Below, piece by piece: positions 1-64,000 of a stretch of 64,000 bases of DNA. The notes under the pieces are model-generated. The model was not told where the DNA came from. It searched no databases and saw only the letters and a program-made list of their open reading frames with translations. The stretch comes from Sipunculus nudus (lineage: Eukaryota > Annelida > Sipuncula > Golfingiida > Sipunculidae), in contig CM049307.1 in NCBI GenBank assembly GCA_026874595.1, forward strand, positions 1,325,579 to 1,389,578. Direction: 5' to 3'. Position numbers and translations under genes: made by a program. Each line of letters begins with the position of its first letter. The first letter of the stretch is position 1.

Positions 1-800
1 ACCATGTCAGTCCATCCTTCCATCAGTGACACTTTCTTTCGTGCCCGATAACTCAACAATAATCTTTCCCAAATTCACAGGGATGATTGGTATCTGTGAG
101 GGCTCCAGACCTATTGAATTACAGAGATGTCACAATTCCAGTATGGCCGCCACAGCCAGATCACTGATTTTCTTTCACGCGCAATAACTCAACAACAACC
201 GAATGCAGCTTTCCCAAATTCACAGGAATGATTGGTACCTATGAGGGCTCTAGACCTATTTAATTACAGACCTTTCGTAATTCCAATATGACCACCTCAG
301 CCCAATTTCCTTTTTTTCTTTTATGCACGATAACTCAACAGCAACCTACTGCGGCTTTCCCATATTCACAAGGCTGATTGGTACCTATGAGGGCTCCAGA
401 CCTGTTAAATTACAGACATTTCAGAATTCCAATATGGCCGCCAATGCCCGATCGTTGATTTTCTTTTGCACGCGATAAGTCAACAACCTACAGCAGCTTT
501 CCCAAATTCACAGGGATGATTGGTACCTATGAGGGCTACAGACCTATTGAATTACAGACCTGCTAGAATTCCAACATGGCTGCCACAGCCTGATCACTGA
601 TTTTGTTTTGTTCGATAACTCAACAACAACCTACTGCAGCTTTCCCAATTTCACAGGGATCATTGGTGACTATGAATGCTCCAGACCAATTGAATTACAG
701 ACTTGCTCAAAATCAAATATAGCCAACAGACGACATTTGGTGATTTTCTATTGCACACATTATTTCAGGCATATCTTCTCTAATATCATTTGATCCAGTA
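1..800. repeat. Degenerate ~140-bp tandem repeat, about five copies
   Basis: The phrase around 'taactcaacaacaacc' recurs near 47, 181, 328, 472 and 612, so the unit is about 134-147 bp. Each unit also carries 'cccaaattcacagggat', 'gagggctccagacctattga' and 'aattccaatatggc'. Copies differ by many substitutions and small indels, so the array is old. A separated extra copy lies at about 1140-1300. No coding potential is convincing. It lies in the presumed upstream intron of the molybdo-flavoenzyme gene, or upstream of it. Confidence 0.8.
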
Positions 801-929
801 GGATTTTTTCCCTCATGCATATGGATAAAAACCTGTTTTTGTTTGTTATATTTTTCAAATTTAACTTAATTTTTCACCCACCTGTAAACTAGTCCAGCAC
901 TACCAGAATTGTCTTTTATGGTTCCAAAG

Positions 930-1130
930 AATGAATTTTCGCTGAATTATAAAGATTGAATTGAGTCATTTTTCCATATATGTTAGCTGTGTGAAGCAGA
1001 TAAATCTAGCCTGGCAGCAGTTTATCAGCATCTGTTACATCATGCCTCTAGACATTTAGATTTCAGTTAATATTGACAAGAATGTTTTTAAAAAGCTTTT
1101 AAAAAATGTAGATTTATAATTTAGATATTC
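930..1130 (+). repeat. Dispersed repeat, partner of 56250-56450
   Basis: A stretch containing 'ccatatatgttagctgtgtg', 'gtttatcagcatc' and 'ttacatcatgcc' is matched in the same orientation at 56250-56450. It separates the 140-bp repeat from its outlying copy at 1140-1300. Function unknown; it is simply an interspersed repeat. Confidence 0.7.
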
Positions 1131-1523
1131 CTAATGCCAGGCATTGGAATTCCAATATGGCTGCCACAGCCTGATGGCTGATTTTCTTTCGCACACAATA
1201 ACTTAACAACAACCTACTGGAGCTTTCCCTATTTCACAGGGATCATTGGTGCGTATGAGGGCTCCAGACCTATTGAATTACAGACAAATATGGCTAACAG
1301 ATTACATTTGGTGATTTTCTATGGCACACATTATTTCAGACATATCTTCTTTAATATCATTTGATACAGTAGGATTTTTCCCTCATGCATATTGATAAAA
1401 ACCTGTTTCTGTTTGTCATATTTTTCAAATTTTATTTAATTTTTCACTCATATGTAAACTACTCCAGCACTTGCAGAAAAGCGGGGCCCTCTGAGGACCA
1501 TTGTCCGACCACATCTGGTTTTT

Positions 1524-3893
1524 AGCGAACCTGTGAGCTAATGCGATGGTGTGGAGGCGTCCGTCATCTGTACGTTAACCCATACTATTTCGAAAACGAC
1601 TGGACCTAGCATCATGAAATTTAATGCAAAAAATTAGCCATCTGAAAAACTCAGCATTTTCTTAGATTTTATTGAGGAAAAGCTAAATAACCTTTAAAAA
1701 TCTTCTCCGACGAAACGGTCTAGCCAAATTATTCAATATTTCACAGAAATAATCTTTTATACCATCCCTCTCAAGTTTGTTCGAATGGTTCAAGTTTGGT
1801 GAATTTTGGCCAAATTACAGGAAGTTGAACTTAGTCATCTGTCCAAAAAAGCATACTAAAATGACAAACTCCGAAAAGGCCAGAGCTATCATCACCAAAT
1901 TTTATGCCAGTGTTGGTCACATGAGTCATATATGAAATTCAGGTATTGGTGGTGCCACCAGCATTGACTTTTTTTGTACGGGGGTCATTGGTCATCTGTA
2001 CATTAACCCATAATTTCTCAGGAATAGCAGGAGCTACAATCCCCAGATTTTATGCAGTAATCTGTTACATATCAGATGTGAGATTCATCTTATTTTTTTG
2101 CTATCTGCATTTACTTAGATTTGGGAAAAAGGTGAATAACCTTTAAAAGTCTTCTTCTTGTAAAAGGTCCAGCCAGATCGTTCAATATTTTAAAGAAAAG
2201 ATCCCAGTGGCAAGCCCTCTCAAATTTGGTTGTTTAAATGGTTTGCATTTGATGAAACTAAGTGGAGTTTCAAGAATTTGAACAGTCATTTGGCAAAGTA
2301 ACCATACTGACATAGTAATCTCAGAAATGACAGAAGCTAGCACTACCTCGTATTGTGCAAATGTTGGTCACATGACTCATATTTGAAGTTGCAGATTTTG
2401 TGGTGCCACCTACATTGACCTGTTTTTTATGGGCAAAAACCTCATAATTTTAGCCTCTTTCAGCTTAAAATGTTCATTATAAAACTGTCAAGTTGAATTG
2501 TTCAATTTTTTAAAGAATTATCCAAGGACATGGTTCTTTCAATCATATCAGAAAAGCTTAAGTTGGTCTTATGGCCATTATCATGTCAAACTGAGGACTG
2601 CAAAACTGTTCTTCTACAAAATTATTGTTTCAATTATAACTTATTTAACATTGCACAAAAATTATTCTTAGGTGGCCTTTGTTCAAGTTTACTTGAATGA
2701 CTTTTGGCAGAATTATGGGACCTTTAATAATGAAAGAACTGCATCTTTTATTGTTCTAGATATTTTGATAAAAAGTTTATGAATATGTCAGCTTGAATAA
2801 AAGCATTTTAGCCAAAGTTTTTCAGTATGTGCCAACATATTAACCAACAGGCCAAGATTGTGTCTGTATCTTAAAATAAGTTGAGAAACTGCCAACTGTT
2901 TCAGATTTGGCAACAGATCAAGAGTTCATTCAGTGCAGCCAGATATAGGTCAAGAGTTCAATCAGTGCAGCCAAGCACAAGGCATGTGATCACCTCATGG
3001 GTGACGTGAACACCTCATGGGCACCATGTGATCACCTCATGGGTGTCATGCCCCTCAGGGCTGCATGTGGAGCCAGTCTGTGAGCTTATGCAATGGTTTG
3101 GCTACTATTTCAGATTTGGCAACAGGCCAAAGGTCAGTCTGGATATATTTATAGCTTTGGCAGACTGCAAACTGTATCTGATTTGGCAAAAGGTCAAGAG
3201 TTCACTCAGTGCAGCCAGGTATAGGTCAGGAGTTCACTCAGTCTAGCCAGGTGCAGGTCATGAGTTCACTCAGTGCAGTAGCCTGAGCCAGCAAATTTGT
3301 CTCAGTTCACTTGGGGCAACTGCCTGTCTCACCTAAGCTTGGTCAGCCACATGCATCAGACTCAAGGCAAGTTTGATGTACTGGCCTGATATTATGACCT
3401 GTCTATGTGTCTTTGATGGCTTTCTCGTTCACAAGACAGGTGTCGCCACCAACAATGACTTTTGCACAGTGTATGTGCCTGCTTATTTCTACAGATGAAT
3501 TTGATATATAAGCCTAAAATTGGGCTTATTTATACATATTGAATAGCTTTATCGTACACAAGACTGGTGGTGCCACCTACAATAATTTTTGCACAGTGGG
3601 TGTCCCTGCTTATTTCTTAGGAGGGGTTTGATATATCAGTCTGAAATTGGGCATATGTATATATATCTCTGATAGCTTCATTGTATACAAGACTAGTGGT
3701 GCAAGCTACAATCATTTTTGTGTTGTGTGCACCCATGCCAGAATTTCAGCAGGGATGTTTGTGTAATTGTTTCTTATTCAGAATGTTTAGTACCTGCATT
3801 GTTCATATACATGAGAAGTAATGGTCCAGCATTGAAGCATTATACCTGGTGTATTTCCCAATGCGCAAGTTTGCATTAGGCCTGTAGGCCTTG
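1524..3893 (+). mobile_element. Non-autonomous Helentron-like element, family 2, copy A
   Basis: The left end reads AGCGAACCTGTGAGC after a run of T. The right end carries a hairpin (AGGCCT-GT-AGGCCT) and finishes in CTTG followed by T. Just inside the hairpin, 'gcgcaagtttgcatt' is a degraded inverted match to the left end; the match is clearer in the copy ending at 61837 (CACAGGTTTGC versus GCGAACCTGTG). Short asymmetric inverted repeats plus a 3' hairpin and insertion between T residues are known features of Helentron/Helitron2-type elements; assigning this copy to them is inference. No transposase or Rep/helicase ORF is present, so it would be non-autonomous. A second full-length copy starts at 59120. 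Confidence 0.6.
2820..3300 (+). repeat. Internal module of family 2, inverted copy at 55860-56170
   Basis: Three to four short units of about 30 bp ('ggtcaagagttcactcagtgcagccag') plus upstream 'ggcaacaggccaa' are found in reverse orientation at 55860-56170. The paired weak ORFs across both places are repeat-derived and not genes. The module includes a small cluster built on 'caccTCATGGG' around 2989-3050. Confidence 0.65.
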
Positions 3894-3899
3894 TCCTAA

Positions 3900-4048
3900 T
3901 TTTTACAGTTTTTTAATATTGAAAAAATGACAGCAATTGTGTCAGTTTTTCAGCTGTGGTTTCATCCAGTGTCCTGAAACCTGTTGTGTTTATTGATTAT
4001 CATTGGTAGCTTTGGTTCCTGAAGACTGGTAGAACCACCTGTATTTTT
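3900..4048 (+). repeat. Spacer with interspersed repeat shared with 34140-34270
   Basis: Between two elements, the phrases 'gtggtttcatccagtgtcc', 'tgtgtttattgattat' and 'cctgaagactggt' recur at 34140-34270. This is repeat sequence with no gene. Confidence 0.6.
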
Positions 4049-6567
4049 AGCTCAGCTGACTATAAGTCATCGGTCCATTGTCTGTCATCCGTCCGTCTAT
4101 ATGTCCATCTGTAAGACTGGCACGTTTCGACACCATTGGACCTATGAATCTGAAATTCGGCATACAGTTAGATGCCCCAAAAATTTCCTACCATGCCGAA
4201 AATTGGGTCAATAGGACTTTGTTCCTTTGAGAAATTAAGGAAAAGCCTCAATTTATTAGAAATCTATTTTCACACTTCAGGACTGCCTAATATCAAAACC
4301 ACTCATCTGGTTTACTTCATATTTACCATACATATTCCTCTATATTTCCTATGTACATGCCAGAAATTAAGTCAGTATTATTTAATTTAAAAAAGTTATG
4401 GGCCCAAACATAATGGACTTTGTAAAAAAATCAGGAAAGATATTTGGTGACTTAAGACCAAAAGTGTTAAAGGAAGGGACTTTTTTCAGTAATACAACTT
4501 AAATTAATCAAAATTTTATTGTATACCAAAAATTAGATCAAAATCTGTTAAATTTTTTTAAATATTGGCAAAAATATAAAATTGGTACCTTAAATTTTGC
4601 CCAAGTTTGACCATGGCACGTTTTTTTCCTGTAATTGCTGTGGATTTAATTTTCAAAGCATGTTTTTTGTTAGCATTTCAACTGTTAACACCAAAAATTT
4701 GAATCCAGTTGATCAAAAACTGTAGATTTTATTCAAGTTTTCAAGCACCATGTCACATATATTTTACATCAAGCTAGTGTTATGCAGTTTGCTAGAGCTC
4801 AGCTCCCCAGCTTCAGCTCTAAGTTCCTTAAATTTGGCATACAGTTAGATGTCTCCAAAATCCCCAACCATGTCAAGAATTTGGTAACTAGGACTTAATT
4901 CCTTTGAGATATTAATGAAAAATTCCAATATTCCATTAAAACCCATTGTTACACTTTAAGACTGCCTAATATCAAAACCACTGATCTGACTTTGATCATA
5001 TATAATATACATATTTTTCTATACATTCGCTATGCACATGCCAGAAATTATGGTAGTATTGCGTAATTGTTTTAAGTTATGGGCCCAAACATAATGCACT
5101 TTTTAAAAATCAAGAAATATATTTTCCCCCTTAACAAGAGGATTGCTGAAGCTAGAGATTTTTTGTCAGGGATGTAACATTATTTATTCAAGATTCAATT
5201 GAATACCCAAAATTAGTTCTGAATTTTTCAAATTTTATAAGTTATTAGTATAAATATAAAATTAGTACCTTAACTTTTGCCCAACTTTGACCAAGGCACG
5301 TTTGTTTCCTGAGAGCACTGTTGATATAATTTTCATATCATGTTTACATAAGGATTTCATCTTTGTAGTTTAGAAAGCTGAAAGAAATTGGCCAAATATT
5401 GTGGCTTTTATTAATGTTTTTATGAGACCATGTCAGACCCAGGCTCTACTCAGCCCCTCTTCAGTCACCTGTATGTTGACCTTGTTGACCTTTCATCAGA
5501 TTATACACATAACAATAAACAATAAATCAATAAATTGTTATTGGTTTTTAATAACAAAGAAAAATAATAGAAAAGGAATTTGTTAGTTGATGAGTAACAG
5601 AAAATTAACTTGCAGTTACTGATGATGTAAGAATCTTGTATGGGGATGGATAGAATGTCAATGTCAATGTTATTCCAAATAACACCATGCAGTCACCTAT
5701 GGTATTTTTCAGTTCAATTTCAATGGTAAAAAAATAAATCATATTATTCATTACTATTCATTAAGGATCATATGAAGGAAATTAATGATAGACAAAGATG
5801 CAGTTGATAATATTAATCTAGATTCCTGCTGTGTCTAGTGTGTAGATTGATGTGAAAGTAGTCCAAAGTGAATATATTACATTTATTTTTTGTTTAATAT
5901 AAATAAAAGCCATAAAACCAGGTACTTATGATCATTATTTAAATTTGCGAATTTTGTATATTCTGGATTCTCAACATCATTGTTTGGCTAAAACTGAATA
6001 AATACTAGACATGGTGCGAATGCTTTGCAAATGTATTTGAATACGAATATGAATATGTACTGCATTAAAAAATGTTATTGCATAAGAATGGGAATTCAGG
6101 TAAAAATAAAAGTATTTGAATACATGTGCAGATACTTTCAAAATGTATTCATGAATGCTTTCATGAATATATTCTATAATATTATTTTAATAACCATTTC
6201 AGTTATTTTTTATTTTAAAAAATCATATGATTTTCTTATTATTTTTTAAAAATAAAATTATATTGGCACAATATTTGTTATTAAATTTTTATAAATAGTT
6301 AAACTGTTTCATTATATGCGCTGCTTATAAGTTATATGGCCAAGTCAAAATCTGTGTGACAATAGCACTCCAATTGTTAATAAAATAAATGAAATAAATC
6401 CTCTTCCCTGTCTCCAAAGATACTATCAAAATCATACATAAGCTAAACACCAACAACTCATAATAAAGCTTATATTTATTACCACATAAAACCAGCATGT
6501 GCCTCATTCCCAAATTATATTTTTTATCACATGTAACAGCTGAGCGCAGTGACCCATGGGTCCCTTG
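4049..6567 (+). mobile_element. Non-autonomous Helentron-like element, family 1, copy 1
   Basis: It begins AGCTCAGCTGAC after T residues and ends with CAGCTGAGC, a 12-bp perfect palindrome GACCCATGGGTC, then CCTTG followed by T. CAGCTGAGC is the inverse of the left end but lies inside the 3' hairpin, so the inverted repeats are asymmetric. The interior is AT-rich and non-coding; the small ORFs are not conserved as proteins. Its closest relative in the window is the copy at 44033-46638, alignable along nearly its full length. Other full-length copies are at 16012 and 29115. Helentron assignment is inference from end structure. Confidence 0.65.
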
Positions 6568-6659
6568 TTTCAATTTTTGATGCAATTTTTCTTTTATTTT
6601 GAGACTGCCAAATTATATTGATACTATCAGATTCACAACTGTGGTTTTGTGTGAGTCTT

Positions 6660-9600
6660 GGTTATAAGGCCCCGCTTGAATAAGTGGATGTCCTATTCTA
6701 ATCACCCTGTCCGTCTGTTTTTCTGTTCATCTTTCTGTATGTCTGTCATATTTGTTTCCTGATGATAACTTGTGTGGTTATAAGGCCCTGCTTGAATAAG
6801 TAGATGTCCTATTCTAATCACCCTGTCCGTCTGTTTTTCTGTTCATCTTTCTGTATGTCTGTCATATTTGTTTCCTGATGATAACTTGTGTGGTTATAAG
6901 GCCCCGCTTGAATAAGTGGATGTCCTATTCTAATCACCCTGTCCGTCTGTTTTTCTGTTCATCTTTCTGTATGTCTGTCATATTTGTTTCCTGATGATAA
7001 CTTGTGTGGTTATAAGGTCCCGCTTGAATAAGTAGATGTCCTATTCTAATCACCCTGTCCATCTGTTTTTCTGTTCATCTTTCTGTATGTCTGTCATATT
7101 TGTTTCCTGATGATAACTTGTGTGGTTATAAGGCCCCGCTTGAATAAGTGGATGTCCTATTCTAATCACCCTGTCCGTCTGTTTTTCTGTTCATCTTTCT
7201 GTATGTCTGTCATATTTGTTTCCTGATGATAACTTGTGTGGTTATAAGGTCCCGCTTGAATAAGTGGATGTCCTATTCTAATCACCCTGTCCGTCTGTTT
7301 TTCTGTTCATCTTTCTGTATGTCTGTCATATTTGTTTCCTGATGATAACTTGTGTGGTTATAAGATCCCGCTTGAATAAGTGGATGTCCTATTCTAATCA
7401 CCCTGTCCGTCTGTTTTTCTGTTCATCTTTCTGTATGTCTGTCATATTTGTTTCCTGATGATAACTTGTGTGGTTATAAGGTCCCGCTTGAATAAGTAGA
7501 TGTCCTATTCTAATCACCCTGTCCGTCTGTTTTTCTGTTCATCTTTCTGTATGTCTGTCATATTTGTTTCCTGATGATAACTTGTGTGGTTATAAGGTCC
7601 CGCTTGAATAAGTGGATGTCCTATTCTAATCACCCTGTCCGTCTGTTTTTCTGTTCATCTTTCTGTATGTCTGTCATATTTGTTTCCTGATGATAACTTG
7701 TGTGGTTATAAGGCCCTGCTTGAATAAGTGGATGTCCTATTCTAATCACCCTGTCCGTCTGTTTTTCTGTTCATCTTTCTGTATGTCTGTCATATTTGTT
7801 TCCTGATGATAACTTGTGTGGTTATAAGGCCCCGCTTGAATAAGTAGATGTCCTATTCTAATCACCCTGTCCGTCTGTTTTTCTGTTCATCTTTCTGTAT
7901 GTCTGTCATATTTGTTTCCTGATGATAACTTGTGTGGTTATAAGGTCCCGCTTGAATAAGTAGATGTCCTATTCTAATCACCCTGTCCGTCTGTTTTTCT
8001 GTTCATCTTTCTGTATGTCTGTCATATTTGTTTCCTGATGATAACTTGTGTGGTTATAAGGTCCTGCTTGAATAAGTGGATGTCCTATTCTAATCACCCT
8101 GTCCATCTGTTTTTCTGTTCATCTTTCTGTATGTCTGTCATATTTGTTTCCTGATGATAACTTGTGTGGTTATAAGGCCCTGCTTGAATAAGTGAATGTC
8201 CTATTCTAATCACCTTGTCCGTCTGTTTTTCTGTTCATCTTTCTGTATGTCTGTCATATTTGTTTCCTGATGATAACTTGTGTGGTTATAAGGTCCCGCT
8301 TGAATAAGTAGATGTCCTATTCTAATCACCCTGTCCATCTGTTTTTCTGTTCATCTTTCTGTATGTCTGTCATATTTGTTTCCTGATGATAACTTGTGTG
8401 GTTATAAGGCCCCGCTTGAATAAGTAGATGTCCTATTCTAATCACCCTGTCCGTCTGTTTTTCTGTTCATCTTTCTGTATGTCTGTCATATTTGTTTCCT
8501 GATGATAACTTGTGTGGTTATAAGGTCCCGCTTGAATAAGTAGATGTCCTATTCTAATCACCCTGTCCGTCTGTTTTTCTGTTCATCTTTCTGTATGTCT
8601 GTCATATTTGTTTCCTGATGATAACTTGTGTGGTTATAAGGTCCCGCTTGAATAAGTAGATGTCCTATTCTAATCACCTTGTCCGTCTGTTTTTCTGTTC
8701 ATCTTTCTGTATGTCTGTCATATTTGTTTCCTGATGATAACTTGTGTGGTTATAAGGTCCCGCTTGAATAAGTAGATGTCCTATTCTAATCACCCTGTCC
8801 GTCTGTTTTTCTGTTCATCTTTCTGTATGTCTGTCATATTTGTTTCCTGATGATAACTTGTGTGGTTATAAGGTCCCGCTTGAATAAGTAGATGTCCTAT
8901 TCTAATCACCATATCCGTCCATCTTTTCATCTGTTGGTCTTTCTGTATGTCTGTCATATTTGTTTCCTGATGATAACTTGTGTGGTTATAAGGTCCCGCT
9001 TGAATAAGTAGATGTCCTATTCTAATCACCCTGTCCGTCTGTTTTTCTGTTCATCTTTCTGTATGTCTGTCATATTTGTTTCCTGATGATAACTTGTGTG
9101 GTTATAAGGTCCCGCTTGAATAAGTAGATGTCCTATTCTAATCACCCTGTCCGTCTGTTTTTCTGTTCATCTTTCTGTATGTCTGTCATATTTGTTTCCT
9201 GATGATAACTTGTGTGGTTATAAGGTCCCGCTTGAATAAGTAGATGTCCTATTCTAATCACCCTGTCCGTCTGTTTTTCTGTTCATCTTTCTGTATGTCT
9301 GTCATATTTGTTTCCTGATGATAACTTGTGTGGTTATAAGGTCCCGCTTGAATAAGTAGATGTCCTATTCTAATCACCTTGTCCGTCTGTTTTTCTGTTC
9401 ATCTTTCTGTATGTCTGTCATATTTGTTTCCTGATGATAACTTGTGTGGTTATAAGGTCCCGCTTGAATAAGTAGATGTCCTATTCTAATCACCCTGTCC
9501 GTCTGTTTTTCTGTTCATCTTTCTGTATGTCTGTCATATTTGTTTCCTGATGATAACTTGTGTGGTTATAAGGTCCCGCTTGAATAAGTAGATGTCCTAT

Positions 9601-12600
9601 TCTAATCACCTTGTCCGTCTGTTTTTCTGTTCATCTTTCTGTATGTCTGTCATATTTGTTTCCTGATGATAACTTGTGTGGTTATAAGGCCCCGCTTGAA
9701 TAAGTAGATGTCCTATTCTAATCACCCTGTCCATCTGTTTTTCTGTTCATCTTTCTGTATGTCTGTCATATTTGTTTCCTGATGATAACTTGTGTGGTTA
9801 TAAGGTCCCGCTTGAATAAGTAGATGTCCTATTCTAATCACCTTGTCCGTCTGTTTTTCTGTTCATCTTTCTGTATGTCTGTCATATTTGTTTCCTGATG
9901 ATAACTTGTGTGGTTATAAGGCCCCGCTTGAATAAGTAGATGTCCTATTCTAATCACCCTGTCCGTCTGTTTTTCTGTTCATCTTTCTGTATGTCTGTCA
10001 TATTTGTTTCCTGATGATAACTTGTGTGGTTATAAGGTCCCGCTTGAATAAGTAGATGTCCTATTCTAATCACCCTGTCCGTCTGTTTTTCTGTTCATCT
10101 TTCTGTATGTCTGTCATATTTGTTTCCTGATGATAACTTGTGTGGTTATAAGGTCCCGCTTGAATAAGTAGATGTCCTATTCTAATCACCCTGTCCGTCT
10201 GTTTTTCTGTTCATCTTTTCTGTATGTCTGTCATATTTGTTTCCTGATGATAACTTGTGTGGTTATAAGGTCCCGCTTGAATAAGTAGATGTCCTATTCT
10301 AATCACCCTGTCCGTCTGTTTTTCTGTTCATCTTTCTGTATGTCTGTCATATTTGTTTCCTGATGATAACTTGTGTGGTTATAAGGTCCCGCTTGAATAA
10401 GTAGATGTCCTATTCTAATCACCCTGTCCGTCTGTTTTTCTGTTCATCTTTCTGTATGTCTGTCATATTTGTTTCCTGATGATAACTTGTGTGGTTATAA
10501 GGTCCCGCTTGAATAAGTAGATGTCCTATTCTAATCACCCTGTCCGTCTGTTTTTCTGTTCATCTTTCTGTATGTCTGTCATATTTGTTTCCTGATGATA
10601 ACTTGTGTGGTTATAAGGTCCCGCTTGAATAAGAAGATGTCCTATTCTAATCACCCTGTCCGTCTGTTTTTCTGTTCATCTTTCTGTATGTCTGTCATAT
10701 TTGTTTCCTGATGATAACTTGTGTGGTTATAAGGTCCCGCTTGAATAAGTAGATGTCCTATTCTAATCACCCTGTCCATCTGTTTTTCTGTTCATCTTTC
10801 TGTATGTCTGTCATATTTGTTTCCTGATGATAACTTGTGTGGTTATAAGGCCCCGCTTGAATAAGTGGATGTCCTATTCTAATCACCCTGTCCGTCTGTT
10901 TTTCTGTTCATCTTTCTGTATGTCTGTCATATTTGTTTCCTGATGATAACTTGTGTGGTTATAAGGTCCCGCTTGAATAAGTAGATGTCCTATTCTAATC
11001 ACCCTGTCCGTCTGTTTTTCTGTTCATCTTTCTGTATGTCTGTCATATTTGTTTCCTGATGATAACTTGTGTGGTTATAAGGTCCCGCTTGAATAAGTAG
11101 ATGTCCTATTCTAATCACCCTGTCCGTCTGTTTTTCTGTTCATCTTTCTGTATGTCTGTCATATTTGTTTCCTGATGATAACTTGTGTGGTTATAAGGCC
11201 CCGCTTGAATAAGTGGATGTCCTATTCTAATCACCCTGTCCATCTGTTTTTCTGTTCATCTTTCTGTATGTCTGTCATATTTGTTTCCTGATGATAACTT
11301 GTGTGGTTATAAGGTCCCGCTTGAATAAGTAGATGTCCTATTCTAATCACCCTGTCCGTCTGTTTTTCTGTTCATCTTTCTGTATGTCTGTCATATTTGT
11401 TTCCTGATGATAACTTGTGTGGTTATAAGGCCCCGCTTGAATAAGTGGATGTCCTATTCTAATCACCCTGTCCGTCTGTTTTTCTGTTCATCTTTCTGTA
11501 TGTCTGTCATATTTGTTTCCTGATGATAACTTGTGTGGTTATAAGGTCCCGCTTGAATAAGTAGATGTCCTATTCTAATCACCCTGTCCGTCTGTTTTTC
11601 TGTTCATCTTTCTGTATAACTGTCATATTTGTTTCCTGATGATAACTTGTGTGGTTATAAGGTCCCGCTTGAATAAGTAGATGTCCTATTCTAATCACCC
11701 TGTCCGTCTGTTTTTCTGTTCATCTTTCTGTATGTCTGTCATATTTGTTTCCTGATGATAACTTGTGTGGTTATAAGGTCCCGCTTGAATAAGTGGATGT
11801 CCTATTCTAATCACCCTGTCCATCTGTTTTTCTGTTCATCTTTCTGTATGTCTGTCATATTTGTTTCCTGATGATAACTTGTGTGGTTATAAGGTCCCGC
11901 TTGAATAAGTAGATGTCCTATTCTAATCACCCTGTCCGTCTGTTTTTCTGTTCATCTTTCTGTATGTCTGTCATATTTGTTTCCTGATGATAACTTGTGT
12001 GGTTATAAGGCCCCGCTTGAATAAGTGGATGTCCTATTCTAATCACCCTGTCCGTCTGTTTTTCTGTTCATCTTTCTGTATGTCTGTCATATTTGTTTCC
12101 TGATGATAACTTGTGTGGTTATAAGGTCCCGCTTGAATAAGTAGATGTCCTATTCTAATCACCCTGTCCGTCTGTTTTTCTGTTCATCTTTCTGTATAAC
12201 TGTCATATTTGTTTCCTGATGATAACTTGTGTGGTTATAAGGCCCCGCTTGAATAAGTGGATGTCCTATTCTAATCACCCTGTCCATCTGTTTTTCTGTT
12301 CATCTTTCTGTATGTCTGTCATATTTGTTTCCTGATGATAACTTGTGTGGTTATAAGGCCCCGCTTGAATAAGTGGATGTCCTATTCTAATCACCCTGTC
12401 CATCTGTTTTTCTGTTCATCTTTCTGTATGTCTGTCATATTTGTTTCCTGATGATAACTTGTGTGGTTATAAGGCCCCGCTTGAATAAGTGGATGTCCTA
12501 TTCTAATCACCCTGTCCATCTGTTTTTCTGTTCATCTTTCTGTATGTCTGTCATATTTGTTTCCTGATGATAACTTGTGTGGTTATAAGGCCCCGCTTGA

Positions 12601-15131
12601 ATAAGTGGATGTCCTATTCTAATCACCCTGTCCGTCTGTTTTTCTGTTCATCTTTCTGTATGTCTGTCATATTTGTTTCCTGATGATAACTTGTGTGGTT
12701 ATAAGGTCCCGCTTGAATAAGTAGATGTCCTATTCTAATCACCCTGTCCGTCTGTTTTTCTGTTCATCTTTCTGTATGTCTGTCATATTTGTTTCCTGAT
12801 GATAACTTGTGTGGTTATAAGGTCCCGCTTGAATAAGTAGATGTCCTATTCTAATCACCCTGTCCGTCTGTTTTTCTGTTCATCTTTCTGTATGTCTGTC
12901 ATATTTGTTTCCTGATGATAACTTGTGTGGTTATAAGGTCCCGCTTGAATAAGTAGATGTCCTATTCTAATCACCCTGTCCGTCTGTTTTTCTGTTCATC
13001 TTTCTGTATGTCTGTCATATTTGTTTCCTGATGATAACTTGTGTGGTTATAAGGTCCCGCTTGAATAAGTAGATGTCCTATTCTAATCACCCTGTCCGTC
13101 TGTTTTTCTGTTCATCTTTCTGTATGTCTGTCATATTTGTTTCCTGATGATAACTTGTGTGGTTATAAGGTCCCGCTTGAATAAGTAGATGTCCTATTCT
13201 AATCACCTTGTCCGTCTGTTTTTCTGTTCATCTTTCTGTATGTCTGTCATATTTGTTTCCTGATGATAACTTGTGTGGTTATAAGGTCCCGCTTGAATAA
13301 GTAGATGTCCTATTCTAATCACCCTGTCCGTCTGTTTTTCTGTTCATCTTTCTGTATGTCTGTCATATTTGTTTCCTGATGATAACTTGTGTGGTTATAA
13401 GGTCCCGCTTGAATAAGTGAATGTCCTATTCTAATCACCCTGTCCGTCTGTTTTTCTGTTCATCTTTCTGTATGTCTGTCATATTTGTTTCCTGATGATA
13501 ACTTGTGTGGTTATAAGGTCCCCCTTGAATAAGTAGATGTCCTATTCTAATCACCCTGTCCGTCTGTTTTTCTGTTCATCTTTCTGTATGTCTGTCATAT
13601 TTGTTTCCTGATGATAACTTGTGTGGTTATAAGGTCCCGCTTGAATAAGTAGATGTCCTATTCTAATCACCTTGTCCGTCTGTTTTTCTGTTCATCTTTC
13701 TGTATGTCTGTCATATTTGTTTCCTGATGATAACTTGTGTGGTTATAAGGCCCCGCTTGAATAAGTGGATGTCCTATTCTAATCACCCTGTCCGTCTGTT
13801 TTTCTGTTCATCTTTCTGTATGTCTGTCATATTTGTTTCCTGATGATAACTTGTGTGGTTATAAGGTCCCGCTTGAATAAGTAGATGTCCTATTCTAATC
13901 ACCTTGTCCGTCTGTTTTTCTGTTCATCTTTCTGTATGTCTGTCATATTTGTTTCCTGATGATAACTTGTGTGGTTATAAGGCCCCGCTTGAATAAGTGG
14001 ATGTCCTATTCTAATCACCCTGTCCGTCTGTTTTTCTGTTCATCTTTCTGTATGTCTGTCATATTTGTTTCCTGATGATAACTTGTGTGGTTATAAGGCC
14101 CCGCTTGAATAAGTGGATGTCCTATTCTAATCACCCTGTCCGTCTGTTTTTCTGTTCATCTTTCTGTATGTCTGTCATATTTGTTTCCTGATGATAACTT
14201 GTGTGGTTATAAGGTCCCGCTTGAATTAGTGGATGTCCTATTCTAATCACCCTGTCCGTCTGTTTTTCTGTTCATCTTTCTGTATGTCTGTCATATTTGT
14301 TTCCTGATGATAACTTGTGTGGTTATAAGGCCCCGCTTGAATAAGTGGATGTCCTATTCTAATCACCCTGTCCGTCTGTTTTTCTGTTCATCTTTCTGTA
14401 TGTCTGTCATATTTGTTTCCTGATGATAACTTGTGTGGTTATAAGGTCCCGCTTGAATAAGTGGATGTCCTATTCTAATCACCCTGTCCGTCTGTTTTTC
14501 TGTTCATCTTTCTGTATGTCTGTCATATTTGTTTCCTGATGATAACTTGTGTGGTTATAAGGCCCCGCTTGAATAAGTGGATGTCCTATTCTAATCACCC
14601 TGTCCGTCTGTTTTTCTGTTCATCTTTCTGTATGTCTGTCATATTTGTTTCCTGATGATAACTTGTGTGGTTATAAGGCCCCGCTTGAATTAGTGGATGT
14701 CCTATTCTAATCACCCTGTTCGTCTGTTTTTCTGTTCATCTTTCTGTATGTCTGTCATATTTGTTTCCTGATGATAACTTGTGTGGTTATAAGGCCCTGC
14801 TTGAATAAGTAGATGTCCTATTCTAATCACCCTGTCCGTCTGTTTTTCTGTTCATCTTTCTGTATGTCTGTCATATTTGTTTCCTGATGATAACTTGTGT
14901 GGTTATAAGGCCCCGCTTGAATTAGTGGATGTCCTATTCTAATCACCCTGTCCGTCTGTTTTTCTGTTCATCTTTCTGTATGTCTGTCATATTTGTTTCC
15001 TGATGATAACATGTGTGGTTATAAGGCCCCGCTTGAATAAGTGGATGTCCTATTTTAATCACCCTGTCCGTATGTTTTTATGTTCATCTTTCTGTATGTC
15101 TGTCATATTTGTTTCCTGATGATAACTTCAG
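6660..15131 (+). repeat. 116-bp satellite array, about 73 units
   Basis: Starting at GGTTATAAGG (6660), the unit recurs every 116 bp (6776, 6892, ... 15017). Total spacing from first to last is 72 x 116 plus 5, explained by a unit of 120 bp at 8874-8993 and a 1-bp insertion near 10219. Units differ mainly at a few sites: GGTCCCG versus GGCCCCG, AGTAGAT versus AGTGGAT, CCGTCTG versus CCATCTG. Such shared variants indicate ongoing local homogenisation. Short ORFs on the minus strand here are repeat artefacts. Confidence 0.97.
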
Positions 15132-15511
15132 GTTGGATTGACATATGGAATTTAAACTTGACTCTTAAATGGCCCACCTTTAATGTAAGAACTCTGGATT
15201 TTGGGGTCATGAGATCAAAGGTCAAGATTAGAGGACCCACATTTTTTGAAAGACTGTGGATTCATTTTATACCTAACTTTTCACATCAAAACTTCCATCT
15301 TCCACATAGAGCACCTGCCTATTGGGGAAGGTTCCTTTTGATTTTGGGTCACTCAGGTCAAAGGTCAAGGTCACAAGGCCCATCCATTTACAGATTAGTT
15401 TATGGATGATAACTCCAGTTTGGGAAGACAGGTTGGCTTCAAAGTGATCACTGGACCCATATTTTGAAAATATCCTTATAGACAAAATCAGCTGGGTGTC
15501 TGGGTCCCTTG
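15132..15511 (+). repeat. Array flank with AGGTCA-type modules
   Basis: This contains two modules of the form 'atggcccacct...aagaactc...gggtcat' followed by AGGTCA repeats (15205-15225 and 15355-15373). Similar modules occur at 39100-39300, 46900-48200 and 63590-64000. The 109-residue ORF starting at 15080 is repeat-derived and not a gene. Confidence 0.7.
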
Positions 15512-16011
15512 TTTAAAAGGTGGTATTGTCAAAGAAACTGTTGGCATCTCTGGTACCAGATATTTGAGGCTAACACATCAGGAAACATTCCTCGCCTCAC
15601 TTAGTCCATGCCTCTGAGTTGGTTGGTACACACAGTCACTTGTTGACTGTTGGTCAATGAAAATATGAAATATGGGCTTATCATCAGTAATAATACAACC
15701 CTGTGGAAGTTAGGGATTTCAAGAGTAAACCTTAAATATTTTTAACCTTCCTGCAAACAGTATGGTGGGGTATCTGCCCATCAGTCTTGCTGAACTAAAT
15801 GTAGCACCATTGTATATGGAGAAGAGGTGTGAGAACTTTAAGTTAAATGAGAATGATTTATAAGTCTGATAAGCTACATCAGGTTCATGTTTTTGTACTT
15901 AGTACTTATACTCAGTCTCAAAGTTTTAGTACTTGCTTTGTACATGTACTTATCACACATCTGCTTGAAATATTATCAAGTACTTTTCAAATAATGGTCC
16001 AGTATATTATT
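15512..16011. other. Gene-less stretch, nothing recognised
   Basis: About 500 bp of AT-rich sequence between two repeat elements. I see no exon, RNA gene or tandem repeat. It contains short runs of 'agtacttatact' only. Confidence 0.5.
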
Positions 16012-16320
16012 AGCTCAGCTGACTATAAGTCCTCTGGGCTATAGTCGTGGTCCTTTGTCTGTCGGCTGTCCGTCCGTCCGCCTGTCCGCCCATTAAACTG
16101 CCATGTTTCTTAACCGTTGGACCTACGAATCCAAAATTTGGCATAATGTTAGATGTCCCGAAGATTTCTTACCAAGCCGAAAACTGGGTCTTTGCGACTT
16201 CTTTCCTTTGAGTAAAATTAGGAAAATCCTAATTTTTTTATTAAAAACCTAATTTGACACATCCATACTGCCTAATATAAAAACCACTCATCTGACAGGT
16301 GTACATTTATTCTCATATCA

Positions 16321-16362
16321 CCACCCCCCCCCCCCCCTCCCCCCCCCCCCAACCCAACCCAC
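16321..16362. repeat. Poly-C tract with C-rich tail
   Basis: Two long C runs interrupted once by T, followed by 'aacccaacccaccg'. The opposite strand is G-rich with runs well above four, so G-quadruplex or i-motif folding is possible. Runs like this are also common sites of sequencing-length error. Confidence 0.9.
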
Positions 16363-16619
16363 CGAGTGTTATGCAGTAAATGTTATTGTTTTCACTGTAT
16401 CTCCTTAATTGTAATGCTGTTTCCACTCCAATATACAAAAACTTTCCTCGAAAAAGTAATTAAGGTGTAATCCAGAAGATGCCATGTTGTGTAAATGTAG
16501 CATTTTTAAAGAAATTAATTTTCTTTTAAATGATTTTAACAAATATAATTTAACCCATCAGTATGCTTAAATTTATAAAATACCTTGGTTGGCTTAATAT
16601 TTGTGGTGTTTTAAAATTC

Positions 16620-17640
16620 CCTATATTCGCGGTCGGGGCATTACTGTGAAATTAAAACCACGCAGATTTAAACCCTTGCTGTCATGGGAAAATAGTTTCT
16701 ATAGTCGTCACCAGATTGCGATCATTGGCATTAGTGGAAAATAAATATAATCCAAGGGACGATCTTGTTGATTGCAGCATGCGACATGTACACGTTCTAG
16801 CTTTAAATGAAATGTTTTATTTATTATTCATTATCATGCAACTAAAATGTATGGGACCATTTTTTTTGTATTGGTCATTGAAGCCATTTGTCTTGGTCCA
16901 GCTGCTTGTATTATCCCCGCTTGTAATGCTATGTCGGTTGTCAATCTGATCATTCGCCACTTTGAACAACTCTGCTCTTTCTTCATATTCACACTCGCTG
17001 GGATCAAGCAGACCTTCCGTGCGCGGCCACTTCAGGGATGGCCCCTTCCGAAACCAACTTGTAATACCCATGAAACCATGTTTCATTAACGTAATCCGAA
17101 CTTGATATGATCAAGATAATGTGTAGGGCCCTATTTATATTGATATGTAATGGCCAAGCTATGAAGTCAGTGCCCCTTTGAAGAGGCATCGCCAGGTCCA
17201 GGCAGTGACAGTCGTTGTAATTGGAGCAAAACATTAACATTAATTTGTACTCATTCCAAATAAAAATACCCTCAACATAGGGAGCTTGTTTAAACAAGAC
17301 GGGGCCAGTTTTCCTGTGATGACTAACACGGTTTCTTGACCAAAGCATTATCATTTATCACACCTGCACTGACAGGTGAACTGTGGGGAAGGCCTTCTGG
17401 TAATTAACTCTGACCCGAGCTGGGAAACCCCAGATAATTAGCTTTAATAAACAGTCATGGGCCGTGAGCATGGTTAATGAGGCGATAAGCAGATACTAAT
17501 AATTTTGTGTAATGAAGAATTGATAACTATCTCGTTGTTTATATCAAATTATTACTATATGCCCCATTGCGAAAATTTAACCCCGTGAAATTATGAAAAA
17601 TTGCCTGAGCGCGAAAATTGAGCCCCGAAAAATCAAAGCC
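16620..17640. other. Unclassified insert of distinct composition
   Basis: This segment is richer in GC than its surroundings and has no counterpart in the other three full-length family 1 copies. Its edges carry similar phrases: 'gaaattaaaaccacgcagatttaaacc' near 16650 and 'gcgaaaatttaaccccgtgaaatt' near 17570, suggesting the ends of an inserted element. The interior (17360-17480) has several homeodomain-type TAATTA/ATTA cores. Overlapping ORFs on both strands (up to 116 residues) match no family I know. Confidence 0.4.
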
Positions 17641-18417
17641 AACCACAGTTTGTAGCACATTATGGATAAATAAGGACACAATTTAAAATTTAAATCAAGT
17701 ATTATTTTTAGATATTTATTGTTTAGCAGATTTAAAAGATATATTTTTGTGGTAAAAAAAAAAAAAACATTTGTATGCCTGATGTGGTGTTTATCTGACA
17801 AGATTCCAGATTTATGATGATGCAATTGAGAATTATGAATCAACTTTTATATTCAGATATATATGTTATATTGAAAATGTATAGAAATATAAACTAATAA
17901 TAAAAAAAAATTGATGTGATAAAAAAATGAGGATCTAATACAAACATTTGTTCATTATTTTCCTTCAGCAGAATTGGAGATCAGGCTTTGTTTGCCCTGT
18001 ATGTATGTTGTTAATTAGTTGTATTTCAACTGTATACATTTCATCAAAAAAAAAATACATATATATTTAATAATATATATTATGCAAAAAAATAGATTCA
18101 ATTGAACAAATGTGTAAACTACTGAAATGTCAACAGTTAATCAAAAAGCCAACTAATGATCATGGTAATAGTACAGATCATTTGTTCACAAACTGTTCAC
18201 ATGCTTCAGTTTCAACATTAAGAAACACATGGTCAGGTCACAAAATATTATTTGCAACAATTTCTTGCTCATCAATACAAACCAATCATATAAACCAACC
18301 ATGGCCTATATTACCTCTTCCTCTTAAACTTTATCTTCATTTGATACTATTTTAGATTTTTACCTTCAAGGTCAACTTCAGCTGAGCACAGTGACCCATG
18401 GGTCCCTTGTCTGGGAA

Positions 18418-18484
18418 GCATTATACTAATGTATATCACTGATGTATATTCCTCTCACAGGTTTGATTATGCCTGTAGGCCTTC
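18418..18484 (+). mobile_element. Solo 3' end of family 2
   Basis: The sequence 'gaagcattata...cacaggtttgattatGCCTGTAGGCCTTC' matches the terminal 65 bp of family 2 (3830-3893 and 62265-62327), with the final CTTG mutated to CTTC. It directly follows the end of family 1 copy 2. Confidence 0.65.
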
Positions 18485-18719
18485 TTCCTTTTTTCAAGCA
18501 GATTCAGTATTATTAACATTTATATTGCATGTGACGGAATATTTTGAAACATGGAAAAAACAAAATATCAAAATAATAGCAAATAGGGACAGGGCATAAT
18601 TTGAAGGAGTTACAATTTAAAACATAGTTTAAGAGTAGTTTTGAATAAAAAATGTTTATTATTTGGAGTTTTTATTAAATGAATATGTTTTAAATAAAGT
18701 TTTATATTTTGATTTTCAG

Positions 18720-18872
18720 TTTTTTCTCGAAATACTTGGAGATAAGGTCCCACAGAACATCAGGTCAGGAGCTGCGCTGCTGCAGCGTCCTCTGTCTTCA
18801 GGTCAACAAGACTATGAAGTTGTAGAAGACCTGACGGGGAAACCAGTAAAGCTTCTCTCGTCCTTAATGCAG
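18720..18872 (+). CDS. Xanthine dehydrogenase/aldehyde oxidase family gene, visible exon 1
   Basis: Exon of 153 bp, 51 codons, phase 0 at both ends, with acceptor 'gattttcag' and donor 'AATGCAG|gtgaca'. The translation starts FFLEILGDK and ends LTGKPVKLLSSLMQ. In family members this is the end of the FAD-side (CO-dehydrogenase flavoprotein C-terminal) domain, in the FFxFxLxV-type helix, then the linker to the molybdopterin domain, with the characteristic 'VGRPLPHLAADMQ'-like stretch. The enzymes are large homodimers that hydroxylate purines or aldehydes using Mo-cofactor, two Fe2S2 clusters and FAD. Catalytic residues are encoded elsewhere, so xanthine dehydrogenase and aldehyde oxidase cannot be separated on active-site grounds. 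The reading frame joins the next exon without adjustment. The preceding exon was not found in 1-18719. Confidence 0.85.
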
Positions 18873-19715
18873 GTGACAATTTATCAGTTATGAACTTGAT
18901 GACACAATGTCTCAGCTCAAAAGTATAGTATTGGCTTAATTTTAAAATTTTAAATGAGGGTCCGTTATTGAATGTGATTCTTTGAGACCAATGTGAAATA
19001 TTGAGTGGTAAGCATGGTTTTGATTTAGTTTTAATGTGAAAAATAAAATACAAAAAAAAAATTCCTAAATCATTGGAAATCTAGTTATTGGATTGTCCCA
19101 ATTTGGTCTGCATTTATGAGACATAGGTGTTTGTTTATGATATAGACTGGTGGCTGCTGTTTATAATATAGACTGGTGTCTGCAGTTTAGGGAGGCCCTG
19201 AGTTGTATATATTAGATGTGTCCACAATCATTGAAAGGTACTTGCAAAGAAAGGTTGCCTTGTATATGATACATTCTTCCGTGCTACTGATGTTTACTTT
19301 CTATAATAACTTGCTTTTGTCTCATATTGTATTACATTGTCTGATTTTGTACTTTATATGGCTCATTCTTAAGTTCTAATATTTGTATAAACAATAAAAA
19401 GACTTGATATTATTCATTACACAGTGCCACATTAAACTCTTTTTGTTATGTATAATTGTTATGTGGATTCATTATGTATAATTGTTATGTGGATTCATTA
19501 TGTATAATTGTTATGTGGATTCATTATGTATAATTGTTATGTGGATTCATTATGTATAATTGTTATGTGGATTCATTATGTTTCTTTCATCATAGAAAAT
19601 GACATACAATCATCTTCATGTGTTGCTGTTTTTTATGTCAACATCATGCAGGATGCCTTTCATGTTAACCTTCCTATTGTAACTTGCTGTTAGCAGTTAT
19701 TTAAATTTTTTGAAG
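18873..19715 (+). other. Intron 1 of the visible gene (843 bp)
   Basis: This is the only short intron in the window. It is AT-rich and holds a 26-bp tandem repeat at 19449-19578. The acceptor 'aaattttttgaag' at 19703-19715 has a T-rich tract. No other feature seen. Confidence 0.75.
19449..19578. repeat. 26-bp tandem repeat, five copies
   Basis: 'tgtataattgttatgtggat' recurs exactly every 26 bp from 19449. Copies are almost identical. It lies inside the short intron, about 140 bp before the acceptor. Confidence 0.95.
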
Positions 19716-19838
19716 ACTTCTGGTGACTTGCAGTACACTGGAGACATGCCAAATTATGACAATGAACTGTATGCAGCGCTGGTACTTAGCAAAAAGGCTA
19801 AGGCAACCATTCAAGAAGTGGACACATCTCAAGCACTG
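19716..19838 (+). CDS. Xanthine dehydrogenase/aldehyde oxidase family gene, visible exon 2
   Basis: Exon of 123 bp, 41 codons, phase 0 to 0, between 'tttttgaag' and 'GCACTG|gtaagc'. The translation TSGDLQYTGDMPNYDNELYA...VDTSQAL matches the conserved opening of the molybdopterin-binding a/b-hammerhead domain ('ASGEAxYxDDIPxxxNELxxxLVxSxxAHAKIxxIDxSxAL'). The consensus acidic pair before IP is GDMP here. The domain supports the Mo-cofactor site in the large subunit. The frame stays open across the donor for over 100 further codons into the threonine-coding repeat (to 20177), so intron retention would append a Thr-rich tail. The real donor fits the GTAAG consensus well. Confidence 0.92.
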
Positions 19839-19854
19839 GTAAGCCAACACACTA

Positions 19855-20157
19855 TCACTACTACTACTACTTACACACTACCACTACTACTACTACTTAC
19901 ACACCACCACTACTACTACTACTTCTGTCATTACTATTGCTACCTACCTTTATTTCTTTTACAATGTCTACTGCTACTACTATCAATGCCACTTACTTTC
20001 ACTGTATTTTATACTTCCAAAACAACAACTGAGACCACTATCATTAAAACAACTGCCACTATCACTGCTCCCACCACTACAACTAACACAGACACTACTA
20101 TTGCCTGCACTACCCCTATAACCACCACTACTACTACTGCCACAGGAGATGGTGTAA
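19855..20157. repeat. ACT/ACC-rich imperfect trinucleotide repeat, left segment
   Basis: It begins about 17 bp after the exon 2 donor. It is composed of (ACT)n and (ACC)n runs with interruptions. Composition and the phrase 'cctataaccaccactac' are the same as in the main array at 21900-27720, so this is the left part of one array interrupted by the retroelement fragment at 20158-21898. Confidence 0.88.
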
Positions 20158-20159
20158 TA

Positions 20160-20404
20160 TTATTTATCAGCTGTTGATCAGTGATTCTGAACCCATGCTT
20201 AATACCTTGCAGTAAATACTCTATATAAATATCCCCCTGCAACTCAACTTCCCACACATCTAATTTACTAGAAACAGAATAACAGTCCCCTAAAAATGCA
20301 CATTCAGATGTTGAATGCCTATCAAATGGAGGAGTCTCATTTATCTCCAGCGCACATGTCCTGTTGTCCAGGTGCAGCTGCACTTGCCACTGGTGGTTTA
20401 TCAT
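20160..20404 (-). pseudogene. N-terminal fragment of a DIRS-type pol
   Basis: The minus-strand reading ends with LDVWEVELQGDIYIEYLLQGIKHGFRITD over its last third. 'W...L..D...EYL..GI.xGF.I.D' is the entry segment of DIRS-type pol proteins and parallels the start of the pol ORF at 37754 ('DAEYLWNGVRNGFKIVDD'). The frame then runs into the repeat as poly-valine and is lost. It is a truncated remnant with no RT motifs. Confidence 0.6.
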
Positions 20405-20680
20405 GATCTGTCATGAGGTGGGGTCCTCCACTGGTGGTTTATCATGATCTGTCATGAGGTGGGGTCCTCCAATGGTGGTTTATCATGATCTGTCATGGGG
20501 TGGGGTCCTCCACTGGTGGTTTATCATGATCTGTCATGAGGTGGGGTCCTCCACTGGTGGTTTATCATGATCTGTCATGGGGTGGGGTCCTCCACTGGTG
20601 GTTTATCATGATCTGTCATGGGGTGGGGTCCTCCACTGGTGGTTTATCATGATCTGTCATGGGGTGGGGTCCTCCACAAG
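20390..20680. repeat. 41-bp tandem repeat, about seven copies
   Basis: 'tggtggtttatcatgatctg' plus 'tcatgaggtggggtcctcc' recurs every 41 bp (20411, 20452, ...). Copies differ only by a/g changes. It sits between the gag-like ORF and the pol fragment of the retroelement and supplies the gag stop (ending ...VEDPTP). Confidence 0.95.
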
Positions 20681-21538
20681 TGTGCAAGTAATTGCATTTG
20701 TTACCATAAGTGAGTTGCTTCTGTTAAATTGTCGACAGATGAGCCTGACACCACCACTTGTTTTAACCTGGTAATCTCCAGCCGCCTTGCGTAAAGTTTG
20801 TCGTTGACCCTGATGTTCTTTAAGGTTAATTGTAGAGAGATTGGGTATATCAGAGCCCCATCTAAAACCATAAGCTGCCTGCAGCTTGCTGTTGTCATCA
20901 TTGTACAATAGGACTGAGGCCCAGTAATACCTAGTGGCTAAATCACCATTTTTTGCTGTATATGACAAATAATCTTGCACCGATACACCATCAAGCAAAC
21001 CATCCTGCAACATCTGGCCACAAATTCTTGAGTTTGCGCCTATCGACATTGACAGGGATATTGCACCCAGCTTAGGTTTTACTGTTTTCAGTCTTAAGCT
21101 TACATTTCCCTCCAGATCAACTTCTGGATCCTCACCCTCTGACCATGAACATTTACAAATGTCTATGATTTTTAAATAGTGCTTACCGGTCCTTTTAGAC
21201 AGGTATATTTGGGGGACGAGTGCTGTTGAAACTGGGGCTTGCATCATCACTTTGCTGTTGATACTTCCAAGAACTGCATCTAGTGAACTAGTACCTGGTT
21301 TTGTACCATCCACAGTGACATTAGTCCCTATGAGACATGGTTCATGGTTTACAGGTTTCATTTGCTTCAGTTCTTGGTGAGCGGCCTGCAGCTTACTGAT
21401 AGCGCCCTGCAGGCATCTGACATGACCCTGTTTTCCCAAGTCAAGGGCTGTTATATCATTTAACGTCATACCTAGGAGGGCCTCTATGTTATCAAAGCCT
21501 TCCTTCTGTAATGCCTCCTTAACTGTGTCTGGGAGCAT
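20657..21538 (-). CDS. Gag-like protein of a tyrosine-recombinase retroelement
   Basis: Uninterrupted 293-codon ORF. Residues ~5-55 (EALQKEGFDNIEALLGMTL...GHVRCLQGAISKLQ) look like a SAM-type helical domain of the 'EGF..IEAL..L...DL..LGL..GH...L' pattern. Residues ~175-240 contain VQDYLSYTAKNGDLATRYYWASVLLYN, a pattern I associate with gag-like proteins of invertebrate YR retroelements (Y...LA..Y.W.SVL.YD...R..Q). No zinc knuckle is visible. Intact coding suggests this copy is young or was kept by chance; the downstream pol is truncated, so it cannot act alone. Start at ATG 21538 is the first in frame. Role inferred: nucleocapsid-type protein. It is not a host gene. Confidence 0.6.
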   Translation of the reverse strand: MLPDTVKEALQKEGFDNIEALLGMTLNDITALDLGKQGHVRCLQGAISKLQAAHQELKQMKPVNHEPCLIGTNVTVDGTKPGTSSLDAVLGSINSKVMMQAPVSTALVPQIYLSKRTGKHYLKIIDICKCSWSEGEDPEVDLEGNVSLRLKTVKPKLGAISLSMSIGANSRICGQMLQDGLLDGVSVQDYLSYTAKNGDLATRYYWASVLLYNDDNSKLQAAYGFRWGSDIPNLSTINLKEHQGQRQTLRKAAGDYQVKTSGGVRLICRQFNRSNSLMVTNAITCTLVEDPTP

Positions 21539-21807
21539 AGCAGTTTTTACCTAGTCACCAAACAGAAAGTCTTGCCCTGCCATATTACTCATTATCGCTC
21601 AAGCCGTCAAGTTGTGAGGTGGTTATAGTACATTCAGTCAGTCATACAGCACTGTTTCTCATGACAAGTGACGGGATATTTGACCTCTAATGCCTTACTC
21701 TTTTGACATGGCATGGTCTTGCTACAAATCACAGACCGGGACAAATATGAGCACACAGCTCAGGCAATGCGTGATGCAGCGCGCGTCCATCCTTACACCA
21801 CAGATAG

Positions 21808-21853
21808 CCAATAGGGGGTGCCAGCATAACTACAGATGGCCAAAAGGGGGCGC
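21808..21853 (+). promoter_or_regulatory. Two CTCF-like motifs in the retroelement leader
   Basis: CCAATAGGGGGTGC (21808-21821) and CCAAAAGGGGGCGC (21840-21853) resemble the CTCF core CCASYAGRKGGCRS, with an A at the fourth position in both. They are tandem, same orientation, 32 bp apart, upstream of the gag-like ORF. Binding is inference from motif likeness only. Confidence 0.35.
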
Positions 21854-21899
21854 AAGCTTTAGGAAATATCATATCTCATTTAAACTCAATTCTTAACAG

Positions 21900-24800
21900 A
21901 ATATCCCATAACCACCACTACTACTACTGCTTGCAATGTCGTAATAACCACCACTACTACTTCTGCCTACACTAACCACCACTACTACAACTGTCTCCAC
22001 TACCCTTATCACCACCACTACTACTACTGTCTCCACTACCCTTATCACCACCACTACTACTACTGGCTCCACTACCCCTATAACCACCACTACTAATACT
22101 GTCTCAACTATCACTACAACAATTACCACTAATGTTACTGCCTCCACTTCCCTTATAACCACCACTACTCCTATTGTCTCCACTAGACTTATAACCACCA
22201 CTACTACTACTACTGTCTCCACTAGACTTATAACCACCACTACTACTACTACTGTCTCCACTAGACTTATAACCATCACTACTACTACTACTGTCTCCAC
22301 TAGACTTATAACCATCACTACTACTACTACTGTCTCCACTAGACTTATAACCACCACTACTACTACTACTGTCTCCACTAGACTTATAACCACCACTACT
22401 ACTACAACTGTCTCCACTAGACTTATAACCACCACTACTACTACTGTCTCCACTAGACTTATAACCACCACTACTACTACTGTCTCCACTAGACTTATAA
22501 CCACCACTACTACTACTGTCTCCACTAGACTTATAACCACCACTACTACTACTGTCTCCACTAGACTTATAACCACCACTACTACTACTACTGTCTCCAC
22601 TAGACTTATAACCACCACTACTTCTACTACTGTCTCCACTAGACTTATAACCACCACTACTACCACTACTGTCTCCACTAGACTTATAACAACCACTACT
22701 ACTACTGTCTCCACTAGACTTATAACCACCACTACTACTACTGTCTCCACTAGACTTATAACCACCACTACTACTACTACTGTCTCCACTAGACTTATAA
22801 CCACCACTACTACTACTACTGTCTCCACTAGACTTATAACCACCACTACTACTACTACTGTCTCCACTAGACTTATAACCATCACTACTACTACTACTGT
22901 CTCCACTAGACTTATAACCACCACTTCTACTACTACTGTCTCCACTAGACTTATAACCACCATTACTACTACAACTGTCTCCACTAGACTTATAACCACC
23001 ACTACTACTACTGTCTCCACTAGACTTATAACCACCACTACTACTACTGTCTCCACTAGACTTATAACCACCACTACTACTACTGTCTCCACTAGACTTA
23101 TAACCACCACTACTACTACTGTCTCCACTAGACTTATAACCACCACTACTACTACTACTGTCTCCACTAGACTTATAACCACCACTACTACTACTACTGT
23201 CTCCACTAGACTTATAACCACCACTACTTCTACTACTGCCTCGACTACCCTTATAACCACCACTACTACTACTGTCTCCACTAGACTTATAACCACCACT
23301 ACTACTACTACTGTCTCCAGTAGACTTATAACCACTACTACTACTACTACTGTCTCCACTAGACTTATAACCACCACCACTACTACTACTGTCTCCACTA
23401 GACTTATAACCACCACTGCTATTACTACTGTCTCCTCTAGACTTATAACCACCACTACTACTACTACTGTCTCCACTAGACTTATAACCACCACTACTAC
23501 TACTACTGTCTCCAGTAGACTTATAACCACCACTACTACTACTACTGTCTCCACTAGACTTATAACCACCACTACTACTACTACTGTCTCCACTAGACTT
23601 ATAACCACCGATACTACTACTACTGTCTCCACTAGACTTATAACCACCACTATTTCTACTACTGCCTCGACTATCCTTATAACCACCACTACTATTACTA
23701 CTGTCTCCAGTAGACTTATAACCACCACTACTACTACTACTGTCTCCAGTAGACTTATAACCACCACTACTTCTACTACTGCCTGGACTACCCTTATAAC
23801 CACCACTACTATTACTACTGTCTCCACTAGACTTATAACCACCAGTACTACTACTACTGTCTCCAGTAGACTTATAACCACCACTACTACTACTACTGTC
23901 TCCACAAGACTTATAACCACTACTACTACTACTACTGTCTCCACAAGACTTATCACCACCACTACTACTACTACTGTCTCCAGTAGACTTATAACCAGCA
24001 CTACTATTACTACTGTTTCCACTAGACTTATAACCACCACTACTACTACTACTGTCTCCACTAGACTTATAACCACCACTACTACTACTACTGTCTCCAC
24101 TAGACTTATAACCACCACTACTACTACTACTGTCTCCACTAGACTTATAACCACCACTGCTACTACTACTGTCTCCACTAGACTTATAACCACCACTGCT
24201 ACTACTACTGTCTCCACTGGACTTACAACCTCCACTGCTACTACTACTGTCTCCACTAGACTTATAACCACCACTACTACTACTACTGTCTCCAATAGAC
24301 TTATAACCACCACTACTACTACTACTGTCTCAACTAGACTTATAACCACCACTCCTACTACTACTACTGTCTCCACTAGACTTATAACCACCACTACTAC
24401 TACTACTGTCTCCACTAGACTTATAACCACCGATACTACTACTACTGTCTCCACTAGACTTATAACCACCACTATTTCTACTACTGCCTCGACTATCCTT
24501 ATAACCACCACTACTATTACTACTGTCTCCAGTAGACTTATAACCACCACTACTACTACTACTGTCTCCAGTAGACTTATAACCACCACTACTTCTACTA
24601 CTGCCTGGACTACCCTTATAACCACCACTACTATTACTACTGTCTCCACTAGACTTATAACCACCAGTACTACTACTACTGTCTCCAGTAGACTTATAAC
24701 CACCACTACTACTACTACTGTCTCCACAAGACTTATAACCACTACTACTACTACTACTGTCTCCACAAGACTTATCACCACCACTACTACTACTACTGTC

Positions 24801-27720
24801 TCCAGTAGACTTATAACCAGCACTACTATTACTACTGTTTCCACTAGACTTATAACCACCACTACTACTACTACTGTCTCCACTAGACTTATAACCACCA
24901 CTACTACTACTACTGTCTCCACTAGACTTATAACCACCACTACTACTACTACTGTCTCCACTAGACTTATAACCACCACTGCTACTACTACTGTCTCCAC
25001 TAGACTTATAACCACCACTGCTACTACTACTGTCTCCACTGGACTTATAACCTCCACTGCTACTACTACTGTCTCCACTAGACTTATAACCACCACTACT
25101 ACTACTACTGTCTCCAATAGACTTATAACCACCACTACTACTACTACTGTCTCAACTAGACTTATAACCACCACTCCTACTACTACTACTGTCTCCACTA
25201 GACTTATAACCACCACTACTACTACTACTGTCTCCACTAGACTTATAACCACCACTGCTACTACTACTGTCTGCACTAGACTTATAACCACCACTGCTAC
25301 TACTACTGTCTCCACTGGACTTACAACCTCCACTTCTTCTACTACTGTCTCCAGTAGACTTATAACCAGCACTACTATTACTACTGTCTCCAGTAGACTT
25401 ATAACCAGCACTACTATTACTACTGTCTCCACTAGACTTATAACCACCACTACTACTACTACTGTCTCCACTAGACTTATAACCACCACTACTACTACTA
25501 CTGTCTCCACTAGACTTATAACCACTCCTACTACTACTACTGTCTCCACTAGACTTATAACCACCACTGCTACTACTACTGTCTCCACTAGACTTATAAC
25601 CACCACTGCTACTACTACTGTCTCCACTGGACTTACAACCTCCACTGCTACTACTACTGTCTCCAGTAGACTTATAACCACCACTACTTCTACTACTGCC
25701 TCGACTACCCTTATAACCACCACTACTACTACTCCTGTCTCCAGTAGACTTATAACCACCACTACTTCTACTACTTTCTCCAGTAGACTTATAACCACCA
25801 CTACTACTACTACTGTCTCCAGTAGACTTATAACCACCACTACTACTACTACTATCTCCACTAGACTTATAACCACCACTACTACTACTACTGTCTCCAC
25901 TAGACTTATAACCACCACTACTTCTACTACTGCCTCGACTACCCTTATAACCACCACTACTACTACTCCTGTCTCCAGTAGACTTATAACCACCACTACT
26001 ACTACTACTTTCTCCAGTAGACTTATAACCACCACTACTACTACTACTGTCTCCACTAGACTTATAACCACCACTACTACTACTACTGTCTCCACTAGAC
26101 TTATAACCACCACTCCTACTACTACTGTCTCCACTAGACTTATAACCACCACTACTTCTACTACTGCCTCGACTACCCTTATAACCACCACTACTATTAC
26201 TACTGTCTCCACTAGACTTATAACCACCAGTACTACTACTACTGCCTCGACTACCCTTATAACCACCACTACTACTACTACTGTCTCCACTAGACTTATA
26301 ACCACCACTACTACTACTACTGTCTCCACTAGACTTTTAACCACCACTACTATTACTACTGTCTCCACTAGACTTATAACCACAACTACTATTACTACTG
26401 TCTCCACTAGACTTATAACCACCACTACTACTACTACTGTCTCCACTAGACTTATTACCACCACTACTACTTCTACTGTCTCCACTAGACTTATAACCAC
26501 CACTACTACTACTACTGTCTCCAGTAGACTTATAACCACCACCACTACTACTACTGTCTCCACTAGACTTATAACCACCACTACTACTACTACTGTCTCC
26601 ACTAGACTTATAACCACCACTACTTCTACTACTGCCTCGACTACCCTTATAACCACCACTACTACTACTCCTGTCTCCAGTAGACTTATAACCACCACTA
26701 CTACTACTACTGTCTCCAGTAGACTTATAACCACCACTACTACTACTACTGTCTCCACTAGACTTATAACCACCACTACTACTACTACTGTCTCCACTAG
26801 ACTTATAACCACCACTCCTACTACTACTGTCTCCACTAGACTTATAGCCACCACTACTTCTACTACTGCCTGGACTACCCTTATAACCACCACTACTATT
26901 ACTACTGTTTCCACTAGACTTATAACCACCACTACTTCTACTACTGCCTCGACTACCCTTATAACCACCACTACTACTACTACTGTCTCCACTAGACTTA
27001 TAACCACCACTACTACTACTACTGTCTCCACTAGACTTATAACCACCACTACTACTACTACTGTCTCCACTAGACTTATAACCACCACTACTACTACTAC
27101 TGTCTCCACTAGACTTATAACCACCACTGCTACTACTACTCTCTCCACTAGACTTATAACCACCACTACTACTACTACTGTCTCCACTAGACTTATAACC
27201 ACCACTACTACTACTACTGTCTCCACTAGACTTATAACCACCACTACTACTACTACTGTCTCCACTAGACTTATAACCACCACTACTACTACTACTGTCT
27301 CCACTAGACTTATAACCACCACTCCTTCTACTACTGTCTCCACTAGACTTATAACCACCACTACTACTACTACTGTCTCCACTAGACTTATAACCACCAC
27401 TACTACTACTACTGTCTCCACTAGACTTATAACCACCACTCCTTCTACTACTGTCTCCACTAGACTTATAACCACCACTACTACTACTACTGTCTCCACT
27501 AGACTTATAACCACCACTACTACTACTACTGTCTCCACTAGACTTATAACCACCACTACTACTACTACTGTCTCCAGTAGACTTATAACAACCACTACTA
27601 CTACTACTGTCTCCACTAGACTTATAACCACCACTACTACTACTACTGTCTCCACTAGACTTATAACCACGGGTCCCACTTCTATCACTACCACTACTAC
27701 TTCTGCCACCACTACCACTC
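21900..27720. repeat. 36/39-bp minisatellite array of about 150 units
   Basis: The consensus unit is ACC ACC (ACT)4-5 GTC TCC ACT AGA CTT ATA, 39 bp with frequent 36-bp and rare 42-bp versions. All lengths are multiples of three and the unit contains no stop in two registers. This yields an unbroken minus-strand ORF of 1973 codons (Ile-Ser-Leu-Val-Glu-Thr-Val-rich) and, on the plus strand, a Thr/Ser-rich frame of similar length with no ATG in the repeat. The ends are more diverse than the middle. I treat it as an intronic minisatellite and not a gene. A higher-order duplication of 822 bp lies at about 23550-25200. Confidence 0.93.
23550..25195. repeat. Higher-order repeat: two 822-bp blocks within the array
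   Basis: The rare unit 'ataaccaccgatactac' occurs at 23601 and again at 24423, 822 bp apart (21 units, one of them 42 bp). The ordered series of rare variants after it (tatttc, cctcgactatcc, attactactg, acaagac twice, ccaatagac, tcaactagac, cctactact) repeats in the same order. One base differs near 24215/25037 (acttaCaacc versus acttaTaacc). Confidence 0.88.
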
Positions 27721-27789
27721 CAGCAACTCCTCTTGCCACCACTACAACTACCAATATCACTACTTTGCCACTAATAATGAAATATTTGT

Positions 27790-29114
27790 AATATATAGCT
27801 ATTTTTATTGCCATTCAATACACATTAGACAAAAAAGTTAAATTAAATATGATCCTTTAAAGAAAATCATCATTTTTATCTTTAAATGAACTTTTTTCTA
27901 TTGTGTATTAAATGACATAAATCTTCTTCAGAGGAAGCATTTGAATGATGATATTTGGTACAAAAACAGTTCAAAGGGTAACTGTTAAGATTTGAGAGTG
28001 ATTTATTGTATCCCCAGGCAAAGTCAGGAGATGGTATTGTTGAGGCATGGTCATGCCGCCGCCACAGAGATTTCTGTCAGGCAAAATAACTAAAAAAAAT
28101 ATTAAATGGGTCTTTACTAAACTTGGCATGTGCATAGATATGGGTGGGAGGACGAAGCCTATTTAAAATGGGGTCATAACCTTTACTAGGAGAGTGACCT
28201 TGACAAGGTCCATTTTGGGGGGAAAATCACACAAATTCTTAAATATCTCAAGACATATTGCATGGATTGATCCAAAAATCAAGTTGACCAAAGATGTAGG
28301 ATAGTGTTGTCATTTACCTGAAACAGGTGGCATAACCTATTATCCTTTTCTTGTTTTTGTGCTGTTATATACCCCTATCATTGCCACTTGACAGTACTGT
28401 GATCATTATAAGTCAAAAACTAATGGACAGAATTCTATCATATTATGCATATCATAGGTATGAGTTATGGGATGATTCATTTTTAAATTTAGGTCATGAA
28501 CTGTCCTATGAAAGTGAACTTAACCTTGAATATTGCCATATATGGTGAAAATCACACAAAATCATAAATATTGCAATAAGGGATGCATGGATTGGTCCAA
28601 ATATCACATTGACTGAAGATCTTGTATAGCTTTGTCTTCTGAAGAAAACAGGTGGTGCCAACTTCTGTGTCCTTTTCTTGTTTTTGCACCTTTTTATACC
28701 CCATCATTGCCACTTGACATTACTGTGAGCATTATAGGTCAAAAACTAATAGACAGATTGGGCTGAAATTGTGCATGTCCATTGATCTTGGTCAGTCCAT
28801 CTTGTATTCAAGACTGGTGGCGCCTTCTACAAACTTTTCCTGTTGATTCCATCTGTGTGTTTGCTATAGGTCAAAATTGCTCATATTTCAGGAGTCATTC
28901 AATGCGTTTGACTGATATTTGGCATGTAAATCCAATATGGAGAGTTTTCTCATCAACCCGACTGATTGAGCCACCTACCTTACCATTTTCATAGTATAAA
29001 TAAATGCCCTTTTCTCAGGAATAATTTGTCATATTGGCCTGAAATTGTGCTTGTCTATAGATCTTGGATACTTCCATCTCATATTCGCGACTGGTGAAAC
29101 CATCTGCAATAGTT
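27790..29114 (+). repeat. Intron stretch of interspersed repeats, no gene
   Basis: 27790-28020 is unremarkable AT-rich sequence. From about 28020 there are modules ending in 'agtgaccttgacaaggtcc', and from 28350 to 29100 modules containing 'gccttttctcaggaat...ttggcctgaaattgtgc...catcttgtattcaagactggtgg', the same ~280-bp module repeated at 58290-59100. No exon found. Confidence 0.7.
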
Positions 29115-32100
29115 AGCTCAGCTGACTATAAGTCATCTGAGCTATAGTCATGGTCCATTGTCCGTCGTCCGTCCGTCTGTCGTGCCGTCTGTCTGTCCGT
29201 CTGGATGTCCGTCCGTAAGACTGGCACGTTTCGACACCGTTGCACCTACGAATCTGAATTTCGGCATACAGTTAGATGTCCCCATAATCTCCTACCATGC
29301 CAAAAATTGGGTCAATAGGACTTAGTTCCTTTGAGATATTAAGGAAAAACCTCAATTTTTTATTAGAAATCTATTTTCACACTTCAGGACTGCCTAATAT
29401 CAAAACCACTAATCTGGTTTTCTTCTTATTTACCATAAATATTCCTCTATATAGTTCCTATGTACATGCCAGATATTAAGTCAGTATTATATAATTTAAA
29501 AAGTTATGGGCCCAAACATAATGAACTTTATAAAAAAATCAGGAAGATATTTGGTCACTTAAGACCAAAAGTGTTAAAGGTAGGGACTTTTTTCCAGTAA
29601 TACAACTTTAATTAATCAAAATTTAATTGTATACCAAAAATTAGATCAAAATTTGTTAAATTTTTTTAAATATTGCCAAAAATATAAAATTGGTACCTTA
29701 AATTTTGCCCAACTTTGGCCATGGCACGTTTTTTTCCTGTAAGTACTGTGGATTTAATTTTCACACCATGTATACATAAGGATTTAATCTGTTAAAATCT
29801 GAAATTTGAAAATAAAAGCTGCAAATTTAGGCTAGTTATTGAATTTTTTTGGAGGCTCTTGTTGTTTTCCCTTACATTGTCAAGCAGTCCACTTTGATGA
29901 CTGTAGGTCATTCAGTGCACATCTCTATGCTCCCCAGGCTGTTGACATATTTTTAGTATCCCAAAAATCTCCTACCATACCAAAAATTGGGTCATTAGGA
30001 ATTTGTTCCTTCAAGATATTATGAAAAAACAACCTCTGTTTTCCATAAAAAAAGCCATTGTTACACTTCAAGGCTGCCTAATATCAAAACCACTGATCTG
30101 TTTTTGATCATATTTAGTATTCACATTCTTTCATACATTTTCTATGAATATACCAAAAATTAGGTCAGTATTGGGTATTATTTTGAAGTTATGGGCCAAA
30201 ACAGAATGCATTTTTTTTTTAAATCAGGAAATATATTTAATCACCTAACATGAGAATTGCTGAACCTAGAGACTTTTTTTCAGGAATATAACTTTATTTA
30301 ATCAAGATTCAATTGTTTACCCAAAATTAGATCTGAATTTTGCAAATTTTTCAAGTTATTAGCATAAATAAAAAATCAATACCTTAAATTTTGTCCAACT
30401 TTGGCACTGTTGATTTAATTTTCCCAGCATGTATGCATAAGGATTTAATCTTTTAAAATCTGAACTTTCAAAAGAAATTGATTGGAATGAATAGCTTTTA
30501 TTCATGTTTTCATACACCATGTACAGCCTTCACTTGCATTATGTAACCCACCCCAGGCAGCTTACCTTGGCCCAGCTTGGCCACTACTAGCAGGCTTCCC
30601 CTCTGCCATGCACTCATCCCCCCCCCCCCAGCTGGTGAATAAGCTAGATGAATGTTATAATTTTTCTGTATTTTATTTTATTCTTGGACATGCTACATTT
30701 TAGAGTTTGTATTGAACCACCAGGGTTACAATGATTAAAGTGTACATTTAATTGTGTCCACAAAGTGGTGTATTGCTGTGAAAGTGTGGATGTTCATCAG
30801 ATAAGTAATTCCTTACTTCAGAAGAGTAAAAACTTCACCAGGTGTGAAATTGACTATTAATTCCAGTAATTAATTAAAACTGGGATAGTAATTAGCACAA
30901 TGAGATTGTTTGTCCCTCATTCAACCAACAGTGTGTATACTTTATTTGAAAAGATGTTTTATTTTATCAAATTTACTTTTATTTTATTTTGGTGAATAAA
31001 ATTAAGCATGTCCTGAAAACTCCAATGTGCAAAACTTTTAAATAGTGATTCAAGTAATATTCTTGTAGATGCCATGTTGTGGCATTATTTTCTTTTAAAA
31101 TCAGTGTAAACATTTATGATTTAAAAATAATAAAATATATGTGTATGCATAATATGACCCAATGTTTTTTACTCTGTATATATAATGATTGCAACTTTTG
31201 CAACAATTCTAATATTTTAACTTATATTTTCAGGTTTTTTAATTAAAAATTTATAAACCTGTAAATAAAAAAATGATTCAGATAAAAACTTCTTAATGGA
31301 AAAAGTGGATCTGCTTAAAAAAATAGGATTATATATAAACTTAAATGCATTATTCTCTTGAAAGTGAAATAAAGGTATTAGTCCATTCTGTCCACTTGCC
31401 TGTCCATCTGTAAATTTTCGTATGCAACACAGTATCTCAAAACTTTTACTGTTTTTCTTCATGACAGTCTTGTCAAAGTATTAGTTTGCAATCATATATT
31501 TAGAACTTTACTATAACCAAGTAGGAGGGCCCCTTTCCTCTTAGCTTTTCATATTCTTATATAAATGAAAAACATTGCAATAGAATATTTCTACATCCAC
31601 CTTTGTGCTGCCCTCACTTTTCCCTTCTCCGAACCTCATCCCAAAGTCAGTCTCAGTAAGCAAGAACAAGATGAATCAGATATATTCATACTTTAATATT
31701 TTGTATAACTAATTGTCTAAGGTACCTATGTACATGCCAGAAATTATGTCAATATTGTGTAATATGTAGACATAGTGGGCATCACAATAATGTACCTTGT
31801 CAAGACTAAAGAGATATTGTGTCATACAGTCACTTATTCATAAATCACTTCATCAGCATAGTTAATCATAACATCATATCTGTCAAATTGAACACTTGCA
31901 GACTACCATACACTTTAGATCCTTCAACAAATAGCCTTATCATCATTCTACTACTGCTTATAACTGCTGTCATTGCATTCATATTTGCTCAAATATATCA
32001 CAATTTTCAACCCCTCCTAAATTAATTTAAAAAATGAACCACTTTATTTGACTCTATTAATCCATCAGTCAGGTAATTTCATTTATCATTTACTCACATA

Positions 32101-32237
32101 TTACATTACATTCCTTTATAATAGCCCAACATGTACATGATATTCATAAGCTTTATCGACTCGATATAGTATCACAGTGGAGAAACATTCATAGTCCAAT
32201 CACGATCAGCTGAGCGCCGTGACCCATGGGTCCCTTG
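29115..32237 (+). mobile_element. Non-autonomous Helentron-like element, family 1, copy 3
   Basis: The left end AGCTCAGCTGAC lies between T residues and is followed by a 'gtccgtcgtccgtccgtctg' pyrimidine-rich stretch. The right end TCAGCTGAGC, palindrome GACCCATGGGTC, CCTTG then TTT is the cleanest of the set (10/10 match of the inverted repeat). At 3.1 kb it is the longest copy, apparently with extra internal sequence at 30540-31700. It ends 466 bp before exon 3. Confidence 0.65.
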
Positions 32238-32703
32238 TTTTCATGTGGGGTCCATCCATACATTTGCTGTGATAGGTGAAAATTGCTCATATCTGAGGAT
32301 TTGTTCAATCTATCATCTATCTTGGAGAGTTCTCTCTTCAACCAGACTGGTGGCACCACCTACCTTACCATTTTAATACTATAAATTAATCCACTTTTCT
32401 CAAGAGTGATTCACCATATTGGCCCTCATATTTGGTGAAACATATTGTTTCACAAGTTGATAGATGGAAGAAACCATGGTTGCTTGCCAAGTGTCAGTAT
32501 ATGCTGCTGAAGATTGGGGCCTATTCTTAAAGGGGTGGGGGATAACTATGTCTGGGGATACTATGGCACCTGCAGTGCCAAGAAATGTCTAGGTTGTTTG
32601 ATATTTTGGAACATGCTTTTTGAGTATTGTTTATTTCTTTGAGACTTTGGACCATGTTTTGAGAGTGTGCTCTGTTTCTTGTTTAATTTCTTTTCACACA
32701 CAG
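32238..32703 (+). other. Intron end before exon 3
   Basis: Begins with part of the 280-bp module (32240-32420), then unique T-rich sequence with the acceptor 'tcttttcacacacag'. The acceptor tract is a good pyrimidine run. No other feature. Confidence 0.55.
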
Positions 32704-32793
32704 AGCCATCCGGGAGTAGTCAGGGTGCTTCAGGCAGGAGACCTTCCAGCAGAGAACACCTACCAACCATTTGGGATGTCCCCCAGTGATGAG
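32704..32793 (+). CDS. Xanthine dehydrogenase/aldehyde oxidase family gene, visible exon 3
   Basis: Exon of 90 bp, 30 codons, phase 0 to 0, between 'cacacacag' and 'GATGAG|gtacat'. The translation SHPGVVRVLQAGDLP...GMSPSDE matches the hammerhead-domain segment 'xLPGVVxVxxAxDIPGxN'. The donor is GTACAT, weaker than exon 2. The downstream intron is 18.3 kb and takes a DIRS insertion only 190 bp from this donor. The 'DLPAENTYQPFG' wording looks somewhat closer to invertebrate aldehyde-oxidase-like members (DIPGxNxFxP) than to vertebrate xanthine dehydrogenase; that is an impression, not a test. Confidence 0.9.
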
Positions 32794-32984
32794 GTACATT
32801 AATACCATAATAAATGCTGAACTAAAATTCTTTTTCTTCCATATGGTGCTTGCAAATAGAGTGATATTAGATGATGGTGATCTGTTGGGTCATGGACTCA
32901 CAGGATCAGAATAAGATTAACATAATTGTCCCAGTATCCTCCACCAGATGTCACTCATGTATGGTCAATGCCATAGCAACACTT

Positions 32985-33245
32985 TTATGGTGCTTGTATA
33001 CAAGTGCAGGGTCATTACAGGATAGTTGTGGTACAAGGGCAGGACGACCGGTGATTGAGACGCACTGATCTGTATTGTCATAATGGAAAGCCGTTGGAAT
33101 AAAACAAGTGGACCACAGGAGTGGTTTTCAATTAACACGGACAATAAGATCACAGTCATAGAAAAACACATAACTTTTATTATTCCAGTTGAGAAAGAAA
33201 CAAAACCTGTTTTAAATAAAGACAAACAATACACACTGTTCTAGC
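32985..33245 (+). repeat. DIRS left inverted terminal repeat
   Basis: Reverse complement of the right end at 38740-38996, about 85-90% similar by eye. The left side carries about 270 bp of additional sequence (33246-33515) before homology to the right end resumes at 33520-33570, so the right copy has lost, or the left has gained, that block. Confidence 0.8.
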
Positions 33246-33567
33246 GTTGTGATACTAAACGTTATAAAAGCCCGAAACTCACCAGTTACAGACGGGTTGC
33301 ACTATGAACTGTTGAACGATCACCAGGCCTGGGGTTATCTCCTGGAGTACCGTTATTGAGAGAAATGCACACCATGGACTTAGTTTAAAGAATTTTTTTT
33401 CTTCAGTATATGGACTGCTCGGCTCCTAACAGCAACCCCGGAGCCACTTTGTTTCAATGGGGCCATACTGGTTATGAGTTGAAGATAAGTATATTTCGTT
33501 TTGTATTGTTATGTAAGCCCCGTTTGAATGATGTTGTAATTTACAGACTTTGTTTTGAACTTCGTAT

Positions 33568-33690
33568 ATATTGTATATAATGTTTATTTGGATAATTATA
33601 TATATCTGCACCATATCATGAGTCTTTCTTTGTAAATTTATGTTTGTTGTATGAAGAACACGGAAGGAAATTCAGTTTGCTGGCAACAAC
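33568..33690 (+). repeat. Inner inverted repeat, left arm
   Basis: 'ggataattatatatatctgc', 'catgagtctttctttg' and 'taaatttatgtttgttgt' are matched in reverse complement at 34535-34665. The two arms are separated by about 845 bp of ordinary interspersed repeat. Confidence 0.8.
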
Positions 33691-34534
33691 ACCTATTGGT
33701 GACAGCCATTGCATGTGGATAAAAGGTGATTGTTAATCAATTTCCAAGAAAAAGGGGCCTGTCTCTGTGCCTCAGAGCACAATTTAATGCACAGCTGGCT
33801 GATGGTTGACTGAGGTATAGGAATGGCACTTTGTCAGTCAGCCATCCTGCCATCTGGGCATCCGTTAACAAGGCACAAATCGCAAGCTTCTAAGTGAACA
33901 TCCATGGAGGTCAATAAAAATTCTCCTTGATTACCTGAAATTAGTTCACTTCAGCCTCTATCCTCCAAGCTATTGGGCTTGTTAGTACACCCAAGAATAA
34001 TTAAACAGTTGATAAAAAAACTCCAGTATCTTGATAATTAATGCATGGATTATCATGAATCTTGCCTTGAATATTGACCATGACTAGGATCGTCAGTTCC
34101 TGAAAACTGGTGGCACAACTTTCATTTTTTTTCCTGTTTTTGAGACTCTCAAATGACAGAAATGAAGTGCGTTTCTTGACTGTGGTTTCTTCTGGTGTCC
34201 CGAAACCTTATGTGTTTATTGATTATGACTGGTTTCTTCAGTTCCTGAAGACTGGTGTTGCCACCTTTAATTTTTAAAGATTTTTTTCCTTTATTTTGAG
34301 ACTGCAAAACTATGTTGATACTCTCAGATTTAGAATTTTGGTTTCATCTAGTGTCCTGAAACACTGTTCTTAGGGCCCTGCCTGAGAAAACAGATGCGCT
34401 ATAGTAATCATCCAGTGTCTATCTGTCTGTCTTTCTGTATATAAAAAAAAATGTCAAATTTGTTTCCTGATGATAACTGATAACCTCTAACACAAGAACT
34501 GTTGCTTTTGGGGTCATAAGGTCAAAGGTCAAGG
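33691..34534 (+). repeat. Interspersed repeats between the inner inverted arms
   Basis: This block is not DIRS-like. 34140-34270 matches 3900-4020, and 34295-34534 is a complete one-unit copy of the family whose core forms the 116-bp satellite at 6660-15131. It ends with an AGGTCA-A-AGGTCA-AGGTC motif (34519-34536). Confidence 0.7.
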
Positions 34535-34665
34535 TCGCCTGTTGCATGCAAATTGAATTTCCTTCCAGGTTCTTCACACAACAAACATAAATTTACAAAG
34601 AAAGACTCATGGTACGGTGCACATATATATAATTATCCAAATGAACATTATAATGTACATATCAC
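34535..34665 (-). repeat. Inner inverted repeat, right arm
   Basis: Reverse complement of 33568-33690. It is followed by 'cacattcacaaataacaag' and 'agacgcaaactcc' (34665-34725), which is repeated directly at 35000-35060. Confidence 0.78.
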
Positions 34666-34849
34666 ATTCACAAATAACAAGACAGAAGGGCCGGTATGAC
34701 AAGGAGCCGCAAGACGCAAACTCCCGCCGTGTATTAAAAAATACAAAATATATGTGAACATAATAATAAAGAAGAAAAAAAATTCTGTGTGGCCACCGCT
34801 GCCACCAACTTCAAAGTGACACGCGGGAGGACCAGTGTGCACCTGTACG

Positions 34850-34985
34850 ATCTGCCTGAGCGCACATGCCCATATTAATTTACTCCCCTCCCCCCTGCCC
34901 TAATTAGGAGGGTGGCAAGCAAATAAACTAGCTGGTGACCTGGCCCATTATAACTGTTTAATGGATAATTTCAATTATACCTTAA
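34850..34985. repeat. DIRS internal direct repeat, copy of 38565-38690
   Basis: Shares 'cctgccctaattaggagggt' and 'gctggtgacctggcccatta' with 38565-38690, in the same orientation. One copy lies downstream of the recombinase, the other upstream of gag, as expected for split repeats used in circular-junction formation in tyrosine-recombinase elements. It contains the perfect inverted pair CCTAATTAGG. Confidence 0.82.
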
Positions 34986-35225
34986 ATAATGTACATATCA
35001 CATTCACAAATAACAAGACAGAAGAGCCGGAATGACAAGGAGCTGCAAGACGCAAACTCCTGCCGAACCGCCAAGCTTAAAGAGGGGTTCACACAGGGAG
35101 AAAAGTTAACTAACATATCAACTGCGGTACACTATACTACCCGATTAGTTTCCAAATTGTCCATTTACATGTAATCATAGTATGCTACTGTCCCACTTGC
35201 ATATTTACTGATTCCTGTATATCCA

Positions 35226-36215
35226 TTAAAAATAGTTAACAAGAGCATTTGCAATAACTAATTCACTACTAAGTCTCTGGGCCAGAGGACGCGATATAAT
35301 GTCCAATACCGCAAGGCTGCGCCAATCACCGATCAATTGTATATTCTCGATGGGGAACCCCACACTGTGCATAAAGGTGGCCCCGCCTCTGTGAAGGCTG
35401 TGGCCGCTGTACCACCTCGGGTCCTCACCTGCAGCCTGTAATAAACGTCGAAGCTGAGTCACCAGATACATATGAGTGACGGGATTAATCAGACCTTTTT
35501 TGTCGATAAATAGGAATGCTGGGCTGTTCCCACCAGCCAATATTTCCTGGAAGTGGCGTCGAGTATATTGTACAGCACATATGGGAGAGCTGGCAACACT
35601 CGCGATCGGAATTTCTAGAACCCTTTCATGATACTGAATCGTTTTACTACGTGTCGCGTGAATAATTATACCCCAGTCGGTAAAAACAATAGCGTTTCTT
35701 GTCAAATGCTGCTCCTGTGAACAACCACTCGGGACTAAATTTGCCTTGCGCAGTAGTGCCCAAAATCCACAAAGTATGCAAGCCCACAGAGAGACGTCGT
35801 TTTAACTAGTTATATCCAGTTGCAAGAACATCCTGTACAGCAGGTTAACTGAAATTTGTAATTTCCTCCGGACACTATGGCCCAGAATGCGACGGATACC
35901 TCTCAGCGTAATTTGAGTGGTGAATGAATCCCAGATATCAGGGCACTGGTAACGATAGAGTTTATGCAAATAAACCACGGCACTCAGATAATTCTAAATG
36001 CTGGAGTAACGCAGAGTTCTTGACATATATATAACGTACCTTGATATTAGCTGTTTAGTAGACGGTAACAGACTTGGTTCGTAATTCTGCAAAAATGTAA
36101 ATAATGCCGCCACTGGCTTAACTGCGTTCTCTAGGAAAAATCCGCCAAAGCCTTGCATCTTGCGATGATTACACGGACGTCTAAATCCGTTTTGAGCCTT
36201 TCTGAAATAATACAC
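35226..36215 (-). pseudogene. Tyrosine recombinase of the DIRS element, disrupted
   Basis: The C-terminal part is an open frame at 35705-35226; upstream homology continues in frame past a TAA at 35802-35804 and, after a frame change near 35994, to 36215. The core-binding part includes 'STKQLISRYVIYM' and 'YLHKLYRYQ'. The catalytic part has an ATRSKT motif (first Arg) and GHSLHRGGATF, where the usual HxxR reads HSLH, so the second catalytic Arg seems lost. After GDW the segment VLDIIS lacks the expected nucleophilic Tyr. With stop, frameshift and two substitutions this cannot be an active enzyme. Family role: integrates the circular cDNA without target duplication. Confidence 0.8.
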
Positions 36216-36222
36216 ATACCTG

Positions 36223-36745
36223 TTATACCTTTATATATGGACGCAAACATCCCACAGATTTAGGGTCATTCAATTGGCTAAGTGAATCCGCAACCACATA
36301 ATCACGCGTGTTAACATATGTAGCCGTTATATGGAAATTATTCCTGACTGCTAACCAAAATAACCGTCTGAGCCATTCCATAGCCACTTTATTGCGGTTA
36401 CGACCCGTATTAATCATATGCATGACTTGCGTATTGTCGGTGTAGGCTATGACATGCTTATCCCGCCAATGGGAGCCCCATCTTTCTGCGGCAACTATTA
36501 CAGGATAAAGCTCCAAAATGTTTATATTGCGCTTTTCCAGCTCTGGTACAGACTGGAATACCCAGTTGCGCGTGTTACTGAATGACACTGGATAAACGTA
36601 CGGTTTGAGTCCCATACTCCGGCAAACCAATCCGAATCACAGTACGCACCAAATCTTGAAAATGACGCATCGCACTGAAAACCCACATATGTTATTTTTG
36701 TACGGTCAATTATCCTGGCTTTACCATTAAACCAGGAAGCGAAAA
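36223..36745 (-). pseudogene. RNase H domain of the DIRS pol, frameshifted
   Basis: Reading from 36745, the frame gives 'GFQCDASFSRFGA' (first Asp, normally TDAS), then a frame change near 36610. The ORF 36630-36223 continues with RNWVFQSVPELEKRN, INILELYPVIVAAERWG (Glu position), AYTDNTQVMHMIN (Asp) and ends ADSLSQLND. These are the RNase H blocks of DIRS-type pol. It was separated from the RT part by the TGA at 36750. Confidence 0.8.
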
Positions 36746-36749
36746 TTAA

Positions 36750-37754
36750 TCACCACTGAATATCCTTTTGAAATTCCGCATTTAATCTTATTTTGTGATG
36801 CCATTCCGCCACAGAATTTGTCAAATTGATGATTCTGCGAGAGAAAGTTCGGCCACCTCGTACAACAGATGAGCAATAGGCTAAAATACCACACAAAGCT
36901 TGTAATTCAAGTTTCGTGGCCTTCCTCTTTTTTACAAAAGATAGCAACAGCTCTCTTAGCCTGTTAAATTTATTTGATGGCAATTTTAGTTCCATTTGAA
37001 TACTATCGACCATAATATCAAGAAATTTAACACACGTAGTGAGAGATTGTACTTTTGTCCAAGATATACGAAAACCCAGGCTTCTTAATAATCTAATAAG
37101 GCACAATTGACCTTGCCTGCATTCGTCATATTCGCTTGCAATAATAAGGAAATCATCCAGATAGTTGATCACAGTATAACCTTTTCTACTCATTGCTCCG
37201 GCTATAAAATTTGATATTCTAGAAAAAATAAGTGGGGCACACTTGAAACCGAAACAAAGAAAATGATCTGTATAAAAACTTGGCCCATTTGACTCCTCAT
37301 CGAACGTCCATGAAATACCTTGGTACTGTCTGTGCTCCAGATGAATCGGCACACTTCGATAGGCTTTAGCTATGTCAACGACGCTTAAGAAACATCCGGG
37401 TAACATAACTTTCACAACATCATCTAAAGAATTATACCGAAAGGACGGAATGTTAATGTAACTATTTATAGACCACCAACGTGGTCTACAGCTATCAGTA
37501 ACTGGCCTTATCCCACCGTCATCTTTGCTAATACAACCAATGGCATGTACACACATAGGTTTTTCCGACACCTTGGTGAATTTACCTTCAAGTATTTCAT
37601 CACAGAACAACTGGTCCATACGCGGTTTAGTTTCAGGATTCGTTGCAGACTTATAGTTATTACCGGAGTAAGACTGTATGTCAATTCCATCGTCTACGAT
37701 TTTGAACCCGTTGCGAACACCGTTCCACAAATATTCAGCATCTGGATCCGCCAA
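36750..37754 (-). pseudogene. Reverse transcriptase of the DIRS pol
   Basis: A 334-codon open frame. Residues 1-25 hold the DIRS pol entry motif (DAEYLWNGVRNGF). RT motif A VVDIAKAYRSV is at 125-135 (Asp127), motif B FGFKCAPLIFSRI at 168-180, and the catalytic YLDD at 198-201. The thumb-like part follows to KDIQW, where an in-frame TGA (36750) cuts off the RNase H part that belongs to the same polypeptide in intact elements. The RT core thus looks preserved while the polyprotein is broken. It is antisense to the surrounding host gene. Confidence 0.85.
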
Positions 37755-37897
37755 TCCTTGTTCAAACAGTTCAGTAAACCATGCGTCAGGTCTCAGCGGA
37801 GAGTTAACACCATCAATAGTGTGAGTTTTAGTATCCCTTGGGATATTTGTCGCAGTTGTGTCATTACTACCTGCGGGCAGCTGTCATAATATGTCAT

Positions 37898-38573
37898 TTA
37901 CCGAATAATCTGTGCGACACCCCACCATTTCCTAGTGGTTGGACGAATTGGGAACTTTAACGTCGGTTTCCTTCCTGACATTAGTTCAGTCCCTAGCTTT
38001 ATGGTCACAAGCTTCACAGAGATAACACACATGCTCACGATTACAGGTTTGACTGTCATTACCTGACGAAAGTTATAACGCCAACATATCTTCATGGATG
38101 GGTCTGTGCCCACACAGTTCCGTGTCAGAAGCACCGTAGCACATCTCTCCAGATGCAACCTTGTCATGTACCCCATTGTCATACTTCAATAAAGCTTCAG
38201 TTGTATATATACTGGCTGCCGCTTTTCCGGAAACAAAACACACATGCTGCATGTACCCAAGTGTGTTAACATGTCCTTCAGTCAATTTCTTTGCTAACAG
38301 TCTTAAAGAGCAGTGAACATATTCTCTGAAGGTAAGTCTATCAAATGGTTTATCCTCCCCTAAAACATCTTTAGGTCTTATCACTTTAGAAGGGATATTG
38401 ACAGATAATGTGGGCTTACCAGCAGTAGCATTGTCTCTGACCTGTAGATTTGACTGTGAAGTCTGCAGAAGTGAGTCTATCTGTTGGAGCGGGTGTGCGC
38501 TCTGGTGAGCACATGGTATGGCGACTTGCGTAATGTTCGTTGGCATTTGGTTGACCTTAGCGCACACGCACAT
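37898..38573 (-). pseudogene. Gag-like region of the DIRS element, frameshifted
   Basis: ORF 38573-38073 (166 residues) contains RLTFREYVHCSLRLLAKKL and VCFVSGKAAASIYTTEALLKYDN, a pattern seen in DIRS gag-like proteins. After its stop, another frame (about 38060-37980) encodes a cysteine-rich CNREHVCYLCEACDHK stretch that looks like a zinc knuckle. The break between the two indicates at least one frameshift. Gag of this element shares no clear similarity with the SAM-type gag at 20657-21538. Confidence 0.65.
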
Positions 38574-38739
38574 ATTAATTAACTCTCCTCCCCCCTGCCC
38601 TAATTAGGAGGGTGGCGAGCCAATAGACTAGCTGGTGACCTGGCCCATTATAACTGTGTAATGGATAGCTTCCATTACACCTTTAATATACAATATATAC
38701 AAAGTTCAAAACAAAGTCTGTAAATTATAACATCATTCA

Positions 38740-38996
38740 GAACAGTGTGTATTATCTGTCTTTATTTAAAAAGGGTTTTGTTTCTCTCTCAACTGGAATA
38801 ATAAAAGTTGTGTGTTCTTCTATGACTGTGATCTTATTGTCCGTATTAATTGAAAGCGTTTCCTGTGGTCCACTTGTTTTATTCCCACTGTGTTCAATTA
38901 TGACAATACGGATCAGTGCTTCTCATTCACCGGTCGTCCTGCCCTTGTACCACAACTATCTGGTAATCACCCTGCACTTGTACACGAGCACCATAA
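38740..38996 (-). repeat. DIRS right inverted terminal repeat
   Basis: Reverse complement of 32985-33245, ending CACCATAA. The segment 38690-38740 (contains 'caaagtctgtaaattataac') corresponds to 33520-33570 of the left end. No obvious target-site duplication flanks the element, as expected for DIRS. Confidence 0.8.
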
Positions 38997-40615
38997 CACA
39001 CCAAACCCACCTAATAATAAAGATTCAGGATGCATTTTAAACCAAACTATTCATCCTAGTCCTTCCATCTAGCACATATTATTGATGATCTGCCAGTAGG
39101 GGAAAAAGCCGATTGATTTTGGGTACTCAAAGTTATAGGTCAGGGTCGCAGGGGCAATCTGATTTGTTTCTTGATAATAACTCCAGTTTGGATTGACATA
39201 TTGGTTTCAATCTTGACTTATATATGACCCACCAACAATGTAAGTACTCTTTTGATTTTGGGGTCATGAGGTCAAAAGTCAAGGTCGCAGGATCTTTTCT
39301 TTCGTAAAAATATACCAGGGCAGTCTTCCTTCAGCTAAACATGCGTTCAAGATACAGTATTTCAAGATTTGCCTGCATGTTGTTGACTGTATAAATTACT
39401 TAATCCTATAAGATTAAGATGTTAATTCATAAATAAAAAGTGATGATAGTTGTCATGTATTTAAAAGTGCAACTTAAAAAATGTTTTTAAAATTAAAGAG
39501 AAATAGAATATGCTGCCTTTTCAGAAGGGTATATATAACTAACAGACTTCTATGTTCATGGTGATTGGTAGCATTATCCAATAAGAAATTCCAATGCTCC
39601 CATTTTCCGGGAGCCTACTGATTTTTTATTTCAAATTCCTGCTCTCCTGGGACTTCTGTCTCATCACAAATTTGTAATGTTCATATTCCAAGTTTTGTGT
39701 ACAGTAGCCTTTCCCCTTATGTTCATCACTGGACAAAAACTGAATTATACCTTTAACAATGTTAATCAAAAATGCCAGTGAGCCCTCATGTACATGCATA
39801 TGTACCATTTCTTAGCCTGTGCCTGCCATTTATGTTTTGGCGGGAAACTTTTTCCAACTACACCTGTTTTTACTGATTAGGCCCATACTCCTGCTAGTAG
39901 AACTGGCGGTATGTTATGAATACATAAGCCTGTCTGCCGGTCTTTTCTGTAAATTGCAAAAACCAGGCTTAAACATTGAAAATTGAGGATTGACCAAGCC
40001 ACTGACCACAAAGGTTTAGCAGCAAAAGAGCCACGGCCTACCTAAACAGCACCAAGGGCACCAAAGTTTTCCACTTATTACTCTCTAGTAACTTTGATGG
40101 TGCTGGCCCAGTGCAAAATCTGTTGCATGCTTCTAAATGATATGTAGGCCTATAAATAAATTTCTGCATTTTTCCGTGGTGGTTAAATTAACTGTTATAT
40201 CCCATACTTATTCTGAAAATAAATACTCTTACGCTGATGGCAAGAAATATTATATCATGACTTGAACACTTAGAAATCAGCCAAGCACTTAAATAGGTGC
40301 AGTTTTGCTGTTTTATTAAACAAAAATTCAGAACATATTTTTTCTATGATTATGTAGATGGGAATATAATAATTAAAGTTTTTTCATGGAGAATCAGATG
40401 CTTTATTTGAGCGATTATAGGGGAAATAAATGGCAGCAAAACCTCAGTTTAAAGTGATAGGTTAAGAATCACCATATTAGGAGGAAATGCCACTGGATAT
40501 CTTTTAGAAAGGTAAATTAACTACCATAATCAAGATTTTTCTTCCTTGTATAAAATAAATGAAATTATACAGGTTAAAAATGAAAAAAAAATACATATAA
40601 AAACAAGAAAAAAAT
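38997..40615. other. Intron sequence, mostly unrecognised
   Basis: 39060-39330 holds AGGTCA-type modules ('ggggaaaaagccgattgatt', 'gaggtcaaaagtcaaggtcg'). The remainder to 40615 is AT-rich with no exon, RNA gene or tandem repeat that I can support. Confidence 0.5.
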
Positions 40616-41640
40616 TAAGCAGAACAGAACAGAACTTTATTCAGGAAAAAGGCCTCAGGCCCAAAGTTCCAAACATTTCAATAAATATTCAGTTTAAAAA
40701 GTACATAAATCCAATGGAAGGTAGCAGTCTTATATTTTCTAGTAAACACTGCCATTAACACAAGTAAAAGAACTGCATACCTACATACATATAAATCTGT
40801 TTTGCCATCATCTGTGAGGATAAACATAATTACATTTCAATAAACAGTCAATTAAAAAAATTACAACAATATAATGTTAAGTAACAGTCTTAAAATGACT
40901 AATCAATCGTGCCATAAACACATGTTACATTATTGCACACCTTAGTACACAATGAATCTATTGTGCTGTCAACAGTGAGTACTGTTTAAAATACATAATT
41001 CAACCATCTATCATTTTCCGTCTCCTCAAAAACGAATTAAACACATATGCAGCAACTTTTGATATTTCAAATGGATTATCTAAATTAAATAATTTTATAA
41101 AATTTTGTTCACTTGGATAATGCAAGTCTTGTCTAATATATTTTAACCTCAAATCGTGATATAATTTACACTCTTGCATAAAGTGAGCTTCATCCTCAAC
41201 AATATTGAATCCATAGCATAAACAATATTTACAGATCCTTTCTTCACGAGAAATGTTTTTATGGCGGCCCATTTCTATAGCTAATTCATGATTTGAACAT
41301 CGATGTTTAGCAAGTGCTGTACGGTGTTGTTTATTTGGGATACAATTGACATATTTTTCTAGAGTGAGCATAGATTTAAAAGTACCATAATAGTAGAGTT
41401 TACTGCACAATTCAATATCACCATGCCAATTTTGAATGGCCATATCTTTTATTCTCATTTCAACTTCTTTCATAAAATAATTCACATCTCCAATGTACTG
41501 TGCCATCCAAACATATCCAAAACCAGACTGGAACAGCAATGTTCTTACTTCAGATACCCAATTTGATTTACCACTGCTATCTAAATTCATCAACATAAAA
41601 AATTAAGCAACTGAAATAATCTGCATTTCTTACACATTTG
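40616..41640 (-). mobile_element. 5'-truncated non-LTR retrotransposon (LINE), 3' end
   Basis: Minus-strand element. Its 3' terminus lies at 40616, where 'agcagaacagaacagaactttattc' on the plus strand reads as a GAATAAAG followed by a TTCTG tandem tail on the element strand. The C-terminal ORF lies at 41596-41000. The 5' portion with the reverse transcriptase palm is missing, as is usual for LINE truncation. Confidence 0.75.
41000..41596 (-). pseudogene. C-terminal domain of a LINE reverse transcriptase
   Basis: Open for 198 codons. Residues 115-150 read SREERICKYCLCYGF...VEDEAHFMQECKLYHDLR: a CCHC arrangement (Cys122, Cys125, His138, Cys143) with the 'EDE.HF...C..Y..LR' signature of the zinc-binding tail of many invertebrate non-LTR reverse transcriptases. 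No catalytic RT motifs (FADD) remain upstream, so it is a fragment. No host function implied. Confidence 0.8.
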
Positions 41641-44032
41641 TAGTATTCAAATTAAGTAGTTTCATAGGCACATGTGTGTGTGTGAAATGGGCAGATTAAA
41701 GAGGTATGACGATCAAATGAATTTGAGGACCCTTTTACATTGATGTAAATGGTGCAGTTTTGGCTAACCTCAGTTAAAGGTGCTTGTCCTATCATACCAT
41801 ATACCACCATGATTTTACCCTTTGGTTGTTGGCATCTCTGTGGAAGAAATTAATTGACAGTTTTAAAAGTAAAATGTTATAGCTCATGCTCAATATTAAA
41901 GAATCTTAAAAAAGGTTTAAACTTTAGACAGGCTGTCTTACTTAACGATTCTAGGAGTTCATCTTTATGGTTTAATATATTAAACACAATGCATAAAATC
42001 AAGTGTTCTTTTACAAATATAAGGACAATTTAAAGCATCCACATTTGTATGCTTCTACTGTAGATCCGTGTTTTGCCGCCACGGCCATAAAAAAAGACAT
42101 ATATATATATATATAGCTGAAAATTCTAACTTATTTTTCTCGACAAGGGATGCAGCTATAAAACGCAGTTTAGGCTAAACTTTTCTTGGACAGTCGTAAA
42201 CCACTGCCATTTTCACGCCATGACTGATAAAAGATTGATATTCACTTACTAAATTATCCACTTTTAATGGTTGTACCTAAATTTGAGCATGGCTGCAATC
42301 CCGGTAAAAAATTATTTTCAGATATTTTTTTGGATCATATGCATTTCTTCTAAAATAGACCATAAAACAAAAGATAACCAAAGACCATACATTAAACTTG
42401 CATTCAGATACTTCTTCTATTATTACATTGTCAATGGATGGTGCTCTTGTGTCATAATCTCAAAACCAACTAGTCCTGGTATCATTTAATATGGAATGTT
42501 TTGTCAGGAGACAGTTTGGGCACCAGTGTGCAAATATTATGATAAGCAAAACCCTGGGTGTATGGAAACACAGGATTCGTCAATTAGGAGGTTTTGTCAC
42601 AGTTCTTAATTAACTGATATTGTATAGAGTCTTAATAAAAGTTTGTCATCACAAAGAGTACCGTCAGGTGCTTTGATGACCCATTGAAGTTTAATTAGCC
42701 AGGGTAAATATTGCAAGGTTCCACAAGGCCTGGTAGTTCCATAATCATTAACATGGCATGTTTTGCCGGTAGACTGTTTGGACACCATTTTTGTAAAGTG
42801 ACAGATGTTGTCCAAATACAAGGACAGTCATCCTATACAATGCTTTTATGTCCAACGGAAGTTTAATTAGCCAGGTTAAAGGCCTGTGCACAATTCTCCT
42901 GCATTCAGTGATGGGTCTTAAATAAATTTCGTGGCCCTAATAGACTTTGTCTTGGATGAGTCATGAACCAAGCAAATTGTCATCTATTCTTATTGGGTAG
43001 ATCAGGCTATTTAACCAATTAATTAAATTAATTAAATTAACTTGTTCTGTTTCCCCAAACTGCCTGTATGCATATCAGCATACTGCAGCGTTCCTTGCGG
43101 CAGCCTAGCTTTCAAGGAAAGACCCTTTTTTATCGTTCTGTGTTCCCATACACCAATTGGCAATTGTATGTAGAAAGTGGTGCGGCCATTAAGTAAGGTT
43201 TTGGGTATACATGTATTTTACTCCAGTGAAGGGACCTAGGTAATTTACAAACATGGGGTGCAACCATTAGATGATGTGCAGCTGCAAAACGCAGATCTAC
43301 GGGTACTCTCAAATGAACAACATTATGATCCTTTAAATATATTTAACTATGTACAAATTCTTTTAGCTATGTTTTTCATATGCATATAAATGATCTAGGA
43401 TGATTGGCAGATTCCTAAATAACATTTATATGTCAAAGTAACAAGGTAAAGGTCATGATTTTTTGTCACTCTTCCTGTAAAAGTCATAGAAAAAGTCATT
43501 AAATTTTGATTTGCTCAAAGTGTATGAACCCTTATAATGTTTTTAGTCAATATAGGTCAAAGGTCAAGGTCATCAGAAAAAAAAAAAACTTTATTTTTGT
43601 CATAACTTCTTTCAGAATCAACATAGCAGCAAAAGCTAAAGCTCATTTTATTCTTCATTCCAAGGCCTTTTTTCTAATGTGTTACAGCTTTAAGTCTGCT
43701 GTAACAAAGATTACCCATTTTGAGGGAAATGTCATGATATTCATATATAATGGGTCTTATTGTTCTAACTTTGTCAACTTTAAAGCTAGAGAGGTCTTAT
43801 TTGTGCATTAGGTAGTATTCAGTTAGTATAACAAGATTTTATTACAAATCCGGCAATATCTCTCACAATATCTTGTAAACTGAGATATCATTAAGTGGTA
43901 CCTTAGATGCCACAAGTATTCAGCACTAATATATCTTATGTCCTACACTTATATATCAAAAGTGATATTTCCATTTTCTGGAAATAGCCACTAGGGGGTG
44001 CTGCACTCAAAACACTACAACATATAATTTTT
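41641..44032. other. Intron sequence with no gene recognised
   Basis: Includes (TA)n at 42098-42114, a paired imperfect repeat at 42480-42540/42750-42800 ('atggcatgttttgccggtag') with 'tttaattagccagg' at 42690 and 42851, an (AATTA) cluster at 43013-43045 and an AGGTCA triple at 43554-43572. A CTCF-like motif lies at 43988-44001. ORFs up to 101 residues are not convincing. Confidence 0.5.
43988..44001 (+). promoter_or_regulatory. CTCF-like motif
   Basis: CCACTAGGGGGTGC fits the CTCF core CCASYAGRKGGCRS except for T in place of C near the 3' side. It lies 32 bp before the left end of a family 1 element. Binding unproven. Confidence 0.4.
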
Positions 44033-46638
44033 AGCTCAGCTGACTATAAGTCATCTGAGCTATAGTTGTGGTCCATTGTCCGTCGTCCGTCCGTCTGTCG
44101 TGCCGTCCATCCGTCCGTAGATGTGGCACGTTTTGAAACCGTAAGACCTAGGAATCCAAAATTCAGCATAATGATAGATGTGCCCAAGATCTCCTACCAA
44201 GCCGAAAACTGGGTCTTTCCGACTTCGTTCCTTTTAGAAATTAAGGAAAAACCTCAATTTTTTATTAAAAACCTATTTTTACACTTCACGACTGCCTAAT
44301 ATCAAAACCACTCATCTGTTTTTCCTCATATTTACCATAATTATTCCTCTATATAGTTCCTATGTACATGCCAGAAATTATGTCTGTATTATGTAAATTT
44401 AAAAAGTTATGGGCCCAAACATAATGCATTGTGTAAAAAATCAGGAAAGATATTTGATCACTTTACACAAAATATGTTAAAGCTATAAACTTTTTTTTCC
44501 AGTAATATAACTTTAATTAATCAAAATTAAATTGTATACCCAAAATTAGATCAAAATCTTTTAAATTTTTTAAAATATTAACAAAAATAAAAAATTGGTA
44601 CCTTAAATTTTGACCATGGCACATTTTTTTCTTGTAAGTACTGTGGATTTAATTTTCACAGCATGTTTTTTTTTTAGCATTTTGTCTGTAAACACCAAAA
44701 ATTTGAAACCAGTTGATCAAAAACTGTAGATTTAATTCAAGTTTTCAAGCACCATGTAACATATTGTTTACATCAAGCTAGTGTCATGCAGTTTGCAAGT
44801 GCTCAGCTCCCCAGCTTCAGCTCTCAGTTCCTAAAATTTGGCATGCAATTAGATGTCTCAAAAATCCCCTACCATGCCAAGAATTTGGTCACTAGGACTT
44901 AATACCTTCGAGATATTAATGAAAAACTTCATTTTTCCATTAAAAACCCATTGTTACACTTCAAGACTGTCTAATATCAAAACCACTGATCTGACTTTAA
45001 TCATATATTATATACATATTTTTCTATACATTCTCCATGCACATGCCAGAAATGATGTCAGTATTGCGTAATTGTTTTAAGTTATGGGCCCAAACATAAT
45101 GCACTTTGTAAAAAATCAAGAAATATATTTACTCCCTTAACAAGAGGATTGCTGAAGCTAGAGATTTTTTGTCAGGGATGTAACATTATTTAATTAAGAT
45201 TCAATTGAATACCCAAAATTAGTTCTGAATTTTTCAAATTTTATAAGTTTTTAGTATAAATATAAAATAAGTACCTTAAATCTTGCCCAACTTTGACCAT
45301 GGCATGTTTGTTTCCTGTGAGCACTGTTGATATTATTTTCATATTATGCACACAAAGATTTCAGCTTTTTAGTTTAAAAAGCTGAAAGAAAATTGGCCAA
45401 AAATTGTAGCTTTTATTAATGTTTTTATGAGACCATGTCAGACCTTGGCTCTCTGTAGCACCTCTTGAGTCACCTGTATGTTGACCTTGTTGAACTTTCA
45501 GCAAATTATGCATGCTTGAGGCAAGGCATAAACTGGGGCTCCAGGCAGCTTATTATATAATGGCCAGCCACAGTTGATCCAGGTGTCCAACCCAACTCAT
45601 CTAGTAGTTTTAACCAACAACATAACAATAAACAATAAATTAATAAATTTTTATTGGTTTTTAATAACAAATTAAAGAAAAATAGAAAAGGAATTTGTTA
45701 GTTGATAATAACAGGAAATTAACTTGCAGTTACTGATGATATAAGAATCTTGTATCGTTGGATAGAATGTCACGTATTCCAAATAACACCATGCAGTCAC
45801 CTATGGTATTTTTCAGTTCAATTTTAATGATAAAAAAGTAAATCATATTATTCATTACTAATCATTAGGGATCATATGAAGGAAATTAATGATAGACAAA
45901 GATGCAGTTGATAATATTATTATCTATATTCCTACTGTGTCTATAGTTAGTACATTGATGTGAAATTAGTCCAAAATGAATATATTACATTTTTTTTTAA
46001 TATAAATAAAAGCCATAAAACCAGGTACTTATGATCATTATTTAAATGTGTGAATTTTGTATATTCTGGATTCTCAACATCATTGTTTGGTGAAAACTGA
46101 ATAAATACCAGACATGGTGCGAATACTTTGCAATTGTATTTAAACACGAATGTGAATATGTACTCCATTATAAAATTTCTTTCATAAGAATGGGAATTCA
46201 GGTAAAAATGAAAGTATATGAATACCAGTGCAAATACTTTCAAAATGTATTAATGAATGCATTCATGAATATATTCTTTAATATTATTTCAGTTGTATTT
46301 TATTTGAAAAAATCATACTATTCTCTAATTATTTTTAATAAAAATTATATTTGGGACAATATTTGTAATTTTTTTAATAAATTGTTAAACTCTTATATTA
46401 TATGTTCTGCTTATAAGTTATCTGTGTGACAATCGCACTCCATTAGTTAATAAAATAAATGAAATTAATCCTCTTTCCTGTCTCCAAAGGTACTATCAAA
46501 AACATACATAAGCTAAACAACAACAACTCATAATACAGCTTATTTTTATTACCACATAAAACCAGCATGTGCCTCATTTCTAAATCATATTTTTTTATCA
46601 TATATAACAGCTGAGCGCCGTGACCCATAGGTCCCTTG
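44033..46638 (+). mobile_element. Non-autonomous Helentron-like element, family 1, copy 4
   Basis: Left end AGCTCAGCTGAC after T residues; right end AACAGCTGAGC, GACCCATAGGTC (palindrome broken by one G-to-A change) and CCTTG then TTT. Alignable nearly end to end with copy 1 (4049-6567), including 'atgtcagaccttggctct' and 'gatagaatgtca' landmarks, with 5-10% differences by eye. No protein-coding potential. Confidence 0.65.
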
Positions 46639-46639
46639 T

Positions 46640-48330
46640 TTGCCCTATCTCTAAAAGTATTGAATTTATCTACATAAACTATAGCTCATTATGTTACGTT
46701 ATGCCTTCTCCAAAGGATTTTCTAGTCATCTGTTATCTCGTATTTGTCAGTATGTCAGTCTATTTGTCAGTTGCTGTCAGAGTCGCCTCCCTGCTTGCTT
46801 TTTCATCTGACATATGGAAATCACAGGCCAGAATTTTTAGCAAACCCTCTGAATCTGAAACTGTTGTTAGAACCCCTAAAGTTCTAGAAGTCTTATGTCT
46901 TTTTGTGTCAGTAGGTCAAAGGTCGAGGTCAAAGTAATAAAAAAACCTTAAAATCATTTTCTTCTTATCTATGACAACATTTACTCCAGTTTGAACTGAG
47001 ATATATGGATTTAAAACTTAAGTAATGTATGGCCCACCTCTAAAACATGAACCCCAATGATTTTCCGGTCATGAGGTCAAGGTCACAGGACCCTCTTATT
47101 TAGAAAGATTGTGGATGCATTGTAAGCCAAACTTTTCATCCTAAACCATCCATCTTGTGCATATAGCTGACCTTCCGTTAGGGGAAGACCTAAATTGAAT
47201 TCGGAGTCACAAGGCCAAGGTCAAGGTCATGGGCCATCTGTCCACAAATCGGTTTCCAGATGATAACTCTAATTTGGTTTTGTTTGGCCTACTGGTTTCA
47301 AAGGTCAAGCTTACAAACATTTGATCTTCCAGCTTTTGGTCACCTGGCAGGAGGGAAAGAATGGGGGACATTGATTTGGGTTTGTCTGTCTGTCCGTCTG
47401 TCTGCATGTCTGTCCATCAGGTTTTTGTTTCCGTTTGATAACTTTCCTAAATATTATCTAATTTCATTTAAATTTGGGTCAGTGATTGCTCTGATGCATA
47501 CCTTTGTTTGGATTGGTTTTGGAGTGTCTGTCTGAAAATTTATGATAAGCAGCCCAAAAATAAAACTAAAAATTCCTCTTTGGTTCTCAATAGACAACCA
47601 AAAATTATTACATGTTGAGACATCTTCAGGGGGCAATGAAAACTAAAACACAGCCAATATGACATGTGGAGACATCTTCAGGGGACAATAAAAACTAAAA
47701 CATATTGATAGGGCAAGCAGGAGACAATATCCTCTGCTTTCCTCAGGGGAAGCAGAGGATATAAATTCCAAGAATTTGCTTGTTGTTTTTGGGTCACAGA
47801 GTCAAAGGTCAAGGTCACAGGGTCCATCCATTTACAAATTAATCAATGGATGATAATTTTGGTTTGAATGGACAGATTAGCTTTTAACTTAATTTATTAA
47901 TGACCCACCACTAAAGTAAGAACCATTTTGATTACGAGGTCCAAAGGTCAAAGGTGAAGGTCACAGGACCCACATATTTAAAAGATTTTGGATGCAACTT
48001 TTCATCCCAAACCTTCAATCTTTCACATATGGCTTACTTACCTGCCCAGCGTGGAAGAAATCTGTTGATTTGGAGGTTACCTGGTCACTGGACCTCCTTT
48101 CTTTAATGATTGATATGCAAATTAAAATGGTGTTAGTTAAGGATAGTAAGTTCTCAGATTTTTTTTGTCACAAGTTCAAGGGTCAAGGTCACAGGACCCA
48201 TAATTTGAAAAAAGCTGATAAAAATATCTTTGTAGATAAATTCAAGTGAAACTGATGGGTCCATTTTTTTAGGAATGTTTGTGCAAAAGTTGTCCCACTC
48301 TCTGCATGATGCACCAGTCCAGCTTGATAA
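46640..48330 (+). repeat. Cluster of AGGTCA-bearing interspersed modules
   Basis: At least four degenerate copies of a ~300-bp module: 'gatgataactc...ttggatt', 'ggcccacc', 'aggtcaaaggtcaaggtcac', 'caggacccac', 'atcccaaaccttc', 'catctttcacata'. AGGTCA-type clusters are at 46913, 47072, 47210, 47799, 47945 and 48177. ORFs here are shadows of repeats. Confidence 0.75.
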
Positions 48331-48723
48331 AGGACATAATCAGTTAGATATGGGTTTGAATCTGCGATGACCCAATATTTTCCTCTGAGCAAAAACTCTT
48401 CAAAACATTTTGAGACTCATCCAGAATGACACCTAACTTTAGGGCCCTGGGGAAAGGTAGTTTGAGCAATTTAGTAATAACTGCTACAGAGTGCACAAAA
48501 AAAATAACTCCAGGGTTAATTAAATTCATTCTGAAAGCCAAACACTCTTTAAAGAGTGTGTGTTACAGGGTTTTTTAAAAAATAGACCAAACTATCTCAC
48601 TAGTGAAGCTTTCTTTTCTAGCAGAGCAGTTGGAATGCTGGAAATGTGCACCCACGGACATGGGTTTGATTAGGAATAGGCCAAATATCCCCCCCTCCCC
48701 AGCAAAATATACATATGTGTTTT

Positions 48724-50500
48724 AGCTCAGATGACTTTCAGTTATGCTGAGCCATAGCATCAACCTTTTATCTGCTGTCCTTCCATCTGGCTGTCTGGCC
48801 ACAGTGAAATTGTAACCACTGGACTTAGAAACTTCTTACTGAAAAACCAAAGAGATCTTTAAAAAATCTTTTTGGAAATTTGAAATTAGGTTATTCTGTG
48901 AACTATATGTTCTGAGCTATGGGGCTTTTTTGTGCACCCCAGAATTAATAGAAATTTGATACAAAGCCTCCAGCATCTCAATAATAAATTTTTAAAATAG
49001 CATAATTTATGCTAAGTTTTAATTGATCATGAAGAGTTTCATCAGCTGCTTAAGACCTGTAGTTTTAGTTCACTTTGTGAACTTAGGCCATGACTCATCC
49101 ATCATCAACAGTCAACCATCACACATTTGTCATGACTTATTGATCATTTGATGAATATGGAATAATTACCTTTTGGTGGTGCCACCTATGTTGACCTACC
49201 TTAATTCTGCAGCTGAAATGTTCTTTCCTGCTTTTTTAAGATAAGTCATTTAAAGACTTAATATTTTGGCTTTCATATCATATTCAGCAATTAAATAGAG
49301 GCAGAGAAAAAGAAGGAAAATGAATTAATTCTTATTACTTTCAAAATAGCAACCTTACCGAACTTTTGAACAAATTTTGTCAGTTGCATATTCATTCAAT
49401 TTCATGCATTTGCATTCATTATTGTAATGACTATTACCAAATATCTCAAGAACAGCTGCAGCCTTCAGCACCAAATTTCACAGAACATTTGGTCCTGTGA
49501 CTGCTACATGATTTTGAGCTACAGGTGGCACCACCTGACTTCTATGGGCTAAAATTTCCTACTTTTTCCAAAATAGCTTTCATATCATAGTCAATGTTTC
49601 TTAAGAGAAAGGGGAATAGAATGAGTATGAATTCAGTAAAATCATTTTCAAGATGGCATCTTTATGGAAATTCAAATTCTGTGTATCACAATATTTGACC
49701 ATGTGATGATATGATGGTAATTTCTCAGGACCAGCTGCAGCTGTCAGCACTAATTTCACAAAAATATTGATCATGTGATATTTAGCTGCAGAAGTATTGA
49801 AGATTTCTTCCTTAAATAGGCATACAAGATGATTCCATAATATTCTATTGTCCGTCCCACTACCCGTGTCTGCCTGTTCTTCCGGGATAATTTTTCATAC
49901 AAGTGAAGCAGTGTACACCTTTCTGGTCCAAAGGTTGCAGGAGCTATTCCCCCAATGCCTGCATAAAAAATAACGCCTTACCTTGCTCTGATTTTGTATG
50001 TATGAGACAAATAATCCAAAACATGACTAAACAAGTTTCACCGTTTATGACTTTTACATCACCATTGACTGATAATAAACAAGCCAGGCAAACTGATGAT
50101 GTCAGTCAATTCAAAGTGATGAGTGACCAATCATTGTGACGTCTTTGTGATGTCACTGTTGTCTAACAAACACAAAACCAAGCCATAGACATGGAAAGTG
50201 TAACATGGAGGAATGTACTGTCCAGCAGTGCCGGGAAGATGCCATCCACGGTATTTCAGCATAAAGAACGCAAAAGACTCACAAAGTAAATACGTATTTC
50301 GTGATATAAAACTACTTTACACAAAATTGGCAGAATATGTCTTTATCTACAGACCAAAGGGTTTTTTTAAAGAATATTCTTAAATTAATTATCCCGAAAA
50401 ACATGCGGACAAGGGTTTTGGGAAGGAATATATGAAAAAATCAAAACTAGTGGCTTGACTGTGATCATAAGGGACAGTTAAGCCAAATTACAATTCATTA
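48724..50500 (+). mobile_element. Partial element beginning with a family 1-like left end
   Basis: At 48724 AGCTCAGATGACTTTCAG follows a T run, resembling the variant left end at 63317 (AGCTCAGCTGACTTTCAG). Modules with 'ggtggtgccacctatgttgacc' follow (49170, 49520). No 3' hairpin/CTTG end was found before exon 4, so the copy is decayed or truncated. The far limit is arbitrary. Confidence 0.4.
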
Positions 50501-51127
50501 TCTTTTGGCTTTCATATATAATACATAATAACTAACATTTGTCCTCAGATTTGATAGACAAAATATTCCAAACAAGCTTCAGAGGAGTTCGAAAACTGGT
50601 GACCTGGACCTTGATCTTATTCTTCTCATGCACTATCTGTATAGACAATCATGAATGGATTCAGTCTTCACATATGTGTGACCCATCACTTACAGAAAGA
50701 CCCTTGTCGACTTTCTTAGGGGGGATGTCAGAAGGTCAAAGGTCAAGATTACATCTTAAATTATTCTCAATTTGGCTTTCAGATGATAAAATTCCTGTTG
50801 TGCATAAAAGGCTAAAATGTCATCTGAGTGTCATGACCCCTTGGACACATGTAAGTTTTCTTAATACATCAACCTACAAGAGATTGTTGAAAAGGAGAAG
50901 TGACTGAAGGATCAAAGACAAGCATAAATAAATCATAAATACACCATGTGAACGAACAAACAGTCATTTATTATAAATGCTGAAAGTAACATTATTATAA
51001 GACAAAATATATCTCATTTTGTAGATCTATTCATCATCAAAAGAAGGAAGTGTTGATGATTTAGGATTTTCTCAATAAATGTTTATTGTCCTTATTAATT
51101 GATATTTCTGAAATTTTTATATTGTAG
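50501..51127 (+). other. Intron end before exon 4
   Basis: A decayed AGGTCA module (50733-50750) and AT-rich unique sequence. The acceptor is 'gaaatttttatattgtag', with a moderate pyrimidine tract. No further feature. Confidence 0.5.
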
Positions 51128-51185
51128 CTGTTATCCAGTGGTGAAATCAACCATGCCGGTCAGCCTATCGCCATAGTTATTGCAG
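51128..51185 (+). CDS. Xanthine dehydrogenase/aldehyde oxidase family gene, visible exon 4
   Basis: Exon of 58 bp entering at phase 0 and leaving at phase 1, between 'atattgtag' and 'ATTGCAG|gtattg'. The translation LLSSGEINHAGQPIAIVIA matches the family segment 'V...G...GQ.I..VVA' ending at the conserved alanine before the next helix. The 'AGQPI' wording is common in invertebrate aldehyde-oxidase-like proteins. Too short to be found as an ORF on its own; it was recognised because frame, phase and homology bridge exons 3 and 5. The donor GTATTG is the first bases of the 52-bp minisatellite. Confidence 0.85.
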
Positions 51186-52572
51186 GTATTGAACTGTAGT
51201 CTACTAAGTAATAGATCCCAATGGTTCTGATGTGCTAGTATTGAATTGTTGTCTACTGAGTAATAGATCCCAATGGTTCTGATGTGCTGGTATTGAATTG
51301 TTGTCTACTGAGTAATAGATCCCAATGGTTCTGATGTGCTGGTATTGAATTTCTGTCTGCTGGGTTATATATCCCAGTGGTTCTGATGTGCTGGTATTGA
51401 ATTGATGTCTACTGAGTAATAGATCCCAGTGGTTCTGATATGCTGGTTTTGAATTGCTGTCTGCTGGGTAATATATCCCAGTGGTTCTGATGTGCTGGTA
51501 TTGAATTGTTGTCTACTAAGTAATAGATCCCAATGGTTCTGATGTGCTGGTATTGAATTGCTGTCTACTGAGTAATAGATCCCAGTGGATCTGATGTGCT
51601 GGTATTGAATTGTTGTCTACTGGGTAATATATCCCAGTGGTTCTGATGTGCTGGTATTGAATTGTTGTCTACTGAGTAATAGATCCCAGTGGATCTAATG
51701 TGCTGGTATTGAATTGTTGTCTACTGGGTAATAGATCCCAGTGGATCTGATGTGCTGGTATTGAATTGTTGTCTACTGGGTAATAGATCCCAGTGGATCT
51801 GATGTGCTGGTATTGAATCGTTGTCTACTGGGTAATATATCCCAGTGGTTCTGATGTGCTGGTATTGAATTGTTGTCTACTGAGTAATAGATCCCAGTGG
51901 ATCTAATGTGCTGGTATTGAATTGTTGTCTACTGAGTAATAGATCCCAGTGGATCTAATGTGCTGGTATTGAATTGTTGTCTACTGGGTAATAGATCCCA
52001 GTGGATCTGATGTGCTGGTATTGAATTGTTGTCTACTGGGTAATATATCCCAGTGGTTCTGATGTGCTGGTATTGAATTGCTGTCTACTGAGTAATAGAT
52101 CCCAGTGGATCTGATGTGCTGGTATTGAATTGTTGTCTACTGGGTAATATATCCCAGTGGATCTGATTTGCTGGTATTGAATCGTTGTCTACTGAGTAAT
52201 AGATCGCAGTGGATCTGATGTGCTGGTATTGAATTGTTGTCTACTGGGTAATAGATCCCAGTGGATCTGATGTGCTGGTATTGAATTGTTGTCTACTGGG
52301 TAATAGATCCCAGTGGTTCTGATGTGCTGGTATTGAATTGCTGTCTACTGAGTAATAGATCCCAGTGGATCTGATGTGCTGGTATTGAATTGTTGTCTAC
52401 TGGGTAATATATCCCAGTGGTTCTGATGTGCTGGTATTGAATTGTTGTCTGCTGAGTAATAGATCCCAGTGGTTCTGATGTGCTGGTATTAAATTGTTGT
52501 CTGCTGAGTAACAGATCCCAGAGGTTCTGATGTGCTGGTATTGAATTGTTGATTGCTGAGTAATAGATCCCA
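51186..52572. repeat. 52-bp minisatellite, about 26 units, starting at the exon 4 donor
   Basis: The unit 'ggtattgaattgttgtctac' 'tgagtaatagatcccagtgg' 'ttctgatgtgct' recurs every 52 bp from the exon boundary (for example 51221, 51273). The first unit includes the splice donor itself (GCAG|GTATTGAACTG versus GCTG|GTATTGAATTG in later units). Alternating ttctgatg/atctgatg and actgagtaatag/actgggtaatat variants indicate block amplification. The last unit breaks directly into LINE sequence at 52573. Confidence 0.95.
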
Positions 52573-53110
52573 GTGTGTGCGAGACCTCCTCTTTGCAGAC
52601 GATGCAGCAGTCACAACCCACTCTGCTGAAGACCTACAGAAGCTCATGTTCCAATTCAGTGCAACGTTTAAGGTCTTTTGACTCACAATTAGCCTGAATT
52701 AATGCAAGTGATGGGGCAGGATGTGGACACTCCACTGGACATCAGAAGCTCTGATTACCAGTTGGAAGTTGTGCACAACTTCATCTTCCTGGACTCAACC
52801 ATCAATGACTCCCTCTCCCTTGAGACTGAGCTGAACAAGCATATTGGCAAGGAAGCAACCACAATGTCCAGGCTGACCAAGACAGTGTGGAACAACAGCA
52901 AGCTGACAGAACAAACCAAGATCCAGGTCTACAAAGCCTGTGTTATGAGCACCTTGCTGTGAGGCCTGGCCACTACCTGCCCAACAGAAGGACAAGCTTA
53001 ATGCTTGCCACATGTGCTTTCTCTGCGTATCTTGGACATCAGCTGGGCATCAGTGAAATATATGTAAAGTTTTCTCCAATCCTAATCATTTGACCTCCTG
53101 ATACAGAATG
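52573..53110 (+). pseudogene. LINE reverse-transcriptase fragment
   Basis: Reading from 52575: VRDLLFADDAAVTTHSAEDLQ carries the catalytic FADD box. A TGA at 52678 and a TAA shortly after, with a frame change, precede the 86-residue stretch beginning MQVMGQDVDTPLDI, with 'LEVVHNFIFLDSTI' and 'RLTKTVWNNSKLTEQTKIQVYKACVMSTLL'. The tail ('KDKLNACHMCFL') continues after another TGA. This order is typical of the RT palm/thumb of a widespread invertebrate non-LTR family. Dead copy with at least three lesions; 5' part replaced by the minisatellite. Confidence 0.82.
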
Positions 53111-53198
53111 TGATGGGTGCCAGTTAAAGAACTTTGGTCATATTTATAGGAAATGGGAAAAACAAAATGGCCACTAGAAAACCATAGATAACCATTTT

Positions 53199-53640
53199 AG
53201 CTCAGCTGATTCTAAGTCATCTGAGACACAGTGATTGATAGTCATCTGGCTGGCTATTAACAGGGCTTGTTTTGAAACCACCAAATCCAAAATTCCGTAT
53301 ACTGGTAGATGTTCTTATGTTCTCCTAACCAACCCAAAACTGGGTCACTCCAACTTTATTCCTTTGAGGAAATAAGGAACAATTTTACCATTAAAAAATA
53401 TTGTTACACTTCAAGACTGCTAAATATTGAAATGGCTGTTATTGTTTGATTAATATGTGGCATTAGTGTTCCTCTGTATATTTCCTGTGTACAGGTACAT
53501 GGCAGAAATTAGGTCAATATTGTGTAATTTTAGAATTTACGGACCAGGACATAATATACCTCGTCTGAACATCAGGAAAGATATTTACCCACTACACATG
53601 GTAACTTTTGAAAAATGCCTAGGTATTATCAACTGACACC
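53199..53640 (+). mobile_element. 5' fragment of a family 1 element
   Basis: Begins AGCTCAGCTGATTCTAAGTC after a T run and keeps landmarks such as 'acttcaagactgc', 'aatattgtgtaattt' and 'catcaggaaagatattt'. Homology fades by about 53640 with no 3' terminus, so it is truncated. Confidence 0.6.
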
Positions 53641-53823
53641 TATCAGATCCGAAATCAGGATACCAAATGGTAAAGAAACAACAACATGAAAACATTGCAT
53701 GTATATTATACAGTCCATCCTCATTGTGTCCAGCTCTCTTTAATTAAATAAGCATTTCTTGTTGATGTTTCATGCTTGGAGTTCAGATTATTATTATTAC
53801 AAAATAAATCTTTTTATTGAAAC

Positions 53824-54643
53824 TGAGATAAGTCAAAGCTTTATCAGAAGTAAGTTCCTATCAATGAGGTATCACTGTATAAACCGTGAGATAAGTCAAA
53901 GCTTTATCAGAAGTAAGTTCCTATCAATGAGGTATCACTGTATAAACCGTGAGATAAGTCAAAGCTTTATCAGAAGTAAGTTCCTATCAATGAGGTATCA
54001 CTGTATAAACCGTGAGATAAGTCAAAGCTTTATCAGAAGTAAGTTCCTATCAATGAGGTATCACTGTATAAACCGTGAGATAAGTCAAAGCTTTATCAGA
54101 AGTAAGTTCCTATCAATGAGGTATCACTGTATAAACCGTGAGATAAGTCAAAGCTTTATCAGAAGTAAGTTCCTATCAATGAGGTATCACTGTATAAACC
54201 GTGAGATAAGTCAAAGCTTTATCAGAAGTAAGTTCCTATCAATGAGGTATCACTGTATAAACCGTGAGATAAGTCAAAGCATTATCAGAAGTAAGTTCCT
54301 ATCAATGAGGTATCACTGTATAAACCGTGAGATAAGTCAAAGCTTTATCAGAAGTAAGTTCCTATCAATGAGGTATCACTGTATAAACCGTGAGATAAGT
54401 CAAAGCTTTATCAGAAGTAAGTTCCTATCAATGAGGTATCACTGTATAAACCGTGAGATAAGTCAAAGCTTTATCAGAAGTAAGTTCCTATCAATGAGGT
54501 ATCACTGTATAAACCGTGAGATAAGTCAAAGCTTTATCAGAAGTAAGTTCCTATCAATGAGGTATCACTGTATAAACCGTGAGATAAGTCAAAGCTTTAT
54601 CAGAAGTAAGTTCCTATCAATGAGGTATCACTGTATAAACCGT
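53824..54643. repeat. 63-bp tandem repeat, 13 nearly identical copies
   Basis: The unit (starts GAGATAAGTCAAAGC, ends GTATAAACCGT) repeats 13 times with exact 63-bp spacing. I see only one substitution within the copies (ctttatc to cattatc, copy 8). Because 63 is a multiple of three, a 340-codon plus-strand ORF (53759-54781) passes through, but its flanks are non-coding in character and no family is recognised. I call it a young minisatellite. Confidence 0.95.
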
Positions 54644-54781
54644 AATCAACGTATTGAGAAGGTGGTGCCCCAGCTATTATTGTTTATATTAGAAGTAGGT
54701 GTATTTGCTATTCATATACAACGCTTGTTTAATATGTTGGTATTAAGATTGCAAATACACTCAATATATCCTTTGGATTAG

Positions 54782-55299
54782 TTATTATATACTTCATATT
54801 ATTTTACAATCGTCTTTTGGGCTCTTTAGCTTTGCTGGATCCCCATGATTGTACTGTGATGTCAAACAAAAGTGTCAATATCAATGGAGTGTGAGACATG
54901 ACACAACTTGAACTTATTGACTTGGGTCCTAGCTCAAACTTTAACAGTTAGCATGCATTGAATCAAGCACAACCAGGAATGAATGCAAGAATCCTGCTTC
55001 ATGTATATCTAATTAATATTTTAGACTATGCTATTTGTGATTTTGAATACATTTAACTGCTCGCCATTTATTCTCTAAGAGACTACCGTTATACTTGTAA
55101 GTGGTGAGGCATTGTCAAAAATGATGAACATTTGTTACTAATCCAGATTTTCAGCTTGGATTCTGGCATGGCTCCTGCTGCCATTCCAATGTACTTGGTA
55201 AAATTTATTTCTTTGTGTGAGGGGCAAAACAAAAAGTAGTTGTCAACTGTCTAAAGTTCACACATATATCTGCCAGAATTGTAAAGATAACAAAAGAAA
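54782..55299. other. Gene-less intron stretch
   Basis: About 500 bp of AT-rich sequence with no recognised repeat, exon or RNA. Confidence 0.45.
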
Positions 55300-56170
55300 C
55301 AAGGCCCACAGGCCAATGGAATCTGTGCAATGGGATATACACAAGGTATAATGCTTCAGTGCTGGACCATTACTTTTCAAGTACATTTAAAACATGTATA
55401 TGTACTAAACAGTTTTAAACAAGAAACAGTTACACAAGCATCACTGCTGAAATTCTGGCATGGGTGCACACGACACAAAAATGATTGCAGCTGGCACCAC
55501 CTGTCTTGTATACAACGAAGCAATCAGAGGTATATGCATATGCCCAATTTCGGATTGATATGTCAAACCCCTCTTGCAAAATAAGCAGGGACATACACAG
55601 TGCAAAAATTATTGTAGGTGGCACCACCAGTCTTGTACACAATAAAGTTATCTGTTATGTATATATATGCATGATTTCAGGCTGATGTATCAAATTCCTC
55701 CATACACTGTGCAAAATTCATTGTAGGTGGCAACACCAGTCTTGTGAACAAGAAAGCCATCAAAGATGCATAGACAGGTCAAAATATCAGGCCAGTACAT
55801 CAAACTTCCCTTGAGTTTGATGCACTGGGCTGACCAGGCTTAGGTGAGAAAGGCAGGTGCCCAGAGTGAACTGTGACAAATTGCTGGCTCAAGCTACTGC
55901 ACTGAGTGAACTCTTGACCTGCACCTGGCTAGACTGAGTGAACTTTTGACCTGTACCCAGCTGCAATGAGTGAATACTTGACCTGTTGCATAATCTGACA
56001 CAGTTGGCAGTCTGCCAAAGCTATAAAGAGATCCAGGCTGACCTTTTGCCTGATGCCAAATCCGAAATAGTCTGCCAAGCTGTTTATAGATACAGACACA
56101 ATCTTGGCCTGTTGATAAATCTGTTTATACATACTGAAAGACTTTGGCTAAAATGCTTTTTTTTTAAGCT
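55300..56170 (-). mobile_element. Inverted 3' portion of a family 2 element
   Basis: Reading on the minus strand, the element ends at 55300 with CAGATTCCATTGGCCTGTGGGCCTTG, a version of the family 2 hairpin and CTTG end, preceded by 'gaagcattatacc'. Its body matches 2820-3890 in reverse, including the 'caaaggtcagcctggat' region (about 56030). The 5' part is missing beyond about 56170. Confidence 0.65.
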
Positions 56171-56574
56171 GATACATTCATAAGATTTTTTAATAAAAAT
56201 GTTTAGAATAATAAAAGATGCAGTCCTTTCAGTTTTAAAGGTCTAATATATGGCTGAATCATGGAGACTGAACTGAATAATTTTACCATATATGTTAGCT
56301 GTGTGAAACAGTTACATCTGGCATGGCACCAGTTTATCAACATATATTACATCATGCCACCAGACACTTAGATTTCAGGTTATCTATGGTAAATATTGAC
56401 AAGAATGTTTTTCCAAAGCTTGTGAAAAAATTATAATTATGATTTAATTAGTCATCATACCAGGTTTTTTTATATTGCTTTATTAAAAACAAGTAGGTAT
56501 ACATCCATCAAATACATATGTATATATGTACATCTACCCGTTTGTACATATGTGTAATGTATATACACATATTT
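56171..56574 (+). repeat. Interspersed repeat, partner of 930-1130
   Basis: 56250-56450 shares 'ccatatatgttagctgtgtg', 'ttacatcatgcca' and 'aatattgacaagaatgtttt' with 930-1130, same orientation. No gene. Confidence 0.65.
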
Positions 56575-56583
56575 CACATATAC

Positions 56584-56631
<48 letters not shown>

Positions 56632-56640
56632 AGTATACAC
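56575..56640. repeat. (TA)n microsatellite
   Basis: About 45 bp of pure TA alternation at 56588-56629, within a longer stretch of TA/TACA-rich sequence (56500-56720). ORFs through it are artefacts. Confidence 0.95.
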
Positions 56641-57329
56641 ACCTATATCTATATATATCTATACATAATTCTAAATTTCACATTCCTCCTTTACATATAT
56701 ATATACACATCAGATACACAAGTCCAGTGTACACAAATGCACAAAAAATCTTCCCCGTCGCTACAGCCACACAACTCAACAGTGGTGACAGCAACAAAAA
56801 GAAAGTCCCATGAGACCAGTAAACTTATGTGTACAAAATGTATGTACATACATATGCATGCAGAAACATATTTCTTTTCATTGATGTTATGTTACAATAG
56901 TTTTTAAAACCTTGTACTATCTCTTATCAAATTTCTCTAGACTGTGAAAATCAGGTTTTTAAACAAATTAAAGACTACAAAGATCATGTATATGTATGGC
57001 AAAATTATAACATATCCATTGAAAGTCTTACATTTTCACTTTAAAATTTGAGCACTAATTCAGAATTATCAAAAATGCACAAAGCATCATTTTGACAACA
57101 CTTCATTGAAATCTTTACTCAAGTCATCCTGTTATTTGTCTTAGTAAAACTCGTCTTTAATCTTTTTCCTTACCAGATTTTCAAAAGATTGAATTTCATT
57201 AATAGACTCTGACATTAGGTTTTTATCCTGTTAAACCACACAACAAACTTCCCAGTATATAGTAAATAATCTAAAAGCAATATAGTATCCCTAGGTATCT
57301 CCCTCTATGTATGATTAAAACCAAAGGAA

Positions 57330-57600
57330 AGCCTATACATATTTAAATTCACAGTTTTCCCCGCAATTTTTCCAAAGACTGGTTTGAGTTTATCCAAAAA
57401 CTTTACGGCATTTGGACAGTCAGTTAATATATGTTGATTGGTTTTGTTTTTATTACAAATGCACATTTGTTGGTAGGTTCTATTTTACATATGAACAAAA
57501 AACCTTTGTAGGTAATACCAAATGGAGAAACTTCCAATAATATCCAGCTGATACCGATCGTTTAATTTCTTATAACAACCACTAAAAATGTGTATAGGGT
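57330..57600 (-). pseudogene. C-terminal fragment of a second LINE reverse transcriptase
   Basis: The minus strand reads TYQQMCICNKNKTNQHILTD then CPNAVKFLDKLKPVFGKIAG, a C-x-C...H-x3-C zinc-binding tail as in non-LTR reverse transcriptases ('C..C.....T..HIL..C'). Upstream, in a different frame, 'YKKLNDRYQLDIIGSFSIWYYL' precedes it, with a TAA and a frame change between. Neither piece was long enough to be detected by ORF length. It is from a different LINE lineage than 41000-41596. Confidence 0.55.
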
Positions 57601-57842
57601 CTAATACCAGGTAGATGTTAACAACCACAAGTATTTAGCCCTCTGTGGCTATATAAAGATGGCTGTACATGGATTATAAATAAATGGTATCCATACTCAA
57701 CTTAATTCAAGATTTTGCCATCAGTGAGATGTATCTGTATTATAGAATTGCATTTGTTATGCATCTGTAATAACTTTCATATATTCATAATTTCTTTTTA
57801 TAAAAGGTCAACTGAAAAGCATTTTGCATTGGGAAATTTTCA

Positions 57843-58143
57843 AAGTTATTTCAAGTAGGGACCACTTCTGTGTACAGATGGCAGCACTTGGTTTACCATT
57901 GGTAGATTGCCAAGATTTGCCAGTACCTGGATGTTGGCCATTGGCCAAGATTTTGTCAGCTATATATATAGCTTTGGCACAATGCCAGGATTGGAAGAGG
58001 CCTATGTGCTGCAGTCTGACTGTTATAACAGCTTGGTGTGGTGTTTTCATTGTAAGTTCATTGTATTATTTTAAACAAGTCAGTGCAAGTCTGTTTATTT
58101 CTAAGTTATTTCAAGTAGGGACCACTTCTGTGTACAGATGGCA
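57843..58143. repeat. Direct repeat pair of about 41 bp
   Basis: 'gttatttcaagtagggacca' plus 'cttctgtgtacagatggcag' occurs at 57843-57884 and 58103-58143, 260 bp apart and identical by eye. It may mark a segmental duplication or the ends of an inserted piece. Confidence 0.8.
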
Positions 58144-58289
58144 GTACAGGATAAAACCTACATAAAGGTTTGTCTGGTGAAGTATCTGGGGATACTACGG
58201 TTTCAATTTTTTAGTTTATAAATGTTTTTGTGTGGTACCAGGATCTTGGAAATTTGGTAGCAACAGGGTTGCTAGGTCCAAGCCATTTG

Positions 58290-59100
58290 TAATGCCCTTT
58301 TCTCATGAGTGATTTGCAGTATTGGCCTGAAATTGTGCATACCCATAGATCTTGGACTTCTCCATCTTGTACTCAAGACTGGTGGCACCATCTGCAATCG
58401 TTTTCCCATGGCGTTCATCCGTACATGTGCTTTGGGTGAAAATTGCTTATATCTCAGGAATGGTTCAAGGTATTTTCTGAATTTGGCATGTTCATCCATC
58501 TTGGAAAGTTTTCCCATAAACTAGATAGGTGGTGCCACTCACCTGTGCATTTTTGTAGAATAAATTAATGCCCTTTTCTCAGGAGTGATTCGCAGTATTG
58601 GCCTGGAATTGTGCAAATAAATAAATCTTGGACTCTTCTCTCTTGCATTCAAGTCTGGGGGTGCCATCTGCAATTGTTTTTCCATGGTGTCCATCCATAT
58701 ATGTGTTTTTGTTGAAAATTGTGCATATCGTAGGAGTGGGTCAAGGTATTGTTCTAAAATTTGGCATGTTCATCCATCTTTGAAAGGTTTCTCATAAACC
58801 TTGCGTAACCTGAGGTAGCACCTCTCATCTTTCCATTTTTGTAGAAGACATTAATGCCCTTTTCTCAGGAGTGACTTTCAGTATTGGCCTGAAATTGTGC
58901 ATGTCCATGATCTTGGACTCCTTCATCTTATACTTGAGACAGGTGGTGTCATCTAAAATCAATTTCCTGTGGCGTCTATTTGTACATGTACTTTGCATGA
59001 AAATTGCTTATTATCTCAGGAGTGGGTCAAGGTATTTGTCTGAAATTTGGCATGTTCATCCATCTTGGAAAGTTTCCTTGTAAATCAGACAGGTGGTGCC
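58290..59100 (+). repeat. ~280-bp tandem module, three copies
   Basis: 'gcccttttctcaggagtgat' marks units at 58293, 58571 and 58857. Each includes 'ttggcctgaaattgtgc', 'catcttgtattcaagactgg', a GGTGGC(G/A)CCA palindrome and 'tttggcatgttcatccatct'. Single copies lie at 28690-29000 and 32240-32420. Confidence 0.85.
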
Positions 59101-59119
59101 ACTTAACTTTATGTTTTTT

Positions 59120-61837
59120 AGCGAACCTGTGAGCTTATGCGATGGTGCAGCGTCGTCTGTCCATAGTCAGCCGTCCGCCGCCAGCTGTCCGCCGTCCAGG
59201 GCTGGCTTTCCACCGTCCATGGCTGTAAGTCAGAAACCGTCGGAGCTAGCAGCTCCAAATTACATGTAAGAATTAGTCACATGTGAAACTTGGTGCCTTG
59301 GAGCTTATTATTGGGTATCTGCATTAATTGAGATTTTATAGAGAAAAAACTTAAAAACTTTTAAAAATCTTCTTCTCTGAAACTGTCCAGCCAAATTGTC
59401 CAATATTTTACAGAAATGATCCCTGGAACAATCTCTCTCAAGTTTGTTCGAATGGTTCCAGTTTGGAGATTTTTGGCGGAGTTACAGGAGGTTGAACATA
59501 GTCATCTGTCCAAAATAGCACACTAAAATAAAAATCTCAGAAACAGCCAGAGCTATAATCACCAAATTTTATACCAATGTTTGTCACATATGTCATATCT
59601 GATTTTGAGGTATTGGTGGCGCCACCTACATTGATGTGTTTTTTACAAGCGAAAATGTAATGTTAAACTCTACAAGCTGATACACTGATTTATGATGAAA
59701 CTGTTAAGCTGATTGGTTTAAACTTTACAAGAAGTATTCTATGTTAGGGTTCTGCCAGTTTTATAAGAATAGATTGGGTAAATACAGTTTTAAAAAAAAC
59801 ATTGTAGCCAATTGAAAAAGGCTTTCTGTATTGAAAACAGATTTGACAACTTGCTGAGTTTCAGCAACCAAGTCAAGAGGTCAGTACAAACAGGTGGGGT
59901 CCAGACATCACCATGGCAACTGACCTGGCTCAGGGGGAGACATAGCGTCTGGACGTCTAGACACAATGTTTAGATGCAGAATTCCCAGATTATTGGAACT
60001 ATATCTTTCAACTGTTTGGAAAAACTTGGTTTGCTTTTTAAGCGAATTGGGTATATCATCAAGTCACATGTGAACTGCTGCACCCTCATTTTTGGTTGAC
60101 CTGTGACCTCTCCTCGCAGCCCAGCGTCTGTTTGTGCATCTGTTTCCACACATTAACCAGCATATCTCGGGAACTGTTTGACCAATCAGGCTAAAAATTT
60201 TGCACAAATGTAGCCCTGTGATAGCTTTATAACATACACTAAAAATGGTGGCGCCACCTGCAACCATTTTTGCACAGCATCCATCTGTTCATCTGCCTTG
60301 GGACAATATCACTCATATCTCAGCAGTGGTTTGACTTATCCACCTGAAATTTTGCAGGTTTTTACATCCTGGACAACTTTCTCGATTTTATGACAGGTGG
60401 CGCCACCTACATTCACTATAACTCTGCAGACATCCAATCTCATATCTCGGGAATTGTTTGACCGATTGGGCCAAAATTTTGCATGTGTATAGATCTCACA
60501 TACCTCTTCATCATAGGCAAAACTGGTGGTTCCACCTGCAACCATAAATGCACAGCACCCATCTGTTCATCTGCCTTGGGATAAAATCACTCATATCTCA
60601 GCAGTGGTTTGACTTATCTACATGAAATTTTGCAGGTTTATACATCCTGGACAGGTTTCTCAATTTTATGACAGGTGGCACCACCTACATTCATGTTTAC
60701 TCTGCAGACATCCAAGCTCATATCTCAGGAACTGTTTGACCAATTGGGCCAAAATTTTGCATGTGTATAGATCTCACATAGCCCTACATCATAGGCAAAA
60801 CTGGTTGCACCACGTGCAACCATTTATGCACAGCATCCATCAATTCATCTGCCTTGGGATAATATCACTCATATTTCAGCAGTGGTTTGACTTATCCACC
60901 TAAAATTTTGCAAGTTTATACATCCTGGACAGCTTTCTCGATTTATGACAGGTGGCGCCACCTCCATTCACATTTACTCTACAGACATTCAAGCTCATAT
61001 CTCGGAAACCTTTTGACTGATTGGGCCAAAATTTTGCATGTGTATAGATTTCACATAGCTCTTCATCATAGGCAAAACTGGTGGCACCACCTGCAACCAC
61101 TTATGCACAACATCCATCTGTTCATCTGCCTTGGGATAATGTCACTCATATCTCAGCAGTAGTTTTACTTATCCACCTGAAATTTTACAGGTTTATACAT
61201 CATGGACAGCTTTCTTGGTTTATGACAGGTGGCACCACCTACATTCACGTTTACTCTGCAGACATCCAAGCTCATATCTCCGGAACCGTTTGATTGATTT
61301 GGCCAAAATTTTGCTTGTGTATAGATCTCACATAGCTCTTCATCATAAGGAAAACTGGTGGCACCACCTGCGCACCACTTATGCACAGCGTCCATCTGTT
61401 CATCTGCCATGGGATAAAATTACTCATATCTCAGCAGTGGTTTGACTTATCCACCTGAAATTTTGCAGGTTTATACATCCTGGACAATTTTCTCGATTTT
61501 ATGACAGGTGGCACCACCTACATTCACATTTACACTGCAGACATCCATGCTAATATACAACACACCTCACTGTATTCCCCTTGCCACTTAATTCATGCCT
61601 CACTTCACCCGTCCCACTCTGATTTCTGCGGATACACAGTCGCTTGTTGACTACCCATATTCTAGTTTTAAAACGTCCTAGTCTGAAACTTGCAGGTCCG
61701 AAATGTCCCTTTTGCTTAAATCATAATGACTAAGGTAGATATGCAGGACTTAAAAGGATCAATATTAAATTTAAAAAATAAACCTCCATTCATACTCCCA
61801 AACTTTGCACAGGTTTGCATTATGCCTGTAGGCCTTG
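59120..61837 (+). mobile_element. Non-autonomous Helentron-like element, family 2, copy B
   Basis: The left end AGCGAACCTGTGAGC follows a T run and matches the left end at 1524. The right end has CACAGGTTTGC (inverse of GCGAACCTGTG at 10 of 11 positions), hairpin GCCTGTAGGC, CTTG then TTT. The middle (60170-61560) is a ~279-bp tandem repeat. Central tandem repeats flanked by subterminal inverted repeats and a 3' hairpin are described for Helentron-associated interspersed elements; the assignment remains inference. Confidence 0.62.
60170..61560 (+). repeat. ~279-bp tandem core of family 2 copy B, about five units
   Basis: 'tctcagcagtggtttgactt' recurs at about 60317, 60597, 60875, 61155 and 61430. 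Each unit carries two near-perfect GGTGGCGCCACC-type palindromes. Small ORFs on both strands (66-93 residues) repeat with the unit and are not genes. Confidence 0.88.
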
Positions 61838-62327
61838 TTTATTTGTTAAAATAACTTTATGCCCTTTTTGGTGCAGTATTGGCCTCAGGTTGTGCAACCT
61901 ACAATCATGTTTATGTAGCAGACATCCATCTCACTCTATTTCCCGTTATCACTGAATCCATGCCTCACTTCACCTGTACCACTCTGATTTCGCTGGATAC
62001 ATGTAGACGCTTTTGACTACCTGTATCTAGTTGTTTCATGCATCTGTGCACATGGCCGAAGAGTGGTTTGAAGTATCTGCCTGAAATTGTTCATGTACAT
62101 AAATTTTAAATGAATTTCTCACACACAAGATTGGTGGTGCCACTTACATTTATTTTTGTGTTGTGTGCACCCATGCCAGTATTTCATCAGTGATGTTTGT
62201 GTAATTGGTGCATGCACTCGAGTTTAAAATGTTCAGTGCTTGCATTGTAAAGTAACGGTCCACCATGGAAGCATTATACCTGGTGTATATCCCATTGCAC
62301 AGGTTTCCATTAGGCCTGTAGGCCTTG
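61838..62327 (+). mobile_element. Second family 2 3' end, tail duplication
   Basis: Landmarks 'cagacatccat', 'catgcctcacttcacc' and 'ccactctgatttc' of 61540-61660 recur at 61920-62000, and a second hairpin/CTTG terminus lies at 62300-62327. Two 3' ends in series behind one 5' end suggest a duplicated tail or an adjacent truncated copy. Confidence 0.6.
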
Positions 62328-62409
62328 TTACATTTCTACACAAGCACTAAATGTTTATCATCTGGCACCCATCTATTTTGGAATTGGAGGTGAAAATCAT
62401 AATGAAACA

Positions 62410-62655
62410 ACAACAAAACATATATAAACTTTATTTATTTTGCATTGATTGTACAACTAATTATAATAACTTATTTGAGGCACTCTCCATGGCTTGGATA
62501 GTGGCACTTAGTAGTCAGTAAGGGTAGAGGAAACCGGAGGACCTGGAGAAAACCACCGACCTTGGACGGGCAACTACAACCCACTCTCATAGCCATACCA
62601 GGAATTGAAACCAGGGTGCCAGCAGATAGGGCCGAGCATTTTACCACTCAGCTGT
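62410..62655 (-). mobile_element. tRNA-derived SINE
   Basis: On the minus strand the head reads AGCTGAGTGGTAAAATGC (box A-like) at about 62650-62630 and GGTTTCAATTCC (box B-like) at about 62609-62598, spaced as in a tRNA. A central part with 'ggttttctccaggtcctcc' 'ggtttcctc' follows, resembling a conserved SINE central domain common in invertebrates, then an A/T-rich tail (aataaataaag). Pol III transcription is expected from the boxes. No host tRNA is implied: the acceptor stem cannot be completed. Confidence 0.75.
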
Positions 62656-63076
62656 CAAAAACTTATATGTAAAATAAACAAGGGTCCACCTATAAATCAT
62701 TAGTTCAAGTTTTGACTGTTTTGAACAAGGCTACTTGCAAAAAAGTGAACAAAATTCAGTTGATATATAAGGTGTATAATATGGCTCTTCTAATGTGATC
62801 TGTTTCCAGTCACACCTAGTTGAATTTATATTGGCTCAACTATTTATTTGTGACACAATACCTCAAAATAATGACTTTGATTCATCGCTGATAAACAGAG
62901 CTGATCAGATTTGATTCATTTTCATGCTTTCATTAATTTTGACAAATTTAATATAATTATCAAAACTAAGTAATAATTTCCAACTCAGCAAAGACTTCTT
63001 TCTAATTCAAAATGTAGAAGATACTAAGATAAAAAGAAAGATATCTCCCATTGTCATTTTTTTTTTCATATGACAG

Positions 63077-63226
63077 AGAGCCAAGTGATTGCTGACCAGG
63101 CAGCTGAAATGGTGATGGTTAACTACGAGAAAGAAGACAGGCCAGTACTAACAATCAAACAGGCCATTGAACAGAAATCATCACATATTAAACCAGGCTC
63201 CCCAAAGGTCATTGGAAAGGGTAAAG
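63077..63226 (+). CDS. Xanthine dehydrogenase/aldehyde oxidase family gene, visible exon 5
   Basis: Exon of 150 bp, phase 1 to 1, between 'catatgacag' and 'GGTAAAG|gtcagt'. With the G from exon 4 it reads ESQVIADQAAEMVMVNYEKE, then RPVLTIKQAIEQKS and ends PKVIGKGK. This matches the family block 'ADT...A..AA..V.V.YE..P.I.TI..AI' that closes the a/b-hammerhead domain, followed by the 'KGD' turn before the Mo-binding domain proper. The molybdenum-site Glu and Arg residues would be in later exons, beyond the window. The first intron bases are GTCAGT, an acceptable donor. Confidence 0.92.
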
Positions 63227-63316
63227 GTCAGTCAAAGCTCACCTCAGTTGTGATAAAATTGTGTTCTCTTAATGTGACTTTCAAAATATTTAAGTATTGA
63301 TTTATAAAGTTTTATT

Positions 63317-64000
63317 AGCTCAGCTGACTTTCAGTCATGCTGGGCTATAGCGATGGGTCTTTGTCCGTCGTCCTTCCGTCTGTCCGTCCGGCCGTTAGCA
63401 GGGCACAAATCGTAACCGTAGGGGCTAGGGCCATGAACCCTATGCAGTCTTAGAGGTTATAAAAAGACCTCCTTGCAAACCTGAAATTAGGTCACTGCGA
63501 CCTATATTCTCGAAGTTATGGGGTGTGTTTGCACCCCCCAGAAATAACTCTTTGAGACAAAATTTTCATCCCAAACCTTCCATCTTTCACATACAGCTCA
63601 CCTACCAACAGGGGAAGAACCATAATTTTTTTGAGGTCAAAGGTCAAGGTCACAGGAGCCTTTTTTTTTAAAAGCCTGTGGATGCATTTTAAGCCAACCC
63701 TTTCATCCCAATTCTTTGATTTTTCACATATAGCTCACCTACTAAGTTGGAGAAGAATCCTATAGATTTTGAGGTCACAAGGTCAAAGGTCAGGGTCACA
63801 GGATCCACTTCTTTGAAAAGGTTGTGGACACATTTCAAGCTAGACTTTTCATTCCAAACCTTCCAGCCTTGATATCGCTTCTCTGCCAACAGGGGAAAAG
63901 ACCTGTTGATTTTGAGGTCAAAGGTCAAGTTCACAGCACCCACTTCTTGCGTGGAGTCATTTTCAGGCAAACTTTTCAATCTGTACCTTCCATCTGTCAT
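63317..64000 (+). mobile_element. Left part of a further element with AGGTCA modules (runs off the window)
   Basis: AGCTCAGCTGACTTTCAG follows TT at 63317; a 'gtccgtcgtccttccgtctg' stretch comes next, then modules with AGGTCA-A-AGGTCA-AGGTCA (63634-63652), a near copy at 63780-63798 and another near 63916. Similar to the partial element at 48724. The minus-strand ORF reaching the window end is a repeat shadow. Confidence 0.55.

Follow-up and report, generated by a model that had tools for sequence, protein, structure and literature searches.

Two unrelated families of Helentron-type elements share their orientation along the chromosome over domains of about 0.2-1 Mb, shown densely only on contig C1 between 0 and 15 Mb. 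We put at roughly 60% the probability that both families, F1 and F2, were moved in trans by Helentron proteins and joined preferentially at replication forks, with the orientation of each element recording fork direction.

The genome comprises 1.4265 Gb in 153 contigs, 17 of which measure 61-111 Mb. The window, the whole stretch of 64,000 nucleotides analysed here, lies on contig C2 (C2:1325579-1389578, plus strand). The first-pass annotation had described six repeat elements in this DNA, and all six were recovered at the same coordinates and with the same ends. Together with further ends, they are as follows:

1524-3893, plus strand: complete F2 element (HINE), with start AGCGAACCTGTG, end AGGCCTGTAGGCCTTG and flanking T
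4049-6567, plus strand: complete F1 element (HINE), both ends exact, with element-free relatives
16012-18409, plus strand: complete F1 element (HINE), ends found
18469-18482, plus strand: F2-type 3' palindrome with one mismatch, just downstream of the 16012 copy
29115-32237, plus strand: complete F1 element (HINE), with ends and element-free relatives
44033-46638, plus strand: complete F1 element (HINE) with one palindrome mismatch and element-free relatives
48724-48734, plus strand: F1-type 5' end with one mismatch
53199-53209, plus strand: F1-type 5' end, exact
55302-55315, minus strand: F2-type 3' palindrome with two mismatches
59120-61837, plus strand: complete F2 element (HINE), with ends and an element-free relative
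62312-62325, plus strand: exact F2-type 3' palindrome belonging to another copy, with TG and T after it
63317-63327, plus strand: 5' end AGCTCAGCTGACTTTCAGTCA of F1b, a subfamily of F1, exact

All nine 5' ends in the window are on the plus strand. F2 ends known by their 3' palindrome alone are divided two plus to one minus, and the latter, at 55302, is the sole oppositely oriented F1 or F2 end found in the window. The palindrome at 18469 is a probable F2 relic. The F1-type 5' ends at 48724, 53199 and 63317 and the F2-type palindromes at 18469, 55302 and 62312 were absent from the earlier list, the last of these falling at the end of the range it covered. Within the 59120 copy lies a 278-bp tandem repeat (4.7 units, 60241-61556), and a locus of F1 type outside the window, L012, has a tandem repeat in common with this F2 copy. 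A whole-window repeat search was dominated by a 116-bp satellite.

The two families share one arrangement of ends. An F1 element begins with AGCTCAGCTGA, followed by the inverted repeat CAGCTGAGC, the palindrome GACCCATGGGTC and a terminal CCTTG; the single mismatch in GACCCATGGGTC is at 46622, in the 44033 copy. An F2 element runs from AGCGAACCTGTG through a repeat of CAGGTTTGC type, diverged in the 1524 copy, to the palindrome AGGCCTGTAGGCCT (ATGCCTGTAGGCCT in the 59120 copy) and a terminal TG. Present at both ends, the CAGCTGAGC and CAGGTTTGC-type sequences constitute asymmetric subterminal inverted repeats, with one copy at nucleotide 2 and the other ~19-31 nt in from the 3' end. The right inverted repeat had been placed inside the hairpin; we found instead that in both families the 3' copy sits interior to the palindrome, which itself stops short of the 3' end by 5 nt in F1 and 2 nt in F2. 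By folding energy the F1 hairpin did not stand out (z = 0.35), and the value for that of F2 was modest (z = -1.95). As read from the sequence, the F1 5' end is itself palindromic in copies such as 29115 (AGCTCAGcTGACTataAGTCAtCTGAGCT), and GTCC-type microsatellites lie close to three F1 starts in the window. The window copies of F1 and F2 gave no alignment with each other at E <= 0.001 and copies of the same family did align, in agreement with the earlier view that the families are unrelated. The assignment of the ends to the Helentron/Helitron2 type also stands, with asymmetric subterminal inverted repeats, a 3' palindrome and insertion into T tracts.

We counted the end patterns genome-wide, using the same pattern read backwards as a control for chance. 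The 11-base F1 start had 48,125 copies (97 backwards) and the 44-base F1 start 9,577; the 18-base F2 start was found 5,775 times, the F2 3' end 994 times, and the 23-base F1b start in 3,616 exact copies, each of these four with no backward match. When two mismatches were allowed, the F1 5' pattern also matched the element's own 5' palindrome on the opposite strand, and those matches were left uncounted. The strands were even over the whole genome (4781/4796 for the 44-base F1 start; 2950/2825 for the F2 start), and any orientation bias is therefore local rather than a global preference.

Insertion had been said to place a T on each side of the element. TT precedes all nine 5' ends, and T follows all six complete 3' ends (TT in four). 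We then joined the 100-base flanks of each element and aligned them across the junction to other sequence. The empty sites sought appeared as element-free relatives for four of the six elements; these were 66-78% identical, some with gaps at the junction, so that insertion into a T tract is shown while the exact number of Ts at the junction is uncertain. For the 4049 site, relatives lie at window positions 34180-34344 (where the alignment has a gap of 10 bases close to the junction) and, without a gap, in locus L001; for the 29115 site, in a 276-bp repeat at 58303-59030 and elsewhere; for the 44033 site, in loci L105, L129, L078, L020 and L042; and for the 59120 site, at 58458-58616, the junction there being gapped by 9 bases. 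No longer target duplication was visible at the element junctions in the window. Flanks and element-free relatives thus agree with the original description of T-tract insertion lacking a visible target duplication.

In a genome search for the Rep domain Helitron_like_N (PF14214), 150 of 195 candidates were scored and at least 143 matches obtained, and four putative partner loci of 15-16 kb (A, B, C and D) were examined for F1 and F2 ends. An autonomous partner with a Rep/helicase ORF and the same ends had been suggested as something to look for, and for F1 the 3' end was indeed found: D, on C7, carries it exactly (GACCCATGGGTCCCTTGT), and B, on C17, carries it with one mismatch. In D it lies downstream of the Rep/helicase frame and in B downstream of a long ORF, sharing the strand of the frame in each case. 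The 5' end of D was not located, and element A has neither F1 nor F2 ends. No F2 end was present in the four loci, which, set against at least 143 Rep matches, cannot show the absence of an F2 partner. This makes F1 a HINE family that has a Helentron partner; F2 qualifies as one on anatomy alone. Within the 16012 copy of F1, 178 bp (18113-18289) are 78% identical to autonomous element D.

A Pfam scan of three ORFs, those of A, C and D, identified DUF6570, Helitron_like_N and PIF1 in each. The ORF of A also matched OTU and Exo_endo_phos, the latter above cut-off, and that of C matched Exo_endo_phos_2 (above cut-off) and Herpes_teg_N; the 1658-aa frame of D gave no endonuclease match in Pfam. 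C is ~93% identical to B over 6 kb, and a pattern for the HUH motif matched B, C and D, not A.

The orientation of these elements is far from even on a local scale. Between 96 and 843 kb of C1, 68 of 71 F1 5' ends are on the minus strand among the matches listed for the 11-base start. The listed matches comprise 32 plus places reaching 2.84 Mb and 68 minus places reaching 0.843 Mb; only the 96-843 kb interval was used, where both strands were taken as complete, judged from where the listed matches end. With the 44-base start, 72 of 99 F1 neighbours were alike among the matches listed (shuffle mean 53.5, the observed value being reached in 2 of 100,000 shuffles).

We compared the 5' ends of F1 and F2 on C1, with 99 F1 and 94 F2 places among the matches listed; six F2 places above 15 Mb and one F1 place above 8.716 Mb were left out of this comparison and retained in self-pairs and votes. 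Same-strand pairs made up 42/47 of those less than 20 kb apart, 114/144 at 20-100 kb, 129/156 at 100-200 kb, 219/309 at 200-500 kb and 364/506 at 0.5-1 Mb, falling to 390/724 at 1-2 Mb and still 1218/2172 at 2-5 Mb. When the F2 labels were rotated along C1 with their runs kept, none of 48 rotations reached the observed agreement of 285/345 within 200 kb. The domains alternate along the contig, with a switch from minus to plus, for example, between 1.15 and 1.23 Mb. Exceptions exist, such as the minus F1 element of locus L007 within a plus domain.

Copies generated by segmental or tandem duplication, or by local hopping, would keep the orientation of a neighbour and could produce such runs. 5' ends a few hundred bases apart do occur (e.g., C1 190959 and 191191), and tandem Helitron arrays are reported for bat and silkworm in the available portion of PMC4067079. 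Against this, the agreement between F1 and F2 spans hundreds of kilobases though the window copies of the two families do not align, and for four of the six complete insertions the site itself has element-free relatives. In addition, the upstream 300-bp flanks of the nine window 5' ends are mostly unrelated, with three alignments in 2 of 36 pairs, one of the two pairs being due to a common tandem repeat. We regard duplication as an unlikely source of the domains.

Alternatively, transcription or selection after insertion could create a bias if one orientation survives in introns or in one-strand piRNA clusters; unistrand clusters of this sort are known in Drosophila, according to the accessible text of PMC10643416. 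The domains reach ~1 Mb and alternate along C1. Runs of co-directed genes are usually shorter than ~1 Mb, so that the domains exceed them. Small samples of LINEs and LTR elements were also without clear orientation clustering. As a LINE control we used the PQGS motif (998 genome places, 4 by chance; 61 listed on C1) and as a control for gypsy-type LTR elements the YLDD motif (403 places, 63 by chance; 32 listed on C1). In these small C1 samples a LINE and its nearest Helentron end were alike in 11 of 20 cases within 100 kb and 15 of 29 within 200 kb, and an LTR element and its nearest Helentron end in 4 of 9 and 7 of 15. Self-pairs less than 200 kb apart were alike in 4/9 (LINE) and 11/25 (LTR) among the matches listed; the LINE figure omits 20 tandem copies at C2 24.97-25.04 Mb, and the LTR figure omits a minus-strand gypsy place at C3 53657833 that has a plus place 20 bases away; counting it would give 11/26. 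Pairs of LINEs with all Helentron ends showed a slight excess at 20-500 kb (168/273, pairs not independent), and a weak orientation effect on LINEs may exist. An origin of the domains in transcription or selection seems to us rather doubtful.

Other candidate controls were set aside. An L1-like 3' end matched 13 places (9 by chance), and DDE_3 gave 22 matches, six of them on small contigs. A first all-against-all comparison of the loci yielded no neutral repeat present in four or more of them, and a second returned mostly Helentron pieces and their tandem repeats. No tRNA-like SINE head was found in the window and eight loci by Rfam at E <= 1, which gave five weak matches.

Since TT precedes every one of the nine window 5' ends, T tracts appear to be required, and a strand that is locally T-rich might by itself dictate orientation. 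On the plus strand, however, TTTT and AAAA were nearly equal in number in masked C1 plus domains (458 and 457) and minus domains (100 and 105), and in the window they numbered 352 and 332. AT skew was about -0.02 in plus and minus masked domains alike, too small for a bias of 80-96%. The near equality of T and A tracts in the sampled domains disfavours target composition as the main cause, and we consider it very improbable. GC skew was +0.027 in C1 plus domains, -0.070 in C1 minus domains, -0.041 in the plus window, -0.021 in pieces from right contig ends and +0.023 in pieces from left ends. Base skew is thus inconsistent with the domains and fails as an independent witness of fork direction.

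The dense map covers only 0-15 Mb of C1, and F1 and F2 could be ordinary HINE families with the domains a quirk of the start of that contig. F1b is in keeping with this: alone, it gave a weaker signal, its nearest F2 ends being alike in 15 of 20 cases within 50 kb and 22 of 36 within 100 kb (p = 0.24). However, a sparser comparison of F2 3' ends with F1 and F1b together extends to 68 Mb of C1, where nearest ends within 100 kb were alike in 28 of 34 cases, an agreement reached in none of 99 rotations. The window, on C2, has all of its nine 5' ends on the plus strand, and eight contigs besides C1 gave matches in pieces from contig ends, 13 of 16 such pieces pointing as predicted. A peculiarity of one contig start is, on these grounds, improbable.

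That prediction, made before the end pieces were retrieved, was of an outward direction at contig ends: where a chromosome ends, replication forks can only move outward, and minus elements are accordingly expected at the left and plus elements at the right. From 34 contig ends we took 102 pieces, 34 of them of 1 kb at 200 kb and the remaining 68, each of 500 bases, at 120 and 320 kb, and matched them to an oriented element library; three pieces consisted mostly of N. Eighteen pieces had an element match and 84 had none. At left ends 9 of 11 pieces were minus (2 plus), and at right ends 6 of 7 were plus (1 minus), which gives a Fisher p of 0.013; leaving out C1, for which the direction had been known beforehand, raises it to 0.041. 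Pieces taken from a single end are not independent of each other. Counted by end, the left ends of C1, C3, C7 and C10 were minus, that of C2 plus and that of C14 split, and the right ends of C3, C4 and C13 were plus and that of C5 minus. Seven of nine decided ends, including the previously known C1, are as predicted, which is not significant alone. The opening 150 bases of the 17 contigs, N in two of them, showed no telomere repeat array, and contig ends may therefore not be chromosome ends. Elements near contig ends show a weak tendency to point outward.

These observations are consistent with movement by Helentron proteins coupled to replication. Helentron Rep/PIF1-helicase proteins would move both families in trans, with a partner found for F1 only. 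As would be expected from the family, the Rep nuclease would cut and join one DNA strand, into a T tract and with no target duplication. New copies would preferentially join the strand that becomes single-stranded where host DNA is being replicated, in all likelihood the lagging-strand template, and the 5'-to-3' direction of an element would then record the usual germ-line direction of forks at that place. With the insertion strand set by fork direction, unrelated families would share orientation domains of ~0.2-1 Mb, and elements near chromosome ends would tend to point toward the telomere. The alternation over ~0.2-1 Mb on C1 would fit initiation zones at the switches from minus to plus. We infer on this basis both that the domains are fork-direction domains and which strand is chosen.

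The lagging-strand template is the parental strand that runs 5' to 3' along fork movement, and rolling-circle elements are thought to transfer their sense strand. At a left end, where forks move leftward, the sense strand of a minus element is the lagging-strand template, so the end data fit insertion there. The end data cannot distinguish this strand from the nascent leading strand, whose polarity is identical. Precedent comes from bacteria, where IS608 and ISDra2 insert into the lagging-strand template, in an orientation that follows replication (PMC5371812, in the part available). We lean, by a narrow measure, toward the wider proposition that eukaryotic rolling-circle transposons insert into the lagging-strand template and that Helentron relics record germ-line forks, origins and termination zones.

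As one possible source of single-stranded DNA for Helitrons and Helentrons, the authors of the Helraiser study, in the available text of PMC4778049, name lagging-strand replication. Should orientation record the direction of forks, genome assemblies by themselves would suffice to test how these elements obtain it. Helentron-rich genomes would then carry a map of long-term germ-line replication direction that requires no replication experiments, and the tens of thousands of Helentron relics here would be a readable fork record in a genome of animal size.

The end design itself is not the undescribed system that the first-pass annotation suggested it might be. F1 and F2 are HINEs, non-autonomous Helentrons, a known kind, and oyster HINEs have already been described as unrelated families with one end design (PMC7492417, as far as its available text goes). 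As far as tested, F1 and F2 would be new families of that kind. The shared orientation domains, unmentioned in the annotation, look undescribed: no report of Helitron orientation domains appeared among the open-licence papers listed, which is not proof of absence.

In the parts available of PMC4067079 and PMC7492417, HINEs and Helentrons (DINE-1-like) resemble F1 and F2 in having inverted repeats close to the 5' end and ~19-31 nt in from the 3' end, a 3' palindrome, a T-tract target with no target duplication, cores of microsatellite or tandem repeats, and a partner with Rep and helicase; the described partners also have an endonuclease, for which domain matches were obtained here in A and C. 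The elements here differ in their AGC...CTTG termini and in the shared orientation domains, which those parts do not mention for HINEs. In mite HINEs, as far as the source text available describes them, the palindrome lies 8-35 nt and the 3' repeat 38-60 nt from the end, whereas the palindrome of F1 and F2 lies 2-5 nt from it. Helitron2, including the fungal FoHeli, likewise has asymmetric terminal inverted repeats, hairpins and insertion beside T runs (PMC5148889, available portion); unlike it, the putative partner proteins here (A and C) carry a C-terminal domain of endonuclease type, a Helentron trait. Canonical Helitrons (Helitron1, Helraiser) share the Rep/Hel protein, the 3' hairpin and the lack of a target duplication, but have 5' TC and 3' CTRR termini and an A/T target, where the elements here have AGC...CTTG and T/T. 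A DDE transposon does not fit, there being neither a visible target duplication nor symmetric terminal repeats.

Two further systems are comparable in orientation. Human LINE-1, likewise eukaryotic, shows a preference in orientation with respect to replication, for the leading strand; it differs in being a retrotransposon with an overall preference, and the available part of PMC10030826 describes no orientation domains. The IS200/IS605 elements (IS608 and ISDra2) are a bacterial insertion-sequence family, likened to the elements here by mode of insertion and through an inferred link to forks; they transpose as single strands and, in the available text of PMC5371812, their orientation records replication, as the domains described here look to do.

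On contig C1, copies of F1b, the F1 subfamily with its own 5' end, matched the shared orientation domains (stretches in which the two non-autonomous Helentron families, F1 and F2, mostly point alike, read here as a record of fork direction) less closely than did copies of F1 and F2. F1b may be older, dating from a period of different fork directions.

The window, in which the two families mostly point along the plus strand, also holds a minus-strand F2-type end and two tandem arrays:

6659-15128: 116-bp satellite, 73 copies, 98% alike
21975-27670: ACT-rich 39-bp unit repeated in tandem, 147 copies
55302-55986, minus strand: F2-type 3' palindrome with a neighbouring repeat

The 55302-55986 segment is probably an F2 relic oriented opposite to its surroundings. 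Near its palindrome lies an apparent reverse complement of the 32-bp repeat from the F2 copy at 1524-3893 (plus strand).

The F1 copy at 4049-6567 (plus strand) is followed, ~90 bp past its 3' end, by the onset of the satellite, whose plus strand is strongly T-rich (AT skew ~-0.41). G is scarce on one strand of the 39-bp array, where GC skew is ~-0.7.

Elsewhere in the genome, at least 20 identical matches to the LINE motif (PQGS), all on the minus strand and mostly spaced ~3.9 kb apart, occupy C2:24965579-25042695; a reverse-transcriptase gene or LINE appears to be repeated there in tandem, in an array that may extend further. Reverse-transcriptase matches of near-equal score are densely clustered at C3:12.97-13.27 Mb, with minus orientation throughout among the matches listed. 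Six small contigs (C107, C110, C117, C120, C124 and C131) carried one DDE_3 match apiece, with identical scores, and every chromosomal match was far poorer; these contigs are possibly foreign or extrachromosomal sequence.

Several open frames lie on the minus strand of the window at 35229-38603; by eye, they look like those of a tyrosine-recombinase retroelement.
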